From NCBI GenBank assembly GCA_020523885.1, contig JAJAPY010000001.1, positions 248,001 through 312,000 of the forward strand: a stretch of DNA of 64,000 nt, read 5' to 3'. This document shows positions 1 to 64,000 of the stretch, in pieces (the first letter of the stretch is position 1; every line of letters starts with the position of its first letter). Source of the DNA: Candidatus Liberimonas magnetica. Its GTDB lineage: Bacteria > Elusimicrobiota > Endomicrobiia > Endomicrobiales > JAFGIL01. A program made the translations under genes and the position numbers. The notes under the pieces were generated by a model. It was given only the letters and a program-made list of their open reading frames with translations, was not told the DNA's origin and searched no databases.

Positions 1-2640
1 GGCACTTTTATCCCAAAAACTACTACATATACATACAATACCGACGGTACGCTGGCCTCAAGCACAGAAAACGGCTTAATGACAGCCGGCGGCCATACAT
101 ATCGTTTAGAAAATCATACGACAACTTATACCTACAATGACAAAGGGCTTCTTGCAAGCACGACTGAGAACGGGATTATAAGAGACCTGACTGACCCGAC
201 AAAAACTATACAATTCGTTAATTTCAAAAATACTTATTTATCTTATGACGCTCAGGGCAGGCCTACCTCCTGGACAACTACAGGGGTCAAGATAGTTGGA
301 GAAGACACAACAGTCGTTCAAAAAACGCCTGCGGGTGGAACCGAGACAGTAACTGTAAGAGCTGTTACCTATACATATAACATCACGACAAGCGATGTAA
401 AGTATGATGATTTGACCGGCAAGATGAAATCGAAGACAGAACTCGGATCTATAATGTCAAGCAAGCCGGGCGACAGCATTTTGTTCGGCCGTATAGGAGC
501 GGACGGCAAATTGTCTGACGGAAAGGTGACCACCTATTTTTATGACCGTTCAACAGGAATGCTTTCCGGTGTAAAGGAAGCAGGCTACACTACTCTAGGC
601 GCCTATCAGGACGCTTCCGGCAATTGGGCCGGCGGCCAGGTCATTCAAACCGACACTACCACAACATATTCCTATAATGCTGACGGAACGATAGCTCAGA
701 CTGTTCAGAACGGGACAGTAAAAAACCTCACCGATCAGACAAAAACAGTTACATACAAAGAGTTTACAACTACATTCCTGCATTACGATGAAAAAACCGG
801 CCAGGCTGACGAATATATGACGACCGGAAAACAGCTCATAGGAGAACGTTCTGCGGTTGTAAATGTCCCGAAGGTTGATGAGAAAACAGGCGAACCTGTA
901 ATTGATGATAAAACCGGCCAGCCTGTAATGGTGCCGGTCGTATTTACGCCTCAGGAAAAAGTGTTTAATGTCACGACAAAACTTACTTTTGAGAACGGGC
1001 TGATAAAAACAAAGACAGAGTTCGGCTCTATAACATCGAACATCCCGGGTGAAAGCATAATGTATGACGCTGCAGGTAAAACTACGACATACAATTATGC
1101 CAATGGCGTGCTTTTAAGCACTGTTGAAAGCGGCAGGGTCTGGAAGGGCGACCTGGCTACAGGCCAAGGTCAATGGAGCGACTATCAGAACGTGACCACG
1201 GAGTATTCGTATTATGAGAACGGGCTGATAAAGTCGACTACAGTTAACGGCGTGGTTTATAACGAGTCTGACAAACGCCAGACTGTGCAGTATGAAAACT
1301 TTACGACTTATTATGCCGCGTATGATGCGTCCGGCAAACCTGTTGATGTAGTAGTAACAGGTGTCCAGTATATCGGTGTTGATGGCCAAGAGACGCGAGC
1401 TGGCAGGGAGCGGGAAGAAACAATTACGGTACAGCGCGAAAAAAAGACATACAATGTTTCAACTCATTATGAGTATTATACAGACGGGCGCATCTATAGT
1501 GAGACCAAGAGAGGCAGCATTACTTCAAGTATATCCGACAATACAGTAACTTACGGCGAAACTGTTAACGGCCGCTTGGGTGCATATAATAAAGGCTACA
1601 CCACACTTTACGAATATTTTAGCAACGGCCTGGTAAAAAGAACGACCTCAAACGGTACAATCTTTGAGGGCGGCAAGTTAAGCGAGAAAGTAAATGTAAC
1701 GAATGATTTTGCCTATGACGAATTCGGCAGGATGACAGCTTCCATACAGAACGGAAAAATTATATCCCTTGATTCGTCCGCAGGGGCTGAGATATATCAT
1801 AACCTTACAACAGCATATACATACGGGCCGGAAGGCGGAGGAAGAGTTACCAAGATAACCGTAAAAGGAAAAGTTGATGTAGTGGTCTATGCAGGCACCA
1901 ATGATGTAAGCGGCAAAAAGGCTGTAACTGAAACGCTTAATTACGATTCAATAACAACCTATACTTACGATCAAAAAGGAAGGATAAGTTCGGAACACGT
2001 GATGTCCAATACCTGGTCTTCTAATATGGTTGATGTGCTTGGAAGGTCTAGAAAAGTAGATGAAATAAATGTTTACACTTACAACGATAGTGACGGAAGG
2101 ATAGCAAGCATTAACAAGACCCAGCTGGACTATGATTTAGACCATGATAAGGGTACAAGGCTGGTGTTAGCCGAATCAAAAATTGAGTATCACTACGGCC
2201 AAAATGGCAAGATCGCCTACGAGGTGAGAAACGATGCCAACGCTAACCTGCCCGGGTCAGTTGAAAACAGGCTTGACGGGACCGTTGTCGCTACGTATTA
2301 CAAGAACCAGGTTACCAGGTATAACTATAATGAAAGCGGTGAACTTGTCGGCTATACAATCTCAGCCGGGGAATCCTATAGTGTCGAATTGGAAAAGATG
2401 AACGAGTATAACAATTCTGATATCAAGAATATGACAAAAGCTGAATGGGAAACGTTTGTGAGAGACAACCCGGAAGAAGCGGCCAGGCTGCAGAAAGACG
2501 GTAAAGTCTCTTATGTTGAATACAGCGATGACGGCATTTATATAGCAGAACCCTACTATAGGGTCTCTGTGGACAGAGAAGTCGTAACCAGAGGTGAAGT
2601 AAAATATGTGGTAAAAAGCAGAGAGAACCTCAAAGATCAA
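1..2640 (+). repeat. YD/RHS-like repeats with a ~180-residue higher-order unit
   Basis: The translation repeats the pattern T-T-Y-x-Y-N-x-D-G-x-L-x-S-T-x-E-N-G, for example at 118-174, 655-720, 1078-1130 and 1192-1257. The aligned Tyr codons at 127, 667 and 1204 are 540 and 537 bases apart. Each long unit also holds a TTG-K-x-I-G segment and a K-T-E-x-G-S-I-x-S segment. Later copies are shorter and more diverged. YD repeats form beta-rich shells or surface-exposed rods in RHS and teneurin proteins; the same fold is inferred here. The array continues beyond the left edge. Confidence 0.85.
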
Positions 2641-5600
2641 GTCTTTACCCGTGCAATAGTTACAGTGACAACGTTCGACAGAGGAGTAATAAATGAAAAG
2701 GTCTTCTTTGACCAGGACGGTAACAGCTCTCTTGCCTGCGGCGCAAGGATAACCAGGAGCCCTGCCACAGGAGATCTGAATTTCCAGAATATTACTATAA
2801 ATTCGGACGGCAGCGTAACGGCCTTGTTGAAAGGCATTCCGGGTATGACGATTGATACTGCCGTAAAAATAGTGGATAACCAATGGGCAGAAGCAAATCC
2901 CGATTTCTTTGCAGGAGCAAGGATAGCTGTTACTAATCAAGAAACGGGCGCCTTATTAGGATTTAAGGATAGAAATGCCTTAGAAAGGGTCGGAAGCGCT
3001 TTCGGAGCGGTTGCCGGCGGTATTGGTACTGTATTAGACAGGGTCTTTACACTTGCTGCTGGTTTGGTAATGGGAATAATAGCAGTTTCGTTCGTACCTC
3101 TAACCGGTCTTGGATTAGGCATAGCAGCATTGACCGGGAATAGAGCTTTGTTAGATACCGGCTTAGGCTTATGGAGTATGTCCTGGAGCTATATTAAAGG
3201 GACAATTACAGGCGAAAATTACGGCGGCATGACAGTAAGCGGAATGATAAGCGGTTACAAACATATATCTGCCGTAGAAGACCAGATAGCGCGCGGGTTG
3301 ATCGGCAATGCAGACGCCAATTTAAGAGCTATAGCCGGCAGGGCTTCATTTGGGACATCTATAGCAGCTACCGCAGGTGACATTGCTTTGTTTGCTGGTG
3401 AACAGGGTTTAATGATTCTTCTAACTGCGGGTATAGGGCAAATTGCTTCACTTCAAGCTGCTTGTGCATCAACTGCACGATCAATTGCCAGTCTTACAAG
3501 AGTAGCCGGGTTGTTTAGAGCTATGGCTATAGGCGGTTTCTCAACGGGGCTTATTGATGCTGCGCCGCAGATTATAGGTGAAGTTTTTGAAGGCTATACA
3601 AGCAAACAGGCAGGGACATACGGCCAGATGATAAACATGGGCAGCATGGCTAGGCAGGGTGTTTCAAGTTTCATGGTAGGTGCCGCTATCTCCGGTGCTT
3701 TGTTCGGGTTAGGGACTATCGTAAACGCCAGAGCAGCAGCGCAAGCAGCGGCAAAAGCAGCAAAAGCTGCACAAGCAGAAGCAAACGCAGCAAAAGGTTT
3801 ACAAGCCGGAGCAAAAGCTGCCCAGGCTGCAAAACAGGCTTCTGTCCTTGCCCGGGCCGGGCAATGGGTTGGCGGAAAGCTGGCAGCACCGTTTCAAGGA
3901 ATAGCCAGAGGGGTCCTTAACTTTGCCGGCAACGTTGCAGGAGGTTCTACTCTTGCGGCAGTACAGGTAGGGTTTTTAAGCGGGTTCGGAGGAGAATTTA
4001 CAGGTGTTGCGTTTGCAGGAGCTACTGCAGCAGCTCAGATATTTGTCGGGGCTGTTGTTGGCCTTGTTTTTGGTATTGCATATTTAGTGACAGGGAATGT
4101 AAATAGCAGGAACAATATGTTCGTAGGCGCGCTTATGATGTCAACAGCAGTTAACAAGGTCCTGCAGAGCTCAGCTCAATTATTAAACTCATTGCATCTT
4201 TACGGATTGGCAAATTCCCTTAACAACCTTGCGCTCAGTGTTACTATGGTTACAATAAAGTTATTTAATCCTGAAATATTTAAGGCACTTTTAAGTCAAT
4301 TTAAAGGGACCGATGAGGAGAAAGAAGCCCAGTTAAAGGCTGCCATACAAAAGCAGGCGAGCGGCGGGCATTTGAGTTTTCTAAACTTCGATCTTGCTGT
4401 CCTGGGAGGAGAGTTTGCAGGAATGGCCGTTGATTCCAATAACTTAGGAGACAGGCTCAAATACGGAGCCGCAGGGATATTCCTTGAAGCAAGCAGTGTT
4501 GGCATAGATATGGTCGGCATAAGCTTGTTAGGGAGAGTCCTTAATACCTCAAGGCCGGGTATGGCAGGTTTGGATTTTTTTGTAAACAGGCTGCCGATGG
4601 TATCCATGATATCAGGTATGGCTATGAACTGGGTTGATACTATAAAGGGATTCTGGGGAGACTCCAGTCTTGATAAGAAAATAGCTGTGCTTAAGAGCCT
4701 GGGCGGGCATGAAGAGGAAATAGCCGTACTGGAACATCAAAAGTCTCAGGCCGGCTGGAAAACTGTTTCCAGCTTTATAGGGTTTGCTATAGGCGCCGCA
4801 TATTCAAGCGCGATGATGAAGGCGTTCGGCGAGGTAGCTCAGGAGAAGATAAAGGCAAAAGTAGAAGCTGCTGAGGCAGCCGGCACTAAAATGAGCGATG
4901 TTGAAATTAAGGAGGCCTCTAAAAATATTAAATTTAGTGCAGGCGACAGGATACAAGCTGTTATTAAAGGTATTGGATCCTTACCCGGCGGGATTCTAAC
5001 TGAAATTTCAAAGCTTTTTACCCAGATTGCATTATCGGCTGTGTTAGGAGCTATTGGCGGGAAAGTCGGCTATACTCTGGGAGCTTTCTTGAGTATTGAA
5101 GGCGCTAATGTGCATGAAAAAGCTGAACAGGCCAAAAAGGTGGCAGAGGAAGCCAAAAAAGCAGAAGAAATAACCAAAGCTCAGGAAAAAGCCGCAGCTG
5201 AAGCAGCCGGCCAACACGACCAAACCCCTCAAGAAGTGACCACAAAAAGCGAACTTGAAAGCGCTTTTCAGAATATTAGAAAAATCTTCAAGGGAAAGGA
5301 TAACGCTTTTGTTAAAGAGACGTTGGAAAGATACTTTACCTCCAAGGAACCAATAATCACCATAGGGGACAGGACAGTAACCCTGACTGAAGCAAGAGCG
5401 CTTGCTCTTGACTATGCTATGGAAAGAGGGATCAAGTTAGACAGGGCGCAGGGAGTTTCTCCTTTAGTTAAAAGTGAGAATAAAAAGAAGTATGAAACTT
5501 TAAGCACGCTGCTTAACAGCTTTGCAGAAAACAAATTATTGAGTGAGGAGACAAGAAGAGATGTTTTAAAATTGCTGACTGGAGCAGAAGGCCTGTCAAA

Positions 5601-8600
5601 AGAAAACCTGGCAGAAGCCCGGGCACTAATAGAGAAAGCTCTTGAAGGGGCGAGCGCCAGTAAAGCTGCTAAAGCCGCTATGGTTGAGGCCTATCTGGCT
5701 GACGCAAGGACATGCGCATTGCACCCTGAGGCTTCAAAAGAAGCCATATTTAGGTTTCTTGTTGCAGGAGCAGACGGCCCGACAGCAGCAAAAATGGCTG
5801 AAGTTAGAGCCAGAATAACTGCAGCAGTTGAGGGTATCCTTGGCGATACTGCCGATGCAGCTGTCAAAGCTGCCATGGTTGAGGCGTATATGGCAGATGC
5901 AAGGGCAATGTACAACGGTAAACTTGCTGCATTGGTGGTAATGGCTGAAAATAAGGGACTAAAAACCCCTGACGGCCGTTCAGGAATAACTGCAGAAGAA
6001 GCCAGACTGTTAAGTGAATATAATAAAAGAGTTGAAGGCAAAGACATAATGGAGATATCAAGGGAAGACATAATGAAACTTACCCCGGAACAACTCGGTG
6101 AGCTCTTGATAAAAAAGATGCTGCCTTCTTTTCTAGAAGATGCTAAAAATATCGCAGCCCAAGGGGCCGACTACAGGGTTAAAGAAGGCCAGCTCGGTCT
6201 TTGCGTAGCTCTGGCTGAGGCAACTATCTTAGATCAATTAAATATTAAAAGCGGAGGATCTACTATACCTACACTTCAGCTTATGGTATTGCGTACAGGC
6301 GAAGGCAAGGAATCGGCCATAGGCATAGCTGCAATGACAGCTTATGATGTATTAACAAAAAAACTAGGCAGCGCAAAGATAATAATTCTTACTTCTCAGG
6401 GCAGTCTTGTGAAGCAGTTGTTTGATAACTGTGTAAAATTAAGGCCGGACCTGGCAAAAGAAGAGATGCTTAACCTTGATGCTACAAGCGACCCGAACGC
6501 CAGAAAAATGAAAAAAGGCATAATATTCATGAGCGGCGAGACATTTGACAGGGAAATACTTGCCGGCGGAGAGGTTTTTGACGGAGCAAACTGCCTTTTT
6601 GCCGATGAAATCCATAAGCTTCTAGTCCAGACAGATACCGTGCTTGGCAAGTCCCAGGGGAAGTTTTCAAGGCTTCAGGAGGGCTACTCCAGAATTGCGG
6701 AAATGATAAGAAAATCCAATGATAACGGTGAAGCTGTATTAGAAGCCTTGGCAAAAGGTGAAATCCCTATAAACGGTTTAACTACCGAGGAAGCGCAGGG
6801 GATAGCTGTGAAATTTAAATCTAATATGACGAAATCAATGGAATTTGGCGATAGTTATAAAAAAGGCATGTCAGAGCTCGTAGAGCCGCTCTGCGACCTG
6901 TATGATTTTACCGTTGGCAAGGAAGAGATGATGCGTTCACCCCAGGATATGTTAGCCCTGGCAGAGAGGTTTTTGGAAGCTGTTCAACGGGGCGAAAAAG
7001 GCACCGAACGCTTCATGGCATTGCTTAAAGCAAAGGGCCTGTCATTGGACAACAACGCTGATTCTCAAACCCTTCTTGAAACCCTTGTTAATATATTTGG
7101 CGAGATAAAGAACATAAAAGATATGAAATTTGGCAGGGATATTTCGTTTAAACAGAACAAAGACGGGACTTATGACTATGAATTGATGAACGGCAGAGGA
7201 AGGACCCTTGAAAATACGATTCTCGGTGAAATGAATATGAGCGTGCTCGCAGTTAGGCGGGCAGCGGAAGTAGCAGGGCATATAACAACTGCTGACCACG
7301 CAACTGAACTTGCCATGCTTGACGCAGCTATGCGCTCGCAGAACAGCGCTTCTACAAACATAGCCAAAGGGCTTGCCTACTTAAGGCGCCAGGGCGTGTC
7401 AATCGCTGCAGCTACCGCAACTACGGATACGATAGACCAAAGCGCGGCTGCTCTCGGTGCTGAAACTACAAGGTTGACTCTTGAGACAAGGGCTGAGTTG
7501 AAAGACAGGGTTGGTGTAAGCCTTGTGGAGACAGTTGCAGAGAAATTTAGAGCTATTATTGACTTTGTCCTTGGTACTGAAACAGTGGACAATGTTATCG
7601 CATTTGACGACATCCAAAAAATGAAAGAGGCTTTTGATGTCTCAGTTAAAGAATTGGTGAAAAAATACAGCACGGGAGATTTTAGAGCCAAAGATATAAA
7701 GCCTGTGGACTTTGAAGTTAGAAAGACGGTAATTGTCGACGGAAAAGAGGTGGAAATTGTAATTAAAGGAGTCAGGATACAAGGTGTGAGAGACGGTAAG
7801 ACCGTTGTGTTTGACGAACTGTTATTTATTGACGCTCCTAATAAAGCGACGAGGGACTTCGGCAGCCAGGTGCTTAGAGATTACATACAAAACAATAAAC
7901 TTGAAACCGAAAAAGTAGTAGGCGAGGACGGGAAGATAACCTACAAGCTCAAGGAAAAGGCCAGGGGCGAAAAGCCTACTATAGGTGCTATCGAAGGCGA
8001 CCCGGACGGCGGAGCTGTAAGGAAACATTATTTTGTGATAGATTTGATAGAGGGAGAAAACTTCGCTGCTAGTAAAGGAGCGGCAGAAGGCGTTGCGGAA
8101 CGTGCCATTAGTTTCAGGGAAGCAGGCACTAACTCCAGGCTCCTTAACAGCGCTGACCTTGTTCAGCAGATAATGCGTATCCGCGCAACTGACGACGGGC
8201 CTATGGCAAGAAGAAAAGGAAATTATGAAATTATAGTTGCCAGAGAAGATTTGGCTGCAGATATACAGGCCAAACTTGAAAAAGGTGAAAGTTTCCTTGA
8301 TATCACAAGGGACGTTTCAGGCGATGTTGACAAAAATAACCTTAAAAGGGTAGTCCAGGCTGCAAACAGCGAACAGCTCGGTGAAAGAGAGATGGATATG
8401 TATATACAAGCTATTGACGCCTTTTCATTACTCGGCGGTGAAAACGGGAGTATAGGAAAGCCCAGGGCGATGCTTGAAATTATGGCTGAGCTTGTTTCAA
8501 ACGGCAGGTCTGCAGCCTGGGTAGAACAGGTTTATACCTGGGTGGGCAGCAATAAAGAATTTGCAGGCCAGACAAACCTTATTAATGCACTTACGCAGTT

Positions 8601-11600
8601 AAAGAATTACATTGAGAGCATGCCAGAACACCCTATGTCCATATTCGGGGATCAGGTTACGGCTTTTATTTCACAGTTGATAGCGGAAAATAAACTGACA
8701 GGAAACCAGGTGAATACTATTTATCTTGCCCTGAACCCGCAATGGCAGTCAGACAGGAAAACTCGGGCAAGTTATACGGATAACCTTATATTAGGCATGA
8801 TAGCAAACCAGACCGGAATGCCTGCCCCTGTCATCACCCTTGTTAATACTGCGGAAAATGAAGCTCAACAAACAGATGTTACAGGGATAAGGCCTGTTAT
8901 TTCTTCAGTTCTTGCAAATGCCGTAGGTGCAGCCGGAACCGTTGCACTACCAGGCGCTTTGAAAGGGAGAAATGAGGATGTAGTTGCCTATATTAAAGCT
9001 CATTTTGATGAGATTGTAGCATCTTTGCCCGGCGTCAGTATTTCCAGCTCTATGAAAGATTATCTTCTTTCTCTGGACTCGGGAATAATAAACTGCGCAA
9101 TATCCTCTCTTGCGGAACTTTTCGGGGAAAGTAAGATCGAAGAGATAGGCGAAGGTGTCGGTATAGGCAAGCTGATTTCAGGTTTCGCAAAACTGATATT
9201 GTCTGCGTACGGCATTGATATAATGAGCGGTACTTTCCTGACCAATAATATGAATAAATCAATGCCGTCTTTAAGTATGGAGGCTATACTTGAGACAGCC
9301 GCAAGATATAACGTTAAACTTAAAGGTGTTGAAGGGATAACGGATATGTCAGTCCTTGCCGATTATGTGAACAACAACGGCAGCGCCATATTACTGCTAA
9401 ACATCAACGGTGTCGGGCATTTTGTGAAAGTAGTATCCCTAGATATAAAAAATGGAACTATTACCTATAAAGATAACGGTAAAGAAGTAACAGAAACCCT
9501 GGAAGGGGAGAACGGATTTAAGTCTAAACTGTCAAAAGAGGGATTGGCTTTGTTAGGCCTGGATGCAGCTGTCGGCGGGACAGTGCTTGATTCACAAAAA
9601 TTGAGGAAATATAAAGGAAGCGCTGTAGATCTTGAACCGGGTTTTGCGCAAGCGGCACAGCAGAACGCAGCAGAAACTATAACAGCCGACAAGGGCATAA
9701 ATTTACATACAAAGCTAAGCGACATAGCAAAGCTCGGAGGCAGTGCGGAAGCTGTAGCAGCCAGGATAGCCGCTCTATCTGATTTTGGTTTTTTAACCGC
9801 TCAGGAACAGGGGTTGTTCAGGGCTGTCCTGACATCTTTATTAGTTACCAACGCTGAACTTGCCTCCAAAACTAAGAACAGAGGGACAATTGCCGATTCG
9901 ATAAACAGCTTAACTTTAAACGATGTCTTAGACAAGATACAGGTGCAAAGTGCGATCCTTGAAGCCGTAACTGCTGTAAAAGCCGGCACAGTTATAGAAA
10001 GGTATCAGGCAGGCTCTATAACGGATTTGCCAGGGCTCCTTGCCACTATTGAACAGCTTACCGGAAATAATAAACTTGCTCTTGTTGACCGGTTTATAAA
10101 TGCTGTGGAACTGCGTTCAGCAAGAGAAGGTTTCAGAGGGTTCAATCCAAAAGAGGTTCTTGCCATACAAAGCTGTTTAGCTCAGCTTGGCTCAGTGGAT
10201 CTTACCGATCGGAATATAGATGTAGACAGGGTCGCAGCTTTGATCAACAGGATAACGTTATCCTGGAGTTATATCGCTTTAAAAGCGGTTAATGCAACCC
10301 AAACGCCTGCAGTCAGGACATCGGTTATTTCAGCTGATCAGCCGTTTTCAGAAGCCTCGAAATCAGGCATCGATGCCAGGCTGGCGATGGCTATATTCAC
10401 CGGCAATGAAGCCCTGGATAAAGCTGTTGAAATAGTTGAAGTCAGAGCAAAGGCCGAAGGCAGGCCTGTTTCCAGGGATGAAGTAAAGAAGGATTTAAAG
10501 AGAAACCTTGCAGACATAATTATGACAGAGTGCAGAGGAGACTTAGCTAACCTTGATGTTGAGCAGAAACGGGCGATATTGTCAACAAAGGGCGTAGGTT
10601 TGCTCTACCAGCTGGCACTTATTAAAGCTTCATCATTAGCAATGGAAAGAGCAGCCAAAACAGGCGAAACCGTCAATGTTGATCAGCTGTTAATAGAGCA
10701 GTCTGTAGAAATTGTAAAAGCTCAATTAAACCTGGGCCTTGCAGATACAGCGGCTGGTGAACGTACGGGCAATATAAAAGCTGTTGATATGCCGGTCGCA
10801 GAAGTCAGTAAACGTCTTTCCCGTACGGTTGATTCTGGCATTAATGCCGGGCAGGCTATGGCTATATTTGCAGACAGGCAAGCCTTGAGTGACATAGTTG
10901 AAATCAGGGCAAAGGCCGAAGACCGGCCTGTTTCTATGGAAGTAAGGCAGGAAGTAAAGAGGAACCTTGCAGATATAATTATGGCCGAGTGTAACGGAGA
11001 CTTAGCTAACCTTGATGTTGAAAAGAAACAGGCGATATTGTCAGCAAAGGGCGTAGGTTTGCTCTACCAGCTGGCTCTTATAAAATCCGCATCCTTACAA
11101 GTAGCTATCGATAAGTCGATAGAAATTGTAAGGACTGAATTAAATAAAGGCCTTGTAGATACAACCGCAGCCGCAGAAAAGAGACAGGTTTCTTCAGCTT
11201 TGCTGCAAACAGGGATTGAAGGTATCTCGTTTACCGATGCGGTAGAGTTACTTACAGAGGTGATCAGCTCTAATAAACACCCTTCAGCAGATATGCAGAG
11301 AGAAATGGCAAAGCTGGCAGAAATAATTATATCTGGGAACGGCGGTTTGCTTAACCTTACAAAAGAACAGGCGCAGGTATTACGTTCTGAACTGTCAAGT
11401 GAACAAGGTGAAGGTATATTGGAGGTGCTGGCTCTTGCAATGGCAAATAAAGGAGAAGCTGCTACAGCCAAAGCGGCTAAGGATAAAATATTGTTCCAGT
11501 TGGACGCCGCAGCTCTAAGGGTAGATTTTTACGGGGCAGCTGCCAGGGCTGAAGTTTTATCAGCCGAGAAACTGGCGGCAGATTTGGCTCTGCCTGAAGC

Positions 11601-14600
11601 TCAGAGACAGACGAATATTACCGCACAAACAGCTATAGATATCCTTGCAAGTAACGGGATGCTGGCTGTTGTGGCCCGGGCAAAAGCAAAAGCTGAAAGC
11701 ATGACTTTTGAAGCAGCCCTAAGCGATGTAAAGGCAAAATTGGTGACAATAGTGCTTGCGGAAAATAAAGGCAATTTGTTAGGCCTTACCCCTCTTCAAG
11801 CTGCAGCGCTTAGGTCCTGCGAAAATGAGCTTGCAGATGCTGTTTTGGGCCGCGTCCCTTCACTTGAGACAAAAGCTCAAGCCAAAGAATGGATTGAAAA
11901 ACAATTGAGCAAGGTAGCGGAAAGAACCGGGCTGGCTTATCAGTCAAATTTACTTATGAACGAAATACTTGCTTCGGAGCAGGTCGAGCAGACAGAGGCC
12001 AGGGATTTGTTGAGAGCAGATATTTTAAGAAGGGCGAATATAATTGCCTCTGATGTTTTAAAAGATGCCTCTAACCTTAATAATCTGATAAATTTACAAA
12101 CTATTATAACGGCATTGATTAATTCGAAGTTAGCGGATACACAAACTATTTCTTCGCTCATGTCCGGATTTACTTCTGCAATGTCCAGGCATGAGGAATC
12201 CGGCGGCGCCAAGCTTATGAATCAGCTTGCCATGGTAAGTATGTTCATGAGCGACCAGCAATCCCAGACAAAAATTGAAGACTATGTGCTCTCGGTAAAT
12301 AGGTTAAGCGCCGGTGTCCTGGCGCTTTCGCGGGCTGTGCTGCAAATGGGCAACAACGTGGAGTTAAAGGTTTTATTGCATAAACTCCTTGCCTCGGTTA
12401 ATATAAGCAATTTAGGAATGCAATACTGGGAAGCAGTTTTTGCAAAGGAAGCCAGAAACGATTCGGAAAAAACAGCGTTGTTAGCGCTTCTTACAGAAGA
12501 AAACGCGGAGATTGCAAAAGAAAAAATGGAAGAAAAGAGGGTCAGGGAAGTTGAGGTTGCAGCAAATTTAGGCGCTGAGGCAAAAGGCAAAGCATACCAG
12601 GGCGATTATGCAAAGGCTATGATGGAAGACGCAGCACTCGCAGGGAATATAGTAGAAGCTACCGGGAAAGATCAAGTAAAGGCCCGGTTCATCCTGGTGG
12701 GCAGTAAATGGTTTAGAGTTGAGCAGGACAAAATCTCGGTTTTGAAATATAAGTTGGTTGAGGTAGCCGATAAGGGGTTGTCAAACGAGCTTGCTCAGTC
12801 CTTTGGCAGGGCCACTCTGGCTGCGGCAGAAGAGGCAAAACAAGCAGCAGAAAGAGCCTCAGCAACAGGGGTGCAGAAGGGAGCTGCCGTGTCAGAAGTT
12901 GCGGCAGGCGCAGAAGGACAAGTGGCAGGGGCGCGTGAAGAAATTGAGGCTGGCATAAAAGAAGAGGTAAAGCGCGCCAGGGAAGACGTACGGCGCTATA
13001 ATCCTTCTCTTGAGTCTATTGATGATAAAACGTGGGCTTGGCTCGCAAGGACTCCCGTAGGCAGGTATGTGTTGGCTGTATTAATTGAAGCCAAGTGCAG
13101 GGCTCAATTCGATGAATTATACAAAGGGGCGCCAAGGGATGCAAACGGAAAGCGTGTATATAAAATGGATGACTACATGCCAGGCGGAAGCCAGGAGCAT
13201 ACGCCTCTGGGCAGGGCACTTGAAAAAATAAATGAAGCTGCCAAAGAAACAGAGGCTGTTTTGAAAATAGCTCAAGCAAGTTATCAGGATGGAAAGGCCC
13301 AGGGCCAGGAAAGAGTTGTGGAAATGGTAGTAGATTATTTTGTAGACGTATTGGAAAAAAATAAAGGCGCTGATGCTGCCGGCATAATTGAAAATATTAA
13401 GCGTGCGCCGGAAAAAACCGTAGAAGTTGAAAAAGATAAAAGGGAAGAAAAGAGGGTCAGGGAAGTTAGGGTTGCAGCAAATTTAGGCGCTGAGGTAAAA
13501 GGCAAAGCATACCAGGCTGATCATGCAAAGGCGATGGACGACGCCTTACTTAAGGGAAATATAGTAGAAGCTACCGGGAAAGACCAGGTAAAGGCGCGGT
13601 TCATCCTGGCCGGTAATAAATGGTACAGAGTCGAGCAGGACAAAACTTCAGTTTCAAAATATGAGTTGTTTGAAGTAGACGATATGGGGTTGTCAAACGA
13701 GCTTTCTCAGTCCTTAGGCAGGACCACGGTGGCTCAAGAAGAACTTGCAAAAAAAGCTCAGGAGGCGGCTCCTGTTCAGGCAGGCCAGACAGTTTTAAAA
13801 GCAGCTGACAGGGAAGCTGTCAGTGCCGTTGTCCAAACCCCTGAAGTTCAACAACAATTGGCTGCGAGAATAGAGTCTCTTGCAGGGCGTGCAGGCAAAA
13901 ACAGCCTGGACACCTGGGACGCATCGAAATTAGACGATAAGAAGGCAGAGGCGCGTAAAAATAATTTAGAAATTCAACACGGCAAGTTTGATCTGATAGA
14001 CTTGGCTTTAGGCGGGACTGCCCTGGCTGTGTTGCAGGCAGCTGCAAAACAGATAGCGGCAACCTATGATTTAAGAAAAGATTCCGTTGAAGGAGAAGCA
14101 ACAGGCGCAGTAGCAGAAGTGCGTAAACGGCAGAAAGAGGTGGTTGGTTTAAGAAGCAAGGAAGAAATACAAGCTGAAGACTATATTACGCAATTAGCGA
14201 GAGCAGGAGAAAAAGGACAACCCACTTTGGAAGAGATGGCGCAGAAGGAGGAATTTTGGGACTTCATGGCAAATAACGAGATGAGTTTAGGGCTTTGGGC
14301 CAGTTTACGGACAGCTCTTCTTAAAAAGTATCAGTTGTCAGAAAATGATATTCCTAACGCGATAGCCTTAAACCTTGCAGCAAAATATGATGTAGCAGGA
14401 GACGTAACGGTTACGGCTAATGGAGACGGCACCTACAAAGCAAGTTATGTGAAAACAAATAGAGCCGGCACAAAGACTGTGGAATTAACACTGTTAGAAA
14501 AAGATGTCAAAGGCATAGTAGAGCAGAGAGAGCTTGAGCTAGCCTTAAAACCGGCTATTGATTCAATGGTAGAGATAGCTACGAAAAGGCTTGAGACCGA

Positions 14601-17600
14601 AGGGACATCCCCTGAAGACTTGACTATGTATTATATAGCTTTAATGGTGATGCTGGCTAATTTTATCACGGTAGACTATATGCAAAAAGGTTTGCTCTCT
14701 GAACAATCCTGGGGCGGCTCTGTAATGGCAAAGGACGGCGGCGCAACCATAATGTTCCGTGCAGGCGGCGGAAAAACAGCGACAGGGGAAATAGCTGTTG
14801 CCGCAAGAGCTCTTATGTGCAAGGCAAGGCACGAAGGCAATGTTATTTCATTAACCGCGATGAGCCCGCTGATCGACCAGGGAGTTGCGGATATAAAACC
14901 TGCTCTTTCGATGCTGGGCATACATGTAAAAGCCCTGCATAATGAAGGCGACGATGCCCCGCAGACGTCGAAAGAAAAACAGGAGTATTTCTCAGAGCCC
15001 GGAGAAGTTATTGTTACTGATGCCGCGGCTGTCATTTACACCCGTGAAGATGAAATGAGCGAAAACCTTGATATATTCCAAAAGCATATCCACGTTCTTA
15101 TAGACGAAATAGATTTAAGCGCAAGAACGCCTACTTCTTATGTGCGCGCCATGGCCTCTGACCTTGTCTCGACCGGAAAAGAGGCAACGGGGGTATTTGC
15201 CGATATCATAGCCCAATGGCTGCTTGACGGCGGGATAGGAGATGTTTATAAACGTGCTGTAGAGCAGGGTAAGTTTACTGAAGAAGTAGAAAAATCCTTT
15301 GCTGAAGCCAGGGCCAGCCAGGAAAAGAAAGCAACGACCTTAATCGGGGAAGGGTGCCTTACTTTCGATGTGGCCGGCGCAGGCGAGTTAGGCGATGTCA
15401 GGCTTACAGATATGGGGAAACGGCGTATAAAGAGAATGTTTGAAGAAGGCAAGAAAGGAAGAGAGGCTGGGACGTGCATTATAGGCGAAGATGTCACTCT
15501 TGAAAAATTTGAAGAACAGGTACTTGAGCAATTAAGGGTTAACCTGGCTGTAAGGGCAAATAAAAATATAACGATTATTAAGGAAAACGGGAAGGATGTA
15601 GTTAAGCTTATAGACAAGACCGGCGCCATAACAAATCAGACTCCGGACTGGATGACCGCTAAGCAATTTAACCTTATGAGGACAAGTAACGGTTTAGTTA
15701 CTCAGGCGTTTGAAAAAATGCGTACGACCCAGACAGGCACTTTTGACACATTTATGAAAAGAGTACGAGATGGCGGTAAAGAGTCTTCGGTCATGGGTAT
15801 GACAGCCACTTATTCAAGACAGGCCTTGGATGAGCTTGCAACACTTACAGGTTATGATAAGTCGCGCATCGGCATAGCGCTTCCGACAACTTTCCCGAGC
15901 ATAATAAACTTTGACGGGTATATAAGCGCAGCTGATTCGAAACGGCTTGCCCCTGCAATAGCTGGCTGGATCACACAAAAAGGCCGCAGAGACGGAAGGA
16001 CTATGCTCATCCCTCTTTCTACCGTAGAGCAGGTTAACGGGCTAACAGATGATTTAAGGAAAGACCTGCCTAAAGGTTACAAAAAAATAAGGGTTATAAC
16101 CGCAGACACAAAAATAAAAGACAGTATTGACCCTGTGACAGGCGAGAAAATACTCGGAGCAGACTCTATACTTGCCGAAGCAAGGGCAAACCCGGATATT
16201 CTTGTCATAGTACAGTTTACTTCTGCTCTTAAAGTAAACAACAGCGGTATTGTAGACGGGGAGTACTTAAGAAAAGTAGGTTCTTTCGGGACAGGGAACA
16301 TCGTGGTTATAGGTGACGCAAGTTTGGGCAGAGGCATAGATATAAAATTGCTGAAACAAAATAGAAAGAGCCCTAATTTTATAGAGTTGGCCGCTCAGCT
16401 CAAAGCTGCAGGGTTTGTAGATACAGCCAAACTGGAAAAGCTTCAAGAAGCTGTTAAGGCAAAAGCCGGCAAAGATAAAATAGCAGAACTTCAGGCGGAA
16501 GTAGACGTACAGGCTTATGAATTTGTAGACCCACTGATAGATATGTTCAATATTGTTGACGATGACAGGAATGCCGCAAACCGTCAGAAAAAAGCTGAGA
16601 AAATAAGCGAGGCATTCAGCACCATGCAGTTAGCGATACTGAATAAGGCACTTAGAGCGGAAGGGATTACCCTAGATAGGTTGCTAGAAAGAGAAAGGGA
16701 TCAAAAAAGGTTGGACCTTGCCGAAAGGCAGGCATTATTTGCTTATATTGACGCACTGCAAAAAGGGGAATCCCTTGAAGCCAAAGGTATTGATGTGCCG
16801 ACCGCAACAAAAGCTCTGAAAAAGGTTTTAACGGATACCCGGGCACAGGCTATCGCAGAGGCGTCATTCAAGATAGATCTTACCAGAAGAATATTGTTTA
16901 CTACAATTGTAAGCGGGTATGCCAACCTTGTGCTGCCGAGTTCTCTTTCCATCGGCGAATATATACAACAGGTATTCAGAATCGGACGCTTCGACAGGCC
17001 CGGAAGCTATTCAATATTAATTAATATGGCCGAGAATGAAGGTAAAGACGCTAAAATATCTCCTTACGCGTTTATACAGCAGAATTTAGAGGCCAGGATG
17101 CCGGGGGTATTCCAGGATAAAAAATTCGCAAACAGGACACTGAAGGAAGTCCAGGCTGTAAGAGACAGGTTCATGGCTTTATGCGATGCCTTTGATAATT
17201 TAAGAGCAGGCAAAGATTTGGAAGAATCAGCCGGACTATTGCTCGATAAATTAAGCGATGAAACGGAAAGTTTCGAACTGCTTGAAAAAGGCATAAGGTT
17301 GATGATCAAAAACAAGAGGGATGTCAATGTATCCCGCAACTTGACCAAAGAAGAGATCGAGGAATTAAATAGAGAGATAGAAGAACTTCAAGCTTTCAAG
17401 GATTTGCTTTTCTCTGAAGACACCGCAGAAAAAACTAAAAAGCTGCAGGAAATGAGGGAAGAAATACTTGGGATTGACGCTCAGCTGGCATCTGAACTGC
17501 AGGATCCAACTAAACCCTGGTCCGAGGATAATAACCCTTCTTTGTCGCTTGAAGATAAGGACCGTTTAAAAACTAGAAAGACATTACTTGAAATTTTAGC

Positions 17601-20600
17601 CAATGATTTAGACAGGAATATAAGGTTACAGGGGTTAAGAGACAGCTATGCAAGAACTGAAAATAAGAAGGGTTTTGCTGCTGATGCGGAACTTCAGGCT
17701 ATCGTTCAAAACGAACTGACCAAACTTAATGCGGCGTTTTTTGAAGGATATAAGATCGCAGCTGACAGGCAGGATACCAGGGACACCGACTCAAGGCGGC
17801 AGGACGGGCCGCTTTCTTTTGTAATTGAAAGTTATGCAGCAACATTTAAACGGTTTGAAGACGCCATTCATTCCGGAAAGATCAAAGGTTTTGACGAACA
17901 CAGCATCGCAGTGCGGATGGTCTCTGACATGCTTAAGAAATTTGCCGAAAAAGAGCTTACACTTGAACAATTAAAGATGTCGCTCTCTGTATTATTCGGC
18001 AATTTGAACCTGGAAGGTTTCACGAAAGAGATCCTGGATACAAAAACAGCGGAAGATCTGGTAGATACGTTTACACGGCAGCTTTCCAGGCAGGGCAGGA
18101 AAAACATCCTGGCAGAGGGCCTGCTTGACCTGATGAAGAGCTATAACGCTTCAAATTTTGTAAAGGGCGGCCAGGACTGGCAGCACAGGTTAGGTGCCAT
18201 GCAATTGCCAAACGGGAATTTTAGTATTCCAAGTGTTAAGGCCGAGTCGACTATAGGAAAAACCGTAAGAGGTTTTATAGGTTTTGTGAGGGGGAAGAAT
18301 AAGTTTAGAGATATACAAGCTCCAAGCCTCAATTTTAGTAAGAGCAGAATTGATGTTAAACTCAACCTTGGCCAGGGAATAAAGGTCTTTGTAATGGCAA
18401 TTATAGGGAAAATATCGGCTGTATCTAAAACAGGAGAGCTGTTAAGCGGGTTCCGCATTGAATTTATTAGCAGGCGCTCTATAGATGGTGTATTAAAGAG
18501 TTACATAAAAGAACAAGTTGCAAATTTGAGCAGTACCGCGGGCGTTGTAAAGTCCTATAACGATAAAGCAGTACGCGAACTTGCTTATGATCTGGACTTT
18601 TTGGCACAAGCTATAGAGGAGGCGCAAAAACGGGAAGTAGGCTTGGCAAAAGACTTCCTTATCATGTGGGCTAGATTAAAACATATAAAATGGCTTGAAA
18701 AATACGCTAAAACGTTAAAAGCAGACGATAAAGTTGTGGACGTCCTGGTTGATTTAATAGAGAAGAAAAGAGAAGAAATTGCCCGCTTAAAAGTTGAGTC
18801 CATAGAAATGCTTGAAGGCAGCGTGGCTATAAAGAAGGGGAGAGACGGAAAATTGCATGCCGAGGAAATAGAGAAGGCGGTTGTACGCGAAATAGAAGCC
18901 GAGTCAAGCAAGAAGCAGTCAAGAACGGAAAAGTTTTCAATGTATGCTCAGATAGTATTTGATGTTTTAAGAATAAAATTATTCCGTTCAGGATTAAGTG
19001 TGGTTGAGGGTACAAACCTGAAGGGGCATACTTCAGAAGTTATAGATACTTCCCCTGCAGGGAATGTGAAAAGAGTTGAAAACGTTGAACAATCCGGAAA
19101 GCGTACGGCAGTGGCTGGTGATGGCGTTAAGTATGATTATAATGAGGAACTCCTCAATGCTGAAGCAAGGAGGCGTGCAGATGCTGAACTTACCATTGAT
19201 CTAAGGGCCAAGGCTGAAGCCGCTAAGCCTGAAGAAGCTAAAGATAAAAAGAAAGAAGCTAAAGCAGTAAAATCAAAGGCCGAAAAGACGCGGCAAATGA
19301 CTTTGCAGAGCGTTGAAGGACAAGCCGAAAATAAGATGAAAGCGCAGGCACAGGCACAAGCACAAGAGGAGGCACAGGTACAAGTGCCGCCGGAGCCGTC
19401 TAAAGAGCAAATCCTAGAGAATGCAGAAGTAAGAAGCCTGGCCAGAGGTGAAATTGTCCAGCTGCTTGCAAAAGTGAAAAACAATAATAACAGGCTCAGT
19501 GCATTAGATGCGGAACAACTTGAAAGGCTTACCAATTTGTACCCTGATCTGGTAAAGGAAGTTGCACAGGAACTTGGAAGAACCCAGTTTGAGACACATA
19601 AGGAAAAAGGCGGCCTTGCAGGTCTTATAAAGAAGGTTTCAGGGTTCTTAAAAAAGTTCTTTGATTTTTCAACTCCGGCTGCAGGCGTTAAGTCGGTGGC
19701 AACCATAGCTGGAGTTGGGTTATTGTTCGCTTTTGGAGGGCCTATAATAGGGTTATCCGGCCTGTTGATACTTGCTTTCTTGCAGGATACGCTAATGGGT
19801 TTATTCGGCGGAGGCAGTCTTAAGGACAAACTTCCGTTCGGCCTTGGTAAAAAGCTCGGAGGGCTGTTGCCTGGCGCTGATTCCGGGAAGCAGGTTACCT
19901 GGGGTGCGGCTATTGCTGCAGTAACGTTTACGACCATAATTTTGACATCTTTAATACTTACAGGCGGGCTTGGCCTTTTTGCAGTGCCGATACTTCCTGC
20001 AATCTTTGGGCCTGTACTGCATGTAGGCGCTGTATTATTAGGGCCTGTAGGGAATATAATTGCCGCATTCTTAGGGCATATACTAGGCGCCGGAACACTT
20101 GCATCTTTGGGTAATATACTGGGTGCCGGAGCGTTTGCATCCTTAGGCCATACGCTGAGCGGAGTGGTTGCAGGCATAACTGGCCAAACGCTTGCAAATA
20201 TCGGTATGATGTTCCTTCCGAAAGTCCTTGATAAGGGATTGGAAATAGCGAAGTCGAAAGTTGGTGATCCTATTAATGCTAAAGTTATAACTCCTATAAA
20301 AAATAAGCTGGGTATAGAAGATAAAGCAGATACAAAGGGAGCAGACGAGGCGTTAAAGAACGGCGTTGTTTCAGCTTTAAAAGCTTTCGGTATAACAAAA
20401 GAAAGCACTCCTCAGTTGTTTGAGCAGTACACAAAAAATCCGGATCCGAGGATCCCTGCTTATCTTAACTGGTTAAAGAAACAGGGGCTTGAGCCGTCTA
20501 TTATTTTGTTTAGCGAAAAAACACTAAAGGATTTTACTGAAGCAGCGAAAATTATTGGCTCTTTTAGATTAAATGTGACTGACCTGAACCTTGGCAGGTT

Positions 20601-23600
20601 TAAAAAGACATTGAAAACTAACGCTAAACTTAATGCGCTTATTATTGAAAAACTCGGCATTAAACCTGAACAACTTGATACACTTACAGAACAACAGCTG
20701 GTGGATGCCTTAAATGGCAAGATTGATACGCTTACAGACGAGCAGAAACAGCTGGTGCAGGTATTAAATAAAGCTATTGAGGGGCTTAAAAGGAAACAAC
20801 TGGCGGATGCATTGAATGAAATGCTTTACCTGGATGATTTGTATACGAAGATTGGGCAAGATGCCGCATTGTCTGACGAAGAAGCAAATAAGATATTGAT
20901 AAAAGCAAGGAACAATCAAGCGTTAACAAACGATGAGAGGCTATCATTGAACATGGCTATTTTATGCGAATTTTACCCGAAAGAAATTAAGAAGACCCAG
21001 ACTAAATTGCTGAAAACCGAAGTTCCGGCAGATGAAACAGGCATTGTCTACGCCGATTATGCTGCAGAAAACATTCTTGAGCAGGCAGGCAGTTACGGCA
21101 CGGTTTCACAAGCGTACATTGACCTTCTTATATCGTCGCTTGTAAGGCTTCAGGTTATAAGTGCGGAAGATGTAAAGAACAAAACGCTGCAGGAAATAAT
21201 GTCAATTGCCAAGAACAAGATTGCGGAAGCGAAAGGTTCCATAAAATTATCCGGTACCACAGAAGCTCTTATAGCTCTGCTTGCAGACCCGGGTCAGGAC
21301 AAGGCACAGGTGTTTAAGATCGCAAGAGAGCTTGCAAAGATAAAAGAAAAAGAAAAGGGCGGAGCCCTAGACCCGCAGATGTTGAAGCAATTTGGAAATA
21401 ATCCTCAACTGATGCAGATGATGCAGCAGATGCAGCAGCAGCAGCCCTTTGAGTATACAATGGCGCATGTTGAACAGGTTATTGATGTTATGGACCGTAA
21501 AGGCGGGAAAGGCCCTGAGCCTGAGAAACGGCGCCTACAGTTGGAAAATACTGTCTTGCTTCTTATTTTAGGCAGCGGGCAGCGTTTGGTTGACCAGGCA
21601 AAGGAGATAATCGAAAGCGAAGGAAAAGAGGGCGGCCTTCTGGAAAACATGGCCAAGACAAGGGCTTATCTCTGGTATGAAGAATACAAACAAACAGGCA
21701 AGACTCTTGCTCCAAACCCTGAAGACAGCACAGCCCAGTATTTTGAAGCTTTGAGGCAAATCAAAGAAGAGCAGCAGAAGATCATTGATGATCAGGGAAA
21801 ACATAGTGCGCAGGCTATGATAGAGACTCTGAAAAGAGAATTTATAACGGCCAGGAATGAATACACGGATTTCTATCAGAAATATTTTGATGCAAAACGC
21901 GACTGGAAAAAACAACCTTTCGGCAGCCTTGATACTGATAAAGAGTATTTAAACGGCATAAAATTGACACCCGGGTTTGATTTTGCGGAATATCTGAAGA
22001 AGTTCTTTGCAGGCCATCGTATGGACAAACCGGCAAAGGGCATAGCTAGTGTTGTTGACGCCATGTTTAAGGGGTTGGCTGAAAAGTTCGCTGGCTCCGC
22101 CGATATACTTGCGTCTCTTAATGCACTTATAGCATCGTTAAAATCCATGCCGTTTGAACTTAAAGAGCCGGCCCATTACGGCCAGGAACCCGCCAAAGAC
22201 AGGAACTTCTTCCAGTTTATAGATGAAGACACACAGATACAGGCATTGATAGCTGCTGTGCAAAAAGACTTTAATCAGGCTAATGTAGAACAGCTGGTTA
22301 AACGTTTAAGCGATCTTATCCAGCAATACCCTCAGGATAAGTCCCAGTGGGACCCTGCAGAAGGTGTAAAAGACGGCTGTATTTCGGCTACCCTGCGCAC
22401 ATATCTTGCAGCTCTTATGCTTGAGACCTGGGCGGATAAATACAATTGGAAAAAGGTGAGTGTCGACACCGTTGAAGTTATGATGGCCGGTTCTGAAAAG
22501 GTCTCCAGAAAAGCCCTCACGGTTTCGGTCGGTAATGATACTACTGTTGTTGATTTTGGCAAGGCATTGCGTCTGGGCAGAGTAACGACAGCTAAAGCCT
22601 TTTACGGCAAAGAAATAGAGATAACTTTGTCGGTACCCGAAGAGGCCAAGTTCACTATCCTTTCAGGTAAGACTATTGGACAGAACCTGCTGTCTGCTCA
22701 TTTAAACAATGTAGCCGTAAATCAATTATTTCTTCAAAAAAAGACACAAGAAGCTGAGACTATGTTAAATCTGGTTATAGGCATGGGCGGCGATATATCT
22801 TTGGCATTAGGAAACCTGTTTATAATGTTAGGAGAACAAGGGAAGTGGGATGAAGCGATGGAGTTGTGGGAACAGTATGAAAAAAAGATACCTCTTACGG
22901 CTCCGTATGCACAGCTCTATGAACAAGCAGCCAAGATCTATAACAGGCTGGCTGGTATAGCTGAAAGGAATGAAGATTATAAGGAAGTTTCTGCTTATTA
23001 CGCTAAAGCCGAAAAATGTGCCAGTGCAGCTATCGCAAATGCTGCTGATAAGAAAATAAAATGTTTAGCCTTAAATGAATATGCAACTACGCTTCGCGGC
23101 CTGGGAAGGCTTGAAAGTAAGCCAGAGAAATATTCCGAATTATTCAAAAAAGCTAAGCAGGCTGCAGAGGAACTTATAGCGTTAGGAAAAGAAATACAAA
23201 ATGAGGAGGCGGAGTTAAGTGGTTATGACTCAATGGTATATATATTTATCGATGAATATCATAAGACTGATGTCAGATTGCCGCAAGTAGAAAAAGAGAT
23301 AATGAAATATATAAACCTGGCTACTCCGTTGTGTAAAAAGCTCAAGAGAAATGAAGACCTCGGCAGAATGGCGGCTTCTCTTGCGAGCATTTTGTTAGGG
23401 CAGGGAGATTATAAAGGAGCTGAACAACAGTACCGCAAGGCTTTGAAATTTGGGTATACGTCTGTTGAGATATGGAATAATTTGATTATCGTTATGCTGC
23501 TGCAGGACGAGAGCCGTTCCCGGGATATAAAAGATGTGGTAGCCCAGGCTTTTCAGGGCGGGTTCCTTACTGAAAAGCATTTATCTTTGCTTTTAAAGAG

Positions 23601-26472
23601 GATAGCTAATAGTGACCAAGCCACAAAGGACCACTTAGTAACAACGGCTCATTGGGGCGAAGATTATTTGAACGCTATTGCCTTATTGTTCGAAGAAGCC
23701 CAGGAGAGCGGTTTTGAACCTTCTAAATTGCAGCCTGTGCCGGCAAAGAAGCTCCAAAAGCCCGCAGAACCCGAGCCTACACTTAGGGAAAAGTTAGTTG
23801 ATGCGTTTATTTATGCTGTATCTTTGCGGGATGAAGGAACCGAGGATAAGGAATTCCATAAAATTGTAGCAAAGTATTCCGGTGCGCCTGATATTATGAA
23901 AAATGCACAGGTACAAATGGCTTATTTAAGGTTCAGCAGGATAACGGATGCAATGAATAATGCTTCAAGTAGAACTGAACAGAATATGCTGCGGCCTCAA
24001 TACGAGGCTGCACAACGTGCTTATTTTGGAGCTATTGCAGATGTTATGATCGCAGGAAAGAACGAAGGAATAAATAAAATTATACAGAAATATGAGCAAC
24101 TCAGGCCTAAGGAAACCCCTACTGATGAAAAGCTGCGCGGTATCGCTGACAGGTGGATTGTTGAGGCAGTAGCGGATTATGGTTTCTCAACTATGTATTC
24201 AAAACAACGGCCGGAGGATATTCTAGATCAAATTTTTGATGCCATTAATGTGCAAAATGAATTTCCGGGTTACAGTGATTATGCCAAAAGAAATATTGCA
24301 AAAAGGCTTGCGGTAATTATAGCAGCTCAGGAAACAGAATATTTTAAAGAAAAGAGGCTTGATGCCAAAGGCCTGGATGAGATTCTTGGAAAAATCAAGG
24401 CTAAAATACCTCTTACTCGTGACAATGTTGAAAGCATGATATATCTGTTCATTGAGCAGATAGATTTTATAAGGAATGACGGCCATGTCATAGCTATGGA
24501 AGCATTAGAATTCTTTGTAAAACTTAAAGATGAATTAGACAAATTAGGGCCGCAAGACAAAAAATTATATACGGGTGCATTGGGCCAGTTTATTGCGGTT
24601 ATGGAAGGATATCAATATTCAGAATGGGTAATTAATTTTAGGTCAGCGCTTGGTATCCCGACAGGCGAAAACATACCGGATGGTTTGGCTAATTTGCCCA
24701 ACGTTGATTTTAGCAGTATAATGCAGGGTACTAGGGTCGCATTTATCGGAGAAAATGCTGCGGAGCTTTCAGATTTGTTTTATGTGATGAACATGGTTGA
24801 AAAATTGAAGGAAGCAGGCATAACACATCTGTTTTCTGGAGGCATAGCAGAAGGCGGTATACCTGCTTCAGACATACAGACTCCGGCCAAACCTTTACAA
24901 TTGTTGTATAAAATTGCAGAAGAACAGGGTATAAAAGTCGTTAGCATAGAAATACCTATTGAGCAATATAGGGCTGCATTTAAAGAGGCTGCTCCGGACC
25001 TTTATGATGCGCTTGGAAATAACCCTACATTTAACCAGCTTACTAATGCTAGTCTTAGGATTAAAGCTCAGGATATGGCTCTAAGTTTTAGGATTCAGGC
25101 AAAACTTTTCATGCATCCAGTCTGGGCAGATGCGATCAAGGCTGAATTGGACCAGGACCCGAGGGCAAAAGCTGTTTGCTTCATAGGGGCAGGTCATAAC
25201 ATGAATCCCATAGAAGTTTTTGAACAACAACCTGTAGCCAAAGGGCAGGAAGCGGCAAAAGCCAAAGCTATAGCAAAATTAGAACAGGAAAAACTGCAGG
25301 CTCCTTTTGAGATATTAAATGGAAAAGGTATTCCTGTAGTAAGAATTAACTTAAAGGCAACAAGCAGCAATGAAGTTGGGAGTGAAGGTAAATATAAGGC
25401 TGCTACAGGTTCAGGTATCTCTACTATCTATGTGAATAGGCAGCTTTCAACGGATGATGCCACTATCCAGAAAGTAGTTGAAACCGCCAGAAAGCTTGCA
25501 CAGGATAGAGTTAAGGCAAAAATAGTAAAAGCTGTTGCTAATGCGGTATCAGGCTCTGTTCCGGGTGCACCATCGACAGGCAAAAAGCCTGCAGTAGCTA
25601 AGACAGGGAAGCAGGCAGCGGATGCAGCTGCTGTTGCCGTTTTAGATACAGTTCCGGGCACAACCCTTGTTGAAGATGTTCAGGGCGCTACTATGCAGGT
25701 AGGAGAACTGATAATACCGGTTAGGTTCCTGCATAAAGAAATAGAGATTACAGCTATGATCATGAAATTAGCTTATAGGACTGATGATGAAGGGGTGAAG
25801 GGCCTTACAAATGATGAATTATTATACAAGTTTGACCAGGATAGGAGAAGGACGATAATCCGCGCATTCTTCGGAGTTACACAGCCTAAAGAAGTAAACT
25901 CGGTTTATTTAGAGCATATGACCAAGATATTTAGCACTCAAGATCAGCTGCTTAAAGAACTGGGAGCTGACTCTTTAAATGAAGATGAGATACTTACTAA
26001 ATACATCCTGAGAACGCGGCTGGTGGAGACGATGCTTAAAGATGGCAAGTTTACCGCACAGGAAGCGTTTGTACAGATGGGTTACCTAAGGACCATAAGG
26101 AACCTCTTGTTAACTGACGGTGCGGTTGTTAAATTCTTTGCTGCGGGGACTGATATAACGGAATTAGCTGGAGAGATAAATAAAAATGATAGTAAACTTG
26201 AAACAAAGCTTGGAGCTATGGACGTAACAATACCTAAAGTCGTAGGCGCTGAAGTCCAGGAAGAAACATTTAATCTGGCGTCCCTGCAGGAAGCGTTGAG
26301 CAAGGATAAAACCATGTCTGAAAAATTACAAGATTTTATTTTTGATGCTATCGGGATGAGCGGTTCCGAAAGGATAGATGATGTAATTGAAGACAGGCTT
26401 AAAGACCTGGATAAAAAGTATGGCAAGCCTATGACGCCGTTTGGAGCTAAAGGCATAGTTGGTGCGGCATAA
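1..26472 (+). CDS. Giant multidomain protein with two SecA-like motors, C-terminal 8,823 residues (5' partial)
   Basis: The frame is open from base 1 to a TAA at 26470-26472, so the gene begins left of the window; the first Met codon (79) lies inside a repeat and is not a start. Blocks in order: YD-like repeats (1-2640), hydrophobic Gly/Ala-rich block (about 3000-5100), degenerate SecA-like motor (about 6160-8330), C39-like cysteine peptidase domain (about 9040-9540), helical repeats (10340-11840), a duplicated segment (12529-13740), a second SecA-like motor (about 14580-17080), Lys/Glu-rich helical stretches, a second hydrophobic block (19680-20200), a Met/Gln-rich stretch (21379-21455), TPR-like repeats (22680-23520) and a possible Tiki/ChaN-like domain (24710-25230). 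Very large proteins of mixed content are reported from Omnitrophota. Role unknown; hydrophobic blocks, a translocase-like motor and a peptidase fit a self-exported or cell-envelope protein, but that is inference. No clear terminator follows the stop. Confidence 0.93.
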   Translation, partial: GTFIPKTTTYTYNTDGTLASSTENGLMTAGGHTYRLENHTTTYTYNDKGLLASTTENGIIRDLTDPTKTIQFVNFKNTYLSYDAQGRPTSWTTTGVKIVGEDTTVVQKTPAGGTETVTVRAVTYTYNITTSDVKYDDLTGKMKSKTELGSIMSSKPGDSILFGRIGADGKLSDGKVTTYFYDRSTGMLSGVKEAGYTTLGAYQDASGNWAGGQVIQTDTTTTYSYNADGTIAQTVQNGTVKNLTDQTKTVTYKEFTTTFLHYDEKTGQADEYMTTGKQLIGERSAVVNVPKVDEKTGEPVIDDKTGQPVMVPVVFTPQEKVFNVTTKLTFENGLIKTKTEFGSITSNIPGESIMYDAAGKTTTYNYANGVLLSTVESGRVWKGDLATGQGQWSDYQNVTTEYSYYENGLIKSTTVNGVVYNESDKRQTVQYENFTTYYAAYDASGKPVDVVVTGVQYIGVDGQETRAGREREETITVQREKKTYNVSTHYEYYTDGRIYSETKRGSITSSISDNTVTYGETVNGRLGAYNKGYTTLYEYFSNGLVKRTTSNGTIFEGGKLSEKVNVTNDFAYDEFGRMTASIQNGKIISLDSSAGAEIYHNLTTAYTYGPEGGGRVTKITVKGKVDVVVYAGTNDVSGKKAVTETLNYDSITTYTYDQKGRISSEHVMSNTWSSNMVDVLGRSRKVDEINVYTYNDSDGRIASINKTQLDYDLDHDKGTRLVLAESKIEYHYGQNGKIAYEVRNDANANLPGSVENRLDGTVVATYYKNQVTRYNYNESGELVGYTISAGESYSVELEKMNEYNNSDIKNMTKAEWETFVRDNPEEAARLQKDGKVSYVEYSDDGIYIAEPYYRVSVDREVVTRGEVKYVVKSRENLKDQVFTRAIVTVTTFDRGVINEKVFFDQDGNSSLACGARITRSPATGDLNFQNITINSDGSVTALLKGIPGMTIDTAVKIVDNQWAEANPDFFAGARIAVTNQETGALLGFKDRNALERVGSAFGAVAGGIGTVLDRVFTLAAGLVMGIIAVSFVPLTGLGLGIAALTGNRALLDTGLGLWSMSWSYIKGTITGENYGGMTVSGMISGYKHISAVEDQIARGLIGNADANLRAIAGRASFGTSIAATAGDIALFAGEQGLMILLTAGIGQIASLQAACASTARSIASLTRVAGLFRAMAIGGFSTGLIDAAPQIIGEVFEGYTSKQAGTYGQMINMGSMARQGVSSFMVGAAISGALFGLGTIVNARAAAQAAAKAAKAAQAEANAAKGLQAGAKAAQAAKQASVLARAGQWVGGKLAAPFQGIARGVLNFAGNVAGGSTLAAVQVGFLSGFGGEFTGVAFAGATAAAQIFVGAVVGLVFGIAYLVTGNVNSRNNMFVGALMMSTAVNKVLQSSAQLLNSLHLYGLANSLNNLALSVTMVTIKLFNPEIFKALLSQFKGTDEEKEAQLKAAIQKQASGGHLSFLNFDLAVLGGEFAGMAVDSNNLGDRLKYGAAGIFLEASSVGIDMVGISLLGRVLNTSRPGMAGLDFFVNRLPMVSMISGMAMNWVDTIKGFWGDSSLDKKIAVLKSLGGHEEEIAVLEHQKSQAGWKTVSSFIGFAIGAAYSSAMMKAFGEVAQEKIKAKVEAAEAAGTKMSDVEIKEASKNIKFSAGDRIQAVIKGIGSLPGGILTEISKLFTQIALSAVLGAIGGKVGYTLGAFLSIEGANVHEKAEQAKKVAEEAKKAEEITKAQEKAAAEAAGQHDQTPQEVTTKSELESAFQNIRKIFKGKDNAFVKETLERYFTSKEPIITIGDRTVTLTEARALALDYAMERGIKLDRAQGVSPLVKSENKKKYETLSTLLNSFAENKLLSEETRRDVLKLLTGAEGLSKENLAEARALIEKALEGASASKAAKAAMVEAYLADARTCALHPEASKEAIFRFLVAGADGPTAAKMAEVRARITAAVEGILGDTADAAVKAAMVEAYMADARAMYNGKLAALVVMAENKGLKTPDGRSGITAEEARLLSEYNKRVEGKDIMEISREDIMKLTPEQLGELLIKKMLPSFLEDAKNIAAQGADYRVKEGQLGLCVALAEATILDQLNIKSGGSTIPTLQLMVLRTGEGKESAIGIAAMTAYDVLTKKLGSAKIIILTSQGSLVKQLFDNCVKLRPDLAKEEMLNLDATSDPNARKMKKGIIFMSGETFDREILAGGEVFDGANCLFADEIHKLLVQTDTVLGKSQGKFSRLQEGYSRIAEMIRKSNDNGEAVLEALAKGEIPINGLTTEEAQGIAVKFKSNMTKSMEFGDSYKKGMSELVEPLCDLYDFTVGKEEMMRSPQDMLALAERFLEAVQRGEKGTERFMALLKAKGLSLDNNADSQTLLETLVNIFGEIKNIKDMKFGRDISFKQNKDGTYDYELMNGRGRTLENTILGEMNMSVLAVRRAAEVAGHITTADHATELAMLDAAMRSQNSASTNIAKGLAYLRRQGVSIAAATATTDTIDQSAAALGAETTRLTLETRAELKDRVGVSLVETVAEKFRAIIDFVLGTETVDNVIAFDDIQKMKEAFDVSVKELVKKYSTGDFRAKDIKPVDFEVRKTVIVDGKEVEIVIKGVRIQGVRDGKTVVFDELLFIDAPNKATRDFGSQVLRDYIQNNKLETEKVVGEDGKITYKLKEKARGEKPTIGAIEGDPDGGAVRKHYFVIDLIEGENFAASKGAAEGVAERAISFREAGTNSRLLNSADLVQQIMRIRATDDGPMARRKGNYEIIVAREDLAADIQAKLEKGESFLDITRDVSGDVDKNNLKRVVQAANSEQLGEREMDMYIQAIDAFSLLGGENGSIGKPRAMLEIMAELVSNGRSAAWVEQVYTWVGSNKEFAGQTNLINALTQLKNYIESMPEHPMSIFGDQVTAFISQLIAENKLTGNQVNTIYLALNPQWQSDRKTRASYTDNLILGMIANQTGMPAPVITLVNTAENEAQQTDVTGIRPVISSVLANAVGAAGTVALPGALKGRNEDVVAYIKAHFDEIVASLPGVSISSSMKDYLLSLDSGIINCAISSLAELFGESKIEEIGEGVGIGKLISGFAKLILSAYGIDIMSGTFLTNNMNKSMPSLSMEAILETAARYNVKLKGVEGITDMSVLADYVNNNGSAILLLNINGVGHFVKVVSLDIKNGTITYKDNGKEVTETLEGENGFKSKLSKEGLALLGLDAAVGGTVLDSQKLRKYKGSAVDLEPGFAQAAQQNAAETITADKGINLHTKLSDIAKLGGSAEAVAARIAALSDFGFLTAQEQGLFRAVLTSLLVTNAELASKTKNRGTIADSINSLTLNDVLDKIQVQSAILEAVTAVKAGTVIERYQAGSITDLPGLLATIEQLTGNNKLALVDRFINAVELRSAREGFRGFNPKEVLAIQSCLAQLGSVDLTDRNIDVDRVAALINRITLSWSYIALKAVNATQTPAVRTSVISADQPFSEASKSGIDARLAMAIFTGNEALDKAVEIVEVRAKAEGRPVSRDEVKKDLKRNLADIIMTECRGDLANLDVEQKRAILSTKGVGLLYQLALIKASSLAMERAAKTGETVNVDQLLIEQSVEIVKAQLNLGLADTAAGERTGNIKAVDMPVAEVSKRLSRTVDSGINAGQAMAIFADRQALSDIVEIRAKAEDRPVSMEVRQEVKRNLADIIMAECNGDLANLDVEKKQAILSAKGVGLLYQLALIKSASLQVAIDKSIEIVRTELNKGLVDTTAAAEKRQVSSALLQTGIEGISFTDAVELLTEVISSNKHPSADMQREMAKLAEIIISGNGGLLNLTKEQAQVLRSELSSEQGEGILEVLALAMANKGEAATAKAAKDKILFQLDAAALRVDFYGAAARAEVLSAEKLAADLALPEAQRQTNITAQTAIDILASNGMLAVVARAKAKAESMTFEAALSDVKAKLVTIVLAENKGNLLGLTPLQAAALRSCENELADAVLGRVPSLETKAQAKEWIEKQLSKVAERTGLAYQSNLLMNEILASEQVEQTEARDLLRADILRRANIIASDVLKDASNLNNLINLQTIITALINSKLADTQTISSLMSGFTSAMSRHEESGGAKLMNQLAMVSMFMSDQQSQTKIEDYVLSVNRLSAGVLALSRAVLQMGNNVELKVLLHKLLASVNISNLGMQYWEAVFAKEARNDSEKTALLALLTEENAEIAKEKMEEKRVREVEVAANLGAEAKGKAYQGDYAKAMMEDAALAGNIVEATGKDQVKARFILVGSKWFRVEQDKISVLKYKLVEVADKGLSNELAQSFGRATLAAAEEAKQAAERASATGVQKGAAVSEVAAGAEGQVAGAREEIEAGIKEEVKRAREDVRRYNPSLESIDDKTWAWLARTPVGRYVLAVLIEAKCRAQFDELYKGAPRDANGKRVYKMDDYMPGGSQEHTPLGRALEKINEAAKETEAVLKIAQASYQDGKAQGQERVVEMVVDYFVDVLEKNKGADAAGIIENIKRAPEKTVEVEKDKREEKRVREVRVAANLGAEVKGKAYQADHAKAMDDALLKGNIVEATGKDQVKARFILAGNKWYRVEQDKTSVSKYELFEVDDMGLSNELSQSLGRTTVAQEELAKKAQEAAPVQAGQTVLKAADREAVSAVVQTPEVQQQLAARIESLAGRAGKNSLDTWDASKLDDKKAEARKNNLEIQHGKFDLIDLALGGTALAVLQAAAKQIAATYDLRKDSVEGEATGAVAEVRKRQKEVVGLRSKEEIQAEDYITQLARAGEKGQPTLEEMAQKEEFWDFMANNEMSLGLWASLRTALLKKYQLSENDIPNAIALNLAAKYDVAGDVTVTANGDGTYKASYVKTNRAGTKTVELTLLEKDVKGIVEQRELELALKPAIDSMVEIATKRLETEGTSPEDLTMYYIALMVMLANFITVDYMQKGLLSEQSWGGSVMAKDGGATIMFRAGGGKTATGEIAVAARALMCKARHEGNVISLTAMSPLIDQGVADIKPALSMLGIHVKALHNEGDDAPQTSKEKQEYFSEPGEVIVTDAAAVIYTREDEMSENLDIFQKHIHVLIDEIDLSARTPTSYVRAMASDLVSTGKEATGVFADIIAQWLLDGGIGDVYKRAVEQGKFTEEVEKSFAEARASQEKKATTLIGEGCLTFDVAGAGELGDVRLTDMGKRRIKRMFEEGKKGREAGTCIIGEDVTLEKFEEQVLEQLRVNLAVRANKNITIIKENGKDVVKLIDKTGAITNQTPDWMTAKQFNLMRTSNGLVTQAFEKMRTTQTGTFDTFMKRVRDGGKESSVMGMTATYSRQALDELATLTGYDKSRIGIALPTTFPSIINFDGYISAADSKRLAPAIAGWITQKGRRDGRTMLIPLSTVEQVNGLTDDLRKDLPKGYKKIRVITADTKIKDSIDPVTGEKILGADSILAEARANPDILVIVQFTSALKVNNSGIVDGEYLRKVGSFGTGNIVVIGDASLGRGIDIKLLKQNRKSPNFIELAAQLKAAGFVDTAKLEKLQEAVKAKAGKDKIAELQAEVDVQAYEFVDPLIDMFNIVDDDRNAANRQKKAEKISEAFSTMQLAILNKALRAEGITLDRLLERERDQKRLDLAERQALFAYIDALQKGESLEAKGIDVPTATKALKKVLTDTRAQAIAEASFKIDLTRRILFTTIVSGYANLVLPSSLSIGEYIQQVFRIGRFDRPGSYSILINMAENEGKDAKISPYAFIQQNLEARMPGVFQDKKFANRTLKEVQAVRDRFMALCDAFDNLRAGKDLEESAGLLLDKLSDETESFELLEKGIRLMIKNKRDVNVSRNLTKEEIEELNREIEELQAFKDLLFSEDTAEKTKKLQEMREEILGIDAQLASELQDPTKPWSEDNNPSLSLEDKDRLKTRKTLLEILANDLDRNIRLQGLRDSYARTENKKGFAADAELQAIVQNELTKLNAAFFEGYKIAADRQDTRDTDSRRQDGPLSFVIESYAATFKRFEDAIHSGKIKGFDEHSIAVRMVSDMLKKFAEKELTLEQLKMSLSVLFGNLNLEGFTKEILDTKTAEDLVDTFTRQLSRQGRKNILAEGLLDLMKSYNASNFVKGGQDWQHRLGAMQLPNGNFSIPSVKAESTIGKTVRGFIGFVRGKNKFRDIQAPSLNFSKSRIDVKLNLGQGIKVFVMAIIGKISAVSKTGELLSGFRIEFISRRSIDGVLKSYIKEQVANLSSTAGVVKSYNDKAVRELAYDLDFLAQAIEEAQKREVGLAKDFLIMWARLKHIKWLEKYAKTLKADDKVVDVLVDLIEKKREEIARLKVESIEMLEGSVAIKKGRDGKLHAEEIEKAVVREIEAESSKKQSRTEKFSMYAQIVFDVLRIKLFRSGLSVVEGTNLKGHTSEVIDTSPAGNVKRVENVEQSGKRTAVAGDGVKYDYNEELLNAEARRRADAELTIDLRAKAEAAKPEEAKDKKKEAKAVKSKAEKTRQMTLQSVEGQAENKMKAQAQAQAQEEAQVQVPPEPSKEQILENAEVRSLARGEIVQLLAKVKNNNNRLSALDAEQLERLTNLYPDLVKEVAQELGRTQFETHKEKGGLAGLIKKVSGFLKKFFDFSTPAAGVKSVATIAGVGLLFAFGGPIIGLSGLLILAFLQDTLMGLFGGGSLKDKLPFGLGKKLGGLLPGADSGKQVTWGAAIAAVTFTTIILTSLILTGGLGLFAVPILPAIFGPVLHVGAVLLGPVGNIIAAFLGHILGAGTLASLGNILGAGAFASLGHTLSGVVAGITGQTLANIGMMFLPKVLDKGLEIAKSKVGDPINAKVITPIKNKLGIEDKADTKGADEALKNGVVSALKAFGITKESTPQLFEQYTKNPDPRIPAYLNWLKKQGLEPSIILFSEKTLKDFTEAAKIIGSFRLNVTDLNLGRFKKTLKTNAKLNALIIEKLGIKPEQLDTLTEQQLVDALNGKIDTLTDEQKQLVQVLNKAIEGLKRKQLADALNEMLYLDDLYTKIGQDAALSDEEANKILIKARNNQALTNDERLSLNMAILCEFYPKEIKKTQTKLLKTEVPADETGIVYADYAAENILEQAGSYGTVSQAYIDLLISSLVRLQVISAEDVKNKTLQEIMSIAKNKIAEAKGSIKLSGTTEALIALLADPGQDKAQVFKIARELAKIKEKEKGGALDPQMLKQFGNNPQLMQMMQQMQQQQPFEYTMAHVEQVIDVMDRKGGKGPEPEKRRLQLENTVLLLILGSGQRLVDQAKEIIESEGKEGGLLENMAKTRAYLWYEEYKQTGKTLAPNPEDSTAQYFEALRQIKEEQQKIIDDQGKHSAQAMIETLKREFITARNEYTDFYQKYFDAKRDWKKQPFGSLDTDKEYLNGIKLTPGFDFAEYLKKFFAGHRMDKPAKGIASVVDAMFKGLAEKFAGSADILASLNALIASLKSMPFELKEPAHYGQEPAKDRNFFQFIDEDTQIQALIAAVQKDFNQANVEQLVKRLSDLIQQYPQDKSQWDPAEGVKDGCISATLRTYLAALMLETWADKYNWKKVSVDTVEVMMAGSEKVSRKALTVSVGNDTTVVDFGKALRLGRVTTAKAFYGKEIEITLSVPEEAKFTILSGKTIGQNLLSAHLNNVAVNQLFLQKKTQEAETMLNLVIGMGGDISLALGNLFIMLGEQGKWDEAMELWEQYEKKIPLTAPYAQLYEQAAKIYNRLAGIAERNEDYKEVSAYYAKAEKCASAAIANAADKKIKCLALNEYATTLRGLGRLESKPEKYSELFKKAKQAAEELIALGKEIQNEEAELSGYDSMVYIFIDEYHKTDVRLPQVEKEIMKYINLATPLCKKLKRNEDLGRMAASLASILLGQGDYKGAEQQYRKALKFGYTSVEIWNNLIIVMLLQDESRSRDIKDVVAQAFQGGFLTEKHLSLLLKRIANSDQATKDHLVTTAHWGEDYLNAIALLFEEAQESGFEPSKLQPVPAKKLQKPAEPEPTLREKLVDAFIYAVSLRDEGTEDKEFHKIVAKYSGAPDIMKNAQVQMAYLRFSRITDAMNNASSRTEQNMLRPQYEAAQRAYFGAIADVMIAGKNEGINKIIQKYEQLRPKETPTDEKLRGIADRWIVEAVADYGFSTMYSKQRPEDILDQIFDAINVQNEFPGYSDYAKRNIAKRLAVIIAAQETEYFKEKRLDAKGLDEILGKIKAKIPLTRDNVESMIYLFIEQIDFIRNDGHVIAMEALEFFVKLKDELDKLGPQDKKLYTGALGQFIAVMEGYQYSEWVINFRSALGIPTGENIPDGLANLPNVDFSSIMQGTRVAFIGENAAELSDLFYVMNMVEKLKEAGITHLFSGGIAEGGIPASDIQTPAKPLQLLYKIAEEQGIKVVSIEIPIEQYRAAFKEAAPDLYDALGNNPTFNQLTNASLRIKAQDMALSFRIQAKLFMHPVWADAIKAELDQDPRAKAVCFIGAGHNMNPIEVFEQQPVAKGQEAAKAKAIAKLEQEKLQAPFEILNGKGIPVVRINLKATSSNEVGSEGKYKAATGSGISTIYVNRQLSTDDATIQKVVETARKLAQDRVKAKIVKAVANAVSGSVPGAPSTGKKPAVAKTGKQAADAAAVAVLDTVPGTTLVEDVQGATMQVGELIIPVRFLHKEIEITAMIMKLAYRTDDEGVKGLTNDELLYKFDQDRRRTIIRAFFGVTQPKEVNSVYLEHMTKIFSTQDQLLKELGADSLNEDEILTKYILRTRLVETMLKDGKFTAQEAFVQMGYLRTIRNLLLTDGAVVKFFAAGTDITELAGEINKNDSKLETKLGAMDVTIPKVVGAEVQEETFNLASLQEALSKDKTMSEKLQDFIFDAIGMSGSERIDDVIEDRLKDLDKKYGKPMTPFGAKGIVGAA
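3001..5100 (+). other. Hydrophobic Gly/Ala-rich block of the giant protein
   Basis: Several long hydrophobic stretches rich in Gly, Ala, Ile and Val occur here, for example about 3040-3145, 3370-3450, 3960-4090 and 5020-5095. Charged helical segments lie between them (Ala/Lys-rich at 3730-3840; Lys/Glu-rich at 5110-5210). They look like membrane segments or a membrane-inserting module. Orientation and exact number cannot be set by eye. Confidence 0.6.
6160..8330 (+). other. SecA-like DEAD motor module 1, probably degenerate
   Basis: The order of motifs follows SecA. A Walker A-like L-R-T-G-E-G-K-E-S sits at 6289-6315, where SecA has M-R-T-G-E-G-K-T. An A-D-E-I-H-K-L-L Walker B-like motif is at 6601-6624. 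A T-A-T-T-D-T stretch stands where SecA has G-M-T-G-T-A. A Q-Q-I-M-R-I-R segment at about 8165-8190 resembles helicase motif VI. The Thr of the P-loop is replaced by Glu, so ATP hydrolysis may be lost. Assignment rests on motif order and could be confirmed by profile comparison. Confidence 0.65.
9040..9540 (+). other. C39-like cysteine peptidase domain within the giant protein
   Basis: A Cys at 9094-9096 in the context I-I-N-C-A-I-S-S-L-A-E-L-F-G matches the start of C39 double-glycine peptidases. A G-V-G-H-F-V-K-V-V-S-L-D segment carries His at 9418-9420 and is followed by a beta hairpin ending K-D-N-G, like the His and Asp regions of that family. Between them lies the usual helix plus 'S-M-E-A-I-L-E-T-A-A' region. 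In C39 proteins this fold cuts leader peptides during export; here it could process the giant chain itself. Activity is not shown by sequence alone. Confidence 0.68.
10340..11840 (+). repeat. Helical repeats in the giant protein, two close and two diverged copies
   Basis: Segments at 10345-10635 and 10800-11095 share long runs such as N-L-A-D-I-I-M, D-L-A-N-L-D-V-E and K-G-V-G-L-L-Y-Q-L-A-L-I-K. More distant versions with N-G-G-L-L-N-L-T (11212-11430) and K-G-N-L-L-G-L-T (11600-11840) follow. They are predicted alpha-helical and Ala/Leu/Glu-rich. The first two copies look like a fairly recent internal duplication. Function unknown. Confidence 0.8.
12529..13740 (+). repeat. Duplicated ~100-residue segment, two copies 915 bases apart
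   Basis: Copies at 12529-12832 and 13444-13740 begin with the same DNA (GAAGAAAAGAGGGTCAGGGA) and share the motifs A-A-N-L-G-A-E, I-V-E-A-T-G-K-D-Q-V-K-A-R-F-I-L and V-E-Q-D-K. The offset is 915 bases (305 codons). About 200 residues of unrelated sequence lie between them. High DNA identity points to recent duplication or gene conversion. The segment seems a small alpha/beta domain of unknown role. Confidence 0.85.
14580..17080 (+). other. SecA-like DEAD motor module 2, motifs well preserved
   Basis: All main SecA landmarks are readable: Walker A G-G-G-K-T-A-T (14764-14784); D-E-I-D at 15103-15114 followed by S-A-R-T-P, like SecA D-E-V-D...A-R-T-P; G-M-T-A-T-Y-S (15796-15816) at the SecA G-M-T-G-T-A position; G-R-G-I-D-I-K-L (16327-16350) matching SecA G-R-G-T-D-I-K-L; and Q-Q-V-F-R-I-G-R-F-D-R-P-G-S (about 16966-17010) matching the Q-L-R-G-R-S-G-R-Q-G-D-P-G-S motif VI. 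SecA drives export through SecYEG. As an embedded domain its partner is unknown; the P-loop looks competent for ATP. Confidence 0.82.
19680..20200 (+). other. Second hydrophobic block of the giant protein
   Basis: Long Gly/Leu/Ile/Ala-rich runs at 19690-19790 and 19900-20190, including near-repeats of the form L-G-x-I-L-G-A-G-x-x-A-S-L-G. They follow an Ala/Gln-rich linker (19336-19400) and look like membrane-spanning or membrane-inserting helices. Confidence 0.6.
22680..23520 (+). other. TPR-like helical repeats of the giant protein
   Basis: Repeating helix pairs such as A-L-G-N-L-F-I-M-L-G-E-Q-G-K-W-D-E-A-M-E-L (22802-22870) and L-L-G-Q-G-D-Y-K-G-A-E-Q-Q-Y-R-K-A-L (23392-23448) fit the TPR pattern, with A-Y-Y-A-K-A-E-K between. 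TPRs mediate protein contacts. The preceding stretch (about 22370-22570) has G-C-I-S-A-T-L-R-T-Y-L-A, which faintly recalls a transglutaminase-like domain; I could not support it further. Confidence 0.65.
24710..25230 (+). other. Possible Tiki/ChaN-like domain of the giant protein
   Basis: A V-A-F-I-G-E-N strand motif (about 24736-24756), a G-G-I-A-E-G-G loop, and later R-I-K-A-Q-D-M-A-L-S-F plus C-F-I-G-A-G-H-N-M-N (25177-25206) follow the order G-E...R-D...M-A...G-A-G-H of the Tiki/TraB/ChaN superfamily. The resemblance is by motif only and the key Glu/His set is incomplete, so this is tentative. Confidence 0.35.
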
Positions 26473-26604
26473 AACAGTGCACGGTGGCAGGTAACTAGTT
26501 GCAAAGGACAGGAATTTGTATATATTTGAAAGGTTTCTCAATGTGGGCATATAGGACAAGAAAACATGTTCTATGGAAAAGACTTTCATAAAGATAACAT
26601 CCAT

Positions 26605-26633
26605 TTGACTTAATATTTATGTTTTGTTAAAAT
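26605..26633 (+). promoter_or_regulatory. Sigma-70-type promoter of the response regulator, apparently leaderless
   Basis: TTGACT (26605-26610), 17 bp, TAAAAT (26628-26633). The expected start of transcription (about 26640-26643) falls at the ATG at 26643, and no Shine-Dalgarno sequence precedes that ATG. The rest of 26473-26604 holds no gene or clear terminator. Confidence 0.6.
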
Positions 26634-26642
26634 AAAAACTGC

Positions 26643-27047
26643 ATGGATAAAAAAAGAGTTTTAGCTATAGATGACGATGCAACGATAGGAGAACTGCTGA
26701 AAACAGGGCTTGAGGCATTAGAGTATGATGTAGATGCAGTATCAAATGAACCTGAGCTCTGGCAATCTATCGAAAAGAATAAGCCGGACGTAATTTTGAT
26801 GGATATAGCTATGCCTGGAATTGACGGCATAAGGCTCTGCAGAAATATAAGGCTGCTGCCCGAACTAAGGAATATTCCTATCATTATGGTCAGCGCATTT
26901 AGCGATAAGAGGACATATCACGATGCGATGCTCTTCGGAGGAGATGACTTTTTATCAAAACCTTTCGAAATTTCAGATGTCCAAAAGAAAATAGAAGATT
27001 CGCTCGCTAGATTAAATACGAAAAACGATAAAAATATAATACGATAA
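26643..27047 (+). CDS. Stand-alone response regulator receiver domain
   Basis: 134 residues, one CheY-like receiver domain and no output domain. The acidic pocket is I-D-D-D at residues 9-12, the phosphoacceptor is Asp54 in L-M-D-I-A-M-P-G, a Ser follows in M-V-S-A-F, and the conserved Lys106 is in S-K-P-F. Such proteins receive phosphate from a histidine kinase and act by protein contact; no partner kinase is in the window. It heads a run with two small YtxG/YtxH-like proteins 22 bp downstream. The ATG at 26643 lacks an RBS but sits at the predicted transcription start of a good promoter, suggesting leaderless translation. Confidence 0.9.
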   Translation: MDKKRVLAIDDDATIGELLKTGLEALEYDVDAVSNEPELWQSIEKNKPDVILMDIAMPGIDGIRLCRNIRLLPELRNIPIIMVSAFSDKRTYHDAMLFGGDDFLSKPFEISDVQKKIEDSLARLNTKNDKNIIR

Positions 27048-27069
27048 AATTAATCTAAAGAGGTAATTT

Positions 27070-27363
27070 ATGTCAATTGTTTTAATTATTTGCGCAGTTT
27101 TATTTACAGTAGCGATTTCCGTGGTAACGGTATTTTTAGTAATAATGCTGATTCAGGCGCGGCGCACAGCACATGAGGCTGAAGCATTACTTAAGAATTT
27201 GAATGAAGAAATGGCGGTAATAAAAAAGATTACAGGTGTTTTTTCTTCTATTTTCGGAAAGTTTAATTCACCGATTTTTAAAGTTGCCTCATGGGTAGCA
27301 GCGCTGGCGACTATGGCCTTTAGGAAAAGAAACTCAGAACAAGAAGATAATTCAAAAGAATAA
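27070..27363 (+). CDS. Small membrane protein, YtxG/DUF948-like
   Basis: 97 residues: one N-terminal transmembrane helix (about residues 4-28), a short helical segment rich in Glu/Lys/Leu (about 32-55), a second weakly hydrophobic segment (about 65-85) and a charged tail. This plan and the position just before a YtxH-like gene match the Bacillus ytxG-ytxH pair of general stress genes. An AAAGAGGT ribosome site precedes the ATG. Probably anchored in the inner membrane; its molecular role is not known. Assignment is by architecture and neighbour, not by a catalytic motif. Confidence 0.7.
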   Translation: MSIVLIICAVLFTVAISVVTVFLVIMLIQARRTAHEAEALLKNLNEEMAVIKKITGVFSSIFGKFNSPIFKVASWVAALATMAFRKRNSEQEDNSKE

Positions 27364-27442
27364 ATACGCCGCAGCCGAGCTGGCACTGTTTATCCGGTGA
27401 GAGTTGGGCGTGGATTTGTATAACCGTAGAAAGGAGGAATGT

Positions 27443-27736
27443 ATGTCTGAAAATAATTCCGGAGAAGTAGTTTTATCGTTTATTCTGGGTGGCTTAATAG
27501 GTGCAGCTGTCGGTATACTTTTTGCGCCGAGTGCAGGAAAAGAAACAAGAAAAAAACTGAAAGATATGGGCGAAGATTTTAGCGAAAAAATGGGGCATTT
27601 GAGCGAAGAATTGAAAGATAAGGCTGAACATGTTATCTTAGATGGGAAGGATAAGGTATTGACGCAGAAAGACCGTATAGAAGCGGCCTTTGAGGCCGGA
27701 AAAAAGGCTTACGAAAAAAAGAGTAAGGTTGATTGA
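27443..27736 (+). CDS. YtxH-family small membrane-associated protein
   Basis: 97 residues. The Gly-rich hydrophobic start G-G-L-I-G-A-A-V-G-I-L-F-A-P-S-A-G-K-E-T-R is the YtxH signature, followed by an amphipathic Lys/Glu-rich helix. I chose the ATG at 27443 because AAGGAGGAAT lies just upstream (27431-27440); an in-frame start at 27404 would add 13 residues with no ribosome site. YtxH proteins are stress-linked and membrane-associated, of unknown mechanism. Follows the YtxG-like gene after 79 bp, and an intrinsic terminator (27880-27911) closes the run. Confidence 0.85.
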   Translation: MSENNSGEVVLSFILGGLIGAAVGILFAPSAGKETRKKLKDMGEDFSEKMGHLSEELKDKAEHVILDGKDKVLTQKDRIEAAFEAGKKAYEKKSKVD

Positions 27737-27749
27737 TTTTTAGAACCGG

Positions 27750-27838
27750 CTTGATTACACAGCTTATAAAACCAGATTACACAGAAACAGCCATGGGGCT
27801 TAATCTGTGTAATCATTTTAAAATCAGTGTAATCAGGA
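27750..27838. repeat. Word-array hairpin built on GATTACACAG
   Basis: The left arm carries GATTACACAG twice; the right arm has its reverse complement (AATCTGTGTAATC) and a variant. The arms can fold over about 40 bases with a GC-rich tip around 27795. A single related word, AATCTGTGTAATC, recurs at about 51112-51126. Non-coding dispersed repeat of unknown origin. Confidence 0.65.
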
Positions 27839-27879
27839 ATTGTTGGTGTTTTTCAACAATCTCAGTTTAAGTTTATTCT

Positions 27880-27911
27880 GCCACATTGATTAACTTTAAT
27901 GTGGCTTTTTT
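27880..27911 (+). terminator. Intrinsic terminator after the YtxH gene
   Basis: Perfect 8-bp stem GCCACATT / AATGTGGC with a 10-base loop, followed by six T (27906-27911). It lies between the YtxH-like gene and yajQ. A smaller hairpin (ATTGTTG / CAACAAT) precedes it at about 27838-27861. Confidence 0.88.
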
Positions 27912-27941
27912 GTAAACCCTGTGTTTTAAGAGGAGAGTTTT

Positions 27942-28436
27942 ATGGCAAACTTTTCATTTGATGTTGTTTCAGAAGTAAATTTTATGGAAGTAGAAAATGC
28001 TGTTGTCCAGGCACAGAAAGAACTTGCACAGAGGTTTGATTTTAAGAATAGCAAATCTTCGATAGAATACAATAAAACAGAGAAGAAAATAACATTAGTA
28101 GGCGATGATGATTTTAAACTGCGTTCAGTTACGGATATTCTTGAGGGAAGGCTTGCCAAAAGAGGAGTATCGGCAAAATCTCTTGATAAAAAGGCACCTG
28201 AAAAAGCATTTGAAGGCACTTTACGCCAGACAATAAGCCTGGTAAGCGGCCTGCCCATAGAGAAAGCAAAAGAGCTTTCAAAGCTTATTAGAGATAATGT
28301 TAAAAAAGTGCAGGTGCAAATTGAAGGAGAAAAACTGCGGGTAGTGTCACCTAAGAAAGATGACCTTCAGGCAGTGATAGCTTTTTTAAGGGGCCAAAAT
28401 TTTTCCCTCCCATTGCAATTCGTAAACTATAGATAA
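27942..28436 (+). CDS. yajQ: YajQ family nucleotide-binding protein
   Basis: 164 residues, the usual family length. The start M-A-N-F-S-F-D-V-V-S-E-V-N-F-M-E-V-E-N-A and the end P-L-Q-F-V-N-Y-R are diagnostic for YajQ (UPF0234), which has two ferredoxin-like domains. Xanthomonas YajQ binds cyclic di-GMP, and other members bind nucleotides or RNA; the ligand here is not known. AAGAGGAG precedes the ATG. It seems to be a single-gene unit, with a terminator upstream and a tRNA promoter just downstream. Confidence 0.95.
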   Translation: MANFSFDVVSEVNFMEVENAVVQAQKELAQRFDFKNSKSSIEYNKTEKKITLVGDDDFKLRSVTDILEGRLAKRGVSAKSLDKKAPEKAFEGTLRQTISLVSGLPIEKAKELSKLIRDNVKKVQVQIEGEKLRVVSPKKDDLQAVIAFLRGQNFSLPLQFVNYR

Positions 28437-28448
28437 AACAGTCTTTGT

Positions 28449-28477
28449 TTGACAAAAAACAGTCAAATTGCTAAAAT
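28449..28477 (+). promoter_or_regulatory. Promoter upstream of tRNA-Phe
   Basis: TTGACA (28449-28454), exactly 17 bp, TAAAAT (28472-28477). The predicted transcript starts near 28484, about 80 bases before the mature tRNA end. Confidence 0.65.
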
Positions 28478-28526
28478 TCAAAAGCCTTTTTAAAAAGTAA
28501 TCGCTGTTTTGTAGTAGTAGTTGTTA

Positions 28527-28556
28527 TGGTCACTGATTACTGGTTACTGTTCACTG
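28527..28556. repeat. Single arm of the TGGTTACTG word-array family
   Basis: Short variants of the word 'TGGTCACTG / TGGTTACTG' in a row, inside the tRNA leader. The same family forms the large hairpin inside the riboswitch at 36217-36296. Confidence 0.55.
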
Positions 28557-28564
28557 TATTAATT

Positions 28565-28637
28565 GCTGGGGTAGCTCAGTCGGTAGAGCAATGGTCTGAA
28601 AAACCATGTGTCGGCGGTTCGATTCCGTCCTCCAGCA
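28565..28637 (+). tRNA. tRNA-Phe (GAA)
   Basis: 73-base cloverleaf. The acceptor GCTGGGG pairs with CTCCAGC (one G-T), the D-stem is GCTC/GAGC, the anticodon arm ATGGT-CTGAAAA-ACCAT gives anticodon GAA, and the T-arm is GGCGG-TTCGATT-CCGTC. Discriminator base is A at 28637. CCA is not encoded. Confidence 0.97.
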
Positions 28638-28671
28638 TTCTTTATTTTGAGTGCGCTAAAGGATATGTAAT

Positions 28672-28989
28672 ATGAAATTAAATTGCTGGGAATTTAAAAA
28701 ATGCGGAAGAGAACCGGGCGGAGCAAAAGTAAACGAATTAGGTATCTGCCCTGCAGCCACCGATGAAGCTACAGATAACATAAATTGCGGCAAAAAAGGA
28801 GGCCGGGCATGCTGGGTAATTGCCGGGACTCTGTGCGGCGGACAAGTGCAGGGTACCTTCGCGTTAAAATACGAAAACTGCATGAACTGTGAGTTTTATA
28901 AAACAGTACGGAAAGAAGAAGGGAAAAATTATAGAGCAAGCAGTGATTTATTGAAAATTATTCAAGAAAATAAGGATAAAAAAAAGTAA
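28672..28989 (+). CDS. Two-CW domain protein
   Basis: 105 residues with the paired motifs C-W-E-F-K-K-C-G-R near the start (residues 5-13) and C-W-V-I-A-G-T-L-C-G-G in the middle, plus C-M-N-C-E-F-Y-K-T-V toward the end. This is the two-CW domain found alone or at the front of sensor proteins in anaerobic bacteria. The many Cys suggest metal or iron-sulfur binding, which is inference. AAAGGA precedes the ATG. No membrane segment or signal peptide; probably cytoplasmic. No operon partner is evident. Confidence 0.85.
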   Translation: MKLNCWEFKKCGREPGGAKVNELGICPAATDEATDNINCGKKGGRACWVIAGTLCGGQVQGTFALKYENCMNCEFYKTVRKEEGKNYRASSDLLKIIQENKDKKK

Positions 28990-29041
28990 CGAATCAAATC
29001 ACCTAAAATGTTACCGCTGCACTTTTTGTTCGGTATAAAAG

Positions 29042-29070
29042 TTGACAAAAAATAAATAATAAAATATAAT
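29042..29070 (+). promoter_or_regulatory. Consensus promoter of the cobalamin operon
   Basis: TTGACA (29042-29047), 17 bp, TATAAT (29065-29070): a perfect sigma-70 consensus immediately before the cobalamin riboswitch. Confidence 0.85.
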
Positions 29071-29084
29071 CGAGTTGTAAAGAT

Positions 29085-29290
29085 GTTTCTTTGAAATTTA
29101 ATCTGTAACAGACCGAGGAAGTCCCGTACAGCCTTTGTTCAAGGCCATTCGGGCACTGCCCCGCAACGGTAATTTAAAGACAGTTATGAGTAATTAGTTA
29201 TTAGTTTGTAGAAAAACAAAGGTGTGTCTAATAACTACGAACTCCAAACTCAGAACTGTATTTAAGAGTCCGGTCTACGGTTTGTTAAAT
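29085..29290 (+). promoter_or_regulatory. Cobalamin riboswitch 1 (cob operon leader)
   Basis: The B12 box GCACTGCCCCGCAACGGTAA lies at about 29153-29172, after the core GGAAGTCCCG and the hairpin GCCTTTGTTCAAGGC; the 3' closing part GAGTCCGGTC is at 29265-29274. The variable arm between box and closure is lengthened by a 31-base inverted repeat with words such as AGTTATTAG. An intrinsic terminator follows (29315-29349), so control is probably at transcription. cobO begins 400 bases further on, beyond two palindromic repeats. Confidence 0.9.
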
Positions 29291-29314
29291 AGCGCAACTT
29301 CGCGGGAAGAATTG

Positions 29315-29349
29315 ATCCTTACTTCTTCTTCGAGAGTGGGGATTTTTTT
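29315..29349 (+). terminator. Riboswitch expression-platform terminator
   Basis: ATCCTTACT (29315-29323) pairs with AGTGGGGAT (29335-29343, two G-T pairs), followed by six T. It sits 25 bases after the riboswitch closure, as expected for a transcription-terminating cobalamin switch. Confidence 0.7.
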
Positions 29350-29373
29350 ATTTGTGACACAAAAAATAGATAG

Positions 29374-29516
29374 CACTACTTTGTTAAGTGAGGTTTGTCA
29401 TTGCGAGCCAGTGGCGAAGCAATCTCGACGTTTTGGAGATTGCCACGTCGCTTCGCTCCTCGCAAAGACACCGAAGAAGAAAGACTGTCGTACGATATCG
29501 ACTTAACGAAGTAGTG
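29374..29516. repeat. MITE-like element with 16-bp terminal inverted repeats around a palindrome
   Basis: The ends CACTACTTTGTTAAGT (29374-29389) and ACTTAACGAAGTAGTG (29501-29516) are inverted copies with one mismatch. Inside lies a REP-like palindrome (29396-29470): TGTCATTGCGAG with CTCGCAAAGACA, and GCAATCTC with GAGATTGC. No transposase. It lies in the leader between riboswitch 1 and cobO. Confidence 0.7.
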
Positions 29517-29567
29517 ATAGGGCTTAACGAAAAATTATAAATATTGACTGCTGAAAACCAATTAAGC

Positions 29568-29642
29568 TGTCATTCCTGCGAAAGCAGGAATCTATGGTTT
29601 CTGTAAATAATGGATTCCCGATAAAGGCATTCGGGAATGACA
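29568..29642. repeat. TGTCATTCC-type palindromic intergenic repeat
   Basis: Ends TGTCATTCC and GGAATGACA are inverted. Inner hairpins are CCTGCGAAAGCAGG and CCCGATAAAGGCATTCGGG. A second copy of the family is at 50980-51058 and a related core lies inside 33930-34069. Dispersed repeat, not coding. Confidence 0.75.
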
Positions 29643-29690
29643 AAGAGGCAAAAAATGAGGATCAAGGAAATAGAGATTTTGAAGTTAAAT

Positions 29691-29727
29691 TTGTATTTTG
29701 CAATTTGCACTTTGCATTTTGCAATAA
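29691..29727. repeat. TTTGCAATTTGCA word array, single arm
   Basis: Successive variants of TTTGCA just before the cobO ribosome site. The same family makes the arms of the repeat at 35100-35220. Confidence 0.55.
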
Positions 29728-29749
29728 AAAAGGTTTTTAGGAGTTAATT

Positions 29750-30262
29750 ATGCTTTGGGTATACACCGGAAACGGTAAGGGAAAAACCACGGCTGCCATA
29801 GGCCAGATAGTAAGGGCTCTGGGCCGTAATTTAAGGGTTTGCCTGATACAATTGTTTAAAGGTAAAGAGTTTTACGGCGAACAGAAAATATTGGGTAAGC
29901 TAAAGAACCTGGATTTTTACTCCTTTGCACCCAGTCACCCGTTTTGTTTCCCCGACACAAAAATAGAGGGTGTAAAGCTGCAGTGTGAAGATGCTTTAGA
30001 ATGCTTAAAAAAAGCTCTTAAAAAAAAGAAGCGGTATGATCTTATAGTATTAGAAGAGTTTAATATAGCCATAAGAGACGGTTATTTAAAACAAGACGAT
30101 CTGTTTAAGATGCTGGATAAAAACAAGGATATTTATGTATTAATTACCGGAAGAGGCGCACCAAAGGAATTGATAGATAGGGCTGATCTTGTAACTGAAA
30201 TGAAAGAAATAAAACATCCCTATAACAAAGGGGTCAAGGCAAAAAAAGGAATAGAATTTTAA
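29750..30262 (+). CDS. cobO: Corrinoid adenosyltransferase CobO/BtuR
   Basis: 170 residues. Transfers the adenosyl group of ATP to the cobalt of reduced corrinoids to make adenosylcobinamide or adenosylcobalamin. The P-loop T-G-N-G-K-G-K-T-T-A-A at residues 6-16 is the family signature, with D-L-I-V-L-E-E-F-N and L-I-T-G-R-G-A-P further on. AGGAG precedes the ATG. First gene of the operon cobO-cobU-cobT-cobS-pgpA-like; cobU starts 4 bp downstream. Regulated by the cobalamin riboswitch 0.4 kb upstream. Cytoplasmic. Confidence 0.95.
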   Translation: MLWVYTGNGKGKTTAAIGQIVRALGRNLRVCLIQLFKGKEFYGEQKILGKLKNLDFYSFAPSHPFCFPDTKIEGVKLQCEDALECLKKALKKKKRYDLIVLEEFNIAIRDGYLKQDDLFKMLDKNKDIYVLITGRGAPKELIDRADLVTEMKEIKHPYNKGVKAKKGIEF

Positions 30263-30266
30263 ACCC

Positions 30267-30791
30267 ATGAAAACAAAGAAAATCATTCTTTTAACCGGAA
30301 GCGTAAGGTCAGGCAAAAGCGGTTTCGCATTAAAACTTGCGGATAAAATAGGCGGGAAGATCGCATTCCTTGCAACCTGTGCTCCAAAAGACAAAGAAAT
30401 GAAAGAAAGGATAAAACTACACAAAAAATCACGGCCAAAGACCTGGCAAACCGTTGAAGCATATAAGGATCTGGCCGCAGCAATAAAAAAAACTAAATTA
30501 AAAGCCGATGTCATAATTATTGACTGCATGACCCTGTATGTTTCTAACCTGATGGCATTAAACAAAAATGCAAAAACTATCATAAATGATGTTTCTAAAA
30601 TAATGGAAACAATAATAAAGAATAATTTGTCCGCGATAATAGTAACCAACGAAGTAGGGTGGGGAATAGTGCCTGCAAATAAACTTGCAAGAAATTTCAG
30701 GGATATGGCAGGCAAGGTTAATCAGTTAATGGCAAAACAGAGCGATGAGGTTTATATTATGATTTCAGGTATCCCGTTGAAACTAAAATGA
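30267..30791 (+). CDS. cobU: Adenosylcobinamide kinase / GTP guanylyltransferase CobU
   Basis: 174 residues. Phosphorylates adenosylcobinamide, then adds GMP to give adenosylcobinamide-GDP for CobS. Walker A G-S-V-R-S-G-K-S (residues 11-18). The likely guanylylated His52 lies in R-I-K-L-H-K-K-S-R-P-K-T-W. The C-terminal signature V-T-N-E-V-G-W-G-I-V-P, A-R-N-F-R-D and the D-E-V-Y-I-M end are all present. Starts 4 bp after cobO; cobT follows after 19 bp. No strong ribosome site, so translational coupling to cobO is likely. Confidence 0.96.
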   Translation: MKTKKIILLTGSVRSGKSGFALKLADKIGGKIAFLATCAPKDKEMKERIKLHKKSRPKTWQTVEAYKDLAAAIKKTKLKADVIIIDCMTLYVSNLMALNKNAKTIINDVSKIMETIIKNNLSAIIVTNEVGWGIVPANKLARNFRDMAGKVNQLMAKQSDEVYIMISGIPLKLK

Positions 30792-30810
30792 AAATATAAG
30801 GGAGAAGGAT

Positions 30811-31857
30811 ATGCTTTATGAAACAACTAAGAAAATTAAGGATTTAGATGAAAAATCAATGCAAAATGCACAAAAGCGCCTTGATAACCTTACCAAGCCG
30901 CAGGGAAGTTTAGGAAGGCTTGAGGAGCTGGCTAAACAGGTTGCGGGAATCACAGGGATGATATCTCCAAAGCTTGATAATAAACTTATTATAACGATAG
31001 CAGGCGACCACGGAGTTGTAGAAGAAGGTGTCAGCGCTTTTCCAAAAGAAGTAACCCCGCAGATGGTCCACAATTTTTTAAGAGGCGGAGCAGGTATTAA
31101 TGTATTAGCGCGTCACATCGGGGCAAAGGTAGTTGTGGTTGATGCCGGTGTTGCCTCAGATATTAAGCCAGAACTAGGCCTTATTATAAATAAGGTAGGG
31201 TATGGCACCAGAAATATGGCAAAAGGCCCTGCAATGACAAAAGAAGAAGCTGTTAAGGCTATCGAGTGCGGGATAAGTATAGTTGAAATGAATAGCTCTG
31301 TAAGCATCATAGGAACAGGAGATATGGGTATAGGAAACACTACTGCTTCAAGCGCGATAGTTGCATCTATTACAGGCCAAAGTGTTGATAAAGTAACAGG
31401 AAAAGGTACAGGTATAGATGATAAAACTTTGAACCACAAGATAGCGGTTATTAAGAAAGCTCTTGATATAAACAAACCCAATGTCAAAGACGGTATCGAT
31501 GTCCTAAGCAAAGTTGGAGGTTTTGAGATCGGTGCCATAGCGGGTGTAATCTTAGGAGCTGCTTCAAAAAAGATACCTGTTGTAATAGACGGTTTTATTT
31601 CCGGAGCAGGGGCATTAATAGCTTATTTAATAGAACCAAAATCAAAATATTATATGATAGCATCACATTGTTCGGTGGAACAGGGACACAAGATAGCTCT
31701 TGATTTCATTGGCCTTAAGCCTTTGTTCAATCTTGATATGCGTTTAGGAGAAGGCACCGGCGCCGCGTTGGGCATTAGTTTGGTAGAAGCTAGCGTAAAG
31801 ATACTGAATGAAATGTCAACATTTGAAAGTGCTGGTGTTTCAGAGAAGGAAAAATGA
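30811..31857 (+). CDS. cobT: Nicotinate-nucleotide--dimethylbenzimidazole phosphoribosyltransferase CobT
   Basis: 348 residues, full family length. Makes alpha-ribazole phosphate, the lower ligand nucleotide of cobalamin. Family landmarks: L-D-N-L-T-K-P-Q-G-S-L-G-R-L-E-E-L, A-G-D-H-G-V, the G-T-G-D-M-G-I-G-N-T-T-A-S-S substrate loop, and D-M-R-L-G-E-G-T-G-A-A with the catalytic Glu. GGGAGAAGG precedes the ATG, and the end overlaps cobS by 4 bases (ATGA). Whether it uses DMB or another base cannot be told from sequence; no bza genes are in the window. Confidence 0.97.
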   Translation: MLYETTKKIKDLDEKSMQNAQKRLDNLTKPQGSLGRLEELAKQVAGITGMISPKLDNKLIITIAGDHGVVEEGVSAFPKEVTPQMVHNFLRGGAGINVLARHIGAKVVVVDAGVASDIKPELGLIINKVGYGTRNMAKGPAMTKEEAVKAIECGISIVEMNSSVSIIGTGDMGIGNTTASSAIVASITGQSVDKVTGKGTGIDDKTLNHKIAVIKKALDINKPNVKDGIDVLSKVGGFEIGAIAGVILGAASKKIPVVIDGFISGAGALIAYLIEPKSKYYMIASHCSVEQGHKIALDFIGLKPLFNLDMRLGEGTGAALGISLVEASVKILNEMSTFESAGVSEKEK

Positions 31858-32585
31858 AATTTTTGGTAATTGCGTTGCAGTTTTTAACGGTCCTGCCTGT
31901 TAAAGTAAAAGAATTCTCAGATAAAGCGGATTTTTCAAAAGCTCTGGTTTGTTTCCCTGTTGTAGGATTTTTACTTGGACTGTTCCTTGCAATAATGAAC
32001 AGTGTATTGGCAAATGTTTTTCCTCATTTACTCTTAAATGCGATTTTGGTTCTAATTCTTACGATACTTACCGGAGGATTACATCTTGACGGGCTGGCTG
32101 ACACGGTTGATGGTATCTGCAGTATGAAAGAGAAAGAAAAAGCTCTTGAGATAATGAGGGACAGCCATATAGGTACAATGGGGGTCTTAAGCTTAATATT
32201 TATTATTTTATTTAAAGTTATCTTATTAGATAGCATTTCTTTAAGCTTTAAAACACCCGTACTTATAATCATGCCTGTTATAAGCAGGTGGAGCATGCTT
32301 GTCCCTCTTTATTTATTCAAGTATGCCAGGCAGGAGGGAAAAGCAAAAATATTTTTTGACAGCATGAATTTAAAAACATTAATAATGTCTGCAATAATTT
32401 TGTTTGTGCTTGTTATTTATTTCTTAAAGTTAACCGGATTTTATACGGTATTGATTATTTTTGCATCAACATTTATTATCGCCAGGTTCCTAAATAATAA
32501 GATAGGCGGTTTTACCGGAGATATGTTAGGGGCTGTTAATGAAATAAATGAAGTATTGTTTCTTTTTATTATGGGAGTTTTATGA
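31854..32585 (+). CDS. cobS: Adenosylcobinamide-GDP ribazoletransferase CobS
   Basis: 243 residues, polytopic inner-membrane enzyme that joins adenosylcobinamide-GDP to alpha-ribazole (phosphate), the last assembly step. Conserved G-G-L-H-L-D-G-L-A-D-T-V-D-G, R-D-S-H-I-G-T-M-G and the C-terminal G-G-F-T-G-D-M-L-G-A are present, with hydrophobic segments throughout. It overlaps cobT and the next gene by 4 bases each (ATGA), indicating tight translational coupling. Confidence 0.96.
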   Translation: MKFLVIALQFLTVLPVKVKEFSDKADFSKALVCFPVVGFLLGLFLAIMNSVLANVFPHLLLNAILVLILTILTGGLHLDGLADTVDGICSMKEKEKALEIMRDSHIGTMGVLSLIFIILFKVILLDSISLSFKTPVLIIMPVISRWSMLVPLYLFKYARQEGKAKIFFDSMNLKTLIMSAIILFVLVIYFLKLTGFYTVLIIFASTFIIARFLNNKIGGFTGDMLGAVNEINEVLFLFIMGVL

Positions 32586-33046
32586 AAAAACATGTAAATA
32601 AAGTATCTTTAAGAGAAAAACTTAAAGAAAACAAAATATACTTAAATGATATGGTCCAAACAGCCATGTCAATGTACATTTATGATCCTAAAATTGGAAG
32701 CCCTGAACAAGTAAGAAAAAAAGTGAGAGATGAATTTAATCGGGTATTAAATGACATCAATATTGCAAGTATTGTCTATGCAGGTTTATATTTAGAACAA
32801 ACCGGTAAAAAAGGGCTGATACCGGGTATATGTAAAGAGAAATTTGAAAGCGACCCTGTAGACCTTATAGCTGATGAAATCTTGGGACAGGCGATTGCGG
32901 TTTACATAGCAGGTACAAGGGCTTTGTTCGAGTTTGAAAGGCTTGATAAACAAAAACCCGGAATATTGAAAAAACTGCCTCCATTCATGGATGATATAGT
33001 TGCAGGCCTCATAGCAGGAGTAATAGTAAAGGTCTGTTCCGCATAA
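32582..33046 (+). CDS. PgpA/YutG-family phosphatase, candidate alpha-ribazole phosphatase
   Basis: 154 residues. D-E-I-L-G-Q-A-I-A-V-Y, D-K-Q-K-P-G-I-L-K-K-L and M-D-D-I-V-A-G-L-I-A-G match the YutG/PgpA family (phosphatidylglycerophosphatase A-like). It overlaps cobS by 4 bases and closes the nucleotide-loop operon, where the alpha-ribazole phosphatase CobC is otherwise missing. An archaeal non-orthologous replacement, CobZ, carries out that step; I recall it as belonging to this superfamily. So I infer dephosphorylation of alpha-ribazole-P or cobalamin-P, rather than lipid synthesis. The family call is firm, the substrate is inferred. Confidence 0.8.
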   Translation: MKKHVNKVSLREKLKENKIYLNDMVQTAMSMYIYDPKIGSPEQVRKKVRDEFNRVLNDINIASIVYAGLYLEQTGKKGLIPGICKEKFESDPVDLIADEILGQAIAVYIAGTRALFEFERLDKQKPGILKKLPPFMDDIVAGLIAGVIVKVCSA

Positions 33047-33085
33047 CCATATCCCACCTACGCAGTGGGACATGGTCACAAAAAT

Positions 33086-33931
33086 ATGAAAAAGATACTA
33101 TTTATTATATTATTATTTTATCCGTTATTGTGCTTCGGCAAGGGCTATGAGAGGATAGTTTCGCTGGCTCCCTCTGTAACCAAGAACCTTTATCTTTTGG
33201 GAATGGAAAACAAGGTGATAGGCATAACCGTCTATTGCCCGGAAGGAGACATTAAGAAGGAAAAAATAGGGACACTGCTTGAGCCGAACATTGAAAAAAT
33301 AGTATCTTTGGCGCCGGATCTTGTTATAGCATCGAAAGAAGGAAACATAAACAACAGCGTGACAAGGCTTAAGGAACTCGGGATAGAAACCTATATAATG
33401 GGCCCATGTAACAATTTCAACGATATCTGTAGTGGTTTTCTATCTCTTGCAAAATTTCTGGGTAACGAAGATAAGGCAAACGGTATTATAATGGAGGCAA
33501 AAATAAGGATAGAAAAGGTAAAAAACAAAGTAAAGGAAAAGAAAAAGGTAAGCGTTTTCTGGGAAGTAGGTGCCAACCCTCTTTTTACTATAAGCAGAAA
33601 AAGTTTCGTAAATGAATTCATTGAGATGGCCGGAGGTAAAAATATATTCGATGAGATAAAGATAAGATACCCTCAAATCAGCAGAGAGGAAGTCCTGCAC
33701 AGGGACCCTGATGTTATCATTATAGCGGCTATGGGAGAGAACCTTGAAAAAGAAAAAAAATATTGGCAGAACTTCAAGACCCTTAAAGCTTCAAATTCAG
33801 GCAAGATATATACCCTAGGGGATACTATTTTTACTGATCCGACCCCGGAAGCATTCGTACGCGGAGTAGAGAGCGTTGCAAATATCCTTTATAATGTCGG
33901 ACTGGAAGATAATATTAAAAATGAAAAATGA
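33086..33931 (+). CDS. btuF: Periplasmic cobalamin-binding protein BtuF-like
   Basis: 281 residues from the ATG at 33086. It begins with a signal peptide (M-K-K-I-L-F-I-I-L-L-F, then F-G-K-G). A GTG at 33065 would put seven polar residues before it and is unlikely. The body fits class III binding proteins: R-I-V-S-L-A-P-S-V-T near the start, A-P-D-L-V-I-A, a long bridging helix, and the end S-G-K-I-Y-T-L-G-D-T. It hands corrinoid to BtuCD. A hairpin (TCCCAC/GTGGGA) lies just upstream. The TGA stop (33929-33931) is partly supplied by the left end of the repeat element 33930-34069. Confidence 0.9.
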   Translation: MKKILFIILLFYPLLCFGKGYERIVSLAPSVTKNLYLLGMENKVIGITVYCPEGDIKKEKIGTLLEPNIEKIVSLAPDLVIASKEGNINNSVTRLKELGIETYIMGPCNNFNDICSGFLSLAKFLGNEDKANGIIMEAKIRIEKVKNKVKEKKKVSVFWEVGANPLFTISRKSFVNEFIEMAGGKNIFDEIKIRYPQISREEVLHRDPDVIIIAAMGENLEKEKKYWQNFKTLKASNSGKIYTLGDTIFTDPTPEAFVRGVESVANILYNVGLEDNIKNEK

Positions 33932-34069
33932 GGCTGTTGCCTAACTCTATTTTATGTCATCTTCGGGCTTGACCCGGAGATCTACAAATTCTTTATAGTC
34001 GAGACTGGATTCTCCTGTCAAGCAGGAGAATGACGAAAAGAGGCAAAAGCTGAGTTCGGCAACAGCCTC
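33930..34069. repeat. 140-bp MITE-like element between btuF and btuC
   Basis: GAGGCTGTTGC (33930-33940) and GCAACAGCCTC (34059-34069) are perfect terminal inverted repeats, extended by CTAACTC and a near match TGAGTTC. Inside is a TGTCAT...GAATGAC palindrome related to the repeat at 29568-29642. No coding content. The left end overlaps the last two bases of the btuF stop codon. Confidence 0.75.
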
Positions 34070-34093
34070 AAATAATCATTTTAAAAAGTCTTT

Positions 34094-35092
34094 ATGAATA
34101 AAAAATCCTATATATTATTGAGCTTATCATCGTTGCTTTTGGTGTCCGCAGTTATATCTCTTATGTTTGGCGGGAGCAGCTTAACTTTCGCTAAAGTCTT
34201 TAATGCTTTAATTCACACGGGAAATACAGATATTACTTCAACGATAATATGGGACATCCGGTTCCCGCGTATTTTGCTTGCGATACTTGTTGGGATGGGG
34301 CTAGCTTCAAGCGGGTGCGTGTTTCAGGGGATGCTCAGGAACCCTCTTGCAGATCCCTATACGTTGGGGCTTTCCGGCGGCGCTGCTTTCGGTATAACTC
34401 TTGGCATTTTTTTGGGGCTTGCAGCCTTAAGCCCTTTATTTATACCTCTTTGCGCTTCTATAGGGGCCTTATTCAGCATAACGATATTATATTACGCGGC
34501 TTCAAGAAAAAACTTCTCGCTTTCTACGATGATACTATGCGGAGTCATCATCGGCTTCCTGTTTTCATCACTGGTGCTTGTCATAGTATTCCTTTCGGAT
34601 GCCCAGAAGATACACACGACTATGGTATGGCTTATGGGGGACCTCTCTTCAACTCAAGGTCCCATTATAAGATATGTTTCTGTTTTTATATTGCCGGGTA
34701 TCGTTATATTGTCATTTATGGGGTTTGAATTAAATATCCTTACGCTCGGAGATGAGAAAGCATCCTATCTGGGAATCGATATATTCACTATAAAGAAAAT
34801 ACTTTTTGTTACTGCTTCCCTTGTAACCGGAGCCTGTGTCGCAGGTTCAGGTATTGTCGGATTTGTGGGGCTGATAATACCCCATGCCACAAGACGCTTT
34901 GTCGGGCCGGATCATAAGATTTTGATACCGGCATCAGCCCTGTCCGGTGCGGTATTCTTAATATTGTGCGATATTTTTGCAAGGACGGTTTTTGCGCCCG
35001 TAGAGCTTCCGGTAGGAATTATAACAGGCCTTTTAGGCGGAATATTTTTTCTGTTCTTTTTGCTGAAATCCCGCCGCGACAGAATATTTTAG
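34094..35092 (+). CDS. btuC: Cobalamin ABC transporter permease BtuC (FecCD family)
   Basis: 332 residues, about ten transmembrane helices. FecCD landmarks: R-F-P-R-I-L-L-A-I-L-V-G-M-G-L-A, G-C-V-F-Q-G-M-L-R-N-P-L-A-D-P-Y-T-L-G-L-S-G-G-A, and G-F-V-G-L-I-I-P-H-A-T-R-R before the last helices. Family-wide these permeases move B12, haem or iron-siderophores; the cobalamin assignment comes from the neighbours (btuF, btuD, btuB, riboswitches). No strong ribosome site precedes the ATG at 34094. Confidence 0.92.
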   Translation: MNKKSYILLSLSSLLLVSAVISLMFGGSSLTFAKVFNALIHTGNTDITSTIIWDIRFPRILLAILVGMGLASSGCVFQGMLRNPLADPYTLGLSGGAAFGITLGIFLGLAALSPLFIPLCASIGALFSITILYYAASRKNFSLSTMILCGVIIGFLFSSLVLVIVFLSDAQKIHTTMVWLMGDLSSTQGPIIRYVSVFILPGIVILSFMGFELNILTLGDEKASYLGIDIFTIKKILFVTASLVTGACVAGSGIVGFVGLIIPHATRRFVGPDHKILIPASALSGAVFLILCDIFARTVFAPVELPVGIITGLLGGIFFLFFLLKSRRDRIF

Positions 35093-35099
35093 CTAACGA

Positions 35100-35220
35100 A
35101 ATTCAAAATGCAAAGTGAAAAATGTCAAATTAAGGTGTCCGCTAAAGCGGACTTTATTAAATTATTCACCAAAGGTGAATTCCGTAATTTTGCAATTTGC
35201 AATTTACAATTTGCAATTAA
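35100..35220. repeat. Word-array inverted repeat with two nested hairpins between btuC and btuD
   Basis: The left arm (about 35100-35132) and the right arm (about 35185-35220) are reverse-complement arrays of the TTTGCA word. Between them are two perfect hairpins: GTCCGCT/AGCGGAC (35137-35152) and ATTCACC/GGTGAAT (35164-35180). Non-coding. Confidence 0.7.
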
Positions 35221-35246
35221 GTTAGCCGTTTTAGGAGGGCTAACTT
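35219..35246 (+). promoter_or_regulatory. Hairpin holding the btuD ribosome-binding site
   Basis: AAGTTAGCC (35219-35227) and GGCTAACTT (35238-35246) form a perfect 9-bp stem. The AGGAGG ribosome site (35233-35238) lies in the 10-base loop and at the top of the stem, and the ATG follows at 35248. Folding could limit initiation. Confidence 0.6.
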
Positions 35247-35247
35247 G

Positions 35248-36051
35248 ATGGATATTTTAGAATTACAGTCCATATCTTTCGGATACGCAAAAAATAAAGT
35301 CATAGATGCTATGTCGTTTGCTGTAAATGAAGGCGAGTTTCTCGGTATAATAGGGCCGAATGGAGCAGGCAAGACCACTCTTTTTAAGCTAATCCTGGGG
35401 CTGTATAAACCCTGGGATGGAGATGTTTTCTTTAAAAATGAACCCGTCTCCCATATACCGAGGTATCGCTTTGCACAGAACGTCGCTGCAATGACCCAAC
35501 TGGCAGATACTCAATTCTCTTTTTCGGTTGAGGATTTTGTCCTGATGGGAAGATATCCTCATCTTAAAAGGTTTGAAACACCCAAAGAACGTGACGTTAA
35601 GGTAATTGAGGAAAGCCTATCCGTGACAGATACTGCCCACTTAAAGGATAGGAACATAAATGAACTCTCTGGCGGCGAGAAACAGAGGGTGCTGCTGGCT
35701 CAAGCCCTTGCCCAGGAGCCGAAGCTTCTTCTTCTTGATGAGCCGACAGCATATCTTGACATAACGCATCAGGTAAGTATTCTGGATCTTATAAAGAGAC
35801 TGAATAAAAGCCTTAATTTGACGGTTATAATAGTTTTACATGATCTGAACCTAGCGGCTGAGTATTGTGACAGGCTGATATTGATAAACAATGGTCGAGT
35901 GTATAAAACAGGCACGCCCTGGGAGGTTTTGGAATATAAAAACATTGAAGAAGTTTACAAAACAGTGGTAGTTGTAAAAGAAAATCCGGTTACAAAAAAA
36001 CCGCATGTGTTGATAGTACCTGAACAGGCGCGGAAATCAAGGGAACAATAA
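35248..36051 (+). CDS. btuD: Cobalamin ABC transporter ATPase BtuD
   Basis: 267 residues. Complete ABC ATPase: Walker A G-P-N-G-A-G-K-T-T (from about residue 36), Q-loop, signature L-S-G-G-E-K-Q-R-V, Walker B L-L-L-L-D-E-P-T-A-Y-L-D, and H-loop V-L-H-D-L-N-L-A. It belongs to the FecE/BtuD subfamily that pairs with FecCD permeases. I prefer ATG 35248 to the TTG at 35245, since the AGGAGG site is then spaced 9 bases away. It powers uptake through BtuC. It is separated from btuC by a repeat, so it may be cotranscribed but separately controlled. Confidence 0.93.
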   Translation: MDILELQSISFGYAKNKVIDAMSFAVNEGEFLGIIGPNGAGKTTLFKLILGLYKPWDGDVFFKNEPVSHIPRYRFAQNVAAMTQLADTQFSFSVEDFVLMGRYPHLKRFETPKERDVKVIEESLSVTDTAHLKDRNINELSGGEKQRVLLAQALAQEPKLLLLDEPTAYLDITHQVSILDLIKRLNKSLNLTVIIVLHDLNLAAEYCDRLILINNGRVYKTGTPWEVLEYKNIEEVYKTVVVVKENPVTKKPHVLIVPEQARKSREQ

Positions 36052-36076
36052 AGGCAGAAAAGGACGGTGAAGAAAT

Positions 36077-36104
36077 TTGAAATTGCCATAGTTTTCATTA
36101 AATA
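36077..36104 (+). promoter_or_regulatory. Probable promoter of btuB
   Basis: TTGAAA (36077-36082), 16 bp, TAAATA (36099-36104), a fair sigma-70 match placed just before riboswitch 2. Confidence 0.4.
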
Positions 36105-36129
36105 AATCAGAAATTATTTGGGTTTTTCA

Positions 36130-36350
36130 AAAATCTCAGATAGCAAAACTACCTGTATAGATAAAGGAAATGAAGGTGAAATCCCTTCTGTTGCCCGGCA
36201 ACGGTAATAAAAAACAGTGACCAGTAACCAGTGACCAGGAACCAGTTAAAAGGAACATAATAATTGGTAACTGGTAATTGGTAACTGTTAACTGAGTTTT
36301 TGAACCCGGTCTATTGTCTATGACAGTAAATATTCTCCAGGGAGGAGAAG
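36130..36350 (+). promoter_or_regulatory. Cobalamin riboswitch 2 (btuB leader), translational type
   Basis: Core GGAAATGAAGGTGAAATCCC then the B12 box TTGCCCGGCAACGGTAA (about 36193-36209), with closing GAACCCGGTC (36302-36311). The variable arm is a long hairpin of TAACTGGT-type words (36217-36296). No T-run terminator is seen. Instead TTCTCC (36333-36338) can pair with GGAGAA (36344-36349), part of the ribosome site of btuB, so ligand probably blocks translation. Confidence 0.85.
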
Positions 36351-36354
36351 GAAA

Positions 36355-38223
36355 ATGAAAATAATAAATAAAGTTGTATCGTTTCTTTTTGTAATATTTT
36401 TGGCTGTATCGGGTTTATTTGCAGAAAACGGAGGTGTATTCTTAAGCCTTACAAGAAAGGCGCAAAGCATGAAAGACCTGCCTACAAATACTTCGGTCAT
36501 TACTGAAACACAAATAAAGAATATGAATGAAGGCACACTCGGCGATGTTATCCGTCATGAAGTCGGGCTAAACCCGAGCCTGACCGGCACGTTCGGCGCA
36601 GAAAGTAACCTGATGATACGCGGTGCAGCATCTCCTCAGGTGCTTGTCCTTATTGATGGACGAAAAGTTAATGCGCTCTCATCTGGTATTGCAGACCTCA
36701 GCACTGTACCGCTTGATAATATAGAAAGGATAGAGATAATAAGAGGAGCGGCCTCTGCCATATACGGAGCAAATGCCATAGGGGGGGTCATAAACATAAT
36801 TACAAAAAAACCAAAAGACCCTGAACCTGTGGTTGCTATCGGTTTATCGTACGGTAGTTTCAGTACGCAGTCTCAGTCAATAAATATAGGGACAAAAAAA
36901 GAAAATACCTCGTTTATGATAACAGGCTCCAGGAACCTTTCGGATGGGTGGCGGGATAATTCCGGTTATGATTCAAAAGATATGTTTTTGGACCTGGGTT
37001 ATAACACTGTAAATTTTGGTAATTTTGATTTTTCAGGAACTTATTTTACCTCGAGCCTCGGTACCCCGGGCCTGGGAGTCAGCCTTGATAAATATGACGG
37101 GAATATTGAGCTGCTGGCCACAACACCCGAGGCAAAGCAGACCGAAGAGAAAAAAAATGTGAGCCTAAAAAACGAAAAAAAGCTTGGAGAGAACTTAATA
37201 AAAACTACCCTCTATTTTTCAAACGAAAGAATAAATTTTAAAGACCCTCTTAACCTGGATTGGACTACAGGCGCAGTCTCTCCCATTGACACGGATTATA
37301 AGTCAACCATTTACAATGGCGAGGTTCAGGTAAATACTTTGTATAACATCACAGCTGGATTTGAATGGTCTCTAGAACGGTATCAACAAAGTAACTTAAT
37401 GACTAACTTAGACGAGATAAGTAACAGCAGGGTTAATTCTGCTGTATATGCACAGGATAAAATAAATGCCGGCAGCTTGACTATCCTTCCCGGCTTAAGG
37501 TTCGATTCGAACTCTTCTTTTGGCAGCATCTTAAGCCCTAAAGTGACACTAGTCTATGCTATAAACGAAGCCCTGAAGGTCTCTGCAAATTCAGGAAGAG
37601 CCTGGCGCTCTCCGACTTTTAATGACCTGTACTATCCCATATCCGGGAATATAAACCTTAAACCCGAAGACGGCATATCTTCCGATATCGGCATTGAATA
37701 TAATAAAACAACAACAATGGCCGGAGTAACGGTTTTTTTGACCGAAACAAAAGACCTCATTGAATGGGCGCCGTCTGCGTCTAACCCAAATATCTGGATG
37801 CCTAGCAATGTCTCCACAAGCAGGCAATCCGGTGCAGAGTTTGTGCTGAAATATAAAATATTTACCGGATTTTTTCATAAACTAAATTATACATACCTCT
37901 GGGCGCTGGACACCACACAGAACACCGTCCTTTTTTACAGGCCCTGCAATACGGTCAACTCCGCGTTCACATATCTTTTCCCGTCAAACTTGAAGTTTGA
38001 GCTTGATACTAAATACGTCAGCTCACAGGAGACAAACTCTGTGCCAACTCAGCTTCCCGCGTATACTCTATATGATTTTGGCTTAACAAAAGAGTTTGGG
38101 CCTGATGCGCAGCTGTGGGCAAAAGTAAAAAATGCAACGGACGAAAAATATCAGACACGGCTTGGCTACCCTGTCCCGGGCCGAACTGTTTTTGTAGGCA
38201 TAAAAATAAAGTTTGTTGATTAA
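36355..38223 (+). CDS. btuB: TonB-dependent outer-membrane cobalamin receptor BtuB
   Basis: 622 residues. Signal peptide (about residues 1-23, ending L-F-A), plug domain with D-V-I-R-H-E-V-G-L, M-I-R-G, V-L-V-L-I-D-G-R-K-V, I-E-R-I-E-I-I-R-G-A-A-S-A-I-Y-G-A-N-A-I-G-G-V-I-N-I-I-T, then a beta-barrel ending in P-V-P-G-R-T-V-F-V-G-I-K-I-K-F-V-D. BtuB proteins import B12 across the outer membrane using TonB. The riboswitch directly upstream and the btuFCD neighbours support the substrate. I see no clear TonB box, and tonB-exbBD are not in the window. GGGAGGAGAAGG precedes the ATG. Confidence 0.92.
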   Translation: MKIINKVVSFLFVIFLAVSGLFAENGGVFLSLTRKAQSMKDLPTNTSVITETQIKNMNEGTLGDVIRHEVGLNPSLTGTFGAESNLMIRGAASPQVLVLIDGRKVNALSSGIADLSTVPLDNIERIEIIRGAASAIYGANAIGGVINIITKKPKDPEPVVAIGLSYGSFSTQSQSINIGTKKENTSFMITGSRNLSDGWRDNSGYDSKDMFLDLGYNTVNFGNFDFSGTYFTSSLGTPGLGVSLDKYDGNIELLATTPEAKQTEEKKNVSLKNEKKLGENLIKTTLYFSNERINFKDPLNLDWTTGAVSPIDTDYKSTIYNGEVQVNTLYNITAGFEWSLERYQQSNLMTNLDEISNSRVNSAVYAQDKINAGSLTILPGLRFDSNSSFGSILSPKVTLVYAINEALKVSANSGRAWRSPTFNDLYYPISGNINLKPEDGISSDIGIEYNKTTTMAGVTVFLTETKDLIEWAPSASNPNIWMPSNVSTSRQSGAEFVLKYKIFTGFFHKLNYTYLWALDTTQNTVLFYRPCNTVNSAFTYLFPSNLKFELDTKYVSSQETNSVPTQLPAYTLYDFGLTKEFGPDAQLWAKVKNATDEKYQTRLGYPVPGRTVFVGIKIKFVD

Positions 38224-38304
38224 ATTGACATAAATTTAAAAACTGTGGTATGCTTATTTAGATTCTCTGAAAACTTCCGGTTTCCTGCCGGGGGGAGGAG
38301 GCTT

Positions 38305-38613
38305 ATGATAGTGACTTGCGTGTCGGTAAGCGTAAAAAAGGAAAATGTCGGCGAATTTATAAAAGAAACTATAAAGAACCATGAAGGTACAAGGAAAGAA
38401 CCGGGAAACTTACGTTTTGACGTGCTACAATGTGCGGGTGATGAAACAGAATTCATCCTTTATGAGGTTTTTGAATCCCGGGAAGCGGTCAATGCTCACA
38501 AAGAAACTCAACATTATAAAAACTGGAAGGAGACAGTGGAAAAGTGGATGACAAAACCGCGTAAAGGTATAGTTTACAATATTATTACACCGGAAGATAA
38601 AAACCAATGGTAA
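38305..38613 (+). CDS. Antibiotic biosynthesis monooxygenase (ABM)-fold protein, YgiN/LsrG-like
   Basis: 102 residues, a single dimeric alpha/beta barrel (ferredoxin-like) domain. Typical features are the early V-S-V-K-K-E-N-V-G-E-F-I, the E-P-G-N-L-R-F-D-V-L strand, F-I-L-Y-E-V-F-E-S-R-E-A-V-N-A-H-K-E-T-Q-H-Y and the P-R-K-G end. Family members act on quinones or on phosphorylated AI-2; the substrate here is unknown. I chose ATG 38305 because GGGGGAGGAGG lies just before it (38291-38301). It overlaps the dehydrogenase gene by 7 bases, so the two form an operon and may act on linked carbonyl/alcohol compounds. Confidence 0.83.
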   Translation: MIVTCVSVSVKKENVGEFIKETIKNHEGTRKEPGNLRFDVLQCAGDETEFILYEVFESREAVNAHKETQHYKNWKETVEKWMTKPRKGIVYNIITPEDKNQW

Positions 38614-39788
38614 TGAAATCATTTAATTTCACTAGAACACCGCAAATATATTTTGGCCCCGGAACAGTCAAGGAGTTGCCCGGTCTTGTTTCGGAGAAAG
38701 GGTCCAGGGCATTGTTGATTACGGGGTTGGGCTCATTAAAAAAATCAGGGAAACTTGAATTAATAGAAAACTCTTTTAAGAAAAACGGTATAAACGTATT
38801 TCATTTTAATGTAAACTCGGAGCCGTCGCCTGAAATGATAGACAAAGCTGTCCTTGAGTATAAACACAAGAGCATAGAAGCCGTGATTTCCATTGGCGGG
38901 GGAAGCGTTATAGATGCAGGGAAGGCTGTTTCTGCGATGCTTCCTGTAGGCGGCTGCGTAAAAGATTATCTGGAAGGTGTTGGTACTAAAAAACACAGCG
39001 GCGCAAAAATCTATTTTATAGCTGTGCCTACTACTGCGGGGACAGGGGCAGAGGCTACCAAAAATGCGGTGCTAAGCAGTATAGGCAAAGACGGGTTTAA
39101 GAAATCTTTAAGGCACGATAATTTTGTGCCTGACCGTGCCGTAATTGACCCTGAACTGGCATTAAACTGCCCGGCAAAAGTACGTGCGTCATGCGGGATG
39201 GATGCTTTTTCCCAACTGCTTGAATCCTATGTGTCACCCAGGGCTTCACCCGTAACAGATGCTTTGGCGTTGAGCGGTTTAAGGTATATAAAAGAAAACC
39301 TTGTTTTGGCCTGTGATTACAGTTCCTGTTCGGTTGATGTTATGGCAGGTATGGCATATGCATCTCTTGTTTCTGGGATAACGCTCTCGAATGCGGGCTT
39401 GGGAATAATACATTCTTTGTCGGGCATAATCGGCGGGTATTTTAATATCCCTCATGGTGTCATCTGCGGGTCGCTTCTTGGGCCGGGGACCAGGATAAAT
39501 ATCCAAAAATTAGAAGAGAATAAGGATATCGCTTCATTGAAAAAGCATGCAGAGATAGGTTTTATGTTCTCTGGTAAACATCCCGGGGATATTGAGGAAG
39601 GCTGCTGTTTGTTAGTAAATAAAATTGAAGAATTGACAAAAGCGCTTGACATACCTTATTTGAGCGATTATGGAATAAGGCTTGCGGATATCGATGAAAT
39701 CATAGATAAAGCAGAAAACCGCAATAATCCGGTAGAACTTGATAAAAATGACATCAGGGAAATCCTGGTTTCCCGCATTAAGAAATGA
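38607..39788 (+). CDS. Iron-containing (group III) alcohol dehydrogenase
   Basis: 393 residues. NAD(P)-binding G-G-G-S-V-I-D-A-G-K-A, P-T-T-A-G-T-G-A-E-A-T, and metal-site segments G-M-D-A-F-S-Q-L-L-E-S-Y-V-S, I-H-S-L-S-G and P-H-G-V are present. In FucO-type enzymes the metal ligands are Asp, His, His, His; here the first His position (four residues after the Asp) is Gln, while both later His remain. This variant occurs in some subfamilies and may change the metal. The substrate is not predictable. Overlaps the ABM gene by 7 bases from ATG 38607; ATG 38613 is an alternative start. Confidence 0.9.
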   Translation: MVMKSFNFTRTPQIYFGPGTVKELPGLVSEKGSRALLITGLGSLKKSGKLELIENSFKKNGINVFHFNVNSEPSPEMIDKAVLEYKHKSIEAVISIGGGSVIDAGKAVSAMLPVGGCVKDYLEGVGTKKHSGAKIYFIAVPTTAGTGAEATKNAVLSSIGKDGFKKSLRHDNFVPDRAVIDPELALNCPAKVRASCGMDAFSQLLESYVSPRASPVTDALALSGLRYIKENLVLACDYSSCSVDVMAGMAYASLVSGITLSNAGLGIIHSLSGIIGGYFNIPHGVICGSLLGPGTRINIQKLEENKDIASLKKHAEIGFMFSGKHPGDIEEGCCLLVNKIEELTKALDIPYLSDYGIRLADIDEIIDKAENRNNPVELDKNDIREILVSRIKK

Positions 39789-39824
39789 AGCTTCAAGGGC
39801 AAGCCCGATGTTCCTGATTAATTA

Positions 39825-39895
39825 CCCTCCTGCGCAAGGCGTCCAATTGATTAACAAGCCTATTCGGCTTATCAATTGGACTGTTTCGGAGGGTT
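39825..39895. repeat. Strong intergenic hairpin after the alcohol dehydrogenase gene
   Basis: Outer arms ACCCTCC (39825-39831) and GGAGGGT (39889-39895); inner arms GTCCAATTGAT...AAGCC and GGCTTATCAATTGGAC around a TATTC loop. No T-run, so not a standard terminator. Position and nested symmetry suggest a REP-like element. The rest of 39789-39986 shows no gene. Confidence 0.6.
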
Positions 39896-39986
39896 ATCCG
39901 CAACTTTTTGAAATTGTGGCATTTGCCGATGCATTAAACTAATTTATCCATGAGCAAACTGGGATTTTATACGAAGGCGGATAAAA

Positions 39987-40819
39987 ATGATAAAGATAGG
40001 AACTTCAGGTTTTTCATTCCCAGACTGGAGGGGTACGGTATATCCTAAAAAGCTTCAGCCAAAAGATGCCCTTGCCTACTACAATAATGAACTAGGGTTT
40101 GACTGCGTTGAGATAAATTCTACATATTATACTCTTGTCTCGGATAAGTCTTTTGAAGGCATGTAAAAAAAACAAAACCGGGTTTTACCTTTGTTGTAAA
40201 GGGCTATAGAGGCATAACCCACGACCCGTTTGATGAAAGGCTCGGTCTAAAAAAGCCCGAAATGAGAAAAGCACAAGAGGACATCGATAAGTTCTATTAT
40301 TCGATCTTGCCGTTAAAACAAAAAAACAAACTGGGTGCTGTGCTTCTGCAGTTTCCGGTATTTTTTTATCCGGGTAACGATGCGAAAGACTATATCCTTA
40401 AATGTAAAGAGAAATTTCAGGATGTCCCGCTTGTTATAGAATTCAGGAACGGCAGTTGGGCAAAACCTGAAACTTTTGAGTTTCTTAAAAATAATAATAT
40501 TGCTTATTGTATGGTTGATGAGCCAAAGCTTCCGAGGCTTATGCCCTTTATTAACGAAGTGACCTCTGACATAGGTTACCTGAGGTTGCACGGAAGGAAT
40601 AAGAATTGGTTTAATGCTCCTCTAAACCAGAGGTATGATTATTTGTATTCAGACAAAGAGCTGGAAGAGTTCCTGCCGGAAATAGATAAAATAGTTAAAC
40701 ACTCAAAAACCGCCTATCTTTTCTTAAATAACTGCCATGCAGGTTCTGCCGTAAAGAATGCCCGCAAGCTTAAAGAGATGCTTGGTATCCCGGTCTTAAA
40801 ATCCGATAAACTATTTTAG
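39987..40819 (+). pseudogene. DUF72 (YecE-family) gene broken by a one-base frameshift
   Basis: Frame one (39987-40166) reads M-I-K-I-G-T-S-G-F-S-F-P-D-W-R-G-T-V-Y-P, the classic DUF72 start, and stops at TAA 40164-40166 after S-F-E-G-M. The other frame carries on as V-K-K-T-K-P-G-F, V-V-K-G-Y-R-G-I-T-H-D and, from 40262, the rest of the domain including E-F-R-N-G-S-W, G-Y-L-R-L-H-G-R-N and the terminal F-L-N-N-C-H-A-G-S-A. Adding one G in ATG-TAAA (giving ATGGTAAA, near 40163) restores a 277-residue protein. The site touches a run of eight A, so a sequencing error is possible. Function of the TIM-barrel DUF72 family is unknown. Confidence 0.85.
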
Positions 40820-40865
40820 GAAAATACAACCGCTTAACAAACTATTTATTAGATGTAAATAATAA

Positions 40866-40903
40866 AGCCACTTCTGGTGAAGTATCGGAAGTGGCTGCGT
40901 TTT
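40866..40903. terminator. Bidirectional terminator between the DUF72 and XRE genes
   Basis: AGCCACTTC (40866-40874) and GAAGTGGCT (40888-40896) form a 9-bp stem. GCGTTTT follows on the plus strand; on the minus strand the stem is followed by TTTATTATTT. It can serve both convergent genes. Confidence 0.75.
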
Positions 40904-40924
40904 ATATATTTCTTATATTTATTT

Positions 40925-41305
40925 CTATTTCTGCATTTTTTCAAGTTTTTTCAAGATTATTTTAAAGTTATCTTTACATTCCTGTAAATCTTTTTTCATA
41001 GCTTCTATGGCTATCTCTAATTTGGCTATGTCCTTTATAGCTCCGTAACTGGCTTGCGGTTCTGTAACTTGTTTCTCGCCAAAGAAATATGAAATTGGCT
41101 TACCCGTAATTTCGGATATTTTCCTTATTGTCTCTATAGCAGGTTTTATGCCGCCTGACTCCCATCTTGATACTGTTACATTGGAAACATTAAGCATTTT
41201 AGAAAGTTTATTTTGCTTAATATTTGCCTCTTTTCTTGCGATCTGGATTTTTAAGCCAATATTATTTTGTATGTTTTTTTGGTAAATTAATTTTTGTTTA
41301 TCCAT
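40925..41305 (-). CDS. XRE-family helix-turn-helix regulator
   Basis: 126 residues, read on the minus strand. The HTH at about residues 17-71 includes G-L-K-I-Q-I-A-R-K-E-A-N-I-K-Q, L-S-K-M-L-N-V-S-N-V-T-V-S-R-W-E-S-G and I-S-E-I-T-G-K-P-I-S-Y-F-F. A C-terminal Lys/Glu-rich coiled-coil-like helix (about 88-126) may allow dimerisation. It is probably a small repressor, of the kind common in mobile regions. It is divergent from the candidate RNA and lexA, so the 41306-41400 gap likely contains its promoter and operator. Confidence 0.88.
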   Translation of the reverse strand: MDKQKLIYQKNIQNNIGLKIQIARKEANIKQNKLSKMLNVSNVTVSRWESGGIKPAIETIRKISEITGKPISYFFGEKQVTEPQASYGAIKDIAKLEIAIEAMKKDLQECKDNFKIILKKLEKMQK

Positions 41306-41339
41306 GGATAATTCCCGGCATCTAAGCTAAGAAATAAAC

Positions 41340-41368
41340 TTGACAAATATTTATCTATATGTTAAAAT
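41340..41368 (+). promoter_or_regulatory. Promoter reading into a non-coding stretch
   Basis: TTGACA (41340-41345), 17 bp, TAAAAT (41363-41368). No open reading frame follows on this strand before lexA, which has its own promoter. Confidence 0.6.
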
Positions 41369-41374
41369 ATTATC

Positions 41375-41560
41375 GGAATAAGTAAATTTTATACACAAAA
41401 CGCTACTGGAAAGAAATCAAAACATAAAACCCCATTCATAGATGGGAGGGGTCTCTGTTCCAGCAGCCGCTTAATCCATAATGAGCCATGCAAGTATAAA
41501 AAAAGCAATCTTAGCGGAGAGGCTTTTCTTGCGTGGTTCAATTTTCTCATTTTCAAAGAG
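41375..41560 (+). ncRNA. Candidate structured small RNA
   Basis: Downstream of a good promoter and without a reading frame, two long hairpins can form. The first pairs GCTACTGGAA (41402-41411) with TTCCAGCAGC (41458-41466) and has an inner CCCAT/ATGGG stem. The second pairs CCATGCAAG (41486-41494) with CTTGCGTGG (41528-41536) and has inner AAAAGC/GCTTTT. I do not recognise a known family; 6S-type or an island regulatory RNA are possibilities. The 3' end is uncertain. The remaining 41561-41712 is AT-rich with nothing recognisable. Confidence 0.35.
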
Positions 41561-41712
41561 TTTTGTCAATTATATTCTAACAATTTTATTCATTTTTTTG
41601 AAGTATTTCTTGGTTTTTGGTAAGTAAAAAATTGAAAATCATCAGTTTGTTTACAGAAGAAGTACCTATTGCAGGTTTGATTATTGTGTCCCATGCATGG
41701 TGCGGGGATTTA

Positions 41713-41750
41713 AATAGCCATTACTGATGTCGGTTCAGCAGTGGCTATTA
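41713..41750. repeat. Hairpin upstream of the lexA promoter
   Basis: AATAGCCATTACTG and CAGCAGTGGCTATT form an imperfect 14-bp stem with a short loop, ending 8 bp before the lexA -35 box. It could terminate upstream transcription, though no clear T-run follows. Confidence 0.5.
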
Positions 41751-41757
41751 ATATGAC

Positions 41758-41786
41758 TTGACAGGTATACAAATGTATACTATAAT
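41758..41786 (+). promoter_or_regulatory. lexA promoter with palindromic operator in the spacer
   Basis: TTGACA (41758-41763), 17 bp, TATAAT (41781-41786): a perfect consensus. The spacer contains GTATACAAATGTATAC (41765-41780), a perfect dyad with a 4-base centre placed where LexA would block RNA polymerase. Autoregulation by LexA is inferred; I see no second copy in the window, including upstream of dinB. Confidence 0.75.
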
Positions 41787-41955
41787 AGTTTGTGTAGCCG
41801 GCACCCTTTTCTATTACTATTTTAATCTTTGGCTTACGGCTTTGTCATATTTCGGCTTATGTAGCTCTTAATTGCTACACAGCGCCGAAATCTTCCTTGC
41901 CTCAGCTCAAATCTTAAAATATCATAACGAAAAAATGCCAGCTACACAAACTACT
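41785..41955 (+). promoter_or_regulatory. Long structured lexA leader bounded by inverted repeats
   Basis: AGTTTGTGTAGC (41787-41798) and GCTACACAAACT (41941-41952) are perfect inverted copies. Inside, ATTTCGGC...TGTAGC and GCTACA...GCCGAAAT form another hairpin (about 41849-41892). The outer stem ends only a few bases before the AAGGAG ribosome site, so it may influence translation, or mark an inserted MITE. Confidence 0.5.
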
Positions 41956-41972
41956 ATAAGGAGAAAAAGAAA

Positions 41973-42578
41973 ATGAATAATTTAACTGAAAAGCAGAAAA
42001 CTATACTGGAGTTTGTTTCGGATTTCTCGGCTAAACATGGATTTAAACCTACGTTCAGGGAAATAGCCGGTCATTTTGATGTACATGTGGGCGCGGTGCA
42101 AAAACATATAAAGGCCCTGGTAAAAAAAGGACATTTGACACATACACCGAAAATATCAAGGGGGTTATCCGTTGCCCAAAACAGCGAGCCTTCATTTTTT
42201 AAAGACATTATTGCTGTCCCTGTGCTGGGCAGGGTTGCGGCAGGCATACCCCTGGAAGCGGTTGAAGATATAGAAGAATATGTGCACATAGATAAGGTCG
42301 TGGTCAAGGGCGGCAAGCCTTTTGCGCTTAAGGTCAAGGGCGACAGCATGATAAACGCAGGAATTAACGAAGGCGATATAGTAGTTGTCCGCAAGCAGGA
42401 GACAGCGGAGCATAATGATGTAGTTGTCGCCATGATAGATAACGAGGCAACCGTAAAGAAACTCTACCGGAAAAATCATGAAACATACCTTGTTCCCGCA
42501 AACCCCGCATACAAACCGATAAGAGCCGATAATATCACAATCCTTGGGAAAGTAGTGTTCTTGATGAGGAATATATAA
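41973..42578 (+). CDS. lexA: SOS repressor LexA
   Basis: 201 residues. N-terminal winged helix (about 1-65) and S24 self-cleaving domain. The cleavage site is Ala90-Gly91 in G-R-V-A-A-G-I-P; the catalytic pair is Ser125 in G-D-S-M-I and Lys162 in A-T-V-K-K-L-Y. Represses DNA-damage genes and cuts itself when RecA is activated. AAGGAG precedes the ATG. The consensus promoter upstream holds a GTATAC-N4-GTATAC dyad, the likely operator. A BRO-like gene starts 48 bp downstream and may be cotranscribed. Confidence 0.96.
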   Translation: MNNLTEKQKTILEFVSDFSAKHGFKPTFREIAGHFDVHVGAVQKHIKALVKKGHLTHTPKISRGLSVAQNSEPSFFKDIIAVPVLGRVAAGIPLEAVEDIEEYVHIDKVVVKGGKPFALKVKGDSMINAGINEGDIVVVRKQETAEHNDVVVAMIDNEATVKKLYRKNHETYLVPANPAYKPIRADNITILGKVVFLMRNI

Positions 42579-42580
42579 CA

Positions 42581-42611
42581 GCGGATAGCATTTAGCATAG
42601 AGCGTATAGAA
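42581..42611. repeat. Left flank repeat of the BRO/SIR2 pair
   Basis: GCGGATAGCATTTAGCATAG followed by AGCGTATAGAA. In inverted orientation a close relative stands at 44441-44470 after the SIR2 gene: the shared pattern is TTTAGC-R-T-R-GAGCG then TATAG, the right copy having seven extra bases (GATAGCG). Confidence 0.6.
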
Positions 42612-42626
42612 AAAACGGGAGGGAAA

Positions 42627-43451
42627 ATGGAAACAAGAATTGCAGTATTTAGAGGTAAACAGGTAAGAAGAACACTTTACAACAATGAATGGTGGTTTTC
42701 AGTTGTTGATGTGTGCAGTGTTCTTACAGAAAGTGTTAATCCTGGTTCATATTGGAGAAAGCTAAAACAAAGGCTTGTTGAAGAAGGAAGTCAGGTCGTG
42801 ACATTTTGTCACGGACTGAAATTGGAAGCTCAGGATGGCAAAAAGTATGAAACTGATTGTTCAAATACCAAAGGTATTTTTCGTATTATTCAGTCAATAC
42901 CGTCACCTAAAGCAGAACCTTTCAAACAGTGGCTTGCAAAAGTAGGTTATGAACGGGTGCAGGAAATAGAAAATCCGGAACTTGCAATGCACCGTATGCG
43001 TGCTTTATACGAAAAAAAAGGATATCCCAAGGAATGGGTCGACAAGCGTGTGCGCGGTATTGCCATCCGCCAGAGCCTGACAAAAGAGTGGGATAACCGC
43101 GGCGCACAAACAGATTTGGAGTATGCCATACTTACCAATGACATTATGGAAGGCGCTTTTGGCCTTAAGGTTGATGATTACAAGAAACTTAAAAAAATTG
43201 ACCGTGAAAATCTTAGAGATCATATGAATGATATAGAGCTTATTCTTACCATGCTTGGAGAAGCGGCTACAACAAAAATTACCCGGGACAGAGATTCAAA
43301 AGGTATGCCGAAACTTCGCAAAGACGCACAAGACGGCGGCGCTGTAGCCGGAAGAACAAGAAAAGACATAGAACTCCAATCCGGCAAGCCAGTTGTTTCA
43401 AAAGAGAATTATCTTGGTACAAGAAAAAAGAAAAAACTTGGGAGAGGGTAA
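42627..43451 (+). CDS. BRO-N / DinD-like protein (phage antirepressor type)
   Basis: 274 residues. The N-terminal BRO domain (about 1-115) reads I-A-V-F-R-G-K-Q-V-R-R, W-W-F-S-V-V-D-V-C-S-V-L-T, Y-W-R-K-L-K-Q-R-L, and S-P-K-A-E-P-F-K-Q-W-L-A. The middle (R-G-I-A-I-R-Q-S-L-T-K-E-W-D-N-R-G) resembles the DinD/damage-inducible group, and the tail is Lys/Arg-rich. BRO proteins bind DNA and occur in phages and islands. It lies between lexA and a SIR2-like gene, the start of which is 4 bp downstream, so the last two form an operon. SOS induction is plausible but no operator is seen. GGGAGGG precedes the ATG. Confidence 0.85.
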   Translation: METRIAVFRGKQVRRTLYNNEWWFSVVDVCSVLTESVNPGSYWRKLKQRLVEEGSQVVTFCHGLKLEAQDGKKYETDCSNTKGIFRIIQSIPSPKAEPFKQWLAKVGYERVQEIENPELAMHRMRALYEKKGYPKEWVDKRVRGIAIRQSLTKEWDNRGAQTDLEYAILTNDIMEGAFGLKVDDYKKLKKIDRENLRDHMNDIELILTMLGEAATTKITRDRDSKGMPKLRKDAQDGGAVAGRTRKDIELQSGKPVVSKENYLGTRKKKKLGRG

Positions 43452-43455
43452 AATA

Positions 43456-44439
43456 ATGAAAGAGATTTTTGTTTTAGGTGCAGGGGCATCTAAGGCTGCG
43501 GGTGGAATTCCATTGGGTAAGGAACTTGGTTGGAAGTATTTAACCCCGCAGCATTGGGATGACTATCCAAATGATAAAAAGATAGAGTTTATTACTTTTT
43601 TAGTGAAAAACTTCCCTAAAAAGTTTGATATGGAATTAGAAAAGATAAATAGCTATTCTGATTTATACTTTCCACCTTCTATAAGCAAAGATTTTTATAT
43701 AGATGAACTGTTGAGGAAAATAAAAGACAAAAATGACATAAATTCAAAAAAAATGATAAAGACTTTAATTTCAAGACATATAATAGAAAGCTATTCGGAA
43801 AGTGAAACTAATTTATATAGAAAATTTTTATCTAATTTAAAATATTGTGATGATGAAGTAGTAATTATCTCTTTTAATTTTGACACTCTCTTAAATCATG
43901 GGAACTTAGGTGATAATGTTGGAATTACATATCCTATTGATTTTTATAGTTTGCAAAATAATAATACTAAGTATGGGGCATATGACATTAATATTAAGTG
44001 TTTCAAATTGCATGGTTCATTGGATTGGGGAATATGTCTTAAATGTAAAAAAATCGTTTTGCTTTCATGGTCATTAAATAACTATTCTTATAATAGCGTT
44101 CAATGCAAAAACTGTAAAGGTAAACTTGAGCCGTTTATTTTTGTTCCTCATGAAGAAATTACTGACAAAAGAATAAAGAAGTTATGGGAAACGGCAGGAA
44201 ATGAATTAGGAGAAGCTGAAAAAATAACATTTATTGGTTATTCTTTTCCAAGTTATGACGAAAAAGCATTTGATTTATTTCATGATAATTCGAGCAATAA
44301 AGCAGCAATTAAAATTATTGATTATAAATCATCGAAACAAAGTGAGAATATTGTAAAGAAGAGATGTGAAGAGGTGTTTGGTAATACGAATATAGATTAT
44401 AATTTTAATGGTTTTGAAAAATATGTTGAAACCATGTAG
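43456..44439 (+). CDS. SIR2-like protein with inserted zinc ribbon
   Basis: 327 residues from ATG 43456, preceded by GGAGAGGG; an upstream in-frame start at 43393 would overlap the BRO gene. Rossmann NAD site V-L-G-A-G-A-S (6-12); N-F-D at 141-143; K-L-H-G-S-L-D-W with the probable catalytic His186; paired Cys 194/197 and 217/220 as a zinc ribbon; and I-T-F-I-G-Y-S-F-P near 257-265. SIR2-like domains of this kind deplete NAD in several phage-defence systems (Thoeris, DSR, pAgo-linked), which is known for relatives and inferred here. AT-rich relative to the flanking housekeeping genes. Confidence 0.85.
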   Translation: MKEIFVLGAGASKAAGGIPLGKELGWKYLTPQHWDDYPNDKKIEFITFLVKNFPKKFDMELEKINSYSDLYFPPSISKDFYIDELLRKIKDKNDINSKKMIKTLISRHIIESYSESETNLYRKFLSNLKYCDDEVVIISFNFDTLLNHGNLGDNVGITYPIDFYSLQNNNTKYGAYDINIKCFKLHGSLDWGICLKCKKIVLLSWSLNNYSYNSVQCKNCKGKLEPFIFVPHEEITDKRIKKLWETAGNELGEAEKITFIGYSFPSYDEKAFDLFHDNSSNKAAIKIIDYKSSKQSENIVKKRCEEVFGNTNIDYNFNGFEKYVETM

Positions 44440-44440
44440 T

Positions 44441-44470
44441 TCCTATACGCTATCCGCTCCACGCTAAAAG
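44441..44470. repeat. Right flank repeat of the BRO/SIR2 pair
   Basis: TCCTATACGCTATCCGCTCC then ACGCTAAAAG, two bases after the SIR2 stop. It is the inverted relative of 42581-42611. Confidence 0.6.
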
Positions 44471-44477
44471 TATAATT

Positions 44478-44717
44478 ATGCCTGAATTTACAGCTGAAAC
44501 CATAGAAGTCGGGGCAGTGTTCGGAAAAAACAAGATAAAACCTAAATGGTTTATCCGAAGCGGTCACAAACACGACATAAAGGAAATAACCTACCTCTGG
44601 CGGAGCAGGGAGGGGGATGCTGTTATAGTACATTTTAATGTAACTGACGGCGCAAACCTTTTCGAGATATCCTTCAACCAGAAGTCTATGGTTTGGACAT
44701 TGGATGAGATACAATAA
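44478..44717 (+). CDS. Small conserved-looking protein, DUF6504-like
   Basis: 79 residues, no signal or membrane segment. The pattern P-K-W-F-I-R-S-G-H-K-H-D-I-K-E-I-T-Y-L-W followed by strands V-I-V-H-F-N-V, L-F-E-I-S-F-N and V-W-T-L-D-E-I resembles the small SH3-like DUF6504 domain linked to Y-family polymerases (ImuB/DinB) in actinobacteria. dinB lies 2 kb downstream, separated by the TcmP/radical-SAM pair. The match is by eye and only moderate. No ribosome site is evident; ATG 44478 is the first possible start after the repeat. Confidence 0.6.
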   Translation: MPEFTAETIEVGAVFGKNKIKPKWFIRSGHKHDIKEITYLWRSREGDAVIVHFNVTDGANLFEISFNQKSMVWTLDEIQ

Positions 44718-44780
44718 AACGCAAGAACACCAGAAAGAACTCGAAAACCGACAACATGAAGAATGAAATTGTCAATAACC

Positions 44781-44809
44781 TTGACCATTACAATATAGAG
44801 TGCTACAAT
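44781..44809 (+). promoter_or_regulatory. Promoter of the TcmP/radical-SAM pair
   Basis: TTGACC (44781-44786), 17 bp, TACAAT (44804-44809) with an extended -10 TG at 44801-44802. Directly upstream of the TcmP start at 44866. Confidence 0.65.
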
Positions 44810-44865
44810 GTTGTTGTTGATTTTATTTTTTAATAAATAAATAATTAATTAGGAAAATTAATATT

Positions 44866-45774
44866 ATGACAAGAGTTTGTAAAAAGGACTGTAAAAATAA
44901 AAAAGATAATGGAAATTGTTCCTACATAGGTGAAGATACTTTGCCTGTGCAATGTATCGGTTCTTGGGGCGAAGATAAGTATTATTTTTTAGAGAGATAT
45001 TTAAATGCTACTTGTGAAGCTCGAAGAAAGTTTGCTGATAATGACAATGCTGTTTTTATAGATTTATTTTGTGGTCCTGGGAAATGTATTATTAGATATG
45101 ATAAAAAGGAAATTGATAGTGGAGGATTGAGAGCAGTAAAACTCGAAAAAGTGCCATTTAATGAATATATATTTTCTGATATTGATACAGAGAATATATA
45201 TTCTTTAAAGAATAGAATAAAAGATAGAAAAGGATATATTTTTAAACAAGGTGATTCCAACGAAACAGTAAAAAAGATAGTTCTATATCTAAAGGAAAAA
45301 GATTACAGATATCATTTCGCTTATATAGATCCTTTTGCTCCCTCGCATTTAAAGTTTGAAACACTTAAAGAGTTGGCACAATTAAAACGAATGGATATGT
45401 TTATTCATTTTCCAATAGGTGCGATAAAGCGTAATATTGATAATTGGCAGGATAAATCTGATACAATTTTGGACACATTTTTAGGTACGTCTATATGGAG
45501 AAATAAAGTTGCTGATGCAATAAAACGAGGAAAACAAAATATATATCATCCTGTTATTGATGTTTTTAAGGAACAATTGAAATCCATTGGATATCCGGAA
45601 AAAGGTTTAATATTCAAAGAATCAAACAATGCTTTACCTTCTGTGCCTGTGAAAAATACACGAGATGTAAATTTGTATGTTTTAATTCTTGCAGCTAAGA
45701 ATCCACTAGCACAAAAAATATGGGACAGTGTTATTAAAGTTGATTCAAAAGGCCAAAAGGAGTTCAATTTTTAA
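44866..45774 (+). CDS. tcmP: Three-Cys-motif partner protein TcmP
   Basis: 302 residues. F-I-D-L-F-C-G-P-G-K-C near residue 64, F-S-D-I-D and D-P-F-A-P-S-H-L form a methyltransferase-like Rossmann pattern typical of TcmP (three-Cys-motif partner). An N-terminal Cys-rich stretch (C-K-K-D-C-K-N and G-N-C) could bind metal. TcmP genes occur beside a three-Cys radical SAM or Gp37/Gp68-type gene, exactly as here: its stop overlaps the next ATG (TAATG at 45772-45776). Function is unknown; the pair is found in mobile regions. Own promoter 57 bp upstream. Confidence 0.85.
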   Translation: MTRVCKKDCKNKKDNGNCSYIGEDTLPVQCIGSWGEDKYYFLERYLNATCEARRKFADNDNAVFIDLFCGPGKCIIRYDKKEIDSGGLRAVKLEKVPFNEYIFSDIDTENIYSLKNRIKDRKGYIFKQGDSNETVKKIVLYLKEKDYRYHFAYIDPFAPSHLKFETLKELAQLKRMDMFIHFPIGAIKRNIDNWQDKSDTILDTFLGTSIWRNKVADAIKRGKQNIYHPVIDVFKEQLKSIGYPEKGLIFKESNNALPSVPVKNTRDVNLYVLILAAKNPLAQKIWDSVIKVDSKGQKEFNF

Positions 45775-46541
45775 TGAAATACATAGAAAGGAAATCATTG
45801 CTTTATAAAAGTGCTGTTGAATACGCTGATTTTTGTTTAAATCATGTTGAAGGGTGCAGTCATGGGTGTAAATATCCTTGCTATGCTTATATGATGAAAA
45901 AGAGGTGTGGAGTTGTCAAAACATATGAAGAGTGGTGTAAACCTAAAATAGTTTCTAATGCGTTAGAGCTTTTAGATAAAGAGATCCCAAAATATAAGGA
46001 TAAAATTAAGTATGTTCATTTATGTTTTTCAACAGACCCTTTTATGTATGGGCAAGAAGAAATATGTGACTTAAGCTCAAAAATAATTGATAAATTGAAT
46101 ATTAATGAAATCAGATGTACTGTGCTTACAAAAGGCGTTTATCCTGTAGAAATTGGGAGAAAAAATGGACACAGCAAAAATAATGAATATGGCATCACCT
46201 TGGTTTCTTTAAATGAAAAATTTCGAAAAGAATATGAACCTTATTCTGCAACTTATAAGGAGAGAATAAAATCTCTCAAATATTTGCATGATAAAGGTTT
46301 TAAAACATGGATAAGCATGGAACCTTATCCTACCCCAAATTTAATAGAACAAGACTTGAATAAAATATTGAAAGCGATTTCATTTGTAGATAAAATTGTA
46401 TTTGGGCGGTTGAATTATAATGTAAAGTCTTCTGAATTTAAATATACAAAAGAATATTATAATGAATTAACCAAAACCGTTATTAATTTTTGCAAAGATA
46501 ATGGAATCAGTTATCATATAAAGCAAGGAACTCAATCCTAA
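45774..46541 (+). CDS. Three-Cys-motif radical-SAM-like protein, TcmP partner
   Basis: 255 residues. The Cys cluster C-S-H-G-C-K-Y-P-C-Y-A-Y (near residue 28) has C-x3-C-x3-C spacing, the three-Cys motif, instead of the usual radical SAM C-x3-C-x2-C. H-L-C-F-S-T-D-P-F-M-Y, V-L-T-K-G-V, and W-I-S-M-E-P-Y-P-T-P resemble the SPL/Gp37-Gp68 type of radical SAM barrel. Substrate unknown; an RNA or nucleotide modification role is speculation. Overlaps tcmP by one base. AT-rich. Confidence 0.8.
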   Translation: MKYIERKSLLYKSAVEYADFCLNHVEGCSHGCKYPCYAYMMKKRCGVVKTYEEWCKPKIVSNALELLDKEIPKYKDKIKYVHLCFSTDPFMYGQEEICDLSSKIIDKLNINEIRCTVLTKGVYPVEIGRKNGHSKNNEYGITLVSLNEKFRKEYEPYSATYKERIKSLKYLHDKGFKTWISMEPYPTPNLIEQDLNKILKAISFVDKIVFGRLNYNVKSSEFKYTKEYYNELTKTVINFCKDNGISYHIKQGTQS

Positions 46542-46738
46542 TAATCCAATCTCTTTTATTAATTGTCTAAAATCTTAATAATTTTTATATAGGCACTTAT
46601 TGTTATTTTAAAATAATTCCAGAGGCATGCCGTATTCTCGCCGCATAGGATGCCTCGCCCAAAGCGGTGGATGAATGTTATGATGGCGGAATGTCACGTT
46701 ATTTAAGGAGCTTTTGGCTCCTGCTGAAGGGGTTCCAC
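46542..46738. other. Gap before dinB with short hairpins
   Basis: Contains the hairpin GAGGCATGCC...GGATGCCTC (about 46622-46656) and GGAGC-TTTTG-GCTCC (46707-46721). No LexA-like GTATAC dyad is present. If dinB started at the GTG at 46667, part of this would be coding. Confidence 0.5.
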
Positions 46739-47974
46739 ATGTTCTTAAATGATAAATTAGCGACCAATAATTTTTGCCCTGTTCAGAATAATTTTACTGA
46801 TAAAAATGATGACAGGGTTGTTTTTCTTATAGATATGAACTCCTACTTTGCTTCTGTCGAGCAGGCGGCTAATCCCGCTTTGCGGGGAAAACCTGTGGCT
46901 GTTTGCGGCAAGGGAAGGACTGTGATCGTTTCGCCGTCGTATGAAGCAAGGAAATTCGGTGTAAAGACAGGGATGAACCTGTATGAGGTAAAGAAGCTTT
47001 GCCCGGGTATAACCCTTGTACAAGGCAATCTGGAAAAATATCTTGATACGTCATATAAGATACATAAAATATTGCTTGATTTTACAGACCAGGTAGAGGT
47101 TTATTCCATAGATGAATGCTTCCTTGATGTTACGCATCTTGTAAAAGGCGGGAGGAATGAAGTAGCTATAGCAAAGGACATAAAAAAAAGGATAAAACAG
47201 GACCTCGGGCTTTTGTGTTCGGTAGGCATAGGCCCCAACAAGATGATAGCCAAGCTTGCAAGCAATATGCAGAAACCTGACGGGCTTGTTCAAATTAAAA
47301 AGGAAAATATTCCTATCTTGTTTTCAAAGCTTTGTGTTGAGAATATGAAAGGCATAGGGATAGGAAGAAAACTTTCAAAAGCTTTGGTCGTTCTTAATAT
47401 TAATACAGCAAAAGATATGGCGGATGCTCCAATAAGTTTGTTGACTTCCCATTTCGGAGTGCTCGGGTACCACTTAAAAAGAATGGGGAAAGGCGAAGAC
47501 GATTCCAGGGTCAAAAGGTATTCGGAATCTGAACAGATAAAATCTTTCGGGCACAGCCATACTTTGGCCAAAGATACATTTAACCTTAATTTATTAAGGT
47601 CGTACCTTAGGATGCTGTCTGAAAAAGTCGGAGTCAGGCTGAGGGCTGCGGGGTATACAGGAAAGGCCATAACCTTAACGGTACGGTATTCGGATTTTTA
47701 TACTTTTACAAGGAATAAAAGCCTCAAGCATTGTATTAAATCCGGCTACGATATATATACCTGTGCCTGCAGTATCTTTGATAAGCTTCTGCCTCTTAAG
47801 AAACCAGTGCGGCTTTTGGGGGTCAGTATCAGCAGCCTTATAATTGACGGCAAACAGTTGTATCTTTTAAAAGACATAGATAAACAGCAAAAAATCACCT
47901 GCGTTATGGACAGCATAAATGACAAATACGGAGAATTCACATTAAAACCTTTGTCGTTATTGAAAATTGATTAA
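46739..47974 (+). CDS. dinB: DNA polymerase IV (Y-family translesion polymerase)
   Basis: 411 residues from ATG 46739, chosen because GAAGGGG precedes it; a longer frame opens at 46667. Y-family motifs: I-D-M-N-S-Y-F-A-S-V-E-Q, L-R-G-K-P-V-A-V, Y-S-I-D-E-C-F-L-D-V-T with the catalytic Asp-Glu, S-V-G-I-G-P-N-K-M-I-A-K-L-A-S, the helix-hairpin-helix G-I-G-I-G-R-K, and a little-finger domain. Copies past DNA lesions with low fidelity. It is usually SOS-controlled; lexA is 4 kb upstream, but I see no matching operator here. Confidence 0.95.
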   Translation: MFLNDKLATNNFCPVQNNFTDKNDDRVVFLIDMNSYFASVEQAANPALRGKPVAVCGKGRTVIVSPSYEARKFGVKTGMNLYEVKKLCPGITLVQGNLEKYLDTSYKIHKILLDFTDQVEVYSIDECFLDVTHLVKGGRNEVAIAKDIKKRIKQDLGLLCSVGIGPNKMIAKLASNMQKPDGLVQIKKENIPILFSKLCVENMKGIGIGRKLSKALVVLNINTAKDMADAPISLLTSHFGVLGYHLKRMGKGEDDSRVKRYSESEQIKSFGHSHTLAKDTFNLNLLRSYLRMLSEKVGVRLRAAGYTGKAITLTVRYSDFYTFTRNKSLKHCIKSGYDIYTCACSIFDKLLPLKKPVRLLGVSISSLIIDGKQLYLLKDIDKQQKITCVMDSINDKYGEFTLKPLSLLKID

Positions 47975-47996
47975 ATATCAATGATTTTGCTATACT
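47967..47996 (+). promoter_or_regulatory. Promoter of the FkbM-type gene
   Basis: TTGATT (47967-47972), 18 bp, TGC-TATACT (47991-47996), an extended -10. The -35 overlaps the dinB stop. GATTTTGCTATACTTTTC recurs at 48790-48807. Confidence 0.55.
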
Positions 47997-48098
47997 TTTC
48001 AAATACAAGTAAAAACTTTTATGTTTATAGTGTTTCTGGATGAATCGTTCTTATAAAACCATCAAAATACAAACTGACCGAAAAATCTGGGCAAATAA

Positions 48099-48758
48099 AT
48101 GAGATACATAAACAGAGCCATCAAATTTATTGCTTTAGTATCGATTATATTTTTACTTTTTATCTTGTTTCACCATAACAAAAGATATATTTTTATAGAC
48201 GCCGGGGCCTTCGAAGGAAATCTATCGCGGAAATTCACTAAAACTGATCTTTACAAAAAATACAAATGGGAGATATTTGCTTTTGAAGCAAATCCGGACA
48301 CGGTACGTGTCCTTAAAAAAAACCTCGAAGACATTCCGAATCTAACGGTCCTAAATAATGCTATAGGTATAAAAAATGGCAAAATACTTTTTTACCTAGC
48401 CGGTATAGCAAGCAGTGAATTTAAAAACAAAGATTATCATATTGAAAAAGAAGTTAACGTTGAATCAGTTGATTTTGGCGGTTGGTTAAAAAGGAATTTT
48501 AGAAAGAAAGATTATATTATTGTGGCAATGGATATTGAAGGGTCAGAGTATAGTGTATTAGACAAGATGACAGATAATGGCACAATTAGTTATATTGATT
48601 CGCTTTATGTTGAGTTTCATGATTTTACTAAATTGGGATTTACTAGAGAAGATACGGATAGATTAATGAAAAAACTAGATTTAGCAAAAATAAAATTCTA
48701 TGCCTGTGATGTTGAAATTATTACTGACAGGAACCTTCTGCCAGAAAACGCTGATTAG
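48099..48758 (+). CDS. Membrane-anchored FkbM-family methyltransferase
   Basis: 219 residues. One N-terminal transmembrane segment (about 8-25), then the SAM-binding start F-I-D-A-G-A-F-E-G-N, acidic motif F-A-F-E-A-N-P-D, N-N-A-I-G and M-D-I-E-G-S-E-Y, all typical of the FkbM domain. FkbM enzymes O-methylate sugars or small molecules; the substrate is unknown. The anchor would hold the catalytic domain at the inner membrane. It stands alone between dinB and the Tad cluster and has its own promoter. Confidence 0.83.
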   Translation: MRYINRAIKFIALVSIIFLLFILFHHNKRYIFIDAGAFEGNLSRKFTKTDLYKKYKWEIFAFEANPDTVRVLKKNLEDIPNLTVLNNAIGIKNGKILFYLAGIASSEFKNKDYHIEKEVNVESVDFGGWLKRNFRKKDYIIVAMDIEGSEYSVLDKMTDNGTISYIDSLYVEFHDFTKLGFTREDTDRLMKKLDLAKIKFYACDVEIITDRNLLPENAD

Positions 48759-48794
48759 AAAAGCAAGATGTGTATTTTTATTAACTATAGATTT

Positions 48795-48803
48795 TGCTAT
48801 ACT
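48795..48803 (+). promoter_or_regulatory. Extended -10 element before the Tad cluster
   Basis: TGCTATACT, within an 18-base sequence shared with the FkbM promoter. No good -35 is seen, so confidence is low. Confidence 0.4.
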
Positions 48804-48857
48804 TTTCCCATATTGCTTATAAATACTAATTCTATAATGGTACTATAGGTAAAAATA

Positions 48858-50033
48858 TTGTATAACAAAAATAATATATCAACTATAAAGTATAAACACC
48901 AACCTGGGCAAGCACTTCCTTTTTTCCTTTCCATGATGGTTATTCTTATACTTTGCTGGGCTATGATGATAAACATAGCGAAATTGCTAAAAGACAGGAT
49001 GATGATGCAAAACGCAGCAGACAATGCAGCTCTTTCCATGGCAACTAATCAGGCAAGAACAATAAATATTCTAATGGAAGTAAACGCCATGATAGCCCGT
49101 CTCTGTTATGAAGGAGAACCTATTGCAGTCCCCAATGTTGAAGAAAAGTACGGGCCTATTGGTCTTGGTTCACTCTATCCATTTACACCTATGGGAGTAA
49201 GTGCAGGGTCGTACGGTCAATGCTACATTAATGCGGATCCAATGTTCCCACAAGGAATTGGAAGATATGTTACTTCGTTAGGAGACAATGCCTCAAAAAT
49301 AACAGGAACTTTAGATGTGATTGAAGGTATAAATCTCTGTTACCATGGTATAGTGCCATATAGTGATGGACTACAGATAAAAACTCAGACTGAGATAATA
49401 CGCAGTACTATCAGATTACTTGCCGGCAATGAAGTCCAGATAGCTATTGCCCGTCTTGGCCCGTTTAATTCGTGGAAAGTTGCTAGACGAGTCGCTCAAT
49501 ATCAGGAAATAAATTCTAAAGGAGAACCGTCAGGCGCTGATGACGCATATCCAATTTATCCACTTCCTAATCCGATGGAATTATATTTTAAGCGAAATAC
49601 TTTAACATTAAAATTTTATGCAGCAGCGCATTATTTTTTTTCAATCCCTCCGAATCCATTGTTGCCATCAGGATTGCATGGTCACTATGTGTCTCCTGAG
49701 TTGATAGGAACAGAAACGAAATCATGGTATTATGCAGACCAGGACACCTTTTATAAGAAAAAACTTATTCTCATTGCAAGAAAAAGCGGGGATTCGCCCT
49801 CAAACAGCGGATACCCGATTTTCGGAAAATGGTTCGGTATCGAGTGGCCTGAAATAGAAACTATTGCAGCTGCTTCATATTATAACAAAGGCGGCCCTGG
49901 TTTTGTGCTTAAAACGTCATTTAACGGAGAAAGAATAAAAGAAAACATTGATGCATACTGGGAAGCTAAAAAGGACAAAAACGGTTGGTATGCTCATTTA
50001 GTTCCAGTAGGGCAAACTCCGATTTTGCATTAA
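48858..50033 (+). CDS. TadG-like pilus-assembly protein
   Basis: 391 residues. The N-terminus has Q-P-G-Q-A-L-P-F-F-L then a hydrophobic helix (about 20-43) and D-R-M-M-M-Q-N-A-A-D-N-A-A-L-S-M-A, the TadE/TadG-like signature. The remainder is a periplasmic domain I do not recognise. The pilin-like site G-Q-A-L-P-F lacks the usual Glu at +5. The TTG at 48858 is the only start after an in-frame TAG at 48846 that keeps the helix whole; its ribosome site is weak. First gene of the Tad cluster; the TadE-like gene follows after 4 bp. Confidence 0.75.
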   Translation: MYNKNNISTIKYKHQPGQALPFFLSMMVILILCWAMMINIAKLLKDRMMMQNAADNAALSMATNQARTINILMEVNAMIARLCYEGEPIAVPNVEEKYGPIGLGSLYPFTPMGVSAGSYGQCYINADPMFPQGIGRYVTSLGDNASKITGTLDVIEGINLCYHGIVPYSDGLQIKTQTEIIRSTIRLLAGNEVQIAIARLGPFNSWKVARRVAQYQEINSKGEPSGADDAYPIYPLPNPMELYFKRNTLTLKFYAAAHYFFSIPPNPLLPSGLHGHYVSPELIGTETKSWYYADQDTFYKKKLILIARKSGDSPSNSGYPIFGKWFGIEWPEIETIAAASYYNKGGPGFVLKTSFNGERIKENIDAYWEAKKDKNGWYAHLVPVGQTPILH

Positions 50034-50037
50034 ATAA

Positions 50038-50550
50038 ATGAAAACTTACAATAAAGGCACATTAAAATCCATAAAAGGACAAGCTTTAATAGAGAATGTT
50101 TTATTATTGCCGGTATTAATAGTAATTATTTTCATGATAACTTTTTTCTCCAGGCTTGTTTTAACAAAACAGCAGCTTACCGTAGCTGCCCGCCTGGGCA
50201 GTGACCTTATTGCATATACTGAGATGGATGAAGAAGGCATTAAAAACGAGATAATTGATTACCTTTGTGGAAAAGACGTTTTGGGAAGAAAACTTGACAA
50301 AGATAAATTAAAAATTAAAGTCAATATAGATCGTTTTCCAAAACTTGATATTTCAAACGTTAATAAACTCTTTGAGATACTTGATAATTTTTATAACCCA
50401 TGCGATCATACTTCCTCAGTTGAAATACAATATGAATTTTATACACCGAAGATATTCTCGGCCTGGGATACATATATTCCTGGAAAAAAACTTGCAGATA
50501 AAATTTGTGTTTCTGCAAGATCAGAAGTTCTTGCAGGAACAGGAGCCTAG
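50038..50550 (+). CDS. TadE-like pseudopilin
   Basis: 170 residues. K-G-Q-A-L-I-E-N-V-L-L-L-P-V-L-I-V is a clear prepilin site: cleavage after Gly14 would give QALIE with Glu at +5, followed by a transmembrane helix. The rest is a periplasmic domain. TadE proteins are minor pilins of the Tad/Flp machine. It starts 4 bp after the TadG-like gene and lies before the Flp pilin gene. A TadV-type prepilin peptidase would be needed and is not in the window. Confidence 0.85.
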   Translation: MKTYNKGTLKSIKGQALIENVLLLPVLIVIIFMITFFSRLVLTKQQLTVAARLGSDLIAYTEMDEEGIKNEIIDYLCGKDVLGRKLDKDKLKIKVNIDRFPKLDISNVNKLFEILDNFYNPCDHTSSVEIQYEFYTPKIFSAWDTYIPGKKLADKICVSARSEVLAGTGA

Positions 50551-50624
50551 TACATATTTTGAAAATATAAATTAATTTAGTAAAATAAATCCAGTTATAA
50601 GTAAATAAAAAGGAGGCATGTTTT

Positions 50625-50786
50625 ATGCTTAAAAGATTTTGGAACGATGAAAGCGCTCAGGGTATGGTTGAGTACATCCTTATTGTAGCACTTGTTGCGG
50701 CAGTAGTAGTAGTTGCGTTTAAACTATTTGGTACAAAAATCAGAGATATGTTTAGTGACACAACTAAAAAATTAACTCAAGAATAG
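50625..50786 (+). CDS. flp: Flp/Fap-type major pilin
   Basis: Short 53-residue gene. M-L-K-R-F-W-N-D-E-S-A then Q-G-M-V-E-Y-I-L-I-V-A-L-V-A-A-V-V-V-V, a polar leader followed by the hydrophobic pilin helix with the Flp Glu-Tyr pair. If cut before Gln12, Glu is at +5 as usual, but the residue at -1 is then Ala, not Gly. AGGAGG (50611-50616) is well placed for ATG 50625, suggesting strong expression. It forms the pilus fibre with the export motor encoded downstream. Confidence 0.92.
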   Translation: MLKRFWNDESAQGMVEYILIVALVAAVVVVAFKLFGTKIRDMFSDTTKKLTQE

Positions 50787-50979
50787 AAAAATCTATTATA
50801 GAATTGAAATTTTCCAAAGTCTATTTAATGATTATGCACTTGACGGCATTAAATTTAATATTTTTTGTATATCATAGCTGTCAGTATTAATAAATCATTT
50901 ATAAATCAACTATGACTCAGGTATTTGGTGGTAGCATGTGCATAAGCATGATTGATATTATGGGTCCGGTTTAAAAAAA

Positions 50980-51058
50980 TGTCATTCCCATGAAAATGGG
51001 AATCCAGTAAGTGAAGTGTCCAACGAAGGATTAGATTCCTGCTTTCGCAGGAATGACA
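50980..51058. repeat. TGTCATTCC-type palindromic repeat in the gap after flp
   Basis: TGTCATTCCCATGAAAATGG at the left and a matching GGAATGACA at the right, with inner hairpins CCCATGAAAATGGG and CCTGCTTTCGCAGG. Same family as 29568-29642. The rest of 50787-51187 is AT-rich with a GATTACACAG-family word near 51112 and no gene. Confidence 0.75.
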
Positions 51059-51187
51059 AAATCAGGCTTTTTAGAGTGAACTCATATTATTAATTTTATC
51101 AACCGGTTATATAATCTGTGTAATCGGCAAGTTCCCAAAGAGATTAACTTGTAGCATAATAAACTTTAAATATGAATATTGAAATAA

Positions 51188-51856
51188 ATGGGCGTTGAAA
51201 TCATGGAAAATAAAAAGACATTTTTATACAAGGCTGTTCATGGCTATATTTTATATATTGTTTTAGCTGTTATAGCAGGTATAATTCTTGCATTATCAAT
51301 TATAGGCCCTATTGAGCCTGGTAAGAAGAGTGCTAATATTGAAAGAAGAGATGTATATAAAATAGATTCCGATATAAATAAAAAGGTAGAAAACGAGCTG
51401 GGTAATATTAAAAACTTAAATCAAGAAAAAGATTTTAATAAAATTGAAAAAATATTAGTTGGCCTTGAGAATAAATATCCGAATGACATAAGAGCTTTTG
51501 TCATACTCGCCGATTTCCATGTCAAAAAAATGGAGTATGACAAGGCATATAAAGAACTTGAATATGTTACCAGGATAAGGCCTAATAACACTTGGGCATT
51601 AAAAATATTTGGGAATTTATATTTCAGTAAGCAGGAGTATAGTAAAGCGGAATCCTATTATTTAAGTGCAATTGAGTGTGAAGGCCAGGATGAAGATAAA
51701 GCCTGGACCTATCATGATATGGCGCAATTATATCTTGTAATGAAAGATGTAAAGAAAGCATTTAAATGCCAGAAGAAAGCACTTGAATATTTGCCTGAAA
51801 ATACCGTTATAAAGGAAATGTACGAGGAAATAAGCAAAATATTAAAAAGGGATTGA
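51188..51856 (+). CDS. Membrane-anchored TPR protein of the Tad cluster (TadD-like)
   Basis: 222 residues. One N-terminal transmembrane helix (about 17-40), then at least three TPR-like units (about 90-215), for example Y-D-K-A-Y-K-E-L-E-Y-V-T-R-I-R-P and Y-S-K-A-E-S-Y-Y-L-S-A-I. TadD proteins of Tad systems are TPR lipoproteins; this one is membrane-anchored instead, so the equivalence is inferred from position. The ATG at 51203 is an alternative start; neither has a good ribosome site. cpaB follows after 31 bp. Confidence 0.75.
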   Translation: MGVEIMENKKTFLYKAVHGYILYIVLAVIAGIILALSIIGPIEPGKKSANIERRDVYKIDSDINKKVENELGNIKNLNQEKDFNKIEKILVGLENKYPNDIRAFVILADFHVKKMEYDKAYKELEYVTRIRPNNTWALKIFGNLYFSKQEYSKAESYYLSAIECEGQDEDKAWTYHDMAQLYLVMKDVKKAFKCQKKALEYLPENTVIKEMYEEISKILKRD

Positions 51857-51887
51857 CAAATCTTCTGATCTATTGTTTGGAGGAAAA

Positions 51888-52763
51888 ATGAAGAGGGCAA
51901 TTTTAATTTCGGTCATAATGGGTGTAATTGCCGCATTATTTTCAGCAATGTATTTAACTTCTCTAGAAACAAAATATAAAAAAGGTGCACAAAAAGTTAA
52001 CGTTCTTGTTGCAAAAGATTATATAGATCAGGGTACAATGATAGCTCCTCTGATCACGGAAGTAATCAGTGTCCCAAAGGATTATTTACAGCCAAGGGCT
52101 CTTCAGTCCCAGAAAGATCTATTAAACAATGAAGCTAAAACTATTTTTATGTCTATTGTTCCTATAGAAAAAGGCGAACAGATCATGACAACTAAACTTT
52201 CAATGCTCGGTATTGACACCGGCATATCTGCTGTCATTCCTACAGGCAAAAGAGCTGTAACACATGTTTTTGACGGTTCTATAATATCTGGTATCATAAA
52301 GCCCGGCAACAAAGTAGATATTATAGGAGTATTTGAATATCCGGACAAAGACGGTCATATGGAACAGGTTTCAAAGACCATACTTCAAAATGTGTTAGTT
52401 CTTTCTGTAGGTAAAGATGTTATTGGCGCGGTAAAGAAATCAGGTATAAAAAAGGGAGAAAAGGACCTTGTTTTAGAACCCCTGGAAAGTAGGATACCTA
52501 TTTCGTTTGCCATTACTCCTGAAGAGGCCAATTTTTTATCAATTGCTTCTGAAAAAGGAAACATTACCATTGCATTAAGGTCAATGGGAGATGATGTTAT
52601 CGTAGAAACAAAGGAAACAAGGCTAAAAGACATATCAGATAAAATAGTTCCTGATATAAAGGCAAACCCGCAGGATAGCAAGATCCCTGGCCAATACATA
52701 AAGGAGATGGAGAAAAGGCAAAAGGAAGCCCTTGAAATGTTAAAAAAATACCAAAAAAAATGA
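51888..52763 (+). CDS. cpaB: Tad pilus assembly protein CpaB/RcpC
   Basis: 291 residues. N-terminal membrane helix, then a SAF domain (V-N-V-L-V-A-K-D-Y-I-D-Q-G-T-M-I, and V-P-I-E-K-G-E-Q-I) and the RcpC/CpaB core with A-V-T-H-V-F-D-G-S and G-N-K-V-D-I-I-G-V. Periplasmic part of the Tad secretion channel. TTGGAGGAAAA places the start at 51888 rather than the in-frame ATG at 51873. The secretin CpaC, normally next door, is absent from the window. The Lys/Glu-rich tail is predicted helical. Confidence 0.9.
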   Translation: MKRAILISVIMGVIAALFSAMYLTSLETKYKKGAQKVNVLVAKDYIDQGTMIAPLITEVISVPKDYLQPRALQSQKDLLNNEAKTIFMSIVPIEKGEQIMTTKLSMLGIDTGISAVIPTGKRAVTHVFDGSIISGIIKPGNKVDIIGVFEYPDKDGHMEQVSKTILQNVLVLSVGKDVIGAVKKSGIKKGEKDLVLEPLESRIPISFAITPEEANFLSIASEKGNITIALRSMGDDVIVETKETRLKDISDKIVPDIKANPQDSKIPGQYIKEMEKRQKEALEMLKKYQKK

Positions 52764-52799
52764 AGCTCCCTGGTCTTACTACCATGGTATCTTCATTTT

Positions 52800-52924
52800 C
52801 TTCGGCAAAATCCCCCGAAGCATCCGCCTACGCTAAACACGTTGCCAATAGACACGGCTATTCGCCGCATTGACAACGCAGCTTCGGCGGATCCCCTTCT
52901 TCGTATTCATCTGCGAAGGGGGAT
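52800..52924. repeat. Cluster of three hairpins between cpaB and the radical SAM gene
   Basis: CTTCGG/CCGAAG (52800-52820); ATCCGCC/GGCGGAT (52822-52892), which encloses AATAG/CTATT and a GTTG-C-CAAT / ATTG-A-CAAC pair; and ATCCCCTTC/GAAGGGGGAT (52891-52924). The last stem covers the only purine-rich site before the ATG at 52938 and might limit its translation. Confidence 0.65.
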
Positions 52925-52937
52925 AAAGACACAAATT

Positions 52938-54302
52938 ATGAAAGTAATCCTTACAAAGCCGAATTATAAAAGCTTTTTTGTTACGCCTCCCCTGGGTTTA
53001 GGTTATCTGGCTTCTCATTTAAAAAAAGAAAATATTGATACCGTAATCATTGACGGTTTGAGGGAAAATCTTGGATTAAAAGATTTAACTGACAGGATAC
53101 TTGGTGAGAAGCCGGATGTAGTAGGTATAAACTGTCTTTCTGACTATTACAAAGAAGTTATTCAATTATCTAAACTAATCAAGCAAAAAAATATTCCATG
53201 TATTATCGGAGGCACCCATCCGACATTCCTGCCGTATCAAACCTTATTGGAATCAAATGCAGATTACGTTATTTGCGGCGAAGGGGAAATACCGTTATTG
53301 AAACTGATAAAAAATAACCTTGTCAATGACAATATCCCCGGAGTTATTTCAAGAACAAATTGGGAAAACAGCACGAATATAAAGACAAAGGCAGAAATAA
53401 TAAAAAATCTGGACGATGTTCCTTTCCCTGACTGGGTACAAATAAATCCTAATAAATATAGTGCCGCACCTCTTGGATTTCTGATAAAAAATTCTCCTCT
53501 AGCTGCGCTTGTTACCTCGCGCGGCTGCCCTTATGGCTGTACTTTCTGCGCCACTCCGAACTTTTACGACCATAAAATAAGGTTCCGGTCTCCGGAGAAT
53601 GTGATTGAAGAAATTAAATATCTAACCAGGACTTTCGGAGTTAAAGAAATACATTTTATAGATGACAATTTAACGTTAGACCGCAGCCGTATACTAAATA
53701 TCTGCAGATTGCTAATAAATAATAATATAAAAATAAGCTGGGTTTGTTCAAACGGGATCAGGGCTGACACGTTAGATGAAGAATTAGTGGCTTTAATGAA
53801 AGCATCAGGGTGTTATTTTGTAGGGATAGGTATTGAATCAGCTAATCGCAATATCTTAAATAATATTAAAAAAGGTGAATCCTTGGACACGATAATTAAT
53901 GCTATCAGACTTATAAGCAAGCATGGCATACAGTGCCAGGGCCTTTTTATTATTGGATTACCCGGAGAGACAATAAATACCGTAAATGAAACTATAAATT
54001 TTGCTAAGAAACACCCTCTAACCAGGGCAGACTTTGGAATATTAAATTTATTCCCGGGTTGTAAGATATGGGAAGATTTACCAGAAGACCTTAAAACCAA
54101 AAGTTATAAAGACAGCAAATTTAATTCACTTAGTTTGTTTACCGATTTAGACAGGAAATATCTAAAAAATATTTTTAGAAAAGCTTTTATAAGTTTTTAT
54201 TTCAGGCCGCGGATACTATTTGCTGCAATTAGATATTTAAGGCTCAGGCAATTGAAATATATTTTCAGGATGTTATTTAAAGAGTACTTTCTCATTACAT
54301 AG
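52938..54302 (+). CDS. B12-binding-domain radical SAM protein
   Basis: 454 residues. The N-terminal cobalamin-binding-like region (about 1-140) has T-P-P-L-G-L-G-Y-L-A, I-I-D-G-L, D-V-V-G-I-N-C-L-S and I-I-G-G-T-H-P-T. The radical SAM core has S-R-G-C-P-Y-G-C-T-F-C (C-x3-C-x2-C), F-I-D-D-N-L-T, G-I-G-I-E-S-A and G-L-F-I-I-G-L-P-G-E-T. Such enzymes methylate or rearrange diverse substrates; this one is unassigned. I chose ATG 52938; an in-frame extension to 52842 would translate a hairpin cluster. Its place inside the Tad cluster could mean modification of pilus or envelope lipid, which is only inference. Confidence 0.9.
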   Translation: MKVILTKPNYKSFFVTPPLGLGYLASHLKKENIDTVIIDGLRENLGLKDLTDRILGEKPDVVGINCLSDYYKEVIQLSKLIKQKNIPCIIGGTHPTFLPYQTLLESNADYVICGEGEIPLLKLIKNNLVNDNIPGVISRTNWENSTNIKTKAEIIKNLDDVPFPDWVQINPNKYSAAPLGFLIKNSPLAALVTSRGCPYGCTFCATPNFYDHKIRFRSPENVIEEIKYLTRTFGVKEIHFIDDNLTLDRSRILNICRLLINNNIKISWVCSNGIRADTLDEELVALMKASGCYFVGIGIESANRNILNNIKKGESLDTIINAIRLISKHGIQCQGLFIIGLPGETINTVNETINFAKKHPLTRADFGILNLFPGCKIWEDLPEDLKTKSYKDSKFNSLSLFTDLDRKYLKNIFRKAFISFYFRPRILFAAIRYLRLRQLKYIFRMLFKEYFLIT

Positions 54303-54329
54303 TAATAAATGTTTCATAGGAGTAATATA

Positions 54330-56438
54330 ATGGGGAAAGTTATATCTATTTTCCAGGTAAAAGAAGGCCTTTACCAGACCATACTTTGCCTGAATCTTGC
54401 AATATCTTTGGCAAAACAAACAAAAGAAAATTGCGTAATTATTGATTTAAGCTTTAGCGGAAAAAATGAGTTTTCTACGCTTATGGATTATAAGCCGGAT
54501 AAATCTATTTTAGATATAGTTCCGCTGTTGAGAAAATTAGACAGCAAGCTGATAAAAGGGTATATTTCTTCTCATTCTTCAGGAATATCCATTATAACGG
54601 GGATCGAAAATCAAAAAAAGTCATTACTTGAAGCGGGTACTATAGCCGAATTAATTTTTTTAATAGCTTCGGTTTATCCTTTTACGCTGATCACAACGTC
54701 ATTCGATTATGATAACCAGTTAATTTCTATACTGGAGTCCTCAGACCTTGCTTTATTAACCGTGTCCCCAAATTTGCTCTCTCTAAGCCATGCAAACACT
54801 TTATTAGATGCATTAAAGCTTTGGCATTTTCCTTTAAGCATTGTAAAACCGGTATTAAATAAGCCGCAAAAATATGACATGGATATAAAGTATGTTGAGG
54901 GACATTTAGGGATGCAAATTTTTCATGAATTAGCTTATGATAAGGATGCAATTAATATATCTATTAATGAATCAAAGCCCATTGTCCTGTTGTGGCCAAA
55001 CAATAAATTTTCTGTGGATATAAATAGTCTTGCAAAAAAGATGCTTTCAAGTGAAACCTATTCAGGAATAGTTAAAAGGGAAAAGATGATAAGTAATGAA
55101 GCGATTCTATCTGGAGGAGCCGATGTAAATACTATAGGGTCATCAAACAGCAGTATTGACTATATTGAGTTAAAACAAAAAATACATAAAAAACTTATTT
55201 CGAAGCTTGATCTTAAAAATACCGACCTTGAGAACTTGGCAGATAAGCATAAAATGGAAGAAGTAAAGGATAAAACCAGAAAAATTATACAGGATCTTTT
55301 GGCGAATGAAAAAAAAGACCTGTCGAGAGAAGAACGATATAATCTTGTTGAAGAAATGATAAATGAAGTGTTAGGGCTCGGTTGTTTGGAGCAATTCTTA
55401 AATAACCCTGACATCACGGAAATAATGGTAAATGGCCCGAATGATATATTCGTGGAGAAAAAAGGTAAAATTCATTATACAGGAGAGAGGTTCAGCAGTG
55501 AAGAACAATTAAGAGTCATTATTGATAGAATAGTTTCTCCTATTGGAAGAAGGGTTGATGAATCCTCCCCTTTGGTAGATGCCAGGTTATCTGACGGCTC
55601 GCGTGTTAATATCATTATACCGCCGCTTTCTCTGATGGGCCCTGCTATAACAATCAGGAAATTTTCTAAAAAGAAATTAATCGCAGATGATTTAATAGGT
55701 TTTGGCGCTTTGACAAAACAAATGGCCGAGTTCCTTGAAATGTGCGTAAAACTCCGCAAAAATATAGTTATATCCGGCGGTACGGGTTCAGGGAAAACTA
55801 CGCTTCTAAATGTAACGTCCGGCTTTATACCCGAAGATGAAAGGATTGTTACAATAGAAGATTCTGCTGAACTTAAACTGCCGCAAAAACATGTAATAAG
55901 CCTTGAATCAAGGCCGCCCTCTATCGAAGGAACCGGAGAGATCTCTATAAGACGGCTTGTAATAAATGCTCTCAGAATGAGGCCGGATAGGATAGTGGTC
56001 GGGGAATGCAGGGGTGGAGAGACCCTTGATATGCTGCAGGCAATGAATACCGGACATGACGGATCTCTTACAACAATCCACGCAAACTCGCCAAAGGACG
56101 GCATCTCCCGTATCGCAACGATGGCCATAATGTCAGGGACAGAGCTTCCGGATAAAGCTATCAAAGAACAGATAGCCTCGGCTGTACAGGTCATTGTACA
56201 GCTTAACCGCCTATCCGACGGTTCAAGAAAGATTACTGAAATATCAGAAATTACCGGTATTAAAGATAATGAAATTATGCTTTCATCTATATTTAAATTT
56301 GAGCAAACTGGAGTAAGTGATGGTAAAGTGCTGGGAAATTTCATTTCAACAGGCAATATTCCGACATTCATTGTGCAAGTAGAAACGCACGGTTTAAGAA
56401 TAGATAAGAATATTTTCAATAAGGGAAAATTGCTATGA
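54330..56438 (+). CDS. CpaE-CpaF fusion: degenerate MinD-like domain plus Tad secretion ATPase
   Basis: 702 residues from ATG 54330 (AGGAG at 54318-54322). Residues 1-240 follow the MinD/CpaE fold, V-I-S-I-F-Q-V-K-E-G-L-Y-Q-T-I-L-C-L-N-L-A, but K-E-G-L-Y-Q-T replaces the ATP-binding K-G-G-V-G-K-T. A linker leads to the CpaF/TadA ATPase: N-P-D-I-T-E-I-M-V-N-G, Walker A G-G-T-G-S-G-K-T (483-490), E-D-S-A-E-L, V-G-E-C-R-G-G-E and the H-D-G-S-L-T-T-I-H-A-N-S box. CpaE localises the pilus machine and CpaF powers it; here they are joined. Overlaps tadB by 4 bases. Confidence 0.92.
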   Translation: MGKVISIFQVKEGLYQTILCLNLAISLAKQTKENCVIIDLSFSGKNEFSTLMDYKPDKSILDIVPLLRKLDSKLIKGYISSHSSGISIITGIENQKKSLLEAGTIAELIFLIASVYPFTLITTSFDYDNQLISILESSDLALLTVSPNLLSLSHANTLLDALKLWHFPLSIVKPVLNKPQKYDMDIKYVEGHLGMQIFHELAYDKDAINISINESKPIVLLWPNNKFSVDINSLAKKMLSSETYSGIVKREKMISNEAILSGGADVNTIGSSNSSIDYIELKQKIHKKLISKLDLKNTDLENLADKHKMEEVKDKTRKIIQDLLANEKKDLSREERYNLVEEMINEVLGLGCLEQFLNNPDITEIMVNGPNDIFVEKKGKIHYTGERFSSEEQLRVIIDRIVSPIGRRVDESSPLVDARLSDGSRVNIIIPPLSLMGPAITIRKFSKKKLIADDLIGFGALTKQMAEFLEMCVKLRKNIVISGGTGSGKTTLLNVTSGFIPEDERIVTIEDSAELKLPQKHVISLESRPPSIEGTGEISIRRLVINALRMRPDRIVVGECRGGETLDMLQAMNTGHDGSLTTIHANSPKDGISRIATMAIMSGTELPDKAIKEQIASAVQVIVQLNRLSDGSRKITEISEITGIKDNEIMLSSIFKFEQTGVSDGKVLGNFISTGNIPTFIVQVETHGLRIDKNIFNKGKLL

Positions 56439-57316
56439 TATTCCTATTTAAAATAATAATTATTATTTCAGCCGGCGTTGGGGCGGCAATTTTGACATCT
56501 ATTTTTATGAAGTTAATTTCTAATACTTCCGCTAAGAGGATTAAACCATCTGCCCCTAAAAAGACAATTAGCATTAGTAATGAATTAAAAAAAGCATTCG
56601 CCACATTAGCTGAAAATCAAAATTCGAAATCATCTAAGAAGATCAGGATAATTTTTGCGTTATTTATTTTTCTTTTGTTTCAAATGCTTTTGAACAAGGC
56701 CTTATTTTCTTTTGTGACCGCAGGCGGGGCTTATATTTTAATAGGGAGTTACTTCGCTAGAATAATTCAAAAAGAGAAGGATAAGTTTGAAAACCAGCTC
56801 ATAGATGCCCTTGGAATAATTACTAACTCTGTAAAATCAGGGCAATCCCTTTTGCAGGCACTTGAAAATATGATAAATGAATCAAAACCTCCTATTGCGC
56901 TTGAGTTCTCAAAGGCAATGCAAGAAATAAAGCTGGGTATTCCTATAGAAAAAGCTTTGCTTGAAATTACCAAAAGAGTAAAAAGTAAAGACTTTAAAAT
57001 AGCTATAACGTCAATTAATCTTGCCAAAGAAACTGGCGGGAACCTTGGTGAAATATTAACGCGCCTTTCTGACACAATGCGGGAAAGGCATAAGCTTCAA
57101 GGAAAAATCAATGCCTTAACAGCACAAGGAAAAGCCTCTGGCCTTATTATAGGCTGTATACCATTTTTATTGTTGATAATACTTTACTTCCTGGAACCAG
57201 GCATGTTCGGACTTATGTTTACAACTACTCTTGGAAATGCACTTTTAGTTATGGTTATTTTTATGGTATCTATAGGGTTTGTATTTATAAATAAAATAAT
57301 AAAAATAGACATATAA
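56435..57316 (+). CDS. tadB: Tad pilus inner-membrane protein TadB (T2SF domain)
   Basis: 293 residues. N-terminal membrane helix, two helices near 72-100, a cytoplasmic T2SF/GspF domain with S-V-K-S-G-Q-S-L-L-Q-A-L-E-N, L-G-I-P-I-E-K-A-L and E-T-G-G-N-L-G-E-I-L, then two C-terminal helices. Forms the inner-membrane platform with TadC for the CpaF ATPase. ATGA overlap with the fusion gene; tadC starts 3 bp downstream. Confidence 0.92.
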   Translation: MIFLFKIIIIISAGVGAAILTSIFMKLISNTSAKRIKPSAPKKTISISNELKKAFATLAENQNSKSSKKIRIIFALFIFLLFQMLLNKALFSFVTAGGAYILIGSYFARIIQKEKDKFENQLIDALGIITNSVKSGQSLLQALENMINESKPPIALEFSKAMQEIKLGIPIEKALLEITKRVKSKDFKIAITSINLAKETGGNLGEILTRLSDTMRERHKLQGKINALTAQGKASGLIIGCIPFLLLIILYFLEPGMFGLMFTTTLGNALLVMVIFMVSIGFVFINKIIKIDI

Positions 57317-57319
57317 AAA

Positions 57320-58213
57320 ATGTATACTTTAATTATATCATTATTACTAGGCGCCTCATTTTCAATTTTATCGTTTGCTTTGATTGATTATCTTTCTAAA
57401 TTTGCGTTTAACAAAAAAATGAAAGAGAGGCTTCATAATTTATCTGATTTTAATTTTAAGGGGCTAAGCGGGTTTATGTTCTACCTTGCGGATAGAATCG
57501 GTGAAAACTTAAAAAAATTTAGGATCCCGCTTCTCCAACAGATGTCAAAAGTTATTGAAGAAAGCCTTGAAATACTAGGTAAACCATACAGCACGATAAA
57601 GCCCCAAACATTTATAGGCATTCAAATTTTATCAGGGTTTGGTGTGTTTTTATTTTTACTGCTTGTGTTTGAAGTCTATGACATACTTTTACTTTTAATA
57701 TTTCTTATTATGGGATTTTATCTTCCTCTTATTACGGTAAAAGAAAAAGTGAAGGCTAAACATAAAGCGATTTTCAGACAACTGCCCGATACTTTGGACC
57801 TCCTTACATTAATGGTAGAAGCAGGGCTTGATTTTAATAATGCTTTAAATAAAATAATCGAATCTGAAAAAGGAGAACTAATATCCGAACTGCATTTGGT
57901 GCAGCAGGAAATAAAACTGGGTAAATCAAGAGATGAGGCATTTAAGGATATGGCAAAACGGCTGCAATATAAACCTCTTAGTTCAGTGGTAAGTTCACTA
58001 ACTAATGCTTTTACCCTGGGAGGGAGCCTTGCGCCGATTTTAAAAATCCTTGCCGATCAATTCAGGGTTGAAAGAACACAATTAGCAGAGAAAATGGCTG
58101 GAGAGGCCCCGCTAAAACTGATGTTCCCTCTTGTGCTGTTTATATTCCCTACAATATTTATAATTATATTTGGCCCTATAGTCCTTTCCTTTATCTCGTC
58201 CGGAGGGTTTTAG
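57320..58213 (+). CDS. tadC: Tad pilus inner-membrane protein TadC (T2SF domain)
   Basis: 297 residues. Same T2SF plan: helices near 5-25 and about 95-140, cytoplasmic domain with L-P-D-T-L-D-L-L-T-L-M-V-E-A-G-L-D-F, L-G-K-S-R-D-E-A-F and L-G-G-S-L-A-P-I-L, then E-K-M-A-G-E-A-P-L-K-L-M-F-P-L-V-L-F, characteristic of TadC. Pairs with TadB. It ends the recognisable Tad run. Confidence 0.93.
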   Translation: MYTLIISLLLGASFSILSFALIDYLSKFAFNKKMKERLHNLSDFNFKGLSGFMFYLADRIGENLKKFRIPLLQQMSKVIEESLEILGKPYSTIKPQTFIGIQILSGFGVFLFLLLVFEVYDILLLLIFLIMGFYLPLITVKEKVKAKHKAIFRQLPDTLDLLTLMVEAGLDFNNALNKIIESEKGELISELHLVQQEIKLGKSRDEAFKDMAKRLQYKPLSSVVSSLTNAFTLGGSLAPILKILADQFRVERTQLAEKMAGEAPLKLMFPLVLFIFPTIFIIIFGPIVLSFISSGGF

Positions 58214-58232
58214 TACTGCCCGCATTTATTAA

Positions 58233-58409
58233 ATGAAAGACATAATGAATAAATTATTTACTGCAACAAAAATACTCGAAAGCAGGTACAGTGTTGCAGA
58301 ATTTAATAGAATTAAAACTTCCGGAGGGCATATAAACAAACAAGGATATTATCAGGTAGGCAAAAATCTATTCGAACACATCCTGCAACATAACCTTATA
58401 AAAAACTAG
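58233..58409 (+). CDS. Small hypothetical protein downstream of tadC
   Basis: 58 residues, too short for easy recognition. It starts M-K-D-I-M-N-K-L-F-T-A and ends L-Q-H-N-L-I-K-N; mixed charged and hydrophobic, with no signal or membrane helix. Same strand as tadC, 19 bp after it, and convergent with the PAS gene. No clear ribosome site, so it may be non-coding. I do not recognise it. Confidence 0.4.
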   Translation: MKDIMNKLFTATKILESRYSVAEFNRIKTSGGHINKQGYYQVGKNLFEHILQHNLIKN

Positions 58410-58429
58410 TGGGAAAGAATTTCAGATGG

Positions 58430-59482
58430 TCAATCAGCTGTAATAATAGTGCCCAATATTTCTTTGCTGCTGTTTCCTACAGTAATCAGCTTTAGGGGTT
58501 TATTATCTACGCTGTCTTCGACCGTTACGTTGAGGTTTTCTGTGGATTTTTTCAATACATCGATAAATTGCGGCTTGTCCAGTACATCTAATATATGTTT
58601 ACCTATGCAATCTTCCTGCTTTATGGATAATATGGCGCTTATCTCTTTGTTTAGATAGATGACCTTATTATCAGAATTTGTAACTATAATGCCGTTTTTT
58701 AAATTTTCCGACACTGCCCGGATAAGTAACATATCATTTTCTTTAAGCTGGCTTATTTTTGCTAAAACTGTTTTTTCCTGTGTTTTATATTTATCGATTA
58801 ATTCATTGATCAGTAAGGAAATCTCCGATACTTCATTATTATTATCGATTTCTATTCTATCCATGGTTCCTGCATTTACGGACGTCAGCAACTCTCCCAA
58901 ATTTTTAAGTTGCAGCCTAAACTGAACAATTAAAAATAATGTAAAAAAAAGCATTGCCAGAACAAATATAGTCAGGGAAACATAAAGCGCATTTTTCTTT
59001 ATCAGGTCATACCTGGTATCTGTCTTGTAGGTTGAAATGCCTATAATCAGGGTTTTAGAGGAAATAAGAGGTGTTGCATATAAGTATCCTTCGCTGGATT
59101 TGTATAAAGAAATCTTTCTATTCAACAATATTTTTTTAGTAATAGCGTCCTTATAAACCTTGCCCCATTCACCTGTCCTGTCATGGCTTACTACCGTTCC
59201 GGTGCTGTCTAAAACGTAGACTGTGCTGATATCGCTTACCTTCATCATCTTTTCGATTTGGGACAAGAGGGAAATGTCGTCCTGGTTCCTTAAAGCTTTG
59301 GTTATTACTGGTTCAGAAAGGTTGGAAATCGCATTAACCTTTTCAAAAACATTATCTTTTAGAGCCTGTTCTTTTAAAGGCAGTAAATAAAAGCCAAATA
59401 TATAAGCAAGTATAATAATAATGATAACCGCAAAGAAAAGAATAGTTTTATAAAAAATACTTCCGCTTGTGAGGTATTTCAT
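58430..59482 (-). CDS. Membrane PAS sensor protein without an output domain
   Basis: 350 residues, minus strand. Transmembrane helix 1 (about 11-32), an extracytoplasmic PAS/CACHE-like sensor (I-S-T-V-Y-V-L-D-S-T-G-T-V-V-S-H-D), helix 2 (about 166-190), a HAMP-like linker, and a C-terminal PAS domain (G-I-I-V-T-N-S-D-N-K-V-I-Y-L-N-K-E). It stops there, with no kinase, cyclase or methyl-accepting region. It may signal by contact, or be a truncated kinase. AAAGGA precedes the ATG. Convergent with the Tad cluster; a link to it is possible but unproven. Confidence 0.82.
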   Translation of the reverse strand: MKYLTSGSIFYKTILFFAVIIIIILAYIFGFYLLPLKEQALKDNVFEKVNAISNLSEPVITKALRNQDDISLLSQIEKMMKVSDISTVYVLDSTGTVVSHDRTGEWGKVYKDAITKKILLNRKISLYKSSEGYLYATPLISSKTLIIGISTYKTDTRYDLIKKNALYVSLTIFVLAMLFFTLFLIVQFRLQLKNLGELLTSVNAGTMDRIEIDNNNEVSEISLLINELIDKYKTQEKTVLAKISQLKENDMLLIRAVSENLKNGIIVTNSDNKVIYLNKEISAILSIKQEDCIGKHILDVLDKPQFIDVLKKSTENLNVTVEDSVDNKPLKLITVGNSSKEILGTIITAD

Positions 59483-59564
59483 TTTATTTCCTTTTAGGGA
59501 CAGTTAAAAACTGCAAAATCCCTGATAGTACCAGGCTGGCTAATTATAGAATAAATTACAGCAT

Positions 59565-59593
59565 TTTTCAATTCATTTCATTTTTTATATAAT
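59565..59593 (+). promoter_or_regulatory. Promoter of the DUF192 gene, apparently leaderless
   Basis: TATAAT (59588-59593) with a weak -35 TTTTCA (59565-59570) at 17 bp. The ATG at 59600 is six bases after the -10, so transcription probably starts at the start codon; no ribosome site precedes it. Confidence 0.55.
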
Positions 59594-59599
59594 ATTTAA

Positions 59600-59947
59600 A
59601 TGGATAACCGCTTCAAAACTCTTTTTATAAATGGGCGCAAAACAGAGTATAACATAAAAGTTGCCGGATCTTTCTTTGAAAAGCTGGTTGGTTGGATGTT
59701 CATAAAGGTACCCTCAAGCGAGGGCTTGTTACTGTCACACTGCAACAGCATACACACTTTCTTTATGAGGTTTCAGATCGATATCATCTTTCGTGACAAA
59801 GAGGGCAGGGTTGTCAGGATAATAGAAGGTCTTAAACCTTATAGAGTTGTCCTGCCGGTCAAAAATGCATGCCAAGTGCTTGAATTGTCCTCAAATACCG
59901 TAAAAGCCGTGGGACTAAAGATGGGAGATATAGTGGAAATAGCCTGA
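59600..59947 (+). CDS. DUF192 family protein
   Basis: 115 residues. A single DUF192 domain: V-A-G-S-F-F-E-K-L-V-G-W-M, E-G-L-L-L-S-H-C-N-S-I-H-T-F-F-M-R-F-Q-I-D-I-I-F and V-L-E-L-S-S-N-T-V. Small beta-rich proteins of unknown function, often periplasmic, but here there is no signal peptide. The start at 59600 appears leaderless. Stands alone; trpB2 has its own promoter 24 bp downstream. Confidence 0.9.
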   Translation: MDNRFKTLFINGRKTEYNIKVAGSFFEKLVGWMFIKVPSSEGLLLSHCNSIHTFFMRFQIDIIFRDKEGRVVRIIEGLKPYRVVLPVKNACQVLELSSNTVKAVGLKMGDIVEIA

Positions 59948-59970
59948 TGCAATGAAATTTTATAGCAGGA

Positions 59971-59999
59971 TTGACAAATTTTTGTTAAAGATTTATAAT
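59971..59999 (+). promoter_or_regulatory. Consensus promoter of the trpB2-lpd-gcvT run
   Basis: TTGACA (59971-59976), 17 bp, TATAAT (59994-59999), a perfect match; transcription should begin near 60006. Confidence 0.85.
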
Positions 60000-60044
60000 T
60001 GACATATTATTTTGGTTGAAAATAAAAAATAGGAGGAAAAACTC

Positions 60045-61409
60045 ATGGACGAAACAAAGATTTTGCTGTCTGAAAAAGAAATACCGGATAAATGGTACAA
60101 TATTCAGGCGGACCTTCCAAAACCTTTACCTCCGGTTATACATCCTGGCACAAAAAAACCGATCGGGCCTCAGGACCTGGCGCCTTTATTCCCTATGGAG
60201 CTTATAAAGCAGGAAGTAAGCACAGAAAGATGGATAGAGATACCAGAAGAACTTAGGGATATAATGAAGCTCTGGAGGCCGTCGCCTCTGATGCGGGCTA
60301 GGAACCTTGAAAAATTCCTTGATACACCGGCCAAGATTTATTACAAAAATGAATCGGTAAGCCCTCCCGGGAGTCATAAAACCAATACGGCAATCGCACA
60401 AGTTTACTATAACAAACAGGAGAAAGTGAAAAGAATAGCTACTGAAACAGGCGCCGGGCAATGGGGTTCTGCCCTTTCTTTTGCCTGCAATATATTCGGG
60501 CTAAAATGCACGGTCTATATGGTGAAAGTGTCTTATGAACAGAAACCGTACAGGCGTATCATGATGCATGTTTGGGGTTCTGAGGTATTTGCCAGCCCTA
60601 CAAATAAAACTGATTCGGGCAGGAAAATACTTGCTGAAAACCCGAATTCTTTAGGGTCGCTGGGAATAGCTATATCTGAAGCAGTTGAAGACGCAGCCAA
60701 ACATGATGACACAAAATATTCTTTAGGAAGCGTGCTTAACCATGTCTTAATGCACCAGACAGTTATAGGTATAGAAGCGAAAAAACAGCTTGAGAAAGCA
60801 GATGCATATCCCGATATAGTCATAGCATGTGTCGGCGGCGGCTCAAACTTCGGAGGGGTTTCTTTCCCGTTCTTAATGGATAAACTGCAGGGCAAAAAGA
60901 AAGATTTAAGGGTCATTGCTGTTGAACCAGAGGCTTGCCCTACTTTGACAAAAGGCCCGTATGCATTTGATTACGGAGATACCGCGTGCATGGCCCCGAT
61001 CGTTAAGATGTTCACTCTCGGTCATACTTTTGTCCCGGAAGGCATACATGCAGGCGGTTTGCGCTACCATGGAATGTCGCCGATAGTTTCTTTGCTGAAA
61101 AATGAAAATATAATCGAAGCCGTTGCAGTTCATCAGAACCCTACTTTTGAAGCTGCTATTACTTTTGCAAAAACAGAAGGGATAATACCTGCCCCGGAAA
61201 CTTCTCATGCAATCAAAATAGCTATCGATGAAGCTCTTAAATGCAAGAAAACAGGGGAAAAGAAAACCATCCTTTTTAATTTTTCAGGCCACGGGCACTT
61301 TGACCTTACAGCTTATGAAAAGTACCTGAACAAAGAATTGACCGATTATGAGCATCCTGAACATAAGATCAAGGAAGCTCTTACTCATTTACCGAAAGTC
61401 GAAGTGTAG
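60045..61409 (+). CDS. trpB: Tryptophan synthase beta chain 2 (TrpB2)
   Basis: 454 residues, the longer TrpB2 type. PLP enzyme joining indole and serine (or O-phosphoserine) to tryptophan. The PLP Lys lies in [18 protein letters not shown] and G-G-G-S-N-F-G-G bind the cofactor. The TrpB2-specific N-terminal extension includes P-P-V-I-H-P-G-T and R-P-S-P-L. AGGAGG precedes the ATG. No trpA or other trp gene is nearby; it heads a unit with lpd and gcvT, linking it to serine/glycine metabolism by position. lpd starts 2 bp after the stop. Confidence 0.95.
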
Positions 61410-61411
61410 TT

Positions 61412-62761
61412 ATGACTATAGAAAAAGAATATGATCTAATAGTTATCGGCGGTGGGCCCGCGGGTTACAGTGCCGCCATAAGAGCATCACAGCTGGGGTT
61501 GTCAAAAGTTCTTTTAATCGAAGAAGAAAAACTCGGCGGTACCTGCCTTAACAGAGGGTGCGTGCCCACAAAATTTATTTGGGAAGCGCTGAACCTGGCA
61601 AAAAGGATCAAGAACTCAAACTCCTTTGGAATAATCTCAAATATGGAGAAAATTGATCTTTTAAAAGTTATTGAAAAGAAAAACAGAACCGTTGAATTGT
61701 TATCAAAAGGCATAGAAAAACTGCTGGAAAGCTATTCAATTGGAATAGTAGAGGGAAAAGCCAATTTTGCAGGTCCAAAAGAAATCGAAATAGAGATCAG
61801 TTCACAAGGCAAGATCAAGACAAAGGCAAATAGGATTATAATTGCTACAGGTTCTTTGCCAAAGACTATCCCTACCCTTGCAATAGACCACAAAAAAGTT
61901 TTGGATTCAACCGATATACTAAATCTCAAAGAAACGCCAAAATCTATGCTTGTCGTAGGCGGCGGAGCGATCGGGATAGAGCTGGCTACGATCCTTTCGG
62001 GGTTTGGCTGTGAAGTAGAACTGGTTGAAAAAGAAAAACAGCTTCTTCCAGGTGAAGACATGGAACTGGTGGAAGAAGTTAAAAAGATCCTTCAAAGGAA
62101 CGGGATAAAAGTAAATGTCGGAGTTGAATCTTTAAGTGAATACATAAACAAAGCCAAACAGGTACTTGTTGCTATAGGAAGAAAACCCAATATTGAACCG
62201 CTCAATTTGGATGCGGCAAAAATAAATTATAACAGCCGGGCGATAGAGATAAATACGCACTTTGAAACTTCACAAAAAGGTGTTTATGCCTGCGGAGATG
62301 TTGCAGGGTTAGCTTTTTATGCCTATACGGCACAGGCTGAAGGCGTAATAGCTGTTGAAAATGCATTAGGAAAAGGGATTCAGTCTACTAACCCCATAGT
62401 TCCAAGAGTAGTATTTAGCAATCCCGTTGTAGCAAGCGTAGGCAATGTTGCTGCTTCAGATGCTGTAGCCATAGGCCGCTTTCCTATTTCTGCTAACTCC
62501 AAAGCATTTATCTTAGGAGAACGGCAGGGCTGGATAAAAATTACTGCACAAAAAGGTACTGGCTTAATATTGTCAGGGCATATTGTCGGCCCTGATGCCG
62601 AAAACCTGATAACCATAATTGCGTTTGCAATTAAAAATAAAATGACGGTAAATGATCTAGTAAGAGAAAGTTTTTTTCATCCTTCTGTAGCAGAAACGAT
62701 ACACGGCGCGTGCGAGGATTTACTGAACCAAAGTGTTGATTTGCCAAGGAAAAAACAATGA
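61412..62761 (+). CDS. lpd: Dihydrolipoamide dehydrogenase
   Basis: 449 residues. FAD site V-I-G-G-G-P-A-G-Y-S-A-A, redox pair in G-G-T-C-L-N-R-G-C-V-P-T-K, NAD site V-V-G-G-G-A-I-G-I-E, and the C-terminal H-P-S-V-A-E-T-I that supplies the active-site His-Glu. Reoxidises the lipoyl group of GcvH in glycine cleavage. Its last four bases overlap gcvT (ATGA), supporting this role rather than a pyruvate-dehydrogenase role. Confidence 0.95.
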   Translation: MTIEKEYDLIVIGGGPAGYSAAIRASQLGLSKVLLIEEEKLGGTCLNRGCVPTKFIWEALNLAKRIKNSNSFGIISNMEKIDLLKVIEKKNRTVELLSKGIEKLLESYSIGIVEGKANFAGPKEIEIEISSQGKIKTKANRIIIATGSLPKTIPTLAIDHKKVLDSTDILNLKETPKSMLVVGGGAIGIELATILSGFGCEVELVEKEKQLLPGEDMELVEEVKKILQRNGIKVNVGVESLSEYINKAKQVLVAIGRKPNIEPLNLDAAKINYNSRAIEINTHFETSQKGVYACGDVAGLAFYAYTAQAEGVIAVENALGKGIQSTNPIVPRVVFSNPVVASVGNVAASDAVAIGRFPISANSKAFILGERQGWIKITAQKGTGLILSGHIVGPDAENLITIIAFAIKNKMTVNDLVRESFFHPSVAETIHGACEDLLNQSVDLPRKKQ

Positions 62762-63852
62762 ATCAAACTATTATGCGTACACCATTATACGAACAACACA
62801 AAAAATCAAATGCCAGGTTTGTTGAATTCGGCGGCTGGGAGATGCCTGTTATGTATTCATCAATAATAGATGAGCATAATGCGGTCAGGAACAACTGCGG
62901 GTTGTTCGATGCTTCTCATATGGGCGAGTTTATAGTATCAGGAAAAATGGCTTCTGATTTCTTAAACAGAATGACCGTGGCAAATGTTCCGGATATAAAG
63001 CCTTATCAGGCTAAATATTCTCTTTTCTTGAATGAAAACGGCGGGATCATTGATGACCTTATAATTTATAGAAGAGAAAATGATTTTATGCTCATAGTAA
63101 ATGCCGGTAATATAGAAAAAGATTTTAACTGGCTAAAGAAAAATATATTTAAAAATGTGACTCTTGAAAATATCAGCGAGAACACAGCTCTTTTGGCGCT
63201 TCAGGGCCCGTTATCGGAAAAAATTTTGCAGCCTATGATAAATGAAGATTTAAAGGGGTTGAAGAGTTTTAATTTCATGATACCGGCATTTAAAAGCTAT
63301 AAACCTGATTTTGCAGTTATTTCAAGGACGGGCTATACAGGTGAGGATGGTTTTGAGATACTGGTCTCGAACTGTGAAGCACCTATGATTTGGCAGGAAC
63401 TTGTTTCAAATGGTGCCAAACCCTGCGGACTTGGGGCAAGAGATTCTCTGCGCCTTGAAGCTGCGATGAGCCTGCACGGCCATGAGATAAATGATGAAAC
63501 AACGCCTCTTGAAGCAACTCTCGGCTGGACTATATACTGGGAAAAAGAATTCATAGGGAAAAAAGCGCTTCTTAAACTGATAGAAAAAGGATTAATCAGG
63601 TTTTTAACTGCTTTTATTTTGGAAAATGGGATCGCGCGCGAAGGCGCTGATATAATGATGAATTCAACTAAGATAGGCAGGGTTACCAGCGGAAGTTTTT
63701 CGCCGACTTTGAAAAAAGGTATATGCCTTGGCTATGTAAATCAAAAACTTGAGCCGAATACGATCGTTGAGATTATAGTACATCACCAGCCCAAAAAGGC
63801 TGCGGTAGTTAAAAAGCCATTTTATAAAAGAAAAAACAGTGGACAGGTATAA
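62758..63852 (+). CDS. gcvT: Glycine cleavage system T protein (aminomethyltransferase)
   Basis: 364 residues, full length. R-T-P-L-Y-E-Q-H at the start, F-V-E-F-G-G-W-E-M-P-V-M-Y, L-F-D-A-S-H-M-G-E, R-T-G-Y-T-G-E-D-G-F-E-I and G-L-G-A-R-D-S-L-R-L-E-A are family motifs. Transfers the methylene group from aminomethyl-lipoyl GcvH to tetrahydrofolate, releasing ammonia. Overlaps lpd; gcvH begins 78 bp downstream past a small repeat. The P protein is not in the window. Confidence 0.96.
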   Translation: MNQTIMRTPLYEQHKKSNARFVEFGGWEMPVMYSSIIDEHNAVRNNCGLFDASHMGEFIVSGKMASDFLNRMTVANVPDIKPYQAKYSLFLNENGGIIDDLIIYRRENDFMLIVNAGNIEKDFNWLKKNIFKNVTLENISENTALLALQGPLSEKILQPMINEDLKGLKSFNFMIPAFKSYKPDFAVISRTGYTGEDGFEILVSNCEAPMIWQELVSNGAKPCGLGARDSLRLEAAMSLHGHEINDETTPLEATLGWTIYWEKEFIGKKALLKLIEKGLIRFLTAFILENGIAREGADIMMNSTKIGRVTSGSFSPTLKKGICLGYVNQKLEPNTIVEIIVHHQPKKAAVVKKPFYKRKNSGQV

Positions 63853-63910
63853 GGGCTAAGGGATAAGTAATGACTTTTTTACTTACACCTTATACCTTAC
63901 ACCTTACCCC
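63853..63910. repeat. Word-array hairpin between gcvT and gcvH
   Basis: The left arm AAGGGCTAAGGGATAAGTAA and right arm TTACTTACACC followed by CTTATACCTTACACCTTACC are roughly reverse complementary around a T-rich loop. Belongs to the same structural class as the other word-array repeats, with its own word. Confidence 0.6.
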
Positions 63911-63930
63911 TATAATTTAAGGAGATAAAG

Positions 63931-64000
63931 ATGAGCAATATACCAAAAGAGCTTCGTTATACGAAAACACATGAATGGGCGAAAAACGAGAACGGTAAAA
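63931..64000 (+). CDS. gcvH: Glycine cleavage system H protein, N-terminal part (3' partial)
   Basis: First 23 residues, cut by the window edge: M-S-N-I-P-K-E-L-R-Y-T-K-T-H-E-W-A. The Y-T-K-T-H-E-W-A motif is the GcvH start. AAGGAG (63919-63924) precedes the ATG. It carries the lipoyl arm between P, T and L proteins. The lipoylated Lys lies beyond the edge. Confidence 0.93.
   Translation, partial: MSNIPKELRYTKTHEWAKNENGK

What the first reader, a model, noticed from the sequence alone, without database searches (positions are those of the whole stretch)
1..26472. A >8,823-residue protein combining YD-like repeats, two SecA-like motors, a C39-like peptidase domain and hydrophobic blocks
The window shows one uninterrupted frame of 26.4 kb, still open at the left edge. 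SecA-type motors are normally separate soluble ATPases. Two within one chain, with a peptidase domain of the kind used in export and two membrane-like blocks, suggest a protein that carries its own translocation or processing modules. Giant genes are known in Omnitrophota; this domain mix as a self-contained export/processing system is, to my knowledge, not described. This is the strongest candidate for a new system here.
Basis: partly seen in the sequence, partly recalled or inferred. Interest (0 to 1): 0.85.

Follow-up and report, generated by a model that had tools for sequence, protein, structure and literature searches.

The report
Giant protein with built-in SecA-like motor
A bacterial gene in this window encodes one 12,177-residue protein that contains at least one motor derived from the protein-export ATPase SecA, together with peptidase-like and self-cutting domains, and related giant proteins with built-in SecA-like motors recur across a whole bacterial order (Endomicrobiales), which suggests giant proteins that may carry part of their own export and processing machinery.

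Summary
The frame is real and longer than reported: 12,177 aa from an ATG with a GGAGG site about 10 kb upstream of the window to the stop at 26472. No stop interrupts it, and the coding frame scores best in 24 of 24 blocks. Motor 2 (window 14668-17070) is SecA-derived: a SecA profile built without it finds it, its family profile hits SecA first in the PDB, and its model matches SecA first. Motor 1 (6178-8280) has an SF2 nucleotide-binding domain and SecA-like motif order, but degraded motifs; its SecA subtype is only probable. There are three C39-like domains (two with Cys/His/Asp) and, upstream, a Hint/intein domain with every splicing motif. The organism is not Omnitrophota but Elusimicrobiota, order Endomicrobiales. 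SecA-like motors lie in frames over 1000 aa in 29 of 84 genomes of that order. Most share a core: N-domain, TM hairpin, SecA-like motor, about 10 TM helices, often C39. The embedded motors lack SecA's wing/scaffold and SEC-C. Most likely these are membrane-tethered SecA-type motors acting on the giant chain itself, with cysteine-peptidase and Hint processing; the mechanism is inferred. Giant genes are known in this phylum, but I found no report of this architecture.

The parts
1..26472 (+). C-terminal 8,823 codons of one 12,177-aa ORF; the first 3,354 codons lie upstream, in L003:9939-20000 (G000:C1:237939-248000)
1..2400 (+). YD/RHS-like repeats (they begin upstream at full aa about 3136)
   Evidence: NCBIfam YD_repeat_2x above cut-off; about 180-aa internal repeats
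3043..5070 (+). Gly/Ala-rich hydrophobic block 1 (5 TM-like segments), N-terminal to motor 1
   Evidence: hydropathy
6178..8280 (+). Motor 1: SF2 ATPase module, probably a divergent SecA-like motor; RTGEGKE with K at 6307, DE at 6604, TAT at 7414, R of motif VI at 8176; the Thr of Walker A and the second Arg of motif VI are replaced
   Evidence: Pfam DEAD 1.9e-4 and ResIII 2.5e-4, both below cut-off; hhalign of its NBD1 to the giant motors, E 2e-4; motifs in register; beats 53 of 53 controls; NBD1 pLDDT mostly 62-81, mixed SF2 hits incl. SecA-N68 rank 2; positions
9007..9522 (+). C39-like papain-fold domain, copy 3; Cys 9094, His 9418, Asp 9472
   Evidence: Pfam Peptidase_C39 E 0.013, below cut-off; family profile iE 8.6e-32, with this copy among the rows of the profile
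10432..11181 (+). internal duplication (full aa 6836-6947 and 6990-7085)
   Evidence: iE 1.2e-26
12493..13893 (+). internal duplication (full aa 7523-7684 and 7828-7989)
   Evidence: iE 2e-44
14668..17070 (+). Motor 2: SecA-like motor with motifs intact; GGGK K at 14773, DE at 15103, TAT at 15802, GRGID at 16327, motif VI (QQVFRIGR) around 16969
   Evidence: SecA profile without it: E 9e-5; hhalign 97.3%, E 1.9e-11, controls 0.1-0.2%; A4 profile to PDB SecA 4e-35; AF2 + Foldseek top 27 all SecA; positions
19678..20217 (+). hydrophobic block 2 (5-6 TM-like segments), C-terminal to motor 2
23377..23487 (+). TPR-like repeats
   Evidence: Pfam TPR_14 above cut-off

Best explanation
The gene encodes a giant, membrane-anchored protein of an Endomicrobiales bacterium. 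It contains at least one SecA-derived ATPase (motor 2, motifs intact) and a second, degraded SF2 motor, both between two membrane-like blocks. It also has papain-fold C39-like domains and, near the N-terminus, a Hint autoprocessing domain. The most likely mechanism is as follows. The N-terminal membrane segment enters the ordinary Sec pathway, and the YD-repeat and beta-rich part goes outside. The motor module stays on the cytosolic side, tethered by the membrane blocks. It uses ATP to grip and push unfolded polypeptide, most plausibly the protein's own very long chain, while C39-like and Hint domains cut the chain into mature parts. Motor 1 would be a non-catalytic clamp or regulatory partner. 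Shown: the frame, the identity of motor 2, the C39-like and Hint domains with catalytic residues, and the recurrence of a membrane-flanked SecA-like motor in other giants. Inferred: topology, ATPase activity, action on its own chain, and cutting.
For: Motor 2 is found by a SecA profile built without it, with NBD1, PPXD region and NBD2 collinear; hhalign 97.3%, E 1.9e-11, against controls at 0.1-0.2%. The family profile hits 24 SecA sequences first in the PDB (4e-35 for the best), then, apart from a SecA chimera, DEAD-box helicases at 5e-5. The AF2 model's top 27 matches are all SecA. ATPase residues are invariant or nearly so across 33 motors. PPXD is above cut-off in L010, L011 and L014. The motor is followed by about 10 TM helices in most relatives; in most of 27, loops on the motor side carry most K+R (454 against 198 in sum), which favours the cytosolic side. 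C39-like copies 2 and 3 keep Cys, His and Asp. The Hint domain has Hom_end_hint above cut-off, with C, TxxH and HNC motifs. Motor plus C39 is present in 10 other giant frames and in 8 frames of named GTDB records, which partly overlap with these.
Against: The embedded motors lack SecA_SW and SEC-C, which canonical SecA of the same genome shows at 3e-69 and 9e-10, so docking on SecY is doubtful. The window protein lacks the N-domain and TM block of the core family, so topology cannot be carried over directly. The motor 2 model is low-confidence overall (mean pLDDT 58) and its alignment held one canonical SecA row and two close to it. In about 7 of 27 relatives the loop charges are even or reversed with this crude TM finder. 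Nothing shows a substrate or cleavage.
Confidence: 0.35

Rival explanations
1. A giant polymorphic-toxin-like or effector protein. YD repeats form a shell, the Gly/Ala-rich hydrophobic block acts as a translocation segment, Hint and C39-like domains release payloads, and the SecA-like and C39-like domains act inside a target cell.
For: YD repeats, Hint and papain-like peptidases are standard parts of polymorphic toxins (PMC3482391). SecA-like helicase-related domains occur in Amoebophilus effectors (PMC3482391) and SecA in the phage WO eukaryotic association module (PMC5062602). The C39-like profile's best PDB hits, weak, are CdiA chains (E 0.003). Many relatives are rumen isolates or named after termites. 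The window protein has a Hint domain that no other giant here shows.
Against: In most relatives the motor sits between a TM hairpin and about 10 TM helices with a positive-inside pattern, as expected of a resident membrane protein. No C-terminal toxin domain or immunity neighbour was recognised; downstream genes are YajQ-like and cobalamin genes.
Confidence: 0.3
2. The SecA-derived modules are captured ATPase domains with a regulatory or structural role in giant envelope proteins (switch, clamp, or remodeller of protein or nucleic acid) and no protein translocation.
For: Wing/scaffold and SEC-C are missing. Very fast divergence: end branch 3.49 for motor 2. Motor 1 motifs are degraded. DEAD-box helicases are the next PDB family.
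Against: Walker A, DE and motif VI residues are kept across 33 motors, and the preprotein-binding domain is kept in the clearest cases, which points to a working peptide-handling motor.
Confidence: 0.28
3. Assembly artefact or decayed gene: the long frame is a misjoin or a pseudogene.
For: Draft assembly in 29 contigs; no relative of the two motors was found by single-sequence search.
Against: No stop in 12,177 codons and coding frame best in 24 of 24 blocks. Other long frames with the same motor, up to about 11,700 aa, occur in 28 genomes.
Confidence: 0.02

Closest known systems
SecA preprotein translocase ATPase (Pfam PF07517, PF01043, PF21090, PF07516)
   Same: DEAD motor with NBD1, an insertion between motifs II and III at the place of PPXD, NBD2, QxxxRxxR motif VI; PPXD above cut-off in the clearest embedded motors; the profile's best PDB family
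   Different: embedded in a giant chain; no wing/scaffold or SEC-C; about 20% identity; the genome has its own complete SecA of 897 aa
Giant proteins of Omnitrophota (PMC10066038) and of the wider PVC lineages including Elusimicrobia (PMC12057145)
   Same: giant ORFs with many TM helices and few annotated domains
   Different: I found no mention of SecA in the Omnitrophota paper; here the lineage is Endomicrobiales and a conserved SecA-like core is defined
Polymorphic toxins with RHS/YD repeats, Hint and papain-like peptidases (PMC3482391)
   Same: YD repeats, Hint, C39-like papain fold
   Different: membrane-flanked SecA-derived motors in the middle; no recognised C-terminal toxin or immunity gene
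SecA-like domains in Amoebophilus effectors (PMC3482391) and SecA in the phage WO eukaryotic association module (PMC5062602)
   Same: SecA-related domain inside proteins with other roles
   Different: those are reported as effector or host-interaction proteins, not giants with a conserved N-domain and TM block

Membership tests
SecA translocase (for motor 2) | SF2 motor motifs (Q, Walker A, DE, TGT/TAT, GRGTD, QxxxRxGR) in SecA order | tested here: met
SecA translocase (for motor 2) | preprotein cross-linking domain (PPXD) between motif II and III | tested here: inconclusive
   233-aa insertion at the right place, but no Pfam hit in motor 2 itself; SecA_PP_bind above cut-off in relatives L010, L011, L014
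SecA translocase (for motor 2) | wing and scaffold domain (SecA_SW) and SEC-C | tested here: not met
   absent in motor 2 and in the relatives tested with flanks; canonical SecA control positive at 3e-69 and 9e-10
SecA translocase (for motor 2) | ATP-driven movement of polypeptide through SecYEG | not testable with these tools
   needs biochemistry
SecA-like motor (for motor 1) | SecA-type SF2 motor | tested here: inconclusive
   DEAD/ResIII about 2e-4, below cut-off; hhalign E 2e-4 for NBD1; 11 of 15 family-invariant residues against at most 62% in 53 controls; Foldseek mixed
Peptidase C39 | Pfam Peptidase_C39 above cut-off | tested here: inconclusive
   copy 1 1.1e-9, above cut-off, but without the Cys; copies 2 and 3 below cut-off (0.0013 and 0.013)
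Peptidase C39 | Cys-His-Asp catalytic residues | tested here: met
   copies 2 and 3; not copy 1
Hint/intein | N-terminal Cys, TxxH, C-terminal HN-Cys | tested here: met
   L003:14679, 14880, 15117
RHS/YD polymorphic toxin | YD repeats | tested here: met
   NCBIfam YD_repeat_2x above cut-off
RHS/YD polymorphic toxin | C-terminal toxin domain and immunity gene | tested here: not met
   no toxin family at the C-terminus and no immunity-like neighbour recognised

The most novel reading that the evidence does not exclude
The core shared by these giants (N-domain, TM hairpin, SecA-derived motor without scaffold, about 10-TM domain, C39-like peptidase) is a single-chain protein exporter in which the polytopic domain serves as channel or channel adaptor. 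Giant proteins would carry it to export and trim their own tails, independently of free SecA.
Probability: 0.15. Interest if true: 0.92.

Novelty: new variant of a known kind. Interest (0 to 1): 0.66.

Why it matters
How bacteria export proteins of 5,000 to 12,000 residues is an open question. Here a whole order encodes giants with a SecA-derived motor fused to membrane helices and often a cysteine-peptidase-like domain. That gives a concrete, testable hypothesis (a motor carried in cis) and a defined family with conserved active-site residues. It also corrects the lineage and shows that SecA motors have been captured into other proteins and kept while losing the wing/scaffold and SEC-C parts.

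Tried and rejected
Single-sequence searches with motors 1 and 2 in 100 related genomes, motor 1 in GTDB contigs, and motor 2 in plasmids found no relative. phmmer of the motors against the PDB gave nothing useful. A first MAFFT of three motors misplaced motifs; a profile iterated from canonical SecA worked instead. The idea that the polytopic block is SecY was tested and not supported: no Pfam or PDB match. PHROGs found nothing. The N-domain has no Pfam or PDB match; a resemblance to the Tiki/ChaN superfamily (conserved DLH, E, GGFH) is from memory and untested. The antisense ORF of 423 aa at 19137-20408 is taken as chance. Omnitrophota was rejected as the lineage. A pattern search with alignment A7 was impossible.

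Full report
THE FRAME. The ORF at window 1-26472 has no stop. The upstream contig (L003 = G000:C1:228001-248000) carries the frame to L003:9927 (GTG) or, with a GGAGG site, ATG L003:9939: 12,177 aa. There are no N. Codon usage learned from ordinary genes of the window favours this frame in all 24 blocks of 1.5 kb, and the probability of no stop by chance is about 1e-406. The frame ends at 26472 and is followed by a YajQ-like gene, tRNA-Phe and cobalamin genes.

DOMAIN MAP (full numbering from GTG = 1; window aa = full minus 3358). Membrane segment about 58-76 (sequence). C39-like copy 1, about 257-418, Pfam 1.1e-9 but without the catalytic Cys. Helical repeats, 447-559 duplicated at 1201-1328. 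C39-like copy 2, 1391-1566, Cys 1418, His 1506, Asp 1522. Hint domain, 1585-1732, with Cys 1585, TxxH ending at His 1652, HNC starting at 1731; Hom_end_hint 40 bits against a cut-off of 32.1. Lys/Asp linker and beta-rich region 2000-3100 (sequence reading). YD-like repeats about 3136-4158. Hydrophobic Gly/Ala-rich block about 4373-5048. Motor 1 about 5418-6118. C39-like copy 3, 6361-6532. Motor 2 about 8248-9048. Hydrophobic block 2, about 9918-10097. TPR-like repeats about 11151-11187.

MOTOR 2. Single-sequence searches failed. The SecA_DEAD family search of 44 relatives showed hits inside giant frames, and a profile was iterated from canonical SecA plus two such frames. At iteration 2, before any sequence of this gene was included, it hit full aa 8267-8729 at E 9.4e-5 (5000-sequence scale), covering NBD1, the insertion and part of NBD2; the reversed protein gave nothing. 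hhalign against the family without this gene gave 97.3% and E 1.9e-11, while four other stretches gave 0.1-0.2%. A profile of ten giant motors (one of them motor 2) hits 24 SecA chains in the PDB at 4e-35 to 1e-16, plus a SecA chimera at 6e-7; the next family is DEAD-box helicases at 5e-5. AF2: mean pLDDT 58, NBD1 region about 76-88; Foldseek's top 27 are SecA, though global TM-scores are low (0.25-0.36 by query length). Caveat: the alignment held one canonical SecA row and two close to SecA.

MOTOR 1. Pfam DEAD 1.9e-4 and ResIII 2.5e-4, both below cut-off. hhalign of its NBD1 to the giant motors gave E 2e-4 but probability 46.6%; against the larger family there are only three weak collinear pieces. 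In an alignment with SecA and giants the motifs fall in register, and 11 of 15 family-invariant residues match, against at most 62% in 53 controls. AF2 is poor (mean 46) except NBD1, and Foldseek gives mixed SF2 helicases with SecA-N68 at rank 2. Its Walker A reads GEGKE and motif VI RIRATDDG, so catalysis is doubtful. I call it SF2 with a probable SecA origin.

RELATIVES. A10 (N-domain) found 253 GTDB stretches; the best 80 are named Endomicrobium, Ruminimicrobiellum, Proruminimicrobium, Endomicrobiales or Elusimicrobia records. So the window lies in order Endomicrobiales, phylum Elusimicrobiota, not Omnitrophota. Profile A4 finds canonical SecA in almost every genome of the order and, besides it, SecA-like matches in frames over 1000 aa in 29 of 84 genomes (my count). 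Thirty-two such frames from 28 genomes were collected. Most share an N-terminal membrane segment, a 519-aa N-domain, a TM hairpin near 670-705, the motor near 900-1550, and about 10 TM segments near 1800-2200. Ten also have a C39-like domain after the TM block. The window's protein shares the motor and C39-like domains but not, detectably, the N-domain or TM block. In the tree, embedded motors separate from canonical SecA (SH-aLRT 98); the window's branch is long and its place unsure.

WHAT THE MOTORS LACK. L010 and L011 show SecA_DEAD, P-loop_SecA and SecA_PP_bind above cut-offs, and L014 shows SecA_DEAD and SecA_PP_bind, but none of the nine embedded-motor stretches tested with flanks shows SecA_SW or SEC-C; the genome's canonical SecA shows both. 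So the embedded modules are SecA's motor half.

TOPOLOGY. With a hydropathy-based TM finder, K+R in the loops of the TM block sum to 454 on the motor's side and 198 on the other, with about 20 of 27 proteins in favour. This favours a cytosolic motor but is crude.

LITERATURE. Giant ORFs are described in Omnitrophota (PMC10066038), and giant genes are said to be common in Elusimicrobia (PMC12057145). SecA-like domains are noted in Amoebophilus effectors and SecA in phage WO. Searches of the held library found no paper describing SecA-like motors in giants of these lineages. Preprints are not held, so prior description cannot be excluded.

VERDICT. Domain identities are secure for motor 2, the Hint domain and the YD repeats, good for C39-like, and probable for motor 1. 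The functional reading (tethered SecA-type motor plus autoprocessing) is the best of three close rivals at 0.35.

Noticed in passing
G000:C1:66928, C1:192542 (-), C4:154252 (-), C4:17266 (-), C14:71571: The window's own genome has at least five more long frames that hold the N-domain (11603, 10958, 6931, 6123 and 2671 aa); the one at C4:154252 also carries a SecA-like motor.
   Followed up: partly
alignment A10; e.g. L015:6841-8391: A conserved 519-aa N-terminal domain (36-87% identity, with invariant DLH and GGFH motifs) on many giants of the phylum, with no Pfam or PDB match. It looks like a shared entry module of Endomicrobia giants.
   Followed up: partly
alignment A11; e.g. L015:11563-12984: A polytopic membrane domain of about five hairpins with basic loops follows the SecA-like motor; no Pfam or PDB family.
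   Followed up: partly
L003:14679-15125: A complete-looking Hint/intein-type domain upstream of the window, between C39-like copy 2 and a Lys/Asp-rich linker; no other giant collected here has one.
   Followed up: partly
L010 and L011 (G104, G105; same phylum, outside the class): Giant frames of 4433 and 5255 aa with motors still close to SecA (E about 1e-94 to canonical SecA): possible intermediates in the capture of the SecA motor.
   Followed up: partly
G000:C4:135250-135359 (L006): A run of N lies between giant2 (6931 aa) and a following open frame of 4453 aa; they may be one gene across a gap.
   Followed up: no
window aa 8240-8410 (nt 24718-25230): A C-terminal stretch with VAFIGEN and CFIGAGH motifs recalls Tiki/ChaN-type domains from memory; Pfam gave no such hit.
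   Followed up: no
L015 and L024, between the TM hairpin and the SecA-like motor: A HELRH motif lies shortly before the SecA-like motor in two giants and looks like a possible zinc-peptidase remnant (sequence).
   Followed up: no
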